Part shown: positions 1 to 39,263 of the stretch, piece by piece
Layout of the letters: each line of letters opens with the position of its first letter
Position numbering within the stretch: position 1 is the stretch's first letter
Source of the DNA: Pseudolabrys sp.
GTDB taxonomy: Bacteria > Pseudomonadota > Alphaproteobacteria > Rhizobiales > Xanthobacteraceae
DNA length: 39,263 nucleotides
Reading direction: 5' to 3'
Assembly (NCBI GenBank): GCA_019635575.1
Contig: JAHBZF010000021.1
Span: forward strand, 1 to 39,263
Made by a program: the position numbers and the translations under genes
The notes under the pieces: generated by a model
Database searches by the model: none
What the model was told of the DNA's origin: nothing
The model's input: the letters and a program-made list of their open reading frames with translations, nothing else

Positions 1-366
1 GACCGGCTGCTGCGAAGGCCCGAAGAAATACGTGGCGGCAGCGATCGACATGAACACGAGTCCGATCGAGAACATCACCTGGTCGAGCGGCGGCGCCTTG
101 TAGAGCCGCACGTACAGCGTGCGCTCGAGGACGATGCCCGCGAGGGCGGCGACGAGGAACGCGACCGGCAGCGTCGCCAGGAAGGGGACGCCGACCTTCG
201 ACATCAGCATCACGCAGGCGTACCCGCCGAGCATGGCGAACGCGCCGTGAGCGAGGTTGACGAAGTTCATCAGCCCCATCGTCACCGACAGTCCGATGCT
301 GATCACGAACAGCAGGCTGCCGTAAGCGATCCCGTCGAACAGCACTCCAAGCGCGTTGCCGATCAC
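1..366 (-). CDS. livH: Branched-chain amino acid-type ABC transporter permease (LivH family), 3' part outside window
   Basis: Inner-membrane permease of a Liv-type importer (amino acids, amides or aromatic acids in this family). The visible 122 codons hold the family's N-terminal region: a first hydrophobic helix, then the hallmark NLAHGAFAMLGGY near residues 38-50, then two further membrane helices. The start chosen is GTG at 366, because GGGAGAG lies five bases upstream; upstream in-frame codons offer no better start. It follows the binding-protein gene by only 23 bases on the same strand, so the two are co-transcribed. The rest of the permease, and presumably livM, livG and livF, lie outside the window to the left. 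Confidence 0.9.
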   Translation of the reverse strand, partial: MIGNALGVLFDGIAYGSLLFVISIGLSVTMGLMNFVNLAHGAFAMLGGYACVMLMSKVGVPFLATLPVAFLVAALAGIVLERTLYVRLYKAPPLDQVMFSIGLVFMSIAAATYFFGPSQQPV

Positions 367-389
367 GCGTACTCTCCCGACTCAGGCGG

Positions 390-1559
390 TCACAGGTCCC
401 CGGACGGCTTCACGTTCTCGTACTTCGAGAACTCGATGTTCCACGGCTCGCCGTTGACCATCTTGGTCTCCCGCAGGTAGACGTTCTGGATGACGTCGCG
501 CGTGCCGGGATCGATCATCATCGGCCCGCGCGGGCTCGTCCACTTCATCCCCTTCATCGCCGCGACGAGCTGCTCGCCGTTGCCGGTGGGCTGCTTCTTC
601 ACCGCCTCGTAGATGAGGTGCATGCCGTCATAGCCGCCCACGGCGAAGAAGTTCGGATTGATGTTGTTGTTGTCCTTGCGGAAACCGGCCACGAACTCCT
701 TGTTCAGCTTGGAGTCGTGGTTGTGGTCGTAGTGCCACGCGGTGATGATGCCGAGCGCGGAATCGCCCATGTTCTTCAGCGCGTCGTCGCCGGTCAGCTC
801 GCCGGTGCCGTAGATCTTGGTCTTCTTCGGATCCATGCCGCGCTCGGCGAACGCCTTGGCGATCGCGGCCGGCTGCGCGCCGCCCGGAATGAAGGTGAAC
901 ACCGACTGCGGATTGAGATCCTTGGCGCGCTGCACGAATGCCGAGAAATCCGGATTGGCAACCGGCATACGCACCGAGCCGACGATCTCGCCGCCAGCGG
1001 CCTTGAACGATTTCTGGAAACCGGCTTCGGCATCGAGACCGGGGCCGTAGTCCGAGACCATCGTATAGGCTTTCTTCGCGCCGTCCTTGGTCGCGGCCCA
1101 GTGGCCGAGGGTTTCGGTAACCTGCGACTGGGTCAGCGAGACGCGCGCCGAATACTGCGACTTGGTCATGATCACCGAGGTCGCGGCGTTCATGATCACC
1201 AGGAACTTCTTGGCTTCCTGCGACACGTCGGAGGCGGCCATCGCATTGGGCGTCAGCACGAAGCCGGCGATGATGTCGACCTTGTCGCGGACCACCAGTT
1301 CCTGCGCGAGACGTTTTGCCACATCGGGCGCCGGGCCGCCGGTGTCCTTGCGGATGATCTCGATGGTCTTGCCGGCGACCTTGTCGCCGTGCTGCTTCAT
1401 GTAGAGCTTGATGCCGCCGTCCATCTGCCGGGCCGCGTCGGCGAACTGACCCGAATAGGTCATGATCACGCCGATCTTGACGGTGCCTTGCGCTTGCGCA
1501 GTGGCGATGCCGACCGTGCTGGCCAGCAGGCCGGCGGCGGCGATCCTGAGAAGTGTCAT
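390..1559 (-). CDS. livJ: Liv-type ABC transporter substrate-binding protein, periplasmic
   Basis: Periplasmic binding protein (Peripla_BP_6, type I fold) that delivers a small organic ligand to the adjacent LivH permease. The 389-residue product starts with a Sec signal peptide (hydrophobic residues 4-20, cleavage after AQA at about 23), then GTVKIGVIMTYSGQFAD, the usual first beta strand and ligand loop. The start is ATG at 1559, supported by GGAGGAC six bases upstream; a longer reading to 1619 would put 20 non-signal residues in front and is rejected. Proteins of this family in Rhodopseudomonas and Bradyrhizobium bind aromatic acids as well as amino acids, so the ligand is open. It is the first gene of the partial importer at the left edge. 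Confidence 0.9.
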   Translation of the reverse strand: MTLLRIAAAGLLASTVGIATAQAQGTVKIGVIMTYSGQFADAARQMDGGIKLYMKQHGDKVAGKTIEIIRKDTGGPAPDVAKRLAQELVVRDKVDIIAGFVLTPNAMAASDVSQEAKKFLVIMNAATSVIMTKSQYSARVSLTQSQVTETLGHWAATKDGAKKAYTMVSDYGPGLDAEAGFQKSFKAAGGEIVGSVRMPVANPDFSAFVQRAKDLNPQSVFTFIPGGAQPAAIAKAFAERGMDPKKTKIYGTGELTGDDALKNMGDSALGIITAWHYDHNHDSKLNKEFVAGFRKDNNNINPNFFAVGGYDGMHLIYEAVKKQPTGNGEQLVAAMKGMKWTSPRGPMMIDPGTRDVIQNVYLRETKMVNGEPWNIEFSKYENVKPSGDL

Positions 1560-1617
1560 GCCGTTGTCCTCCCTCATGGTTTTATTGGTTGGCGGCAGAA
1601 TGCCCGAGCTTCGGCGC

Positions 1618-1651
1618 AAAGAAAAGCGCCACGGACCGGGGTCCGCGGCGC
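1618..1651 (-). terminator. Rho-independent terminator after the gene at 1713-2585
   Basis: Read leftward, an 11-bp stem with one mismatch (1641-1651 pairing with 1626-1636) encloses a 4-base loop and is followed directly by TTTTCTTT (1625-1618). It lies 62 bases past the stop codon of the 1713-2585 gene and 59 bases before the livJ start, so it probably separates that gene from the Liv operon. Confidence 0.75.
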
Positions 1652-1712
1652 GTCAGACTTTGGTTTGGTCGTCAGGCCGGCAGCGGCCGGCGAGCGTCCC
1701 GCAACGCGGGCT

Positions 1713-2585
1713 TCAGCCCACGCTGACGGTGGCCTGATCGTATTGGCCGGCGCCCATCCCGCCTTCCGGGAAGATCTTGTGGGAGGCAATCCATTCGAAG
1801 GATTCCTCGTAGGTTTCCTTGCTGTAGCTCTCGAATACCAGCCGCTCGCCCGGACCCCAGCGCTTGACGTCCATCTTGGCGTGATAGCGCTCGGGGAATT
1901 CCCTGAGATAGTAGTGCAGATAGAGGTCCGGCCGCAGGTCGAGGTCGCGTTGCGCGCGGCGCAGCGCCTTGAAGAACTTGCGCAGGTTCTCCGGATCGGG
2001 ATCGTTGTGGATCATCATCGCGATCATGAAGGTCGTGTCGATGATCTTGCGATAGCCGAGTTGCTCGGCGAAGTAATACGGCCCGCTGAACAGATTGACG
2101 GCGGGTGAGGAGCCGTCGAGCAGCTTGTCGATGCGCGCGAACAGCATGCCGTCGGCGAAGTTCAGCTTGATCTGGTCCGCCGGCATGTAGGGCTCGAGCG
2201 CCTGCACCGTCGCGTAGTGGCTGCCGGACTGATAGCCGACCGAGATCGGCACGCCGGCGAGATCTTCCGGCCGTTTGATCTTGGAATCCGGGTGCACGAA
2301 AATGCCGGCCGGCGCGACAGAATAAACGTCGCGCGACATGCGGCCATGGCCGTTCGAGGCGGCGACATTGACGGTCCAGTGGCAGGCGCAGCTCACGTCG
2401 GCGGTGCGGCCTTTCTCGAACGACTGGAACGCGCCGACCTTGTCGCCCTTGTTGTGGTGCTTGCCGTCGCTGGAGCGCACCAGCTCGCGAAATTCGTAGT
2501 CGAGACCTTCGTCGGTGAAATAGCCCTTCTCGTGGGCGATCCACTCCTGGAGGCGGAAGTGCGGCTCGATGATGAACTTGCTCAT
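1713..2585 (-). CDS. SsuA/THI5-fold (NMT1-like) protein without signal peptide
   Basis: The 290-residue protein has the type II solute-binding fold of the NMT1/SsuA group: FRLQEWIAHEKGYFTDEGLDYEF near the N-terminus and the hinge-type segment HPDSKIKRPEDLAGVPISVG at about 98-117. It starts directly with MSKFIIEPHF and has no signal peptide or lipobox, so as annotated it stays in the cytoplasm. The start is firm: AAGGAG sits about ten bases upstream of ATG 2585. A C-A-C-H motif (C66, C68, H69) is unusual for a binding protein. Cytoplasmic members of this fold include enzymes (THI5-type pyrimidine synthases, 4,5-dihydroxyphthalate decarboxylase), so an enzymatic role is possible. It lies 36 bases downstream of the GntR gene and probably shares its transcript. 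Function unknown. Confidence 0.8.
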   Translation of the reverse strand: MSKFIIEPHFRLQEWIAHEKGYFTDEGLDYEFRELVRSSDGKHHNKGDKVGAFQSFEKGRTADVSCACHWTVNVAASNGHGRMSRDVYSVAPAGIFVHPDSKIKRPEDLAGVPISVGYQSGSHYATVQALEPYMPADQIKLNFADGMLFARIDKLLDGSSPAVNLFSGPYYFAEQLGYRKIIDTTFMIAMMIHNDPDPENLRKFFKALRRAQRDLDLRPDLYLHYYLREFPERYHAKMDVKRWGPGERLVFESYSKETYEESFEWIASHKIFPEGGMGAGQYDQATVSVG

Positions 2586-2621
2586 GTTTCCTCTCCTTGT
2601 TGATTGTTCGTGTCGTTGACG

Positions 2622-3407
2622 TCAGCAGCAGGAATGACCTGCAGCATGGGGGGAATCGTGTTCGGAGACGCGCCGGTCGCGGATCATCCGCACATGGTCG
2701 TCCATTAGCGCGCGGGCGCCGGTCCGGTCGCCGCGCTCGATCAGGTCCGCGAGTTTGGTATGGGTATCGAGGATGTGGTCGGCGAGCGCGCGCGTCGCGG
2801 TGCGATTGCGGCTCGGCCACGAGACGTGTTCGAGCGAGATGAGCTGCACCACCAGCACGCGGTTGTGCGAGGCTTCCGCGACCGCAAGGTGGAAGTCGCG
2901 CGACAGGCGGGTGAAGCGGTCGAGGTCGCCCATTTCCGCGCGGGCGTTGTCGAGCAACTGGCGCAGGCGCGCGATGTCGGCCTGCGTGGCGTTCTCGGCC
3001 GCGAGTTCGGCGGCGAGCGTTTCGACCGCGCGCTGCGCATCCATGATCTCGGCGGCGGATACGCCGGTGAGGTCGAGTTGCACGGCGAGCGCTTCCGCGA
3101 ACAGCCGGGGATTGCCGCGGGCAATGCGTGCGCCGCCGCCCTTGCCCATGCGGATTTCGACGATGCCGAGCGCTTCGAGCGTGCGTAGCGCGTCGCGCGC
3201 GACGATGCGGCTCACGCCGAACCGCCCCGACAGATCCTTTTCGGTGCCGAGGAAATCGCCGGGTGCGAGCCGCCGCGTGAACACCGCGTCGCGTACTTCG
3301 GCGACGATCTGCGACGAGAGCGACGCCGCCCGGCCCGGCAGGATGATCCGGTCGAGGCTCGCCCGTTCGCTCGTCGGCCCGTTTGTCGGCGCCCAAGTGG
3401 CACGCAT
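2622..3407 (-). CDS. GntR family transcriptional regulator, FadR subfamily (FCD domain)
   Basis: DNA-binding regulator with an N-terminal winged helix-turn-helix (about residues 30-97; GDFLGTEKDLSGRFGVSRIVARDALR is the helix-turn-helix) and a C-terminal FCD ligand domain (about 118-243). The FCD metal-ligand pattern is visible as D171-F-H173, H216 and H238; such domains usually sense small carboxylates or acyl-CoA compounds. ATG 3407 is chosen because GGGAG lies eight bases upstream; a GTG at 3431 would add eight residues. The protein is 261 residues, usual for the family. It precedes the SsuA/THI5-fold gene by 36 bases. A 15-bp inverted repeat 55 bases upstream (3462-3476) is a candidate autoregulatory site. 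Confidence 0.92.
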   Translation of the reverse strand: MRATWAPTNGPTSERASLDRIILPGRAASLSSQIVAEVRDAVFTRRLAPGDFLGTEKDLSGRFGVSRIVARDALRTLEALGIVEIRMGKGGGARIARGNPRLFAEALAVQLDLTGVSAAEIMDAQRAVETLAAELAAENATQADIARLRQLLDNARAEMGDLDRFTRLSRDFHLAVAEASHNRVLVVQLISLEHVSWPSRNRTATRALADHILDTHTKLADLIERGDRTGARALMDDHVRMIRDRRVSEHDSPHAAGHSCC

Positions 3408-3461
3408 CCGCCGTGCTCCCGAAGGTGACACGGGAAAGACTAGCGCGGCGGATAAAATAGT

Positions 3462-3476
3462 AAAGATATCATCTTT
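3462..3476. promoter_or_regulatory. Inverted repeat upstream of the GntR gene, candidate operator
   Basis: AAAGAT and ATCTTT form perfect 6-base arms around ATC, in the only AT-rich stretch between the GntR gene (starting 3407) and the TauE gene (starting 3722). Size and position fit an operator for the adjacent FCD-type regulator. I see no gene, repeat or RNA in the remaining 245 bases to 3721. Confidence 0.45.
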
Positions 3477-3721
3477 TGAAAAGTCGTGCTGCGCTGCAAA
3501 ATAAGAAAGTGTCCGCGAGCAAAAAGGGAGAAAAGGAGCGGGTCAAAACGCCGGGCGGCAAGGAATTTTGGGCCAGAAGGGCCGTCAGACGGGAAGGACG
3601 GCTCAAGGCGAAGGGCGCTTTTGCTTTTGCAGCGTCTGTCCGGCGCAGACTTCGACAACAGCGAAACGGCATTGCGTGGATTGCGAATTGCGCGGCGTCC
3701 TTGGGGCGATAAAGCTCGTCC

Positions 3722-4456
3722 ATGGATTCGTCTTTGCTGCCCATCGTCGCGATCTTCATCCTCGCCGGTTTCGTCAAAGGCGTCGTCGGCCTCGGCCTGC
3801 CGACCGTATCGATCGCGCTGCTGAGCGTGGTGATGATGCCGGCGCAGGCGGCGGCGCTGCTGATCGTGCCGTCCTTCGTCACCAATGTCTGGCAGGCGTT
3901 CGGCCGCCGCGCGTTGCTGCTGCTGCGCCGGCTCGGTGTGATGCTGGCGACCATGGTTGCCGGCACGCTGCTTGGCGGCTGGTGGCTGCCGATCGACAAT
4001 TCCGGCCGCGCCAGCATGGCGCTCGGCGTGATGCTGATCCTCTATGCGCTGGTGGGTCTGCTGCTGCCGCGCTTCCATGTCAGCCGCCGGCAGGAAATCT
4101 GGTTGTCGGCGCCGGTCGGTCTCGTCACGGGATTGGTCACGGCGATGACCGGCGTTCTCGTGATTCCGGTGGTGCCGTATCTGCAGGCGCTCGATCTGGA
4201 GCGCGACGATCTGGTGCAGGCGCTCGGGATCACCTTCACCGTTTCGACCGTAGCGTTGGCGGCGGTGCTGATCGGCCAGCATCAGCTCTCCGCCGGCGTC
4301 GCCGGACCGTCGCTCGCCGCGCTGGTTGCCGCGGTGGCGGGCATGGCGGCGGGGCAGGAGTTGCGCAAGCGGATCGATCCGGCGCAATTCCGCATCTGGT
4401 TCTTCATCGCGCTCTTGGCGCTCGGCGCACATCTGCTGCTGCACGGCCTGCTCTGA
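3722..4456 (+). CDS. TauE/SafE family membrane permease
   Basis: Integral membrane protein of 244 residues, mostly hydrophobic with about eight helices. It carries the TauE/SafE signature GFVKGVVGLGLPTVSIALL (residues about 16-34) and a weaker second repeat near ITGLVTAMTG-like residues in the middle. Members export or import small organic anions such as sulfite, sulfoacetate or taurine-derived compounds; specificity cannot be read here. ATG 3722 directly precedes the first membrane helix; the ribosome-binding site is weak (GGGGCG about 13 bases upstream). It is followed after 91 bases by the cyclase gene on the same strand, so both may serve the same anionic substrate. Confidence 0.85.
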   Translation: MDSSLLPIVAIFILAGFVKGVVGLGLPTVSIALLSVVMMPAQAAALLIVPSFVTNVWQAFGRRALLLLRRLGVMLATMVAGTLLGGWWLPIDNSGRASMALGVMLILYALVGLLLPRFHVSRRQEIWLSAPVGLVTGLVTAMTGVLVIPVVPYLQALDLERDDLVQALGITFTVSTVALAAVLIGQHQLSAGVAGPSLAALVAAVAGMAAGQELRKRIDPAQFRIWFFIALLALGAHLLLHGLL

Positions 4457-4547
4457 TCGCGCAAGCCGCATGCGGCGGACGCGGCCCTGCCCGCGAAATC
4501 CGTGTGCTAGGCTCGGGCTGTCAGTGAACCAAACCCGGACGGCTGCG

Positions 4548-5402
4548 ATGAAGATTGTCGATCTCACCCATGTGATGAATGTGCATACGCCCGGCTGGGT
4601 CGGTTATGCCGGTAACAAGATGTACTACGCGCAAAACCTGCAGACGGTACGGATCGTCGCGCAGCGGATCGACACCGCGCTGCATGTCGGTACGCATTTC
4701 GATGGCGCGATGCACGCGACCGACAATCCGACCGGCGACATGGCGCATCTGCCGCTGGATTATCTCTGCAATCGCGGCGTCGTCGTCGATATCTCCAAGC
4801 ACATGCACGACTGGGCGGTGATCACGCCGGAGATCATCGAAAGCGCCGGCGCGGATATCCGCGAAGGCGATATCCTCATCCTGCACACCGGCTGGCACAA
4901 ACACTACGAGGGACAGCCGCAGCAGGATCTGGTGAAATACTTCTGCTATCATCCCGGTCCGAGCCTCGACACGCTGCAGTGGATGCTCAAGAAGAAGATC
5001 AAGTGGTGGGGCATGGATACCGGCTCCTGCGACCACGCGATGAACACCTCGATCCGCTATATGCGGCCCGATCTCGCCGAGGAGTTCACCAAGAAGCATG
5101 GCAAGACGCCGGGCGAGTTCTTCGGAACCTTCCATTACACGCACAAGCGCTCGGGCCGGAAAGTCTCCGCCGACGTGTTTCCGTTCCACAACTGGGCGTT
5201 TCAGGAAGGCTTGCTGCATGCCGAGAATATCGGTGGCGACATCGAGCTGATGCTCAACAAGCGCTGCCTGATCGGTGCGTTCCCGTGGCGCTACGAGGGG
5301 CTTGAAGGCTGCCCATGCCGGATCGTCTGCTTCGAAGACGCGGGCGATTCCGTCGAGGCGGTCGGTGACGCGGCCAAGGCGATCCTGCCACCGCGCCGCT
5401 GA
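4548..5402 (+). CDS. Cyclase family protein (kynurenine formamidase-like metal hydrolase)
   Basis: Soluble 284-residue protein of the PF04199 cyclase family, which includes kynurenine formamidase and isatin hydrolase; these hydrolyse an amide or lactam bond with a divalent metal. The metal-binding signature is clear: HVGTHFDGAMH at residues 46-56 (H46, H50, D52, H56). The usual PxH of the motif is AMH here, a mild variation. The start is ATG 4548, giving the typical opening MKIVDLTHVM; longer in-frame readings to 4326 overlap the TauE gene and have no family similarity. It converges on the importer ATPase gene, with 15 bases between stops. A heteroaromatic ring-opening hydrolysis would fit the surrounding island, but the substrate is unknown. 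Confidence 0.9.
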   Translation: MKIVDLTHVMNVHTPGWVGYAGNKMYYAQNLQTVRIVAQRIDTALHVGTHFDGAMHATDNPTGDMAHLPLDYLCNRGVVVDISKHMHDWAVITPEIIESAGADIREGDILILHTGWHKHYEGQPQQDLVKYFCYHPGPSLDTLQWMLKKKIKWWGMDTGSCDHAMNTSIRYMRPDLAEEFTKKHGKTPGEFFGTFHYTHKRSGRKVSADVFPFHNWAFQEGLLHAENIGGDIELMLNKRCLIGAFPWRYEGLEGCPCRIVCFEDAGDSVEAVGDAAKAILPPRR

Positions 5403-5417
5403 TCGCGGTTCGTGACA

Positions 5418-6239
5418 TCAGGGCGCGCGGGCGAGCCGCGCGTCCGGGCTGTTGCTTTGTAGCGTCGCCTGGATCGCCTCGCGCAGCAGGCCGTAGTCCT
5501 CCGGCTTCCATTGCGCGACGTGAATGTCGGCGAGCAGCTTCGCCGATTTGCCGAACACGACAATGCGGTCGCCGACGGCGATCGCTTCTTCCAACTGGTG
5601 CGTGATCAGGATCGCCGTGCTGCCGCATTCGCGCGCCAGCGCGAGAAAGGTGCTGCGCAGCTCCGCCGCCGTCACCTCGTCGAGATGGCCGAACGCTTCG
5701 TCGGCCAGCAGGATATCCGGTTGCAGCACGAAGGCGCGGGCGATGGCAACGCGCTGGCGCATGCCGCCGGACAGCTCGTGCGGATAAGCATTGGCGAAGT
5801 TTTCGAGGCCGAGGCGCTTGAGCCAGTGCATCGCGCGCTCGCGCTGGATCTTTTCGTCGACGCCCATCAGCTCCAATGGCAGGCGGGCGTTGTCGTAGCT
5901 GGTGCGCCACGGCAGCAACCGGTCCTGCTGGAACACGGTCGCCATCTTGCCGCGGAAGGCATCGAAGTCGGCGTAAGGCGTCTTGCCGTTGATGCGGATC
6001 GCGCCCTCGCTCGGTTGTTCGAGGCCGATCATCATGTCGAAGAAGGTCGATTTGCCGCAGCCGGTCTGGCCGACGATGGCGACCACTTCGCGCGGCGCGA
6101 TGTGGAGGCTCAACCGGTCGATGGCGACCACGGATTGCCCGGTGGTCGCCTGCCGGAACACCTTGCGCAGGTTCTCGACCTCGATGGCGGTGGGCTCGCT
6201 CATCTTTGTGCTCATGGTCGCGTTGTTGGCCGCGCTCAT
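5418..6239 (-). CDS. ABC transporter ATP-binding protein (SsuB/TauB-like)
   Basis: Cytoplasmic ATPase of an Ssu/Tau/Nrt-type importer, 273 residues. Walker A GQTGCGKST is at 57-65, the Q-loop at FQQDRLLPW (103-111), the signature LSGGMRQR at 156-163, Walker B ILLADE at 176-181 and the switch histidine at 214. Walker B continues DEAF rather than the common DEPF. ATG 6239 overlaps the permease stop as ATGA, so translation is coupled; internal ATGs at 6215 and 6203 would lack that coupling. It is the last gene of the leftward binding protein, permease, ATPase operon. The substrate class (sulfonate, nitrate, aromatic carboxylate or similar) cannot be told from the ATPase. Confidence 0.93.
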   Translation of the reverse strand: MSAANNATMSTKMSEPTAIEVENLRKVFRQATTGQSVVAIDRLSLHIAPREVVAIVGQTGCGKSTFFDMMIGLEQPSEGAIRINGKTPYADFDAFRGKMATVFQQDRLLPWRTSYDNARLPLELMGVDEKIQRERAMHWLKRLGLENFANAYPHELSGGMRQRVAIARAFVLQPDILLADEAFGHLDEVTAAELRSTFLALARECGSTAILITHQLEEAIAVGDRIVVFGKSAKLLADIHVAQWKPEDYGLLREAIQATLQSNSPDARLARAP

Positions 6240-7009
6240 GCCCGCCACCGCAGCACGCGCGCCTCGAACCGGACCAGCAATGCCTCGAGCAGGAACAGCA
6301 GCACCACCAATACCAGCGTCCAGGCGAACACGTCGGCGACCGAGAACAGTTCCTGCGCCACCGCGAGCTGGTGGCCGATGCCGGTGACGGCGCCGACCAG
6401 TTCGGCGATGGTGACGACGCGGATCGCCAGACTGAGATTGATCTTCCAGCTGGTAATCAGGCTCGGCAGGATCGCCGGAAACATCAGCTTGGTGAAATAC
6501 TGAAACGCCGTCGGCCGGAACGAGCGCATCATCCCGCGCAGGTCTTTCGACACGCCGCGCATGGCGTCGAGCGCATCGACCAGAAACACCGGTCCGCACA
6601 CGGCGATCAGCACGAAGGCGATCCGGAATTCGACGCCGCGGAACCATAGCACCGCGAACAGAATCCACGACACGACCGGCACCGCCATCAGGATACGGAC
6701 CAGCGGGTGCAGGTAGTTCTCGAGGCTCGGCGAGCGGTACATGCCCATGGCGATGGCGACGCCGCCGACGAAGGACAGTACCAGCGCGCCGATCACCCGC
6801 GCCAGCGTCACGATCACGTCGATCGGCGTGATCTTCATTAGGCTTTCGCCGATCCGTACGAAGCTCGGGATCGCGAACGGCGGAATGCCGAGCGACGGCG
6901 AGAGCCGGGACATGATCTCCCACAGCACGCAGAAGATCACGATCGAGACGAATGCCTGACGGGGAAAGCGCCCCGTCAGTTCATTTGCATGCGCGTGGTC
7001 GGACAGCAT
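6236..7009 (-). CDS. ABC transporter permease (SsuC/TauC-like)
   Basis: Inner-membrane permease of 257 residues with about six helices and the BPD_transp_1 cytoplasmic coupling loop (EAA-like region around FRPTAFQYFTKLMFPAILPS). ATG 7009 begins five bases after the binding-protein stop codon. The longer reading to 7360 overlaps the binding-protein gene with arginine-rich shadow sequence and is rejected. It sits between the binding protein and the ATPase, with a 4-base overlap to the latter. Only one permease is present, so the importer probably uses a homodimer. Confidence 0.92.
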   Translation of the reverse strand: MLSDHAHANELTGRFPRQAFVSIVIFCVLWEIMSRLSPSLGIPPFAIPSFVRIGESLMKITPIDVIVTLARVIGALVLSFVGGVAIAMGMYRSPSLENYLHPLVRILMAVPVVSWILFAVLWFRGVEFRIAFVLIAVCGPVFLVDALDAMRGVSKDLRGMMRSFRPTAFQYFTKLMFPAILPSLITSWKINLSLAIRVVTIAELVGAVTGIGHQLAVAQELFSVADVFAWTLVLVVLLFLLEALLVRFEARVLRWRA

Positions 7010-7014
7010 CGGCG

Positions 7015-8010
7015 TTACGGCGTGTAGATGATCTTGTCGTCGGCCATCTTCGCGTAGAAACCGGCTTTCACCGCGCGCTCCATCATGTCGAGCAGCGCCT
7101 TGCGGGTCGCCGCATCCCAGGCATTGTCGGCGACGATCTCGAGCCGGTTGCTGCTGACGGCGGCCTTGAGGATACCGGGCGGCAGCTTGACGTTTTCGAC
7201 CGCGATCTTGTCGGCGGCATCGATGTCGGACTTGATGAAGGCGGCGACATCCTTGAGCGCGGCGAGCAGCATCTTCGGTGCGTCGGGGACGCGTTTGATG
7301 GAATCCTCGCGCATGCCCATCACCAGCTCGTAGCCGTTCTGCCCGGTAATCTCCTTCCACGCATCGGCTGCGTTGAAGATCACTTTCCAGGAGGGGTTCT
7401 GCTTCTGGATGATGCTGGCGAGCGGCTCGATCACCATGGCGGCGTCGACGCGATCGGCTTCAAGTTGCGCGCGCGCCACCGCGAAGTTGGCGTTGACGAC
7501 GGTGATGTCCTTGCCGAGTTCGAGGCCCTTGGCGTTGGCATAGATCTTGACGACCTGAAACTGGCCGCTGCCCATATCGGCGGCAAGCTGCTTGCCCTTG
7601 AGGTCGGCGAGCGACTTGATCTTGTCATCCTTCACGAAGATGACGAGGTCGGAGAGGGTCATCGCGGTACCGACGATGCGCGCCGGCACGCCCTCGATCC
7701 GCAGCTTCTGATAGACGGTCGGCCCGCCGACTTGCACGTCGACCTCGCCGGTTGCGAAGCCCGCGTAATAGGCAGCAATCGACGGATAGGGTTTCAGCTC
7801 CAGCTCGAAGCCGTGCTTTGCATCGAAACCGCGCACCTTCATGATATTCCAGACCAGCGGTGCGATCACCGGCAAGGTCAGGCTGGCGGCGACGATCTTC
7901 GGTTTGGTCTGCGCCGAACTCGGTGCGGCACCACTGAAAACAAAGGCGCTGGCTGCGAGCAGGGCGATCACCGCGCGGCGCGCGAGGTGCGGACGGATGA
8001 AGGGGATCAT
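7015..8010 (-). CDS. ABC transporter substrate-binding protein (NMT1/SsuA-like), periplasmic
   Basis: Periplasmic binding protein of 331 residues. It has a basic N-terminus, a hydrophobic stretch (about 13-27) and a probable signal cleavage after SSA at 33. The mature part shows the SsuA/NMT1 pattern: GFDAKHGFELELKPYPS, then FATGEVDVQVGGPTVYQKL, and the hinge segment SLADLKGKQLAADMGSG. The start is ATG 8010, supported by AAGGAGG ten bases upstream; the reading to 8151 adds 47 residues that do not look like protein. It leads the leftward importer operon. The divergent spacer to the hydrolase gene holds a strong palindrome (8215-8234) that may control both directions. Confidence 0.92.
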   Translation of the reverse strand: MIPFIRPHLARRAVIALLAASAFVFSGAAPSSAQTKPKIVAASLTLPVIAPLVWNIMKVRGFDAKHGFELELKPYPSIAAYYAGFATGEVDVQVGGPTVYQKLRIEGVPARIVGTAMTLSDLVIFVKDDKIKSLADLKGKQLAADMGSGQFQVVKIYANAKGLELGKDITVVNANFAVARAQLEADRVDAAMVIEPLASIIQKQNPSWKVIFNAADAWKEITGQNGYELVMGMREDSIKRVPDAPKMLLAALKDVAAFIKSDIDAADKIAVENVKLPPGILKAAVSSNRLEIVADNAWDAATRKALLDMMERAVKAGFYAKMADDKIIYTP

Positions 8011-8180
8011 AGGACCGGTGCCTCCTTGTTCCTCAATGACGACGTTGCCCCGGTATGCCCGGTGCGCGCAATCCTCAAGGTAGCAGGACGCAGCGAATGG
8101 TGGCGTCGACCGGAAGCCCCATGCAAACCCCTTGCCATTACTGCAGCGCAAGAGGATTTGCTTTTGCTCGCGACGAAGTC

Positions 8181-8234
8181 TTGCCTTGCGGACCGAAAGC
8201 TACTCTACTAGCATTTCATATGTGTGCATATGAA
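8181..8234 (+). promoter_or_regulatory. Probable promoter with 20-bp palindromic operator in the divergent spacer
   Basis: A possible -35 TTGCCT (8181-8186) and -10 TCTACT (8204-8209), 17 bases apart, lead toward the hydrolase gene at 8262. Immediately downstream, TTCATATG (8215-8222) and CATATGAA (8227-8234) form perfect 8-base arms around TGTG. Its core, TATGTGTGCATA at 8219-8230, is one of five copies of the motif TWTGTRYGCAWA found in this window. The palindrome would cover the transcription start, a repressor position. The remaining 170 bases of the spacer, toward the importer gene at 8010, show nothing else I can support. Confidence 0.55.
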
Positions 8235-8261
8235 TTTCAACGGCGCGAGTGAGAAGCGAAT

Positions 8262-9119
8262 ATGCCGCACGTCACCGCAAGCGATGGTACCCGTCTTTAT
8301 TACGAGGAGGCCGGCACCGGCACGCCGGTCGTTTTCGTCCACGAATACGCAGCCGATTACCGCACCTGGGAGCCGCAGATGCAGCGGTTCTCGCGGTCGC
8401 ACCGCTGCGTCACTTACAGCCAGCGTGGCTATCCGCCGTCTGATATTCCGACCGATCCCGAACGATATCTGCAGGACGTTTTTCGCGACGACGTGATCGC
8501 CGTCATGGATGCGCTCAAGATCGACAAGGCGCATGTGGTCGGTCATTCCATGGGCGCGGCGACCGCGCTGCATGTGGGCATCCGTTATCCGGATCGCTGT
8601 CTGTCGGTAACCGCGGCCGGCTGCGGCTACGGCTCAAGCCCCGATCCGGCCGTGGTCGAGCAGAACCGTGCCGCCTCGCGCGAGACCGGCAAGATGTTTG
8701 CCAACGAGCCGATCTCGGTGACGGCGCCACGCTATGCCAACGGCCCGACGCGGCAGACGCACAAGAACAAGGATCCGCGCGGCTTCGCGCATTTCGTGCA
8801 GATGCTGAGCGAGCATTCGGCGGTCGGCCATTCGCTGACCATGATCAATCTGCAGGCGCGCCGGCCGACGCTCTACGAAATGGAAGCCGACCTCAAGGCG
8901 TTCAAGCCGCCGCTTCTCGTGATCGTTGGCGACGAGGACGACTGGTGCGTCGATGCCAGCATCTATCTGCGTCGTACGGTGCCGACGGCCGGTCTGATGG
9001 TGATCCCGCGTTCGGGACACACCATCACCAGCGAGGAGCCGGACAAGTTCAACGCGGCGTTGGCCGAACTGTTCGCCGACGCCGAGGCGGGCCGCTGGCT
9101 CGCCCACAAACCCGCTTAA
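8262..9119 (+). CDS. Alpha/beta hydrolase
   Basis: Soluble alpha/beta-hydrolase-fold enzyme of 285 residues. The nucleophile elbow GHSMG puts the catalytic serine at 96; the acid is D224 or D227 in the VGDEDDW segment and the histidine is H253 in SGHT. The oxyanion loop reads VHEYAADYRTW (26-36), with HEY instead of the common HGF. Family members cleave esters, lactones or carbon-carbon bonds (meta-cleavage products, enol-lactones); the exact reaction is not visible. ATG 8262 is the start; the ribosome-binding site is weak (GAGAAG). It is followed 17 bases later by the SDR gene, so the two form an operon under the 8181-8234 control region. Confidence 0.92.
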   Translation: MPHVTASDGTRLYYEEAGTGTPVVFVHEYAADYRTWEPQMQRFSRSHRCVTYSQRGYPPSDIPTDPERYLQDVFRDDVIAVMDALKIDKAHVVGHSMGAATALHVGIRYPDRCLSVTAAGCGYGSSPDPAVVEQNRAASRETGKMFANEPISVTAPRYANGPTRQTHKNKDPRGFAHFVQMLSEHSAVGHSLTMINLQARRPTLYEMEADLKAFKPPLLVIVGDEDDWCVDASIYLRRTVPTAGLMVIPRSGHTITSEEPDKFNAALAELFADAEAGRWLAHKPA

Positions 9120-9136
9120 CCGAGGAGAGACGGACC

Positions 9137-9949
9137 ATGGATCTCAAACTCAAGGGCAAGACCGCCGTTGTCACCGGCGGCAGCGAAGGCATCGGCAAGG
9201 GCATCGCGCTGACGCTTGCACGGGAAGGCGTCGATGTCGCGATCTGCGCGCGGCGCATGGAGCCGCTGAAGGCGGCTGCGGAGGAAATCGCCAAGGCCAC
9301 CGGCCGCAAGATCGTGCCGATCACCGCCGATCTGCGCAGCGATGCCGACGCCAAGAAGTTCATTGCCGAGGCGCACAAGGCGCTTGGCCGCATCGATATC
9401 ATGGTCAACAATGCCGGTTCGGCCGCCGGCGGCGTGATCGAGCATCTCAGCGAGGACGACTGGGAGAAGGGGCTGCAGCTCAAATTCATGGGCTATGTGC
9501 GCTGCCTGCGCTACGTGCTGCCGATCATGGTCAAGCAAAACGGCGGCCGTGTTGTCAATTTGATCGGCAATGACGGCGTCAAGCCGTCCTATTGGGAAAT
9601 CTGCCCCGGCGCGGCCAACGCCGCCGGCCAGAACCTGACGAAATCGCTTGCCGGCCAGTACGGCAGCCACGGCATCAGCTTCTGCGCCGTCAATCCGGGC
9701 CCGGTGCGCACCGAGCGCTGGGCTGGCCTGGTGGACGCCATGGCGCGCGACATGAAGATTTCGCGCGAGGAAGCCGACAAGCTGGCGCCGGCGTCGATCC
9801 CGCTCGGCCGCATCGCCGAGGTGGAAGAGGTCGCCAATCTGGTCGTGATGATGGCCTCGCCGCTGATGCACATGGCCAACGGCACGATGATCGAGATCGA
9901 CGGCGGCCAGGACAAGCCGCTGATGGATCGCTTCCGCGACAAAAAGTGA
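9137..9949 (+). CDS. SDR family protein with atypical active site
   Basis: Rossmann-fold protein of 270 residues from the short-chain dehydrogenase/reductase family. The cofactor motif TGGSEGIG (13-20) and NNAG (91-94) are intact, and the C-terminal segment ends in GGQD as in classical SDRs. The catalytic positions are not canonical: where YxxxK is expected, the sequence reads CPGAANAAGQN, giving P157 and N161, and the expected serine around 145 is absent (LIGNDG). Y152 lies nearby but is not followed by lysine. ATG 9137 is chosen because AGGAGA lies nine bases upstream; the ORF continues upstream to 8945 but overlaps the hydrolase gene. It may be a divergent oxidoreductase or a non-redox member. 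A GC-rich stem-loop follows at 9961. Confidence 0.9.
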   Translation: MDLKLKGKTAVVTGGSEGIGKGIALTLAREGVDVAICARRMEPLKAAAEEIAKATGRKIVPITADLRSDADAKKFIAEAHKALGRIDIMVNNAGSAAGGVIEHLSEDDWEKGLQLKFMGYVRCLRYVLPIMVKQNGGRVVNLIGNDGVKPSYWEICPGAANAAGQNLTKSLAGQYGSHGISFCAVNPGPVRTERWAGLVDAMARDMKISREEADKLAPASIPLGRIAEVEEVANLVVMMASPLMHMANGTMIEIDGGQDKPLMDRFRDKK

Positions 9950-9960
9950 CCGGCGCCGCA

Positions 9961-9984
9961 GGTGCGGCGCGCGAGCGCCGCACC
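9961..9984 (+). terminator. Perfect 10-bp stem-loop after the SDR gene
   Basis: GGTGCGGCGC (9961-9970) pairs fully with GCGCCGCACC (9975-9984) around a GCGA loop, 11 bases after the SDR stop codon. No run of T follows, so it could be a terminator without a U-tract or a 3'-end stabiliser. Confidence 0.55.
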
Positions 9985-10002
9985 CTTGCGACGGACGACG
10001 AC

Positions 10003-10042
10003 TTGACAGGTTAGAAGACCGGTCGGACACTTTGCGCACATA
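10003..10042 (+). promoter_or_regulatory. Probable promoter and operator of the second Liv operon
   Basis: TTGACA (10003-10008) and GACACT (10026-10031) are 17 bases apart, a good sigma-70-type -35 with a poorer -10. The last base of the -10 begins TTTGCGCACATA (10031-10042), the reverse-orientation copy of the TWTGTRYGCAWA motif also seen at four other promoters here. The livJ gene starts at 10125, leaving a leader of about 85 bases. Confidence 0.5.
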
Positions 10043-10124
10043 CATTCGCCGGCCGGACGCGAATTTCGGACCTTCACACGAGCATGCGTGCGCCGTCGTC
10101 GAGGCCACGCGGGGGATGTAACCA

Positions 10125-11351
10125 ATGTACGACCGTCATCTGCACAAGCGTTACCTGCTGACCGTCGCGCTCGCCGGTGCTGCCGCGATCGCTCTGTTTC
10201 GTCCCGCGTCCGCGCAGGACACCATCAAGATCGGCGAACTGAACAGCTACAAGTCGCAGCCGGCGTTCCTCGATCCCTACAAGAAGGGCTGGGAACTGGC
10301 GATCGAAGAGATCAACGCCAAGGGGGGCGTGCTCGGCAAGAAACTCGAAGTGGTCTCGCGTGACGACGGCGCCAATCCGGGCGAGGCGGTGCGTGTCGCC
10401 GAGGAGCTCGTCACCCGCGAAGGCGTGCCGCTGATTTCCGGTACCTTCCTGTCGCATATCGGTCTGGCGGTGACGAATTTCGCCGGCCAGAAGAAGGTGT
10501 TCTTCCTCGCCGCCGAGCCGCTGACCGACAAGATCACCTGGCAGAACGGCAACAAATACACGTATCGCCTGCGCTCCTCGACCTACATGCAGGTGGCGAT
10601 GCTGATGCCCGCCGCGAAAGACCTCAAGGCGAAGCGCTGGGCGCTGGTCTATCCGAACTTCGAATATGGCCAGTCGGCGGCCGAGAATTTCAAGGCGCTG
10701 ATGAAGAAGGCGCAACCGGACGTGGAATTCGTCACCGAGCAGGCGCCGCCGCTCGGCAAGATCGACGCCGGCGCGGTGGCGCAGGCGATCGACGACGCCA
10801 AGCCGGACGCGATCTTCAACGTGCTGTTCGCCGGCGATCTCGCCAAGTTCGTGCGCGAGGGCAACACCCGCGGCGTGTTCAAAAATCGCCCGGTGGTGAG
10901 CCTGTTGTCCGGCGAGCCGGAATATCTCGATCCGCTGAAGGACGAGGCGCCGGTCGGCTGGATCGTCACCGGCTATCCGCAGGACAAAATCAATACGCCG
11001 GAGCACAAGGCGTTCCGCGACGCCTATATGAAGAAGTTCAACGACTATCCGCGTCTCGGCTCGATCGTCGGCTACGCGACGATGAAGTCGCTCGCGGCCG
11101 GCATCGCCAAGGCCGGCTCGACCGACACCGAGAAGCTGGTGACGGCATTCGCCGGTCTCAAGGTCGATAGCCCGTTCGGGCCGTTCATCTATCGCGCCAG
11201 CGATCATCAGGCGACCATGGGCGCCTATGTCGGCAAGATCGCGCTGGAGAACGGCAAGGGCACCATGACCGACTTCAAATATGTCGACGGCGCGGATGTG
11301 CTGCCGCCCGACGATGAAGTGAAGAAGCTGCGCCCGGCGGGCGCGAACTGA
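10125..11351 (+). CDS. livJ: Liv-type ABC transporter substrate-binding protein, periplasmic
   Basis: Periplasmic type I binding protein (Peripla_BP_6) of 408 residues. A basic start (MYDRHLHKRY), hydrophobic residues 11-25 and cleavage after ASA at about 30 form the signal peptide; the mature protein opens QDTIKIGELNSYKSQPAF. ATG 10125 follows GGGGGAT at a suitable distance. It heads the operon livJ, livHM fusion, livG, livF. It is clearly different in sequence from the binding proteins at 390 and 30064, so it probably binds another ligand. A very stable stem-loop between it and the permease gene (11370-11396) probably lowers permease expression relative to the binding protein. Confidence 0.92.
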   Translation: MYDRHLHKRYLLTVALAGAAAIALFRPASAQDTIKIGELNSYKSQPAFLDPYKKGWELAIEEINAKGGVLGKKLEVVSRDDGANPGEAVRVAEELVTREGVPLISGTFLSHIGLAVTNFAGQKKVFFLAAEPLTDKITWQNGNKYTYRLRSSTYMQVAMLMPAAKDLKAKRWALVYPNFEYGQSAAENFKALMKKAQPDVEFVTEQAPPLGKIDAGAVAQAIDDAKPDAIFNVLFAGDLAKFVREGNTRGVFKNRPVVSLLSGEPEYLDPLKDEAPVGWIVTGYPQDKINTPEHKAFRDAYMKKFNDYPRLGSIVGYATMKSLAAGIAKAGSTDTEKLVTAFAGLKVDSPFGPFIYRASDHQATMGAYVGKIALENGKGTMTDFKYVDGADVLPPDDEVKKLRPAGAN

Positions 11352-11369
11352 TCGCTGACGTGACGCATC

Positions 11370-11396
11370 GTCTCTCCCCGGCACTCGGGGAGAGAC
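11370..11396 (+). terminator. 11-bp perfect stem-loop between livJ and the fused permease gene, covering its ribosome-binding site
   Basis: GTCTCTCCCCG (11370-11380) pairs perfectly with CGGGGAGAGAC (11386-11396) around GCACT. The 3' arm contains GGGGAGAG (11387-11394), the only good Shine-Dalgarno sequence before ATG 11407. There is no T-run. It may act as a translational block, an attenuator or a 3' stabiliser for the livJ message. Confidence 0.6.
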
Positions 11397-11406
11397 ACCG
11401 CCTCAC

Positions 11407-13293
11407 ATGAATGTCAGCGGATTCATTTTTCAGGCGCTCAACGGCCTGTCATCGGCATCCGGCCTGTTCTTCGTGGCGGCCGGCCTGTCGCTGATTTTTG
11501 GCGTCACCCGCATCGTCAATATCGCCCATGGGTCCCTCTATATGCTCGGGACCTATATCGCCTATTCGCTGGCGACGAAGATCGGCGGCGGCTTCGGCTT
11601 CTGGGGCGGCATCGTCATCACCGCGTGCCTCGTCGGTCTGCTCGGCGCGGCCATCGAATTCGTGCTGCTGCGACGTATCTACCGCGCGCCCGAACTGTTC
11701 CAGCTCCTCGCCACCTTCGCGCTGATCCTGATCATCAATGACGCGACCCTGTGGCTGTGGGGGCCGGAAGACCTGCTCGGTCCGCGCGCCCCCGGCATGC
11801 GCGACGCCATCGAGATCTTCGGCCGGCGGTTGCCGACCTATGATCTGTTCCTGATCATCATCGCGCCGGTCGTGCTGTGGATTCTGCATCTCGGTCTGGC
11901 GCGCACGCGCTTCGGCCGGCTGGTGCGCGCGGCGACGCAAGACCGCGAGATGGTCGGCGCGCTCGGCGTCAACCAGGCAATGCTGTTCACCGCCGTGTTC
12001 GCGCTCGGCTCGTTCCTCGCCGGGCTCGGTGGCGCGCTGCAGGTGGCGCGCGAGCCGGCCAACCTGGCGATGGACCTCACCGTGATCGGCGACGCCTTCG
12101 TCGTCGTCGTGGTCGGCGGCATGGGCTCGATCACCGGCGCGTATCTCGCCGCTGTGATCATCGCCGAGGTCAAGGCGCTGTGCATCGCCATCGGCACGGT
12201 GTCGATGTTCGGCATGTCGCTCAATTTTTCAAAGTTCACGCTGGTCGCGGAATTTCTGGTGATGGCGGCCGTGTTGATCGCGCGGCCTTACGGTCTGCTC
12301 GGCCGTCCGCAAGGGGCGGTGCGTGGCGTCGCCGACCCGGAAGACCCGATGCGCCCGGCGACGCCGGCGCTGAAATTCCTCGGCGTGGTCGTGCTGGGCT
12401 CGCTGATGGCGATGCCGCTGATAGCGCAAGGCTCGCCCTATGTGCTGATCCTCGGTATCGACGTGATGATCGCGGTGCTGTTCGCGGCGAGCCTGCATTT
12501 CATTATGGGGCCAGGCGGTATGCACTCGTTCGGCCATGCCGCTTATTTCGGTCTTGGTGCCTATGGTGCGGCGCTGCTGGTGAAATGGCTCGCCGCGCCC
12601 ATGGGATTGGCGCTGCTGGCGGCGCCGATCACGGCGCTCCTCGGCGCGCTGCTGTTCGGCTGGTTCGCGGTGCGGCTGTCTGGTGTCTATCTGGCGATGC
12701 TGACGCTGGCCTTCGCACAGATTGTCTGGGCCGCCGTGTTCCAATGGGAAGACCTCACCGGCGGATCGAACGGTGTCATCGGCGTCTGGCCGCCGGCTCC
12801 GTTCAACAACAGCAGTGTCTATTTCATCCTGGTGCTGCTGCTCACGGTAATCGGCGTGCTCGCCTTGCGCCGCATTCTCTTTGCCCCGTTCGGTTATGCC
12901 ATGCGCGCCGGCCGTGATTCGCCGCTGCGCGCCGAGGCGATCGGCATCGATGTGAAACGCGTGCACTGGCTCGGCTTTGCCATCGCCGGTTTGGTGTGTG
13001 GCGTTGGCGGCGGCCTGTTCGCTTTCGCCAAGGGCTCGATCTCGCCGGAGACCATCGGCGTCGGCCGTTCCATCGACGGGTTGGTGATGGTGCTGCTCGG
13101 CGGCATCCAGACGCTCACCGGGCCGATCGTCGGTGCCTCGGTGTTCGCGGTGCTGCAGGATACGATCATGCGCCAGACCGAATATTGGCGCGCGCTGCTC
13201 GGCCTCATCATCCTGTTGCTGGTGATGGTGTTCCCCGCCGGTATCGTCGGCGGCATCATCAGTCTGCTGCGACGGTGGAGGACGGCATCGTGA
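11407..13293 (+). CDS. Fused LivH-LivM ABC transporter permease
   Basis: One 628-residue protein carries both permease subunits of a Liv importer. Residues 1 to about 295 are LivH-like (NIAHGSLYMLGTY at 38-50; the C-terminal RPYGLLGRP typical of a LivH end at about 292). A short hydrophilic linker follows (about 300-320, VADPEDPMRPATPALK). Residues about 320-628 are LivM-like, with GGMHSFGHAAYFGLGAY near 370. Normally these are two proteins (about 300 and 320 residues, as at 31341-33208 in this window). The fusion has no stop or frameshift between the parts. The gene overlaps livG by four bases (GTGA). It forms the membrane channel for the binding protein at 10125. Confidence 0.93.
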   Translation: MNVSGFIFQALNGLSSASGLFFVAAGLSLIFGVTRIVNIAHGSLYMLGTYIAYSLATKIGGGFGFWGGIVITACLVGLLGAAIEFVLLRRIYRAPELFQLLATFALILIINDATLWLWGPEDLLGPRAPGMRDAIEIFGRRLPTYDLFLIIIAPVVLWILHLGLARTRFGRLVRAATQDREMVGALGVNQAMLFTAVFALGSFLAGLGGALQVAREPANLAMDLTVIGDAFVVVVVGGMGSITGAYLAAVIIAEVKALCIAIGTVSMFGMSLNFSKFTLVAEFLVMAAVLIARPYGLLGRPQGAVRGVADPEDPMRPATPALKFLGVVVLGSLMAMPLIAQGSPYVLILGIDVMIAVLFAASLHFIMGPGGMHSFGHAAYFGLGAYGAALLVKWLAAPMGLALLAAPITALLGALLFGWFAVRLSGVYLAMLTLAFAQIVWAAVFQWEDLTGGSNGVIGVWPPAPFNNSSVYFILVLLLTVIGVLALRRILFAPFGYAMRAGRDSPLRAEAIGIDVKRVHWLGFAIAGLVCGVGGGLFAFAKGSISPETIGVGRSIDGLVMVLLGGIQTLTGPIVGASVFAVLQDTIMRQTEYWRALLGLIILLLVMVFPAGIVGGIISLLRRWRTAS

Positions 13294-14060
13294 CCGATCT
13301 GTCGATCCGCTCGCTGGCCAAGGCGTTCGGCGGCGTCCGTGCCGTCAACGACGTGAGCTTCGAGGTCGCGCGGGGCGAATTTTTGGCGATGATCGGTCCG
13401 AACGGCGCCGGCAAGTCGACCTGTTTCAACATGATCAACGGCCAGCTCCGGCCGGATTCCGGCGAGATCTGGTTCGAGCGCGCCAATCTCGCTGGGCTCG
13501 CGCCCCGCGATATCTGGCGGCTCGGCGTCGGCCGGACCTTCCAGGTTGCCGCGACCTTCGGCTCGATGACCGTTGTCGAGAACGTGCAGATGGCGCTGAT
13601 CTCGCACGCCGGCGAGACGTATCGGCTGTGGAAGCCGGCGGCGTCGCGCCATCGTGCCCGCGCGCTCGAACTGCTGGATCAGGTCGGCATGAAGGATGCC
13701 GCCGACCGCGCCAGCCGCGAACTCGCTTACGGCGACGTCAAGCGCGTCGAACTGGCCATGGCACTCGCCAACGATCCGCGTCTGCTGCTGATGGACGAGC
13801 CGACGGCGGGCATGGCGCCGCGCGAGCGCAACGCGCTGATCGCGCTGGTGAAGCGGCTGGTGGTCGAGAAGGGGATTTCGGTGCTGTTCACCGAACATTC
13901 CATGGATGTGGTGTTCGCCCATGCTGATCGCATCATCGTGCTGGCTCGGGGCCGGCTGATCGCCGACGGCGATGCGCGCACGATCCGCGAGCATCCCAAG
14001 GTGCAGGAGGTCTATTTCGGGACCGGAAAGACCTTCGCGCGGATGGAGCCGCAGCCATGA
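13290..14060 (+). CDS. livG: Liv-type ABC transporter ATP-binding protein LivG
   Basis: Cytoplasmic ATPase of 256 residues. Walker A GPNGAGKS is at 36-43, the signature region reads LAYGDVKRVELAMAL (a usual LivG variant of LSGGQ) and Walker B LLLMDEP follows. The family-specific C-terminal tail HPKVQEVYFGTGK is present. Translation starts at GTG 13290, which overlaps the permease stop as GTGA and has GGAGGA seven bases upstream. It pairs with LivF at 14057 to power the fused permease. Confidence 0.93.
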   Translation: MTDLSIRSLAKAFGGVRAVNDVSFEVARGEFLAMIGPNGAGKSTCFNMINGQLRPDSGEIWFERANLAGLAPRDIWRLGVGRTFQVAATFGSMTVVENVQMALISHAGETYRLWKPAASRHRARALELLDQVGMKDAADRASRELAYGDVKRVELAMALANDPRLLLMDEPTAGMAPRERNALIALVKRLVVEKGISVLFTEHSMDVVFAHADRIIVLARGRLIADGDARTIREHPKVQEVYFGTGKTFARMEPQP

Positions 14061-14782
14061 CAGCGCCGCTCCTCCGCGTCGAAAACCTCAACGCTTCGTA
14101 TGGCGCGGCGCAAATCCTGTTCGATCTGTCGTTCGAGATCGGGCGCGGTGAGGTTGTCGCCCTGATGGGCCGCAATGGCGCCGGCAAATCGACGACCATG
14201 AAGGCGATCATGGGGCTGATGGCCCGACGCGGCCGCACGACCTTCGACGGCGTGGATATTTCCCGGATGCGGCCTTACGAGATCGCGCGGCGCGGACTGG
14301 GTTTCACGCCGGAGGACCGCCGCATCTTCGTCGATCTGACGGTGATGGAAAATCTCGACATCGGCCTGCAGCCGCCGCGCCGCTTCGCCGACGGCACTGC
14401 CGCGCCGGTGTGGACGCCGCAGCGTCTGTTCACGCTGTTTCCCAATCTCGGCGAGATGCCGGACCGCCCTGGCGGCGGCATGAGCGGCGGCGAGCAACAG
14501 ATGCTCACCGTCGCGCGCACGCTGATGGGCAATCCGCTGCTGGTGCTATTGGACGAGCCGTCGGAAGGCGTGGCGCCGCTGATCGTCGAGCAGATGGCCA
14601 ACACCATCGTCGAATTGAAGAAGGAAGGGCTATCCATCCTCCTGTCCGAACAGAACATGCACTTTGCCGAACTGGTGTCGGATCGCGTCTATTTGCTGGA
14701 AAAGGGCCAGATCCGCTGGAACGGTACGATGAAAGAGCTTGCCGGCAATGTCGAAATCCAGCGCAACTATCTGACGGTTTGA
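14057..14782 (+). CDS. livF: Liv-type ABC transporter ATP-binding protein LivF
   Basis: Second ATPase of the importer, 241 residues. Walker A GRNGAGKS is at about 38-45, the signature MSGGEQQMLTVAR and Walker B LVLLDEPSEG are intact, and the C-terminal EIQRNYLTV matches the LivF ending. ATG 14057 overlaps the livG stop as ATGA, so translation is coupled. It is the last gene of the operon; no convincing terminator follows in the 74 bases before the MarR gene, so read-through into that gene is possible. Confidence 0.93.
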   Translation: MTAPLLRVENLNASYGAAQILFDLSFEIGRGEVVALMGRNGAGKSTTMKAIMGLMARRGRTTFDGVDISRMRPYEIARRGLGFTPEDRRIFVDLTVMENLDIGLQPPRRFADGTAAPVWTPQRLFTLFPNLGEMPDRPGGGMSGGEQQMLTVARTLMGNPLLVLLDEPSEGVAPLIVEQMANTIVELKKEGLSILLSEQNMHFAELVSDRVYLLEKGQIRWNGTMKELAGNVEIQRNYLTV

Positions 14783-14823
14783 ATCGTGGCTGTTGTCCTC
14801 CCGTGCCGCGACCGACCGACCCG

Positions 14824-14852
14824 AACCTGTCCATAGGTTGATCCATAGGTTG
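14824..14852. repeat. Direct and inverted repeats just upstream of the MarR gene, candidate operator
   Basis: CCATAGGTTG occurs twice (14831-14840 and 14843-14852), 12 bases apart, and AACCT at 14824-14828 forms an inverted repeat with AGGTT at 14835-14839. The cluster ends four bases before ATG 14857, so a protein bound there would block the MarR gene. Autoregulation is typical for MarR proteins. Confidence 0.5.
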
Positions 14853-14856
14853 TTCA

Positions 14857-15315
14857 ATGTCCCGCCGTCCCCGGCTGAAACTGTTGCCTGAGGCGGATGC
14901 AGCGTCCGCCTATCTGCTCGACGACCAGATCGGCTTTCGCCTGCGGCTGGCGATGCAGCGACACACCGCGCTGTTCATGGCCGGCATTCCCGGCCGGTTG
15001 ACGCAGACGCAATTCGCGGCGCTGGCGAAGCTGCTCGAGGTCGGTGCCTGCTCGCAGAACCATCTCGGCCGGCTCATTTATCTCGACGCCTCGACCATCA
15101 AGGGCGTGGTCGATCGGTTGCGCGTGCGGGGGCTGGTGGCGATCTGCGACGATCCCAACGACCGCCGCCGTCGCGCCGTCACGCTCACTGACAAGGGCCG
15201 CAAGGCCACCGAGGCGGCGATCAAGGTGGCGGCGGAGATCACCGCAAAGACGGTCGCGCCACTGACGCCGCAGGAGCAGCGGCAGGTGATCGCGCTGTTG
15301 CGGAAACTGAGTTAG
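14857..15315 (+). CDS. MarR family transcriptional regulator
   Basis: Dimeric DNA-binding regulator of 152 residues, usual family length. The winged helix lies at about 47-112: recognition helix around LIYLDASTIKGVVDRLRVRG (73-92) and wing DDPNDRRRRAVTLT (98-111), the MarR hallmark. MarR proteins in catabolic clusters of this group often respond to aromatic acids or their CoA esters. ATG 14857 has only a weak ribosome-binding site (AGG eight bases upstream). Its stop codon overlaps that of the convergent molybdopterin subunit gene by four bases. It is a candidate regulator of the shared motif in this window, but its own upstream repeats (CCATAGGTTG) do not resemble that motif. Confidence 0.92.
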   Translation: MSRRPRLKLLPEADAASAYLLDDQIGFRLRLAMQRHTALFMAGIPGRLTQTQFAALAKLLEVGACSQNHLGRLIYLDASTIKGVVDRLRVRGLVAICDDPNDRRRRAVTLTDKGRKATEAAIKVAAEITAKTVAPLTPQEQRQVIALLRKLS

Positions 15316-17582
15316 CGCGCCGCCAGCGCGGCCTTGAGCCGCTGCGGCGTCACCGGCAATCGCGTGATCAGCCCCGGCATGCCGAGCGCGTCATCGATGG
15401 CGGCGGCAATGGCGGCGCCGGCGGCGTTGACGCCAGCTTCGCCCGAGCCTTTCAGGCCGAGCGGATTGAGCGGGCTCGGCGCATCCTCGGAGATCACGAT
15501 ATCCATCGGTGGGATTTCGTGCGCCGTCGGCATCAGATAATCGGCGAAGGTCACCGACAGCGGCTCGCCGCGCTCGTCGTAGAGAAACTCCTCGAGCAGC
15601 GCGCCGCCGATCCCTTGCGCAATGCCGCCAGTGATCTGCCCTTCGACCAGCATCGGATTGACAGCACGGCCGATGTCATAGGCGACCAGATAGCGTTCGA
15701 CGGTGACGCCGCCGGTCTCGCGGTCGACCTGCACCAGCGCGACATGGACGCCGTAAGGATAGACCATGTGGCTCGATTCAAACGAGGCTTCGCTCGACGC
15801 GCCATGTGCGGCGTCGATGCTGCGCGCGACATCGGCGATGGCCATCGACGGCCCGCTGCCGTCCGCGCGCGCGATCCAGCCGTCGCTGACGGTGAGTTGC
15901 GTCGCGTCGGTTTGCATCAGCGGCGCTGCGGTGGCGAGCAGCCGCGCACGCAGCGCCTCGGCCGCGCGCCGGGTTGCTTCGCCGGTCATCACGGTCACGC
16001 GCGAGGCGAAGGCGCCGAGGCCGCGCTCGATGCGGTCGGTCTGGCCGTGGGTGACGCGGATCGTGTCGAACGCGGCGCCGAGCGTCTCCGCGCAGATCTG
16101 TGCGATCACGGTTTCGATACCCTGGCCGATCGAGGCGGCGCCGGTGATCACCTCGACCGCGCCGAATGGCGTGAGTTCGATCCGCACATCGTCATAGGGA
16201 CCGAGGCCGCTTTTCTCGACGAACATGGCGAGGCCGACGCCGACCGTTTCGCCCGCCTTGCGGCGCGCCGCGACGGTATCGCGCAGCGCCTGCCAGCCGG
16301 TTGCGTCGAGCGCCTTGCGCACGAGGCCGCCATAGTCGCCGGAATCGTAGACCACCTTGGTGCCGAGCGTATCGACCCGCAGGTCGTAAGGCATATCGGC
16401 CTTCTGCAGCAGATTGCGGCGGCGCGCTTCGACCGGGCTGATGCCGGCTTTGGCGGCGATGGCGTCGAGCAGCCGCTCGCGCGCGAAGGTGCTTTCGTAA
16501 CGGCCGGGCGCGCGATAGGTGCCGCCCGGTGTCTTGTTGGTCAGCCGGATATGCCCGACCGCACGATAGGCCGGAATGCGATACGGCCCCGGTAGCATCG
16601 CCGCGGCGAGATCGGCGACGGTGGCGCCGTGGGTGCGCACATAGGCACCCTGATCGTGGAAGAACTCGTCCTCGACCGCGAGAATACGTCCCTCAGCATC
16701 GATAGCGGCGCGGATGCGGTGCGTCTGCTCGCGCGAATGATTGCAGGCGACGAGATTCTCGCGCCGGTCCTCGATCCATTTCACCGGCCGGCCCAGCTTC
16801 AATGCGGCATAGCAGGCGATCACGTCTTCCGGATAAAGCTCGCCACGCACGCCGAAACCGCCGCCGGTGTGGCCTTCGTAGAGATTGATCGATTTGCGCT
16901 CGCGCCCGAGCATGATGGCGATCTGGTCGCGGTTCCAGTGCGGCACCTTGGCGGCGCCATACATCTCCAGCATGTCGCGCTTGGCGTCGTAGCGAGCGAT
17001 GGCGCCGCGCGTTTCCAGCGGTACGCCGGAATGTCGGCCGACGCTCAGGGTGAGCGAGACGACATGATGCGCTGCCTTGAACGCTGCATCGGCATCGCCA
17101 TAACCCTTCTCGATGACGACCACCTCGGTCGGCAGGCCGGGGGCGAATTCGCCGGTTTCGCCCGCGGCGTCGAGCACCGCCGGCAATTCCTCGATGTCGA
17201 TCGCAACGAGATCAGCGGCGTCCTCGGCGGTGTAGGCATCGCTGGCGAACACCACCGCGACCGGTTCGCCGACATACCGCACCGTGTCGCGCGCCAGCAC
17301 ATATTGGCGGTAGGGCGCGAGCCCCTTGATATTGGTGAGCCGCACGTCGATCGGCGGCAGGTCGGCGACCTCGTCGGCGGTCCATACCGCGAACACGCCC
17401 GGCAGCGCGCGCGCCTCGCTGGTGTCTACCGAGACGATCCGCCCGTGCGCGTAGCCAGAGCGGACCACGCGCATCGCAAGCTGATCGGGAAACGAGATAT
17501 CCGAGGCAAAGCGGCCCTGACCCGTCAGCAGCGGCGGGTCTTCGAGCCGCTTGCGCGATTGGCCGATGATGCGGCTGGCCAT
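15312..17582 (-). CDS. Molybdenum hydroxylase, molybdopterin-binding large subunit (second copy)
   Basis: Catalytic subunit of a xanthine dehydrogenase-family hydroxylase, 756 residues; such enzymes insert an oxygen from water into an aromatic or aldehyde carbon using a molybdopterin cofactor. The N-terminal a/b hammerhead domain opens RKRLEDPPLLTGQGRF. The molybdopterin domains show EGHTGGGFGVRG, TYRAPGRYES and, at the end, GLKGSGEAG with the catalytic glutamate at 715. ATG 17582 overlaps the stop of the 2Fe-2S gene (ATGA). It is the last gene of the operon and differs strongly from the other large subunit at 18061, so it is not a recent duplicate. No FAD or iron-sulfur gene of its own is present, so it presumably shares those subunits. 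Confidence 0.93.
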   Translation of the reverse strand: MASRIIGQSRKRLEDPPLLTGQGRFASDISFPDQLAMRVVRSGYAHGRIVSVDTSEARALPGVFAVWTADEVADLPPIDVRLTNIKGLAPYRQYVLARDTVRYVGEPVAVVFASDAYTAEDAADLVAIDIEELPAVLDAAGETGEFAPGLPTEVVVIEKGYGDADAAFKAAHHVVSLTLSVGRHSGVPLETRGAIARYDAKRDMLEMYGAAKVPHWNRDQIAIMLGRERKSINLYEGHTGGGFGVRGELYPEDVIACYAALKLGRPVKWIEDRRENLVACNHSREQTHRIRAAIDAEGRILAVEDEFFHDQGAYVRTHGATVADLAAAMLPGPYRIPAYRAVGHIRLTNKTPGGTYRAPGRYESTFARERLLDAIAAKAGISPVEARRRNLLQKADMPYDLRVDTLGTKVVYDSGDYGGLVRKALDATGWQALRDTVAARRKAGETVGVGLAMFVEKSGLGPYDDVRIELTPFGAVEVITGAASIGQGIETVIAQICAETLGAAFDTIRVTHGQTDRIERGLGAFASRVTVMTGEATRRAAEALRARLLATAAPLMQTDATQLTVSDGWIARADGSGPSMAIADVARSIDAAHGASSEASFESSHMVYPYGVHVALVQVDRETGGVTVERYLVAYDIGRAVNPMLVEGQITGGIAQGIGGALLEEFLYDERGEPLSVTFADYLMPTAHEIPPMDIVISEDAPSPLNPLGLKGSGEAGVNAAGAAIAAAIDDALGMPGLITRLPVTPQRLKAALAAR

Positions 17583-18064
17583 CAGCTTGCGCCGCGCATC
17601 TCGGCGGCTGCGGCGCGCACCGCCTTGATGATGTTCTGGTAGCCGGTGCAGCGGCACAGATTGGACGACAGCACGTCAAGCAGATCGTCGTCGCTGATCT
17701 GCGGCTCGCGCTCCAGCACGCCGACCGCGAGCATCAGGAAGCCCGGCGTGCAGAAGCCGCATTGCAGCCCATGGTGATCCATGAAGGCGCGCTGCATCGG
17801 GTGCAACTCGTTGCCTTTGGCAAGCCCTTCGACGGTGCGGATCGCCTTGCCGTCGGCTTGCGCGGCGAACATCAGGCAGGAGCGCACCGGTTCGCCATTG
17901 ACGATCACGGTGCAAGCCCCGCACACGCCGTGCTCGCAGCCGATATGGGTGCCGGTCTGGCCGCAATCCTCGCGGATCGCGTCGGCCAGCGTGCGGCGCG
18001 GCTCCACGGCGATCTTGTGGTCGCGGCCGTTGATCTTGAGCGTGATCGGGGTTTTCTCGCTCAT
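17582..18064 (-). CDS. Molybdenum hydroxylase, 2Fe-2S small subunit
   Basis: Electron-transfer subunit of 160 residues with two [2Fe-2S] clusters. Cysteines 43, 48, 51 and 63 form the plant-ferredoxin-type site (GCEHGVCGAC) and cysteines 102, 105, 137 and 139 the helical site (QCGFCTPG and NLCRCTGY). It passes electrons from the molybdenum site to FAD. ATG 18064 overlaps the stop of the preceding large subunit and its own stop overlaps the next start, both as ATGA. All eight cysteines are present. Confidence 0.95.
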   Translation of the reverse strand: MSEKTPITLKINGRDHKIAVEPRRTLADAIREDCGQTGTHIGCEHGVCGACTVIVNGEPVRSCLMFAAQADGKAIRTVEGLAKGNELHPMQRAFMDHHGLQCGFCTPGFLMLAVGVLEREPQISDDDLLDVLSSNLCRCTGYQNIIKAVRAAAAEMRGAS

Positions 18065-20400
18065 GCGGCGGTCTCCGTCTGTTGGCGCGCGCGCAACGCG
18101 GCACGGATGCGCTGCGGCGTCGCCGGCATTTCATCGATGGCGACGCCGAACGGCGACAGCGCATCATTGATGGCGTTCATCACGGCGGCAGGCGAGCCGA
18201 TCGCGCCGCCTTCGCCGAGGCCCTTGGCCTGAAGGTTGGTCGCGGTGGTGTGGGTTTCAAGGTGATGCAGCTCGATCGGCGGGATTTCATGCGCGGTCGG
18301 CGGCAGGAAGTCGGCGAGGGTGGACGACAGGATCGTGCCGTTCTCGTCGTAGAGGATTTCCTCGAGGATGGCGTTGCCGATGCCCTGCGCGATGCCGCCA
18401 TGCACCTGACCGTCGGCGATCATCGGATTGATGATGCGGCCGCAATCCTCGGCGGCGATGAATTTCTCGACCTTGACCTGTCCGGTTTCGATATCGACCT
18501 CGACCATCGCCACATGGCAGGCATTGGAAAAGGTGCCCGGCGGATCGTAGTGGCCGACTTCGGTCATACCGGGTTCGATCTCGCCTTTGAAGCGGTGGGT
18601 CTGGTGATAGGCATCACGCGCAAGCGCGGCGATGGCGATGCTGCGGTCGGTGCCGGCAACGGTGGCGGCACCGTCGCCCAGCACGATGTCTTCGGGCGCT
18701 GCTTCCAGCATGTGGGTCGCGAGCTTGATGATCTTGGCGCGCAGCTTCTGCGCGGCGATCAGGGTTGCGCCGCCGGAGATCACCAGCGAGCGGCTGGCGA
18801 AGGTGCCCCAGCCGTAAGGCGAGCGATCGGTGTCGCCGTGGATCACCTTGATGCGTTGCGGCTCAATGCCGAGCTGGTCGGCGACGATCTGCGCTAGCGT
18901 GGTCCGCAGGCCCTGACCGTGCGGCGAGGTGCCGATCCGCAATTCGACGAAGCCGGACGGGTCCATGGTCAGTTCGACCATTTCCCAGCCGGGCGTGATC
19001 GCCATGCCGCGCGCGGCGAACGCGGGACTGCCGTAGCCGGTGCGTTCCGAGAAGGTGCAGAAGCCGAGGCCGAGATAACGGCCTTGCTTGCGCAGCGCCT
19101 GCTGGCGCGCGCGGAATGCCGGCACGTCCACATGCTTGACGGCAAGCTCAAGCGTTTCCTTGTAGGTCGCCTCGTCGAACACGAGCCCCATGGCCGATGT
19201 GTAGGGAAATTGATCGATCAGGTTGCGGCGGCGGATATCGATCGGATTGATGCCCAGCTCGACCGCGGCCTTGTCCATCAGCCGTTCCAGCGCAAAGGTG
19301 ATCACCGGACGCGACACGCCGCGATAGGGCGCCATCGGGCAGGTATTGGTGGCGACGCCGCGCGCGGTGCACGCATAGTGCCGCACGTCGTAGGGACCGG
19401 GGATTTCCGCCATCGCCATCAAGGGTTCGACGCCGCAGGTGGTGGGAAAGCAGGAATAGGCGCCGATATTGGCGAGCACGTCGGCCGACAGCGCGATCAG
19501 CTTGCCGTCGGCATCAAACGCCCCGTCGAGCGCGATATATTGATCGCGGCTGTGGTAGCTGGCGATCAGGTTCTCGCGGCGATCCTCGGTCCAGGCAAAA
19601 GAGCTGCGGTGTTCGCGCGCCAGCCACGCGATCAGCACATATTCCGGCGGCAGCGACATCTTCTGGCCGAAGCCGCCGCCGACATCGGGCGCGATCACCC
19701 GCAGGTCGGATTCCGGCATGTCGAGCAGATCGGCAATGGCGGTGCGCGTGAGATGCGGCATCTGCGTGGTGCAGGTCAGCGTGATACGCCCGGTCGCCGG
19801 ATCGTAAGCCGCGTGCGCGGCGCGCGGCTCCATCGGCGTCGCGTTCTGGCGGCGTGAACGCGCTTCGAGGCGGACGATTCTGTGTGCGTTGCGCCAGGCG
19901 GCATCGAACTCGGGCGTTTTCACCTGTGCGTTGACGATCACGTTGTCCGGCGCCTCCGGATGCAGCGCCGCGCTTGCCGCCGCGTCGCGTGCATCGATCA
20001 GCGGCGCCGTTTCGTCGATCTCGACCTCGACCGCGTCGGCAATGTCCTCGGCTTCTTCCTCGCTCGCGGCGATCGCGGCGGCGATACACTCGCCGGTGAA
20101 GCGCACGACGCCGTCGGCGAGGATCGGCTGGCCGATCGGCCGGTAATTGAACTTGTACAGCATCGGCTTGATCGGCTTCACGCCGGCAAGCTCGGCCGCG
20201 GTGACGACGAACGCGCCGTCCGGCGGCGTGATCTTCTTGATCGTGCCTGCGGCGACCGGGCTGCGCACGAAGCGCACCCAGTGCGCGGCCGGCAGATCGG
20301 CGGTGAAGCGCCCGCGGCCGGTCACCAGCGCCGGGTCTTCCAGCCGCCGGATGGCGCGGCCGACCCAGGTTGTACCCGATCCTTTGGTAGCAGCGCTCAT
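18061..20400 (-). CDS. Molybdenum hydroxylase, molybdopterin-binding large subunit (first copy)
   Basis: Catalytic subunit of 779 residues. It starts TWVGRAIRRLEDPALVTGRGRF (hammerhead domain), continues with DVGGGFGQKMSLPPEY and PYRGVSRP in the cofactor-binding region, and ends with GLGEGGAIGSPAAVMNAI carrying the catalytic glutamate at 730. This layout matches CoxL/XdhA-like hydroxylases of unknown substrate; the CoxL-specific active-site loop (AYRCSFR) is replaced by PYRGVSR, so it is not a form I CO dehydrogenase. ATG 20400 overlaps the FAD-subunit stop as ATGA. Together with the FAD and 2Fe-2S subunits it makes a complete three-part enzyme. Confidence 0.94.
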   Translation of the reverse strand: MSAATKGSGTTWVGRAIRRLEDPALVTGRGRFTADLPAAHWVRFVRSPVAAGTIKKITPPDGAFVVTAAELAGVKPIKPMLYKFNYRPIGQPILADGVVRFTGECIAAAIAASEEEAEDIADAVEVEIDETAPLIDARDAAASAALHPEAPDNVIVNAQVKTPEFDAAWRNAHRIVRLEARSRRQNATPMEPRAAHAAYDPATGRITLTCTTQMPHLTRTAIADLLDMPESDLRVIAPDVGGGFGQKMSLPPEYVLIAWLAREHRSSFAWTEDRRENLIASYHSRDQYIALDGAFDADGKLIALSADVLANIGAYSCFPTTCGVEPLMAMAEIPGPYDVRHYACTARGVATNTCPMAPYRGVSRPVITFALERLMDKAAVELGINPIDIRRRNLIDQFPYTSAMGLVFDEATYKETLELAVKHVDVPAFRARQQALRKQGRYLGLGFCTFSERTGYGSPAFAARGMAITPGWEMVELTMDPSGFVELRIGTSPHGQGLRTTLAQIVADQLGIEPQRIKVIHGDTDRSPYGWGTFASRSLVISGGATLIAAQKLRAKIIKLATHMLEAAPEDIVLGDGAATVAGTDRSIAIAALARDAYHQTHRFKGEIEPGMTEVGHYDPPGTFSNACHVAMVEVDIETGQVKVEKFIAAEDCGRIINPMIADGQVHGGIAQGIGNAILEEILYDENGTILSSTLADFLPPTAHEIPPIELHHLETHTTATNLQAKGLGEGGAIGSPAAVMNAINDALSPFGVAIDEMPATPQRIRAALRARQQTETAA

Positions 20401-21254
20401 TTGACCGAGGCTTCCAGCGCGCGCCGAACCACGGCACGGACAAGATCACGGCGATACTCGCCGGTGGTCTGGATATCTTCGAGCGGATCGATCGCGGCGC
20501 TGGCGGCTTCCGCCGCTGTACGGAACGCGGCATCGCCGGGCGTCTGGCCGTTGAGCGCCGCTTCCGCTTCGGGAATGCGGCGCGGGCTGGCTTCCGCGCC
20601 GCCGACGCCCACATGGGCATCGGTGATGCGGCCATCGGCCAGACGATAAGTGACCAGCGAAGCCGACATGGCGAAGTCGCCGGCGCGGCGGCTGAATTCA
20701 TTGAAGCCGAACTTGGTCCCGGCCGGCAGCAGCTTGTAGCGCACCTCCGCCAGCAATTCGTCTTCCTTGAGCGCGGTTGACATCAGACCCTCGAAGAAGT
20801 CGCGCGCGGGGATGATGCGCTCGCCGCCCTTGCGCCGCGCCACCAGCTCGGCGTCGAGCGTTGCTGCGGTCAGACACCATTCCGACGACGGGTCGGCATG
20901 CGCGAGGCTGCCGCACATGGTCCCGCGCATGCGGATCGGATAATGCGCGATATTGTGCACGACCGACGCCAGCAGTGCGCCGAGTGGTCCCGGCTCGACC
21001 GGTTTATGGAATGCGCCGTGGCGTACGCGCGCGCCGACGATCAGCATGCCGTTCTCGACAATGAGTTTATCGAGGCCGGCGACCTCGTTGATGTCGACGA
21101 GATGTGCCGGACGCGCCATGCGGAACGCCATGATCGGCACGAGGCTCTGCCCGCCGGCCAGAACGCGGCCGTCCTGCGGTGCGACTTCGGCCAGAATCGC
21201 CAGCGCCTCATCCAGGGTTCGCGGCGTGTGACGAACAAAGGGCGCTGGCTTCAT
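20397..21254 (-). CDS. Molybdenum hydroxylase, FAD-binding medium subunit
   Basis: FAD subunit (CoxM/CutM family) of 285 residues that passes electrons to an acceptor. The first FAD motif AGGQS is at 33-37; the second reads GTMCGSLAHADP (111-122), where the usual TxGGS has cysteine 114 in place of the first glycine. The C-terminal CO dehydrogenase flavoprotein domain (about 180-280) is present. ATG 21254 has GAGGTAA four bases upstream. It is the first of the four hydroxylase genes and follows nadC by 12 bases, so nadC and all hydroxylase genes form one transcript. Confidence 0.94.
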   Translation of the reverse strand: MKPAPFVRHTPRTLDEALAILAEVAPQDGRVLAGGQSLVPIMAFRMARPAHLVDINEVAGLDKLIVENGMLIVGARVRHGAFHKPVEPGPLGALLASVVHNIAHYPIRMRGTMCGSLAHADPSSEWCLTAATLDAELVARRKGGERIIPARDFFEGLMSTALKEDELLAEVRYKLLPAGTKFGFNEFSRRAGDFAMSASLVTYRLADGRITDAHVGVGGAEASPRRIPEAEAALNGQTPGDAAFRTAAEAASAAIDPLEDIQTTGEYRRDLVRAVVRRALEASVK

Positions 21255-21266
21255 GGCATTACCTCG

Positions 21267-22100
21267 TCAGGCGTCGTCTAGCCCGATATCGACGGCAGGC
21301 GCCGCCTGGATGGTCTTGCTGGTCGAAACATAATCGACGCCGGTCTCGGCGATCGGCCGCACGGTGTCGAAGCGCACGCCGCCCGACGCTTCCAGCGGAA
21401 TGCGTCCGGCGACGAGCTTCACCGATTCGCGCATCTCATCGAGCGGCATGTTGTCGAGCATGATGATGTCGGCTTTCGCCGCGACGGCTTCGCGCACCTG
21501 TTCGAGCCGGTCGCATTCGACCTCGATCTTGACCAGACCCGGCACGTGCGCACGGGCGCGTTCCACCGCCTTGGCGATGCTCCCGGCGACGGCGATGTGA
21601 TTGTCCTTGATCATCACGCCGCCGTCGAGACCGAGGCGATGATTGGCGCCGCCGCCGCAGGTCACCGCATGCTTCTCCAGCATGCGCAGGCCGGGCGTGG
21701 TCTTGCGGGTGTCGATCAGCTTCGTCTTCGTGCCTTTGAGGAGATCCATCCAGCGCGCGGTCTCGGTGGCGATGCCGGAGAGGTGCTGGGTGATGTTGAG
21801 CGCGGTGCGCTCGACGGTGAGCAGGCTGCGGGCGGAGCCGGACACGATCAGCAGTGTCGTCTTCGGCTTGCAGCGGGTGCCGTCCTGGGTCTTGACCTCG
21901 ACCTTCACGTTCGGGTCGTAACGTCTGAAACAGGCAGCTGCGACGTCGATGCCGGACAGCGACAGATCCTGCCGCGCATTCATGTGGAAGGTAGCCTTCG
22001 CGTCCGCCTCAATCATCGACAGCGCGGTAAGGTCGCCGTGGCCGATATCCTCCTCGAACCAGAGGTCGATCAGGCGATTGACGGAGTAGAGGTCCAGCAT
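21267..22100 (-). CDS. nadC: Nicotinate-nucleotide diphosphorylase (carboxylating), NadC family
   Basis: The 277-residue enzyme belongs to the quinolinate phosphoribosyltransferases, which convert quinolinate and PRPP to nicotinate mononucleotide and CO2. Key segments are intact: ERTALN (97-102), TRKTTPG (131-137), EKHAV, GGGANHRLGL (149-158) and KDNH (165-168). The conserved KDNH and GGGANHR argue against the molybdate-linked paralogue ModD. No nadA or nadB is near; instead the gene heads an operon of molybdenum hydroxylase genes, behind a good promoter with the shared motif. It could recycle quinolinate or a related pyridine carboxylate in a catabolic pathway, or be a second copy for NAD synthesis. 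ATG 22100 is the start; its ribosome-binding site is weak. Confidence 0.92.
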   Translation of the reverse strand: MLDLYSVNRLIDLWFEEDIGHGDLTALSMIEADAKATFHMNARQDLSLSGIDVAAACFRRYDPNVKVEVKTQDGTRCKPKTTLLIVSGSARSLLTVERTALNITQHLSGIATETARWMDLLKGTKTKLIDTRKTTPGLRMLEKHAVTCGGGANHRLGLDGGVMIKDNHIAVAGSIAKAVERARAHVPGLVKIEVECDRLEQVREAVAAKADIIMLDNMPLDEMRESVKLVAGRIPLEASGGVRFDTVRPIAETGVDYVSTSKTIQAAPAVDIGLDDA

Positions 22101-22139
22101 GCGGGCACTCGCTACAACAGGTGATCAGCCGATCCGCCG

Positions 22140-22188
22140 ATGATAGCCCGCCGGGCCACCAAGGCAAGATCGTTTGTGCGCATACAAA
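22140..22188 (-). promoter_or_regulatory. Promoter and operator of the nadC-molybdenum hydroxylase operon
   Basis: Read leftward, -35 TTGCCT (22167-22162) and -10 TATCAT (22145-22140) are 16 bases apart, 40 bases before ATG 22100. Just upstream of the -35 lies the palindrome at 22173-22188 with arms TTTGT and ACAAA; its core TTTGTGCGCATA (22173-22184) is a copy of the shared motif. A site directly upstream of -35 fits an activator as well as a repressor. Confidence 0.6.
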
Positions 22189-22203
22189 AGCGGCCAAAAC
22201 CGC

Positions 22204-22932
22204 CTAACGCGGCGCCGTCCGGTCCAGCAGCAGCAACAGCGCGTTGGCGGAAACCGCGAAAACCGACAGGAACAGCGCCACGGCCATGATGGTGGCGATG
22301 TCGCCCAGCCCCATGGCGCTGGTGATCATGAAGCCGAGCCCGCGCTGCGAGGCGAACATTTCGCCGATCAGGACGCCGAGCAAGGTCAGCGAGAAGCCAA
22401 GCCGCGCGCCGGCGAGCACTTCGGGGAGTACCGCGGGCAGGGCGACATGCCACGCCATCTGGCCGGGGGTCAGCCGCATAGTCTCGGCGGTACGCCAGTA
22501 CACCGGCTTGATCTGCAGGATCGCCTTCATGGTGAAGATCGTCACCGGAATCAGGCCGTGCATGGCCCCGAACGCGATCTTGGCGGAGATGCCGAGGCCG
22601 AAGCACAGCAGCACCAGCGGATAGAGCGTCACCTTCGGGAGCGAATAGAGCGCGATCAGGATCGGCTCGGAGACGATTGCCGAGGTGCGGCTCAGGCCGA
22701 GCGCGACGCCGAGCGCGACGCCGCCGATCAGCGAGATCAGCGCGGCGGCGACGAACGCGCGGGCGGTTTCCGCGACATTGAGCCAGAACCGTTCGGTGCC
22801 GAGCAGTTTTCCGAGATGCTCGACGGTGTCGAGCGGGGAGGTCAGCGCGATGTCGCCGGCGATCCAATGCAGGATCTGCCAGGCGGCAACGATGCCGACG
22901 AGAAGCAGGATGAAGTCGACAAGACGTTTCAT
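22204..22932 (-). CDS. ABC transporter permease (SsuC/TauC-like), second of two
   Basis: Inner-membrane permease of 242 residues with about six helices and a BPD_transp_1 coupling loop (RLTPGQMAWHVALPAVLPEVLAG region). It is the last gene of the leftward importer binding protein, ATPase, permease, permease. ATG 22932 starts seven bases after the stop of the first permease gene; a longer reading to 23010 overlaps that gene. The two permeases differ, so the channel is probably a heterodimer, which is less common than the single permease of the importer at 5418-8010. Confidence 0.92.
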   Translation of the reverse strand: MKRLVDFILLLVGIVAAWQILHWIAGDIALTSPLDTVEHLGKLLGTERFWLNVAETARAFVAAALISLIGGVALGVALGLSRTSAIVSEPILIALYSLPKVTLYPLVLLCFGLGISAKIAFGAMHGLIPVTIFTMKAILQIKPVYWRTAETMRLTPGQMAWHVALPAVLPEVLAGARLGFSLTLLGVLIGEMFASQRGLGFMITSAMGLGDIATIMAVALFLSVFAVSANALLLLLDRTAPR

Positions 22933-22939
22933 CGGCGCC

Positions 22940-23704
22940 TCACCGTCGCAGCCGGCTTTGCAGCCGGCGATCGATGGTGTCGAGCACCGCATTGGCGACG
23001 GTCGCGACAATGATGACGAGCAGCATCAGCCCGTACATCTTGCGGTTCTCGAAATTGTTGTAGGCGTAGGCGATCTGGTAGCCGATGCCCTGGCCCGACA
23101 GGATGAATTCGGAGGCGATCACCCCGATGAAGGCATAGGCGAAAGCGAGCTTGATGCCGGTGAACAGATGCGGTGCGGCTGCCGGCAGATCGATCAGCAG
23201 TGCGCGGCGCGCAAGCCCCATCCGATAGATCGCCGCGGTCTTGCGCAGCACGCGCGGGATGCGGTCGAGCCCGGTCAGGGTCGAGGCAATCATGGCGACG
23301 ATCGACAGCAGCACGGCGATGGCGATGATCGCGCGATCGCTGACGCCGAACACGACGATGAACACCGGATAGAACATGAAGGTCGGGATCGCGTAATAGC
23401 TCGCGAGCAGAGGCTCCAGCGTCGCGCGCAATCGCGGGAGCGCGTGGATGGCGATGCCGAGCGCAAAACCCAGCGCGATCGACAGCGCCGAGGCGATCGC
23501 CACATCCTGCAAGGTCGAGACGATATCGGCGGTGAACTCGCCGGTGACAAGCAGATGCCACAGGCTGGTCGCCATCTCGGACGGCGGCAGCACGACGGTG
23601 CGCGGCAACACACCCAGGCGGCACAGCAGCTCGAAGACCAGAACGAAGGCGACCACGACCGCGAGGCGAATCCAGCCTTCGCGGGTCAGGCCGCCGCGTT
23701 TCAT
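22940..23704 (-). CDS. ABC transporter permease (SsuC/TauC-like), first of two
   Basis: Inner-membrane permease of 254 residues. It has about six helices and the coupling-loop segment YRMGLARRALLIDLPAAAPH. ATG 23704 overlaps the ATPase stop as ATGA, so translation is coupled. The reading to 23818 would add residues overlapping the ATPase gene and is rejected. It works with the permease at 22204 and the ATPase at 23701. Confidence 0.92.
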   Translation of the reverse strand: MKRGGLTREGWIRLAVVVAFVLVFELLCRLGVLPRTVVLPPSEMATSLWHLLVTGEFTADIVSTLQDVAIASALSIALGFALGIAIHALPRLRATLEPLLASYYAIPTFMFYPVFIVVFGVSDRAIIAIAVLLSIVAMIASTLTGLDRIPRVLRKTAAIYRMGLARRALLIDLPAAAPHLFTGIKLAFAYAFIGVIASEFILSGQGIGYQIAYAYNNFENRKMYGLMLLVIIVATVANAVLDTIDRRLQSRLRR

Positions 23705-24540
23705 GGTCGCGTGCCCATCAGCTTGAGGGATTCGACGCGCAGCTTGTCCCACAACCGTGCCGTCACCGCGCCGAAGCCGGGATCGGAGACGATGCGGCTG
23801 TCGCGGTCGCGCGGCCAATGTGTTTCGACGATATCGATGAAGCGGCCCGGCCGCGCCGACATCACGCCGACGCGATCCGACAGCATCGCGGCCTCATCGA
23901 GCGCGTGGGTGATCAGCAGCACGGTCGCGCCGGTTTCGCGCCACAGCCGCAGCAGTTCGTCGCCCATCAACAGCCGTGTCTGTTGGTCGAGCGCGCCGAA
24001 CGGCTCGTCGAGCAGGATCAGACGCGGTTGCAGCACCAGCGTGCGGGCGATGCAGACGCGCTGGCGCATGCCGCCGGAGAGTTGCGCCGGATAGGCGCGC
24101 TCGAAATCGCGCAGCCCCATGAAGCCGATCGCATAATCCACGCGCTTTCTGATTTCGGCCTCATCGACACCGGCGCGGCGCAGGCCGAACGCGACGTTGT
24201 CGCGAACCGTCAACCAGGGAAAAGAAGCGTCTTCCTGAAACACGACGCCGACGCCGTCCGGCACGCCGTCGATCGCCTTGCCCTCGAACGTGGCCGTCCC
24301 CTCGCTCGGCGGCGACAGGCCCGCGAGTACGTCGAGCAGGGTGGACTTGCCGCAACCGGAGGGTCCGACCACGGCGAAGAATTCGCCGTGGTAGAGGTCG
24401 AGGTCGATGGGTCCGAGCGCATGCAGGCCCGCGCCGGACGCCAGCGGGAACACCCGCGTGACGCCGCGCAGTTGCGCATGGATGGCGCGAGACGCTGGCA
24501 TCTCCATGCCGGATGCGACGCCGTCGGAGGCGGCCGTCAC
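23701..24540 (-). CDS. ABC transporter ATP-binding protein (SsuB/TauB-like)
   Basis: Cytoplasmic ATPase of 279 residues. Walker A GPSGCGKST is at 59-67, the Q-loop at FQEDASFPW (101-109), the signature LSGGMRQR at 154-161 and Walker B LILLDEP at 174-180. GTG 24540 is the start because it overlaps the binding-protein stop as GTGA; the first internal ATG (24507) would cost 11 residues and the coupling. It energises the two permeases downstream. Confidence 0.93.
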   Translation of the reverse strand: MTAASDGVASGMEMPASRAIHAQLRGVTRVFPLASGAGLHALGPIDLDLYHGEFFAVVGPSGCGKSTLLDVLAGLSPPSEGTATFEGKAIDGVPDGVGVVFQEDASFPWLTVRDNVAFGLRRAGVDEAEIRKRVDYAIGFMGLRDFERAYPAQLSGGMRQRVCIARTLVLQPRLILLDEPFGALDQQTRLLMGDELLRLWRETGATVLLITHALDEAAMLSDRVGVMSARPGRFIDIVETHWPRDRDSRIVSDPGFGAVTARLWDKLRVESLKLMGTRP

Positions 24541-25520
24541 AGCTTGCCTTGCAGGTCCTTGGGCAGGAACGACTGATCGACCAGCTTATTCCAGTCGACG
24601 TCTTCCTTCAGTTCGCCGATCAGCTTCAATCCTTCCGCCGTGCGGTCGAGTTCGGCGCGGTTGAAGTCGCCGAGGCTCCACATTTTCGGCGCGATCATGT
24701 TGTGAACCGCTTCCTTCGAGATCGCGGCGTCGAAATTCCACATCTTCTGCAGGATCGCGGCGGTCTCATCGGGGTTGGCATAGATCGCTTCGACGGCGGC
24801 GCGACGGCCGGCGATGATCGCGCGCAGTTTGTCGCCGTTGCTGCGGGCGAAATCGCGCGTGGTGATGCCGACGGATGTCGTCATCGGCGGCAGGATGTCT
24901 TTCGCCGCGGCGACAGTGCGATAGCGGTCCTTGCGGATGATCGAGAGCGGCTCGATCAGTGCGGCGGCCGACACCGCGCCCTGTTCGAGCATGGTCAGTG
25001 CCGGCGGATAACCGCCAGCGGCGACGCGCGTCACCTTGCCGGCGTCGATGCCTTTCGCCTTGAGTTCCATCAGGAAGATCATTTCCGACGACGACTTCGG
25101 CGAGGTGATCGCCACTTTCTTGTCGACCACGTCGGCGATGGTCTTCACGTCGGAGTTCGGCATCGTCACCAGCGTCGATTCCGCGACGGTGCGCGTGCCG
25201 ACATTGACGATGACGAGGTCGAGCCCCTGCCGTGCCGCGGCGAGCGCGGCCGGTAGCGCCACTTCTCCGTAAGGTGTGGCGTTGGCGAGAATGTTGCGCA
25301 CCGTGGTACCGCCGCCTGCGGAGCCGATGATGCCGGTGATATCGATGCCGGCCTTCTTGAACAGGCCCTTTTCCATCCCGACCGCGAACGGGGCGCCGTA
25401 GAGGCTCTGGCCCCATTGCGTGACGGCGATTTCCTCGGCGCGGGCAGGGGCCTGCAATGCTGCGCTGGCGATGAGCAGCGGGGCGGCATAACGAAGCAAA
25501 CGAGTCCTGATGTTGATCAT
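24537..25520 (-). CDS. ABC transporter substrate-binding protein (NMT1/SsuA-like), periplasmic
   Basis: Periplasmic binding protein of 327 residues. The signal peptide has a basic start (NIRTRLLR), hydrophobic residues 11-22 and probable cleavage after ARA at 28. The mature part shows the SsuA/NMT1 pattern QWGQSLYGAPFAVGMEKGLF followed by a glycine-rich ligand loop (IIGSAGGGTTVRN). ATG 25520 has GGTGGAG three bases upstream; a GTG at 25529 is possible but lacks a ribosome-binding site. It leads the four-gene importer and has its own strong promoter with an operator over the start site (25549-25594). Confidence 0.92.
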   Translation of the reverse strand: MINIRTRLLRYAAPLLIASAALQAPARAEEIAVTQWGQSLYGAPFAVGMEKGLFKKAGIDITGIIGSAGGGTTVRNILANATPYGEVALPAALAAARQGLDLVIVNVGTRTVAESTLVTMPNSDVKTIADVVDKKVAITSPKSSSEMIFLMELKAKGIDAGKVTRVAAGGYPPALTMLEQGAVSAAALIEPLSIIRKDRYRTVAAAKDILPPMTTSVGITTRDFARSNGDKLRAIIAGRRAAVEAIYANPDETAAILQKMWNFDAAISKEAVHNMIAPKMWSLGDFNRAELDRTAEGLKLIGELKEDVDWNKLVDQSFLPKDLQGKL

Positions 25521-25548
25521 GATCTCCACCTGATCCGGACTTGAGTTT

Positions 25549-25594
25549 GTTTGTACGCAAACGATAGGCTAGGGGCGGGCCTCCGGGGTGTCAA
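25549..25594 (-). promoter_or_regulatory. Promoter and operator of the second Ssu/Tau-like importer
   Basis: Read leftward, a consensus -35 TTGACA (25594-25589) and -10 TAGCCT (25571-25566) are exactly 17 bases apart. Right after the -10 lies the inverted repeat 25549-25562 (arms GTTTG and CAAAC), containing the shared motif copy TTTGTACGCAAA (25550-25561). A protein there would cover the transcription start, so repression is the likely mode. Confidence 0.65.
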
Positions 25595-25636
25595 GAAAGG
25601 GTTTTTGCGAGACGCGCGCCGCGACGCGATATTGTC

Positions 25637-26443
25637 TTACGTGCCGACCTTCAGCTCCGAGACGAGTCCGCGCAGCGTCGCGACCGTCGACAGCGCGACG
25701 ATCCGGCCGGTGCGGGGATTGTCCGACGGCACGTTCTCGATCGCCATGGAGAAACGCGCGGTGTCGGCATCGACTTCGATGCGATGCGTGTTGAGCGTCA
25801 GCGCCGGATCGGCCCAGATTTCCAGTTGCGTGCGATCCGGCCCGATGCCGGCGAGACTGAGCGCCACGGCGACATTCACATTGGCTGGAAAGCCCTTCAC
25901 GCCGTCGCGGGCACTGCCGGAAAACACCAGCAGCGGCTTGTCGAGATTTTTCACCGAGATGTTGTTGTTGACGAGATGCGGCGCGCCGTCGAGTCCGCCC
26001 GGCGGCTTGCGCGTGATCATCTTCACCGAACGGATATCGCCTTCGGCGGCCGCGCGCACGGCGTCGAGCGCCAGCAGCGCGCCGGACGGCACCAGAATGC
26101 GCGCATCCTTCTCCTTGGCGCGTGCCACCAGATCCCAGTTCGGCAGCAACTGCCCGACCGACAGTGGCATGAAGATGCGGCCGCGATCGATCGCGCTGAT
26201 GGCGATGTCACGGAACAGCACGGGCGGCAGCATCTCCACCACCACGTCGCAATCCTCGGCCAGCGCCGCCGGCGCCTTGAAGGGGATCGTTCCAAGCTCC
26301 GGCAGGTTACGCCGCGCTTTGTCCTGGTCGTGCACCGAGACCGCGCCGAGCGCCAAACCGGGAACACCCCGGATCAGCCGACGCGCCACTTCGAGTCCGA
26401 CGCCGCCGAGACCTGCCAAACCAACTCGCAATACCCGTGCCAT
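25637..26443 (-). CDS. nadX: L-aspartate dehydrogenase family protein (NadX-like)
   Basis: NAD(P)-dependent dehydrogenase of 268 residues. The N-terminal Rossmann domain has GLGGVG (11-16). The C-terminal aspartate dehydrogenase domain carries PSGALLALDAV, TRKPPGGLDG, GFPANVNVAVALSLAG and the ending NPRTGRIVALSTVATLRGL, close to the family pattern. Such enzymes oxidise L-aspartate to iminosuccinate, the precursor of quinolinate, or run in reverse. ATG 26443 has GGAGGA seven bases upstream. It lies downstream of paaG on the same strand and, across the importer, from nadC. With no nadA in the window it more likely serves nitrogen or C4-acid metabolism of the pathway than NAD synthesis alone; this is inference. 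Confidence 0.88.
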   Translation of the reverse strand: MARVLRVGLAGLGGVGLEVARRLIRGVPGLALGAVSVHDQDKARRNLPELGTIPFKAPAALAEDCDVVVEMLPPVLFRDIAISAIDRGRIFMPLSVGQLLPNWDLVARAKEKDARILVPSGALLALDAVRAAAEGDIRSVKMITRKPPGGLDGAPHLVNNNISVKNLDKPLLVFSGSARDGVKGFPANVNVAVALSLAGIGPDRTQLEIWADPALTLNTHRIEVDADTARFSMAIENVPSDNPRTGRIVALSTVATLRGLVSELKVGT

Positions 26444-26524
26444 GCCGCTTTCCTCCGCTTGCCGGAGGTGCATTAGCGAGGTTCCGCACGCCGGTAAACC
26501 CGGACTCTCCGGTAACCGGTGGTG

Positions 26525-27313
26525 TCAGCGTCCGCGGCCGGTGAAATTCGGCTTGCGCTTGTTCATGAAGGCGCTGACGCCTTCCTGATAGTCCGGCGCG
26601 AGACTGGCATCGCGCTGGCTGTCGCGCTCCAGATCGAGCTGCTGGTCCAGCGTGTTGTCGGCGGAGGCGTTCAGCGCGCGCTTGATCAGCGACAGGCCGT
26701 AGGTCGGCGCGCTGGCGAAATGCGCACACAATTTGTGCGCTTCATCCATCAGGGTGGCGTCATCAACCGCCTTCCAGATCATGCCCCAGTCCTCGGCCTT
26801 GCGGGCGGGCAGCGGTTCGGCCAGTAGCGCAAGCCCGCGGGCGCGCGCCATACCGACCAGCCGGGGAAGATGCCAGGTCCCGCCGGAATCCGGAATGAGG
26901 CCGACCTTGGCGAACGACTGGATGAACGTTGCCGACTGCGCTGCCAGCACGATGTCGCAGGCGAGCGCGATATTGGCGCCGGCGCCGGCGGCGACGCCGT
27001 TCACGGCCGCGACCACCGGAAACGGCAGCGCCTTGAGCTTGCGGATCAGCGGATTGTAGTGCTGCTCCAGCGTGCCGCCGAGCACGACCTGTTCGCCGGG
27101 CTTCGCCAGCCGGTCGCTGAGATCCTGTCCGGTGCAGAATGCACGACCGGCGCCGGTCAGGAGCAGCGCGCGACAGCTCGCATCGGCTTCGGCGGCCTCG
27201 ACCGCCTGTCGCAACGCTGCGTGCTGCGCCTCGTTGAACGCATTGAGCCGGTCCGGCCGGTTCAGCGTCAGCACGCGATAGCCCGGCCGCGTCTCGACCA
27301 GCACCTCATCCAT
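26525..27313 (-). CDS. paaG: PaaG-like enoyl-CoA hydratase/isomerase
   Basis: Crotonase-fold enzyme of 262 residues, closely matching the E. coli PaaG pattern from memory: LNRPDRLNAFN, GAGRAFCTGQDLSDR, NGVAAGAGANIALACDIV, GLIPDSGGTWHLPR and the C-terminal YQEGVSAFMNKRKPNFTGR. PaaG isomerises ring-epoxyphenylacetyl-CoA to an oxepin and can shift enoyl-CoA double bonds. The aspartate in LIPDSGG is the expected catalytic residue. ATG 27313 is chosen because AGGAG is seven bases upstream; a GTG three bases earlier is less likely. None of the other paa genes (epoxidase, ligase, PaaZ) is in the window, so the true substrate may be another CoA-linked cyclic or beta,gamma-unsaturated acid. Confidence 0.87.
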   Translation of the reverse strand: MDEVLVETRPGYRVLTLNRPDRLNAFNEAQHAALRQAVEAAEADASCRALLLTGAGRAFCTGQDLSDRLAKPGEQVVLGGTLEQHYNPLIRKLKALPFPVVAAVNGVAAGAGANIALACDIVLAAQSATFIQSFAKVGLIPDSGGTWHLPRLVGMARARGLALLAEPLPARKAEDWGMIWKAVDDATLMDEAHKLCAHFASAPTYGLSLIKRALNASADNTLDQQLDLERDSQRDASLAPDYQEGVSAFMNKRKPNFTGRGR

Positions 27314-27364
27314 CACACGTCTCCTGCACCCCGCTGGCGCAGCTTATAGCAGGACCGCGAGGAT

Positions 27365-28132
27365 TTAGAGATGCGTCGCGCCGCCGTCGAGATTGATCGA
27401 CTGGCCGGTGACGAACGCGGCGTTGTCGGAGGCGAGGAACAGGGCGGTGCCGACCAAATCCTCCGGCGTCTCCGGGCGCGGGATGCACTGCATCGCGACG
27501 ATGCGCTGCTTCTGCTCCGGCGTTACGGTCTTGCGCTCGATCTCGGTGAAGGTCGCGCCCGGCAGGATGGCGTTGACGGTGATGCCGTCGCCGCCGAGTT
27601 CGCGTGCCATCGACCGGCTCATGCCGGCGAGCGCCGCCTTCGAGGCGATGTAGTGCAGGTAGTTCGGCCGGCCCATCGACACCGCGCCGGAGGCGATATT
27701 GATGATGCGGCCGCGCTTCTGCCGGCGCATCGCCGGCAGCACCGCGCGGGCGCACAGGAACGGGCCGGTGACGTTGACGCGCAGCACGCGCTCCCATTCG
27801 TCGAGCGGGATCTGGTCGAATGGCCGCATCTCCAGCGTCGAGAAGATGCCGGCGTTGTTGATCAGCGTGTCGATCCGCCCGCACTGGTCCTCGACAACGC
27901 GCGCCATCAGCTTGACCGAGGCTTCCTCGCTCACGTCGGTCTCGATCGCCAGCGCCTTGCCGCCGGCGGCCATGATCTCTTCCGCGACATCGGTCGCCTT
28001 GCGCGCGTTGAGCTCGGCGATCACGGCGGTGGCGCCGGCCAGCGCGAATGCCTTGGCGAAGGCGCGGCCGATGCCCTGGCCGGCGCCGGTGATGACGATG
28101 ACGTGGTCCTTGAGCGATCCGAAATCGGTCAT
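27365..28132 (-). CDS. SDR family NAD(P)-dependent oxidoreductase
   Basis: Classical short-chain dehydrogenase of 255 residues. The cofactor motif TGAGQGIG is at 15-22, NNAG at 92-95, the catalytic serine at 148 and the YIASK motif gives Y161 and K165; N120 completes the tetrad. The C-terminal GQSINLDGG is typical. In contrast to the SDR at 9137, its active site is fully canonical, so it should oxidise or reduce a hydroxy/keto group. ATG 28132 overlaps the FAD oxidoreductase stop as ATGA. It lies between that gene and paaG in one leftward unit. Confidence 0.94.
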   Translation of the reverse strand: MTDFGSLKDHVIVITGAGQGIGRAFAKAFALAGATAVIAELNARKATDVAEEIMAAGGKALAIETDVSEEASVKLMARVVEDQCGRIDTLINNAGIFSTLEMRPFDQIPLDEWERVLRVNVTGPFLCARAVLPAMRRQKRGRIINIASGAVSMGRPNYLHYIASKAALAGMSRSMARELGGDGITVNAILPGATFTEIERKTVTPEQKQRIVAMQCIPRPETPEDLVGTALFLASDNAAFVTGQSINLDGGATHL

Positions 28133-29766
28133 GCGACACCTTTGTGATTCTTGATGTGATGGTCGAACGCCTCGCGCGCGTTCCACGGCGTCCACCACAG
28201 CGGCACGCCCAGCTCCCTGGCGATGAGGCCGGCGGTGATGTAGCCGGCACCGCCGGAGATCGCGCCGCCCGGATGCCCGGACGAGCCCGCGCAATAGAGA
28301 TTCGGGATCGGCGTCTTGTAGCCGAAGTGATTGTACATCACCTGATCGGCGTTGAAGGCGCCCATGAAGATGTCGCCCTCGCGCATATTGATCATCTCCT
28401 GCGTGTATTCGCGCCCGGTGTAGACGTAGCGCGCCAGCACGTTCTTGTCGGTCATATTCGGGCAGACCTTGGCCCAGGTCTCGATGATCTTGTCGGAGAA
28501 CTCTTCCTTGAAACTCTCGTAATCCTGCCCGCCGATGTCGGGATTGAGCGGCATCACATGCCAGGCATAGGTCGTCGCCTTGCCGGGCGGCGCCTGCGTC
28601 GGGTCGAGCAGGCTGAGCGGTCCCGCGCCGAACTGGATCACCTTCGGCACGCGGCCGGCCTTGGTGTCCTCGTGCGCCGAGAACAGGTCGTCCATGGTCT
28701 CCGCGCCGATGCTCCATTTCTGGGCACGGTTGATGTTCGGATCGAATTTTTCCGCGGCAAAGCGCGGGCTTTCATTGAGCGCCAGATGCAATCCGAACAG
28801 GCTCCACTTCGTGTATTGGAACTGGTCGACCTTGTTGAGGAATGGCTGCGGCAATTGCGCGCGGCCGACGAGCTTCTCGAAGGTCTGATGCACGTCGAGG
28901 GTCGAGGCGACGAACTGGGTCGCGCGGACGGTGCGGCCGTCGGCCAGCGCGATGCCGGTCGCCTTGCCGCCTTCGATGACGATGCGGTCGATAGCGACCT
29001 GTGGCTGAAACGTGCCGCCGGCGGCGATGAAACATTCCATCAGTCCGCGCGCCAGATTGAACGAGCCGCCCTGGCAGAGCTGATAGCCGCTCTCCAGGTC
29101 GAAGGCGCGGATCACCGAACCCATCGGGCTGGTTTTCGATGTGGTGTCGACCAGCCAGGTTCCGAACAGCGAGACCTTGAACAGGAACAGGAGCTGGACG
29201 TGCTCGTTCTCGAACAGGTCGCGCACCACTTCCAGCGGTTCGCGGCGCGAAACGGCGAGGAATTCGCGGCCGAGTGCCGTCTGCGACAGCAGCGCCTCAC
29301 GCTCCGCCTGCGGCAGCGGCTCGGAAAACCGCTCCGGCATGAAAATCTCGCGGGTGATGGTCTCGGCGCGCGCATTCCAGTCGCGGAATGTCTGGGCGTC
29401 TCGCTTGGAAAAACGGGCGAGATTGGCGACGGATTCCTCGAGATCGCGGCCGAGCACCAGCGCCGTGCCGTCGGCATGGGCCTGCGCCAGTTCGTAGCGC
29501 GGCGTGATGTAGTTCACGCGCTCGCCGACGCCGAGATCCTTGAACCACGGCGCCTCGGTGATGTGGAAATGATTGATCGAATGCAGGTTGTGATAGAAGC
29601 CTGGCAGCGTCACTTCCTCGGTGGAGAGGCCGCCGCCGTAGCGCAGCCGACGTTCCACCAGCAGAATCTTCAGGCCGGCGCGAGCGAGATAGGTGCCGAG
29701 GATCAGGCCATGATGTCCGGCGCCGATGATGATCCCGTCATACGTCCTGTCGAGTGCGGCGGCCAT
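28129..29766 (-). CDS. Phytoene desaturase-like NAD(P)/FAD-dependent oxidoreductase
   Basis: Flavoprotein of 545 residues in the CrtI/amine-oxidase superfamily. The N-terminal dinucleotide fold has GAGHHG (15-20) and E38 at the end of the second strand; the C-terminal FAD segment reads LYCAGSSGHPGGAISGGAGY. Despite similarity to carotenoid desaturases there is no carotenoid gene around it; the neighbours (SDR, PaaG, aspartate dehydrogenase) suggest oxidation of a small catabolic intermediate. ATG 29766 has AGAGGAC five bases upstream; the reading to 29811 adds 15 residues without signal features. It heads the leftward unit and is divergent from the third Liv operon, with a shared-motif site between them. 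Confidence 0.9.
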   Translation of the reverse strand: MAAALDRTYDGIIIGAGHHGLILGTYLARAGLKILLVERRLRYGGGLSTEEVTLPGFYHNLHSINHFHITEAPWFKDLGVGERVNYITPRYELAQAHADGTALVLGRDLEESVANLARFSKRDAQTFRDWNARAETITREIFMPERFSEPLPQAEREALLSQTALGREFLAVSRREPLEVVRDLFENEHVQLLFLFKVSLFGTWLVDTTSKTSPMGSVIRAFDLESGYQLCQGGSFNLARGLMECFIAAGGTFQPQVAIDRIVIEGGKATGIALADGRTVRATQFVASTLDVHQTFEKLVGRAQLPQPFLNKVDQFQYTKWSLFGLHLALNESPRFAAEKFDPNINRAQKWSIGAETMDDLFSAHEDTKAGRVPKVIQFGAGPLSLLDPTQAPPGKATTYAWHVMPLNPDIGGQDYESFKEEFSDKIIETWAKVCPNMTDKNVLARYVYTGREYTQEMINMREGDIFMGAFNADQVMYNHFGYKTPIPNLYCAGSSGHPGGAISGGAGYITAGLIARELGVPLWWTPWNAREAFDHHIKNHKGVA

Positions 29767-29876
29767 GGCGTGTCCTCTGGGCGTTGTCCCTGGATTTTGT
29801 CGGGGCAGCATGGCGGCTCACCCGCGCCGGTCAATGGTCGCGCCTGCGGGACAGCCCTGCGGGAGGCGTACGCCAT

Positions 29877-29931
29877 TTTTTACGCATATGTAAATTATTT
29901 CTTGACTTGGTTTTGGCTGCCGCGCGACACT
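29877..29931 (+). promoter_or_regulatory. Operator and probable promoter between the FAD oxidoreductase and third livJ genes
   Basis: The palindrome at 29879-29894 (arms TTTAC and GTAAA) contains TTTTTACGCATA (29877-29888), the most divergent copy of the shared motif. Downstream, TTGACT (29902-29907) and GACACT (29926-29931), 18 bases apart, could drive livJ at 30064; the same -10 hexamer occurs at 10026. The site could also control the divergent FAD oxidoreductase gene. The rest of this 297-base spacer holds nothing I can name. Confidence 0.5.
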
Positions 29932-30063
29932 CCGCAGCCGGCGAAGGACAGCGTATCCGATCCTTTCGCAAGGCGGATGGTCTTGCGGGTAGACCTTTCG
30001 ACCGCTCTCCCGCTAGATTAGCGCCAGTCCAACTGGCCGGAACGGCCTCGGGAGGGAACATCA

Positions 30064-31239
30064 ATGAAACAAAAGACCATGCTGCTCGCCAGCGCATTGC
30101 TGATGGCGGCGATGCCGGCCTATGCGCAGCAGAAATCCGTCAAGATCGGCTTCGTCAGCACCTTCAGCGGCCCGACGGCCGTGATCGGCAACGACATGCG
30201 CAACTCGTTCGAGGTGGCGCTCGACCACATGGGCCGCAAGATGGGCGGTCTGCCGGTCGAGGTGATCTACGAGGACGATGGCCAGAAGCCGGATGTGGGC
30301 AAGCAGAAGGTCGAGAAGCTGGTTCAGTCCGACAAGGTTGACTTCATCGCCGGTATCATCTGGTCGAACGTGCTGCTCGCCTCGCTCAAGACCGCGGTGG
30401 ATTCCAAGACCTTCCTGATCAGCGCCAATGCCGGCCCGTCGCAGATCGCCGGCGAGCTGTGCAACCCGTACTTCTTCACCACCTCCTGGCAGAACGACCA
30501 GACGCCGCAGGCGATGGGCATCTACATGAACCAGAAGGGCGTGAAGTCCGCCTTCCTGATCAATCCGAACTACGCCGCCGGCAAGGACATGGCGTCCGGC
30601 GTGAAGTCGACCTTCAAGGGCAAGATCGTCGGTGAGGAATACACCGTCTGGCCGTCGCAACTCGACTTCTCGGCTGAATTGTCGAAGGCGCGCGCCTCGG
30701 GCGCGGACGCGATCTTCGCGTTCTATCCCGGTGCCGCCGGCGTGCAGTTCCTCAACCAGTACGTCCAGGCGGGCATGAAGCAGCAGATCCCGCTCTACAC
30801 CGCCTACATGATCGACGAACTGTCGCTGCCGCTGCAGAAGGAAAATGCACTCGGCATTCCGGGCGCGCAGGAATGGGTCAACGACCTGCCGAACGAGCAG
30901 AACAAGAAGTTCGTTGCCGACTATCGCGCCAAATATCCGGGCAAGCGCCCGAGCTATTACGGTGCGCAGGCCTATGACGCCGCCCAGCTCATCAACAGCG
31001 CCGTCGTCGGGGTCAAGGGCGACCTGACCAAGAAGGACGACATGATCGCCGTAATGAAGAAGGCCGACTTCAAGTCGGTGCGCGGCAACTTCAAGTACGG
31101 CAACAACCACTTCCCGATCCAGAATTTCTATCTGCAGGAAGTGGTCAAGGACGCCAATGGCGAACTGTCGCTGAAGACGATGGCCACCATCGTCGAGAAC
31201 GCGCAGGACAACTACCACACCAAGTGTCCGATGAAGTAA
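30064..31239 (+). CDS. livJ: Liv-type ABC transporter substrate-binding protein, periplasmic
   Basis: Periplasmic type I binding protein of 391 residues. The signal peptide (MKQKTMLLASALLMAAMPAYA, given as positions 1-21) is cleaved before QQKSVKIGFVSTFSGPTAV. Two cysteines, one in AGELCNPYFF and one in the terminal KCPMK, could form a disulfide. The pattern resembles aromatic-acid-binding Liv proteins of Rhodopseudomonas; this is a family impression, not a test. ATG 30064 has GGGAGGGAA four bases upstream. It heads a complete livJHMGF operon; a 14-bp stem-loop separates it from livH. Confidence 0.92.
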   Translation: MKQKTMLLASALLMAAMPAYAQQKSVKIGFVSTFSGPTAVIGNDMRNSFEVALDHMGRKMGGLPVEVIYEDDGQKPDVGKQKVEKLVQSDKVDFIAGIIWSNVLLASLKTAVDSKTFLISANAGPSQIAGELCNPYFFTTSWQNDQTPQAMGIYMNQKGVKSAFLINPNYAAGKDMASGVKSTFKGKIVGEEYTVWPSQLDFSAELSKARASGADAIFAFYPGAAGVQFLNQYVQAGMKQQIPLYTAYMIDELSLPLQKENALGIPGAQEWVNDLPNEQNKKFVADYRAKYPGKRPSYYGAQAYDAAQLINSAVVGVKGDLTKKDDMIAVMKKADFKSVRGNFKYGNNHFPIQNFYLQEVVKDANGELSLKTMATIVENAQDNYHTKCPMK

Positions 31240-31255
31240 TTCGGGGTCACGCCCG

Positions 31256-31295
31256 GAACGCGGCGGCAATTGGGGTTGCCGCCGCGTTCGCTTTT
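31256..31295 (+). terminator. 14-bp perfect stem-loop with short T-run between livJ and livH
   Basis: GAACGCGGCGGCAA (31256-31269) pairs fully with TTGCCGCCGCGTTC (31276-31289) around TTGGGG, followed by GCTTTT. It lies 16 bases past the livJ stop. As livH to livF follow on the same strand with no evident new promoter, it is probably a partial terminator that leaves the binding protein in excess. Confidence 0.7.
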
Positions 31296-31340
31296 CGGAA
31301 AAGATCACGACACGGGTCCTGAGGGGGACTGTCTCGGACA

Positions 31341-32258
31341 ATGTTGCTCTTCATCGAACAATTGCTGAACGGGCTGCAGTTCGGCCTGCTGCTGTTCCTG
31401 CTGGCGGCCGGACTGACGCTGGTGTTCGGCATCATGGACATGGTGAACCTCGCGCACGGTTCGCTGTACATGATGGGCGCCTATTTCGCCGCGACCTTCG
31501 CGGCCTGGACCGGCAGTTTCATCGGCGGCGCGTTGCTCGCTCTCGGCGCCACGTTCCTGCTCGGTATCGCGCTTGAATTCATCGCGTTGCGCCACCTCTA
31601 CGGCCGCGACCATCTCGATCATGTGTTGGCGACGTTCGGCCTGATCCTGTTCTTCAACGAACTGGTGCGGCTCGTCTGGGGGCCGGGCGGCCTGAGCCTG
31701 CCGCTGCCGGCGTGGCTCACGTTCCCGGTGCAGATCCTGCCCGGCGTCTATTATTCCGCCTATCGCCTGAGCATCATCGTCGTCTCGCTGCTGGTCGCCG
31801 GGTTCCTCTATGTGCTGGTGATGCGTACGCGCATCGGCATGTTGATCCGTGCCGGCGCGTCCAATCGCGAAATGATCGGCGCGCTCGGCATCAACATCAA
31901 GCTGCTGTTCATGCTGGTGTTCGGCCTCGGCGCCGCGCTCGCCGCGCTCGCCGGGCTGATGCAGGCGCCGATCCTCACCGTGCAGATCGGCATGGGCGAG
32001 AACATCCTGATTCTTGCCTTCGTCATCATCGTCATCGGCGGCATCGGCTCGATCCGCGGCGCCTTCATCGCGGCGGTGCTGGTCGGCCTGATCGACACGC
32101 TCGGCCGTTCGTTCCTGCCTGACCTGCTGCGCAATATCCTCAGTTCCACCGCCGCCTCGACCGCCGCACCGGCGATCTCGTCGATGCTGATCTACCTGCT
32201 GATGGCTGTGGTCCTGGTGGTCCGGCCGGAGGGGCTGTTCCCGGCCAGCCGTCGATGA
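31341..32258 (+). CDS. livH: Liv-type ABC transporter permease LivH
   Basis: Inner-membrane permease of 305 residues with about eight helices. The hallmark NLAHGSLYMMGAYF lies near residues 36-49 and the C-terminus ends with VRPEGLFPASRR, as usual for LivH. The ribosome-binding site is GAGGGGG, unusually far (13 bases) from ATG 31341. The stop overlaps the livM start by four bases. Confidence 0.93.
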   Translation: MLLFIEQLLNGLQFGLLLFLLAAGLTLVFGIMDMVNLAHGSLYMMGAYFAATFAAWTGSFIGGALLALGATFLLGIALEFIALRHLYGRDHLDHVLATFGLILFFNELVRLVWGPGGLSLPLPAWLTFPVQILPGVYYSAYRLSIIVVSLLVAGFLYVLVMRTRIGMLIRAGASNREMIGALGINIKLLFMLVFGLGAALAALAGLMQAPILTVQIGMGENILILAFVIIVIGGIGSIRGAFIAAVLVGLIDTLGRSFLPDLLRNILSSTAASTAAPAISSMLIYLLMAVVLVVRPEGLFPASRR

Positions 32259-33208
32259 TGAAACAATCGCTCTTGTCCGTGCGCGGCATCGCCATCGCGA
32301 TCATGCTGCTGCTGCTGGCGCTGCTGCCGGTCTATTCGCACGCGACCGGCAACATCTTCGCGCTGACGCTGTTCACCCGTATCCTGATCTACGCGCTCGC
32401 CGCCGCGAGCCTCAATCTGATCATGGGCTTCGGTGGCATGATGAGCTTCGGCCACGCCGCTTATCTCGGCATCGGCGGCTATGCGGTCGGCATCCTGGCG
32501 CATGAGGGTATTGCGTCGGGCTTCATCCAGTGGCCGGTGGCGATCGCGGTGTCGGCGCTGTTCGCATTGGTCATCGGCGCGCTGTCGCTGCGCACCCGCG
32601 GCGTCTACTTCATCATGATCACCATGGCGTTCGCGCAGATGGCCTATTACATCGCCGCCGGCATGGCCCGCTATGGCGGCGACGACGGCCTGACCATTTA
32701 CAAGCGCAGCGACTTCGCCGGGCTAATCAATCTGTCCGACAAGGTGCAGTTCTATTATCTCTGCTTCGTGCTGCTGCTGGCGGCGATCTATCTGATCTAC
32801 CGCATCGTCAATTCGCGCTTCGGCATGGTGGTGCAGGGCGCGCGCTCCAACGAAAAGCGCATGCAGGCGATCGGCTTTCCCACCTACCGCTACCAGCTCA
32901 CCTGCTTTGTGATCGCCGGTACCTTGTGCGGCATCGCCGGTGCGCTGCTCGCCAACAACACCGACTTCGTCAGTCCGGCGATCATGTACTGGACGCGCTC
33001 CGGCGACCTGATGGTGATGGTCATCCTCGGCGGCATGGGCTCATTGTTCGGCCCGGTGTTCGGCGCGATCGTGCTGCTGGTTCTGGAAGAGTTGCTGTCG
33101 CAGTTCACCGAATATTGGCAGATCATTCTCGGGCCGATGCTGCTCCTGATCGTCTTGTTCGCGCGTGGCGGTATCGACGGCATGCTCGGGAGGCGCACCC
33201 ATGACTGA
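32255..33208 (+). CDS. livM: Liv-type ABC transporter permease LivM
   Basis: Second permease, 317 residues, with the LivM signature GGMMSFGHAAYLGIGGYAVG near residues 54-73 and a C-terminal cytoplasmic end GGIDGMLGRRTHD. ATG 32255 overlaps the livH stop (ATGATG, so a start at 32258 is also possible). It forms the channel with LivH. The equivalent pair in the operon at 10125 is one fused protein. Confidence 0.93.
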   Translation: MMKQSLLSVRGIAIAIMLLLLALLPVYSHATGNIFALTLFTRILIYALAAASLNLIMGFGGMMSFGHAAYLGIGGYAVGILAHEGIASGFIQWPVAIAVSALFALVIGALSLRTRGVYFIMITMAFAQMAYYIAAGMARYGGDDGLTIYKRSDFAGLINLSDKVQFYYLCFVLLLAAIYLIYRIVNSRFGMVVQGARSNEKRMQAIGFPTYRYQLTCFVIAGTLCGIAGALLANNTDFVSPAIMYWTRSGDLMVMVILGGMGSLFGPVFGAIVLLVLEELLSQFTEYWQIILGPMLLLIVLFARGGIDGMLGRRTHD

Positions 33209-33968
33209 TGCGCTTTTGCAGGTCAAAAACCTCAGCAAGCGGTTCGGCGGCATCGTCGCCACCGACGATCTGTCGCTCGATGTGCGGCAGGGAGAACTGC
33301 ATGCGCTGATCGGCCCGAACGGCGCGGGCAAGACAACACTGATCACGCAGCTCACCGGCCAGCTCACGCCGGACAGCGGCGCAGTGCTGTTCGCCGGCGC
33401 GGATATCAGCAGCCTGCCGGCCTATCAGCGCAGTCAGCTCGGCCTCGCGCGCTCGTTCCAGATCACGTCGTTGTTCCTCGACATGACTGCGCTCGACAAT
33501 GTCGCGCTCGCGGTGCAGGCGCACGCCGGTCATTCGTTCCGGTTCTGGGCACCGGCACGCGGCGAGGCGGAACTGCGCGATCCGGCCCGTGTCGCGCTCA
33601 GCCGCGTCGGATTGTCGGAAAGGATGAATGTCCGTGCCGCGGCCATGAGCCACGGCGAGCATCGGCTGATCGAGATCGCCATGGCGCTCGCCGCGAAGCC
33701 GCGCCTGCTCTTGCTGGACGAGCCGATGGCCGGCCTCGGCCCGGAAGAATCCGCCCGCATGGTGACGCTGCTGCGCGAATTGAAGCGCGACTATGCGATC
33801 CTGCTGGTCGAGCACGACATGGAGGCGGTGTTCGCGCTCGCCGACCGTATCACCGTGCTGGTCTATGGCCGCGCGATCGCTACCGGCGCCCCCGATGCGA
33901 TCCGCGCCAACGAAGACGTGAAGCGCGCCTATCTCGGCGAGCAGAAAGCGGTGACGCGTCATGGTTGA
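33201..33968 (+). CDS. livG: Liv-type ABC transporter ATP-binding protein LivG
   Basis: ATPase of 255 residues. It has Walker A GPNGAGKTT (about 37-45), a signature region MSHGEHRLIEIAMAL and Walker B LLLLDEPMAGL. ATG 33201 has CGGGAGG seven bases upstream and overlaps the livM stop by eight bases; the reading to 33165 is not needed. It pairs with the LivF at 33961. Confidence 0.93.
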   Translation: MTDALLQVKNLSKRFGGIVATDDLSLDVRQGELHALIGPNGAGKTTLITQLTGQLTPDSGAVLFAGADISSLPAYQRSQLGLARSFQITSLFLDMTALDNVALAVQAHAGHSFRFWAPARGEAELRDPARVALSRVGLSERMNVRAAAMSHGEHRLIEIAMALAAKPRLLLLDEPMAGLGPEESARMVTLLRELKRDYAILLVEHDMEAVFALADRITVLVYGRAIATGAPDAIRANEDVKRAYLGEQKAVTRHG

Positions 33969-34674
33969 TACGGCGCCGCTGCTGCAGCTCGACAAGGTCG
34001 AGACCTGTTACGGTTTGAGTCAGGTTCTGTTCGGCGTGTCGCTGTCGATCATGCCGGGCGAGGTCGTGACGCTGATGGGGCGCAACGGCATGGGCAAGAC
34101 CACCACCGTGCGCTCGATCATGGGGTTGACGCCGGCGCGCGCCGGCAGCATCCGCTTTTCCGGGTCGGATATTCGCGCGCTGCCGTCCTATCGCGTGGCG
34201 AAGCTCGGTCTCGGTCTGGTGCCGGAAGGCCGGCAGATTTTCCCGAACCTCACCGTGCGCGAAAACCTCGTCGCCACCGCGCGCGGCGACGGCGAGGGTG
34301 CCTGGACGCTCGACAAGGTGCATGCGCTGTTTCCGCGACTCGCCGAGCGCGGCGGCAATATGGGTAATCTGCTCTCGGGCGGCGAACAGCAGATGCTGGC
34401 GATCGGCCGCGCGCTGATGACCAATCCCCGTCTGCTGATCCTCGACGAAGCGACCGAAGGTCTCGCGCCGCTGATCCGCGAGGAAATCTGGAACTGCCTC
34501 GGCATGCTGAAGAAGGCCGGGCAGTCGATCCTGGTGATCGACAAGAACGTCGATGCGCTGACCGAGATTGCCGACCGGCATTACATGATCGAGCGTGGCC
34601 GCGTGGTCTGGAACGGCACCTCGCGCGACCTGCTCGACGCGCCGGAGATCCAGCACCGTTATCTCGGGATTTGA
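33961..34674 (+). CDS. livF: Liv-type ABC transporter ATP-binding protein LivF
   Basis: ATPase of 237 residues. Walker A GRNGMGKTT, signature LSGGEQQMLAIGRAL and Walker B LLILDEATEGL are present; Walker B has DEA where most LivF proteins have DEP. The C-terminal EIQHRYLGI is typical. ATG 33961 overlaps the livG stop by eight bases. It ends the operon, seven bases short of the convergent RND gene. Confidence 0.93.
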   Translation: MVDTAPLLQLDKVETCYGLSQVLFGVSLSIMPGEVVTLMGRNGMGKTTTVRSIMGLTPARAGSIRFSGSDIRALPSYRVAKLGLGLVPEGRQIFPNLTVRENLVATARGDGEGAWTLDKVHALFPRLAERGGNMGNLLSGGEQQMLAIGRALMTNPRLLILDEATEGLAPLIREEIWNCLGMLKKAGQSILVIDKNVDALTEIADRHYMIERGRVVWNGTSRDLLDAPEIQHRYLGI

Positions 34675-34679
34675 TCCCG
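34665..34679. terminator. Short palindrome between convergent livF and RND genes
   Basis: CGGGAT (34665-34670) and ATCCCG (34674-34679) pair around TTG across the livF stop codon. A 6-bp stem with no T-run is weak; it may be a minimal two-way terminator or chance. Confidence 0.25.
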
Positions 34680-34680
34680 G

Positions 34681-37600
34681 TTATTCCGCTGGCTGCGGTT
34701 GCGGGTCCGTCGCTACCGTGTGGCCGGCGCCGCCGAGGCGGCGGTGCAGCCGGTCGAGCAGCAGATAGATCACCGGCGTGGTGTAGAGCGTCAGCACCTG
34801 CGAGACGATCAGGCCGCCGATAATGGTGATGCCGAGCGGCCGGCGCAGCTCCGAGCCGGGGCCGGTGGCAACGACCAGCGGGATCGCGCCAAGCAGTGCC
34901 GCCATGGTGGTCATCAGGATCGGCCGGAAGCGTTCGAGACAGGCTTCGTAGATCGCGCGCTCCGGCAGCAGGCCGCGCCGCCGCTCGCCCTCCAAAGCGA
35001 AGTCGACCATCATGATGCCGTTCTTCTTGACGATGCCGATCAAGAGGATGATGCCGATGAAGGCGATCACCGTCAGTTCGGTGTTGAACGCCTGCAAGGC
35101 GAGCAGCGCGCCGAGACCCGCCGACGGCAGGGTTGAGATGATCGTCAGCGGGTGCGCCAGGCTCTCATAGAGCACGCCGAGCACGATATAGACCGCGAGC
35201 AGCGCCGCGACGATCAGCAGCGGCTGCGCGCTTGCGCTTTGTTGAAATGCGCGGGTGTCGCCGGCGAAATCCGCGTTGATGCTGTCGGGCATGTGCAGTT
35301 CGGCGACCGCCTGTGAAATCGATGTCGTGATCTCTTCGAGCTTCGCGCCTGGCGTGATGTTGTAGCTGATCGTCACCGACGGGAACTGTCCCTGATGGTT
35401 GACGACCAGCGGCGACAGGCCGCGTTCGACCCGCGCCACGGATGACAGCGGCACCTGGCCGGATGCGCCGTTGACGAATACCTGATGCAGATCGGATGGA
35501 TCGGCCTGATAACGCGGGTCGATCTCCATGATCACGCGATACTGGTTGCGCTGGGTGTACAGCGTCGAAATCTGCCGCTGCGAAAACGCGTTGTTCAGCG
35601 CATTGTCGATGTCCTGAATCTTGACGCCGAGCCGCGCCGCCGCGTCGCGGTCGATCTTGACGTCGGCCTGCAGGCCGCCCTGTTCGCGGTCGGTGGTGAC
35701 GTCGACGATGCCGGGCAGCCTGCGGATGCGTTCCTGCACGCGCGGCACCCATTTCTGCAATTCCTCGAAGTCCGAGCTCCACAGGGTGAACTGATATTGT
35801 GAATCGGTCTGCCGCCCCCCGACCCGCAGGTCCTGCGCCGGCACCATGAACACGCGCAGGCCGGGAATGTTGGTGAGTTGCGCGCGCAGCCGCGCCACCA
35901 CCGCCTGCGTGCTGATGCCACCGCGCTCGTTCTGCGGCTTCAGGCTGATGAACATGCGGCCGCGATTGACCGAGCCGTTGAAACCGCTCGACCCGACAGA
36001 GGAGCCGACGCTGGCGATGGCCGGGTCGGCCATGACGATGTCGAGCGCCTTCTGCTGCAGGTCCACCATCGCCTGATAGGAGATGTCGGTCGATGCCTGC
36101 GTGCCGCCGAAGATCAGTCCGGTGTCGTCCTGCGGGAAATAGCCCTTCGGCGTCTTGATGAACAGGAACACGGTCAAGGCAATGGTGGCGACGAACACCA
36201 GCAGGACCAGCGCGTTCCGGCGCAGCACGATGGCGAGCGTGCGTGCATAGAACGCGATCATGCGCGACAGCACCGCCTCGACCGCGCGGTCGAGCCAGGT
36301 TGCGTTGGGGCTCGGCGGCGAGCGCACGAAATAGGCGCAGACCATCGGCGTCACCGACAGCGAGATCACAGTCGAGACTGCGATGGCGAAGGCGAGCGTC
36401 ACCGAGAATTCGCGGAACAGGCGGCCGACAATGCCGCTCATGAACAGCAGCGGAATGAAGGCGGCGATCAGCGAGATGCTGATGGAGACGACGGTGAAGC
36501 CGATCTGCTTGGCGCCCATCAACGCCGCGCGCAGCGGCGCATGGCCCTTTTCGAGATTGCGGAACATGTTCTCGATCATGACGATGGCATCGTCGACGAC
36601 GAAACCGATGCTGACCGCGAGCGCCATCAGCGACAGATTGTTGATCGAGAAGCCGACCGCCCACATCGCAGCGCAGGTGCCGGCGAGCGACAGCGGCACG
36701 GTGATGCCGGCGGCAATGGTGGCGGCGCCGCGGCGCAGGAACAGGAACACCACAGCCATCACCAGCAGCGCGGTGGCGGCGAGCGTCAGCTCCATGTCGT
36801 GGACGCTGGCGCGAATGGTCTGGGTGCGGTCGCTGAGGACGGAGAATTCGAGCCCGGCGGGAACCAGCCGCTGGATGTCCGGCAGCGCCGTGAAAATGCG
36901 GTCCACCGTCTCGATGACGTTGGCGTCGGCCTGCTTGGTAATGATCAACAGCACCGCAGAGTCGCGGTTGAAGCGCGCGTCGGAGCGGCGGTTGCGCACG
37001 CCGGGCTCGACCTTGGCGATGGAGCCGAGCCGGACCACATTGCCGTCCACCGTTTTGACGACGATCGGCTCGTAGTCGCGCGGATCGGACAGTTGCTTGT
37101 TGGTGCTGATGGTGGAGGCGCGCTGCGGTCCGTCGAACACGCCGATCGGCCCGACCGCGTTGGCGTTCACGATAGCGGTGCGCACGTCCTCCATCGACAG
37201 GCCCATGGAGGCGATCTGCACCGGATCGACCCGCACGCGCACGGCCGGCTGCTCCGAGCCGGCGGCGGTGACTTCCGCCACGCCGTCGATCTGCGACAGC
37301 CGCTGCACGATCACGGTGTCGGCGGCGTCGTAGATCGCGCTCGGCAGCATAGTCTTCGACGTGAGCGCGAGGATGAGGATCGGCGCGGCCGCCGGATTGG
37401 CTTTGCGGAAGGTCGGCAGGGTCGGCAGGTCGCCAGGCAGCGTCGCCAGCGCGGCGTTGAGCGCGGCCTGCACGTCGCGTGCCGCGCCCTCGATGTTGCG
37501 CGACAGGTCGAACTGCACGGTGATGCGCGAGGAGCCGAGTGACGACACCGAGGTCATCTCGGTCACGCCGGCGATTTCGCCGAGGCGGCGTTCCAGCGGC

Positions 37601-37794
37601 GCGGCGACGGTGGCGGCCATGGTCGCCGGATCGGCACCGGGGCGGCTCGCCATGATGTTGATGGTCGGGAATTCCACCGACGGCAAGCTCGACACCGGCA
37701 ACTGGTCGTAAGCGACAGCGCCGACCAGGAACAGGCCGATCGCCATCAACGTGGTGCCGATCGGCCGCCGGATGAACGGGTAGGAGAAGTTCAC
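34681..37794 (-). CDS. RND efflux transporter permease (HAE1/MdtC-like)
   Basis: Inner-membrane proton-driven drug/metabolite exporter of 1037 residues, full family length. It opens NFSYPFIRRPIGTTLMAIG and has the two large periplasmic loops. The proton-relay pair DD lies in GFVVDDAIVMIENMF (helix 4). The second half repeats the pattern up to GGLIVSQVLTLYTTPVIYL. GTG 37794 is the start because it overlaps the stop of the upstream pump as GTGA and yields the standard N-terminus; the ORF runs on to 38472 as out-of-frame shadow. It forms an MdtBC-like pair with the upstream gene, probably a mixed trimer. The adaptor protein gene would lie outside the window to the right. Confidence 0.95.
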   Translation of the reverse strand: MNFSYPFIRRPIGTTLMAIGLFLVGAVAYDQLPVSSLPSVEFPTINIMASRPGADPATMAATVAAPLERRLGEIAGVTEMTSVSSLGSSRITVQFDLSRNIEGAARDVQAALNAALATLPGDLPTLPTFRKANPAAAPILILALTSKTMLPSAIYDAADTVIVQRLSQIDGVAEVTAAGSEQPAVRVRVDPVQIASMGLSMEDVRTAIVNANAVGPIGVFDGPQRASTISTNKQLSDPRDYEPIVVKTVDGNVVRLGSIAKVEPGVRNRRSDARFNRDSAVLLIITKQADANVIETVDRIFTALPDIQRLVPAGLEFSVLSDRTQTIRASVHDMELTLAATALLVMAVVFLFLRRGAATIAAGITVPLSLAGTCAAMWAVGFSINNLSLMALAVSIGFVVDDAIVMIENMFRNLEKGHAPLRAALMGAKQIGFTVVSISISLIAAFIPLLFMSGIVGRLFREFSVTLAFAIAVSTVISLSVTPMVCAYFVRSPPSPNATWLDRAVEAVLSRMIAFYARTLAIVLRRNALVLLVFVATIALTVFLFIKTPKGYFPQDDTGLIFGGTQASTDISYQAMVDLQQKALDIVMADPAIASVGSSVGSSGFNGSVNRGRMFISLKPQNERGGISTQAVVARLRAQLTNIPGLRVFMVPAQDLRVGGRQTDSQYQFTLWSSDFEELQKWVPRVQERIRRLPGIVDVTTDREQGGLQADVKIDRDAAARLGVKIQDIDNALNNAFSQRQISTLYTQRNQYRVIMEIDPRYQADPSDLHQVFVNGASGQVPLSSVARVERGLSPLVVNHQGQFPSVTISYNITPGAKLEEITTSISQAVAELHMPDSINADFAGDTRAFQQSASAQPLLIVAALLAVYIVLGVLYESLAHPLTIISTLPSAGLGALLALQAFNTELTVIAFIGIILLIGIVKKNGIMMVDFALEGERRRGLLPERAIYEACLERFRPILMTTMAALLGAIPLVVATGPGSELRRPLGITIIGGLIVSQVLTLYTTPVIYLLLDRLHRRLGGAGHTVATDPQPQPAE

Positions 37795-39263
37795 GGCCGT
37801 TCTCCGGCCGCAGGCGCTCCCGAGGTGGCGCGCGGCGCGCGGGCCGGCACTGGCGACAGCCGCACCCGCAGCCGCTCCATGTAGAGGTAGATCACCGGCG
37901 TGGTGTAGAGCGTCAGCAGTTGCGACAGCAGCAGGCCGCCGATGATGGTGACGCCGAGCGGGTTGCGCAGCTCCGAGCCGGTGCCGCCTTCGAGCGCCAG
38001 CGGCAGCGCGCCGAACAGGGCGGCGAGCGTCGTCATCATGATCGGCCGGAAGCGCAGCAGCGCCGCCTTCGTGATCGCCTCGCGCGGGGAAAGCCTGTCG
38101 CGGCGCTCCGCCTCGATGGCGAAATCGATCATCATGATGGCGTTCTTCTTGACGATGCCCATCAGCAGCACGATGCCGATCAGCGAAATCACCGACAGGT
38201 CGTAGCCGAACAGCATCAGCGCCAGCAGCGCGCCGACGCCGGCGGAGGGCAGCGTCGACAGGATCGTCAGCGGGTGGATGAAGCTCTCGTACAGCACACC
38301 CAGCACGATGTAGATCGCGACGATGGCGGCAAGGATCAGCCACGGCTCGCTGGCCAGCGACTTGGCGAATTCGGCGGCGTCGCCCGAATAAACGCCGAGC
38401 ACGGAAGCCGGCACGCCGATGTCGCGTTCGGCGGCATTCACCGCGGCGACCGCGTCGCTCAGCGCCGCCCACGGCGCGAGATTGAAGCTGATGGTGACGG
38501 AGGGGAACTGCTCCTGATGCGCGATGGCAAGCGGGGCGGCGGTGTGCTCGAAGCGCGCGAAGGCGGAGAGCGGCACCTGCGCGCTGCCCGTCACGGCGTT
38601 GGGCGTTGCGGTGGTGTCGGTGTTGAGCGTGCCGGTCGCCGTGTTGCCGACGGTGGCGGTCGTCCCGGTCGAGGTGATGCTGCCGGTGACATAGATCTTC
38701 GACAGCGCCGCGGGGTCCTGCTGGTAGCGCGGCTGCGCCTCGAGGATGACGCGATACTGGTTGGCCTGCCCGTAGATGGTCGAAACCTGGCGCTGGCCGA
38801 AGGCGTCATAGAGCGTGTCGGTCACCGTCTGCATCGAGACGCCGAGCCGGCCGGCCTTTTCGCGATCGACATTGACGAAGATGCGCGGCCCGCCTTCCTG
38901 CGCCTCGTTGGCGACGTCGCGCAGCGCCGGGTTCTGCCGCAGCGCCAGCGCCAGCTTGCCGGCCCACTCGGTGACGGCGCCGGCGTCGGTGGCGGTCAGC
39001 GTGTACTGGTACTGGCCGCGGCTGGCGCGCGTCGATATCTGGATGTCCTGCGCGGCGCGGAAATAAACCGTCATGCCGGGGATCGGCGCCACCTTTTCCT
39101 TGAGCCGTTCGATGATCGCGCCGGCCAGCGCGCCGCGCTCGCTGCGCGGCTTGAGCGAAATCGACAGCCGCCCGGAATTCGGCGTGGCGTTGAGCGGGCT
39201 GACGCCGATCACCGAGACGACCCCGGCGACATCCGGATCGTCGCGCACCACGGCCTCGATCTC
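37791..39263 (-). CDS. RND efflux transporter permease (HAE1/MdtB-like), N-terminal part outside window
   Basis: The visible 490 codons are the C-terminal half of an RND pump: the second periplasmic loop (NSGRLSISLKPRSERG, GQRQVSTIYGQANQYRVI) and the last six helices ending GGLLLSQLLTLYTTPVIYLYMERLR. In the loop between KIYVTGS and QVPLSAFARF (about 38588-38690) sits a threonine- and glycine-rich insertion of about 30 residues that the downstream pump and usual MdtB proteins lack. The reading frame is open to the right edge. The 4-base overlap with the next gene shows they are co-translated. Confidence 0.94.
   Translation of the reverse strand, partial: EIEAVVRDDPDVAGVVSVIGVSPLNATPNSGRLSISLKPRSERGALAGAIIERLKEKVAPIPGMTVYFRAAQDIQISTRASRGQYQYTLTATDAGAVTEWAGKLALALRQNPALRDVANEAQEGGPRIFVNVDREKAGRLGVSMQTVTDTLYDAFGQRQVSTIYGQANQYRVILEAQPRYQQDPAALSKIYVTGSITSTGTTATVGNTATGTLNTDTTATPNAVTGSAQVPLSAFARFEHTAAPLAIAHQEQFPSVTISFNLAPWAALSDAVAAVNAAERDIGVPASVLGVYSGDAAEFAKSLASEPWLILAAIVAIYIVLGVLYESFIHPLTILSTLPSAGVGALLALMLFGYDLSVISLIGIVLLMGIVKKNAIMMIDFAIEAERRDRLSPREAITKAALLRFRPIMMTTLAALFGALPLALEGGTGSELRNPLGVTIIGGLLLSQLLTLYTTPVIYLYMERLRVRLSPVPARAPRATSGAPAAGERP

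Follow-up and report, generated by a model that had tools for sequence, protein, structure and literature searches.

A conserved palindrome in Pseudolabrys and allied genera is the predicted operator of a MarR-family regulator

The window analyzed here is the whole 39,263-nucleotide contig C124 of a Pseudolabrys sp. genome. Its recurrent motif TWTGTRYGCAWA is real, and not a product of chance, at four exact sites. Judged from sequence and genomic context, it very probably serves as operator for the MarR-family protein whose gene lies at 14857-15315. The four sites head five operons, and the features are collected in Table 1. We found no published account of this operator or regulon in the literature available to us; subscription papers were mostly outside our reach, and the operators of NicR or BpsR may have been published.

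Table 1. Features of the window. Bit scores of sites come from a matrix built from other genera; protein families are from Pfam.
Feature	Position	Strand	Remarks
GntR-FCD regulator	2622..3431	-	Pfam; considered as regulator and set aside
Importer 1	5418..8151	-	Pfam; ATPase, permease, NMT1-type binding protein
Operator 1	8215..8234	.	20-bp palindrome around 8219-8230; separates importer 1 (minus) from abhydrolase-SDR (plus); exact core; 24.8 bits
Alpha/beta hydrolase and short-chain dehydrogenase (SDR) pair	8262..9949	+	Pfam; orthologues in fetched loci
Operator 2	10027..10046	.	Around 10031-10042; heads Liv2-MarR operon; exact core; 14.2 bits, weakest of the four
Liv2 importer	10125..14782	+	Pfam; binding protein, permeases, two ATPases; MarR is last gene downstream
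MarR-family regulator, proposed repressor	14857..15315	+	Pfam MarR, 38.3 bits
nadC (QRPTase) and xanthine-oxidase-family hydroxylase	15312..22100	-	Pfam; FAD subunit, two molybdopterin large subunits, 2Fe-2S subunit
Operator 3	22169..22188	.	Around 22173-22184, 5' of nadC-hydroxylase operon; exact core; 26.5 bits
Importer 2	22204..25529	-	Pfam; two permeases, ATPase, NMT1-type binding protein
Operator 4	25546..25565	.	Around 25550-25561, 5' of importer 2; exact core; 29.8 bits
Promoter TTGACA-17-TAGCCT	25566..25594	-	Reads into importer 2; directly adjoins operator 4
Fifth site of original prediction	29877..29888	+	Not accepted as operator; 8.0 bits

The original prediction placed five copies of the motif in the window. 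All five strings are present at the expected positions and on the expected strands, four of them exact and that at 29877-29888 with one mismatch. The whole assembly (3,832,311 bases in 209 contigs, 83.6% complete) contains five exact matches, four of them inside this 39 kb contig, and a single match to the reversed pattern. In 100 shuffles of the window there were on average 0.48 matches with at most one mismatch, and none of the 100 reached five. Genome-wide, one-mismatch copies are at background level (36, against 35 for the control), so that the signal of the strings on their own is confined to the exact sites. Across the genus, about half of the exact sites have no island gene nearby, a number close to that of the control. 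The fifth exact site of the genome (C205:5673) lies 5' of a TRAP binding-protein gene, and there is a palindrome-type site at C193:11519; these were left out of the operator count because they score 2.7 and 6.4 bits, respectively, with the 20-bp matrix. The latter nevertheless stays a candidate: its TTTGTACACAAA core is perfect and precedes the likely start of an extradiol-dioxygenase-like gene by some 50 bases.

Four of the sites had been described as embedded in palindromes. This is fully true of operator 1, which reads TTCATATG-TGTG-CATATGAA with perfect 8-base arms, but the other three good sites are imperfect. In full, the operator would be palindromic over some 20 bases, approximately AWTYRTTTGYRYRCAAAYRAWT, and the lop-sided TRYG centre of the motif as first drawn is one common variant of the operator centre. 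The site at 29877-29888 falls well below the four operators (14.2-29.8 bits), and the reversed window itself gave one match of 8.7 bits. At the same place in the near-identical sibling G015 the sequence is TTTTTACGTATA, with the core lost, and in G020 there is nothing at the corresponding place. Another imperfect palindrome, TTTAC-N6-GTAAA, is found at this position. Nor is a regulon of the whole island supported: the good sites head operons between 5418 and 25529, and we found no supported site upstream of the operon at 25637-29811, of the third Liv operon, or of the TauE-cyclase, GntR or RND genes. Thus the proposal that one regulator controls everything survives in its single regulator, its promoter sites and their conservation, but not in its fifth site or its island-wide reach.

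How widely is the operator kept? Promoters of nadC and of the Liv binding protein (LivSBP2) were fetched without use of the motif, and the palindrome core TWTGYRYRCAWA was then sought within 400 bp upstream. It is present in 13 of 15 nadC promoters (0.02 expected) and 23 of 30 LivSBP2 promoters (0.04 expected), with none for the reversed control in either set, and absent from two and seven, respectively. The sites are therefore kept before orthologues, a comparison that had been suggested as a check of the motif. Six congeners (G018, G041, G003, G045, G046 and G047) carry two operators 110-130 bp apart before nadC. Operator 1 has a position common to congeners and other genera. Operator 4 is also found 5' of the importer 2 orthologue in G015 and G010; none was seen there in G020 or G008. 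Of 20 loci around MarR in other genera, 12 carry sites, 19 in all (1 for the reversed pattern; 0.51 on average in shuffles), and eight have none at the threshold used. A matrix built from MarR loci of other genera gave 32 matches of at least 14 bits in 12 of 14 plasmid loci of other families with MarR or 6-hydroxynicotinate reductase (hnr), against one for the reversed pattern; two had no site at the threshold used. The site-bearing plasmid loci include two from Rhizobium whose importer is of quite another kind. In four other-genus loci the palindrome lies further upstream, before hnr, and in Bradyrhizobium no operator was found directly before LivSBP2 because another gene precedes it. The equality of one-mismatch counts with the control might suggest that the sites are accidental or non-regulatory, but the blind test with its zero controls and the enrichment in independent loci contradict this for the four operators, and we give it almost no credence there; for 29877 it stands.

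The MarR protein is homologous to BpsR (6pcp, E 1.1e-26) and also matches 2nnn (E 3.8e-35). It has a match in 40 of 43 congeners, as does LivSBP2. It had been named as a candidate while its gene was thought to lack the motif upstream; in fact it is the last co-directional gene of the Liv operon (10125-15315) headed by the site at 10031, an arrangement kept in other genera, and the Liv2 genes and MarR probably form one transcript. The same palindrome goes with the protein in other alphaproteobacterial families, where nicotinate genes often lie alongside. Its distribution, its operator-headed operon and this shared palindrome make it the very probable regulator. An unlinked regulator might instead bind the motif, with MarR a mere neighbour, given that MarR binding is predicted, that some MarR loci are without sites, and that no match to MarR turned up in three incomplete site-bearing congeners (G042, G012 and G057; 83, 90 and 74% complete). 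Yet operator and MarR travel together through differing gene contexts, plasmids and families, and we consider such a regulator very unlikely.

The second candidate originally named, the GntR protein, fares worse. FCD-type GntR proteins often bind TTGT-ACAA-like palindromes, and this one shares the contig with the sites and, in G015 and a few further congeners, has its place close to the island. But it has a match in only 18 of 43 congeners and none in eight site-bearing genomes (G020, G008, G056, G054, G022, G043, G016 and G021), and it was not seen beside the operators in Rhizobiaceae and Roseobacteraceae loci, where the annotations list MarR. We regard it as a highly improbable regulator of these sites. 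NadQ, a predicted proteobacterial regulator of NAD synthesis, likewise places nadC under a palindromic operator in alphaproteobacteria; its consensus, given as ttATRCTCannntGAGYATaa in the part of PMC5343134 available, does not fit when compared by eye.

The position of the operator within the promoters largely fits that of a repressor site. The TTGACA element with 17-base spacing that had been noted beside operator 4 exists, on the minus strand, and TTGACA is also found at 10003-10008, ahead of the Liv operon. Among promoters preselected for having an operator, TTGACA lies 5' of it in 32/34 for LivSBP2, 7/9 for the FAD subunit, 9/13 for nadC and 3/3 for importer 2, and was not found at the abhydrolase (0/26) and importer 1 (0/20) promoters. 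Most sites in front of the Liv and hydroxylase operons overlap the TTGACA promoter, as expected for a repressor. MarR could conceivably bind as an activator, or in both roles, since at the four window-type nadC promoters the operator is upstream of TTGCCT-16-TATCAT and not over it. Against this, the operator overlaps or abuts the -10 region at the Liv, FAD-subunit, importer 2 and most nadC promoters, and BpsR is described as a repressor in the accessible part of PMC6837509; activation is very unlikely. As a repressor, MarR would sit on the operator as a dimer and keep RNA polymerase from the Liv2-MarR operon, which would limit the synthesis of MarR itself. The same block would act on the nadC-hydroxylase operon, on importer 2 and on the divergent importer 1 / abhydrolase-SDR pair.

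What might release it? BpsR (PDB 6pco/6pcp) represses the nicotinate (nic) genes of Bordetella and is released by 6-hydroxynicotinate. The two proteins share the MarR fold and are sequence relatives, and BpsR has the single-promoter repressor geometry in common. The ligand residues Tyr15, Arg26 and His32 of BpsR are kept in the window protein, three of the four contacts to 6-hydroxynicotinate. Phe takes the place of His23, both in the window protein and in 83 of the 86 rows aligned, and the ligand may therefore not be that of BpsR. We would expect the inducer to be a small aromatic acid; a (hydroxy)pyridine carboxylate is the likeliest kind, for example 6-hydroxynicotinate or one of its analogues. 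It would bind MarR and free the DNA, and uptake and breakdown would therefore turn on together. Among other nicotinate regulators, NicR and NicS of Pseudomonas putida do the same general job, and one plasmid relative of the window MarR is annotated nicR by its depositors; the part of PMC6837509 available describes NicR as without the BpsR ligand residues. NicR2, the TetR-family repressor of nicotine degradation in P. putida S16, acts on a 20-bp inverted repeat overlapping -35/-10, as given in the available part of PMC6550519, but differs from the present system in protein family and repeat sequence.

The alphaproteobacterial nicotinate cluster of hnr type comprises 6-hydroxynicotinate reductase, UPF0280, PF06684, a hydroxylase, a Liv importer and MarR; a cluster of this kind that includes a putative ABC transporter for nicotinate is described in the accessible part of PMC3511419. 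The window resembles it in the Liv-MarR operon (MarR about 50% and LivSBP 60-66% identical) and in the palindromic operator, but its hydroxylase is only distantly related. Relatives of the window MarR adjoin hnr or nic-like genes; here the neighbours are the hydroxylase, of which the best PDB relative for 18061-20400 is quinoline 2-oxidoreductase, and QRPTase (TIGR00078, 316.8 bits). No nicC/hnr-type gene was found in this contig by the scans made. Because hnr was found in none of the 43 genomes of the genus, with a query that found it in 75 of 248 genomes of the family, the nicotinate-type repressor appears to control another, uncharacterised catabolic route in the genus. Our fuller reading is tentative, and we put it at somewhat less than an even chance. 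A nicotinate-type MarR switch would have kept its operator while the pathway below gave way to another. The switch may now govern, in Pseudolabrys and allied genera, an unrecognised route for an N-heteroaromatic acid, with a xanthine-oxidase-family hydroxylase of two large subunits, an SDR and an alpha/beta hydrolase, one Liv-type and two NMT1-type importers, and QRPTase in several of the 15 of 43 species of the genus that have a window-type nadC.

If this is true, QRPTase under MarR control would tie the breakdown of pyridine carboxylates to NAD salvage. The analysis provides a concrete, testable operator for a MarR group that is present in 136 of the 248 genomes sampled from the family and also occurs on plasmids in other families of alphaproteobacteria. 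Searches with this operator can help to find more members of nicotinate-type pathways. In a genus represented here mainly by draft genomes, the analysis further points to a probable new route of catabolism for a pyridine-type acid, together with its importers and a QRPTase.

The 12-base motif of the original prediction, whose five strings all lie at the predicted places, forms the centre of a roughly 20-base palindrome, AWTYRTTTGYRYRCAAAYRAWT, a putative operator. Symmetric variants such as TTTGTATACAAA precede the equivalent genes in other species. Scored with a family-only matrix built from 16 sites of other genera, four sites reach 14.2 bits or more, and the reversed window gives a single match of 8.7 bits. 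A first matrix of 22 sites, plasmid loci included, gave 30.4, 26.4, 25.9 and 15.2 bits for the four exact sites and no match of at least 8 bits in the reversed window.

Putative operators of the window (scores from the 16-site matrix) and genes discussed with them (gene list from Pfam and NCBIfam scans)
Feature	Position	Score (bits)
GntR (FCD-type)	2622-3431	
Importer 1	5418-8151	
Operator 1	around 8219	24.8
Abhydrolase-SDR pair	8262-9949	
Operator 2	around 10031	14.2
Second Liv importer	10125-14782	
MarR	14857-15315	
nadC-hydroxylase operon	15312-22100	
Operator 3	around 22173	26.5
Importer 2	22204-25529	
Operator 4	around 25550	29.8

The fifth predicted site, at 29877-29888, was dropped as an operator, leaving four. 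It scores 8.0 bits with both matrices, its core is lost in the sibling genome G015, and G020 has no matrix match at the equivalent place; G010 has an 11.4-bit match in the equivalent gap, but elsewhere than 29877. Within 29870-29895 the rejected site is enclosed by an imperfect palindrome, TTTAC-N6-GTAAA, directly followed by a TTGACT element, in the divergent gap between the AmOx and third Liv genes; this region is near-identical in G015 but not in G020. A tandem pair of AcrB/RND-type efflux genes (34681-39251) closes the contig.

The window is an entire contig of a genome of 3.83 Mb in 209 contigs, estimated to be 83.6% complete. Exact TWTGTRYGCAWA occurs five times in this genome, four of them inside the window, and the reversed pattern once; with one mismatch allowed the counts are 36 and 35. 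The fifth exact copy (C205:5673; L005, L097) scores 2.7 bits with the 20-bp matrix and precedes a TRAP binding-protein gene adjoining an L-lactate permease gene, in a context shared with G015 (L113). A perfect TTTGTACACAAA at C193:11519 (L305:1501-1512), about 50 bases 5′ of where an extradiol-dioxygenase-like gene probably starts, scores 6.4 bits and is possibly a further target or a chance match.

How well are the sites conserved? Over 43 congeneric genomes there are 120 exact sites and 53 reversed controls. In the sequence stretches fetched around them, 54 of 113 distinct sites are found no more than 400 bp upstream of an orthologue of an island gene: 20 at LivSBP2 (the binding protein of the second Liv importer), 14 at abhydrolase/importer 1, nine at nadC, eight at the FAD subunit and three at others. 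Since the other 59 hardly differ in number from the controls, about half of the genus-wide exact matches are background. This set was gathered via the motif, and therefore the upstream test was redone blind, on 15 nadC and 30 of 41 LivSBP2 orthologue matches picked by protein similarity. The predicted conservation upstream of orthologues is borne out: the 400 bp upstream contain TWTGYRYRCAWA in 13/15 nadC and 23/30 LivSBP2 cases (shuffle means 0.02 and 0.04; reversed 0 and 0), and the original narrower pattern in 8/15 and 17/30, although the genomes are related and such counts are not independent events. When window proteins were mapped onto 20 fetched loci (L088-L107), sites fell at the equivalent places, namely the importer 1/abhydrolase gap, 5′ of the Liv binding protein and 5′ of nadC or the FAD subunit; three loci (L092, L095 and L096) have none. 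Orthologues of the importer 2 binding protein are found in G015 (97% identical) and in G020, G008 and G010 (81-86%). The G010 locus (L094) has two copies of the binding-protein gene of importer 1, each with its own putative operator (16645, 17924). A window ORF at 1713-2585, with a weak NMT1 match only, adjoins the first Liv binding protein and is well conserved in G015 and G021.

Of the two regulators originally proposed, MarR is retained as the probable one. It has matches in 40 of 43 congeners, in single copy except in G055, which has two. GntR was rejected, matching in only 18 of 43 and in none of eight site-bearing genomes. MarR and LivF2 adjoin in all nine of the L088-L107 loci where both map; G018 has MarR and no LivSBP2 match at the threshold used. 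Beyond the genus, 136 of 248 genomes of the family, from 23 of 47 genera, have MarR, and 20 loci fetched around it in other genera hold 19 sites in 12 loci (reversed 1, shuffling 0.51). In four of these loci, L299-L302 (genera g56, g41, g42 and g33), CGTTTGTRYACAAACG lies between an iron-sulphur subunit gene and hnr (6-hydroxynicotinate reductase), from which the genes continue to Liv and MarR. In L300 (4081-7031) hnr is followed by UPF0280 (PRK04334) and PF06684 genes, conserved partners also present in the annotated plasmid clusters. As L299, L300 and L316 carry near the same clusters extra palindromes of the type TTCGTATACGAA or TTAGTATACTAA, each one base off the core, the third T of the putative operator may be free to vary.

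Fourteen plasmid loci, picked by MarR or hnr match and all counted (six had been inspected beforehand), gave 32 family-only matrix matches in 12 loci at our cut-off of 14 bits, and one reversed. In two Rhizobium plasmid loci (L315, L323) the MarR relative follows a different ABC importer, preceded by two putative operators about 200 bases apart, and an isochorismatase/cysteine-hydrolase-family gene; possibly another substrate is under the same switch. The site tracks MarR, and not any single set of metabolic genes.

Promoter geometry was examined where an operator scoring 20 bits or more lay within about 330 bp, a preselection that left out window operator 2. In raw counts, exact TTGACA lies upstream of the operator in 32/34 LivSBP2, 7/9 FAD-subunit, 9/13 nadC and 3/3 importer 2 promoters, with a −10-like hexamer (e.g. 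GAYTAT, TATCGT, TAGCCT) abutting or overlapping the operator. Exact TTGACA is the best −35 in 0/26 abhydrolase and 0/20 importer 1 promoters so selected. The four nadC promoters of the window type have TTGCCT-16-TATCAT downstream of the operator. The layout at the Liv and hydroxylase operons is the one expected of a repressor that competes with RNA polymerase.

What might the ligand be? The nearest PDB relatives of the window MarR are 2nnn and Bordetella BpsR, described in PMC6837509 as a repressor released by 6-hydroxynicotinate. Its ligand residues Tyr15, Arg26 and His32 are kept, whereas His23 is replaced by Phe in 83 of 86 aligned MarR rows. MarR relatives adjoin annotated hnr and companion genes; PMC3511419 describes an hnr cluster that is conserved and includes a putative ABC transporter for nicotinate. 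All 75 hnr-positive family genomes (1e-80) also have a MarR match (1e-25), a raw count over related genomes. Two plasmid loci carry what we read from the annotation as a nic-like gene set, in which the operator separates the iron-sulphur subunit from MarR. A tree of 46 MarR sequences places the window protein inside a clade of 23 (support 0.94) whose fetched loci are without hnr, and hnr was found in none of the 43 genus genomes, with the family-wide search as positive control. The larger hydroxylase subunit tested (18061-20400) has quinoline 2-oxidoreductase as its nearest PDB relative, and the window QRPTase fits NadC. From the BpsR relationship, the lack of hnr matches in the genus, the quinoline 2-oxidoreductase relationship of the hydroxylase subunit and the NadC-type QRPTase, we propose, by inference, that a nicotinate-type repressor has been redeployed over another pyridine- or quinoline-type acid.
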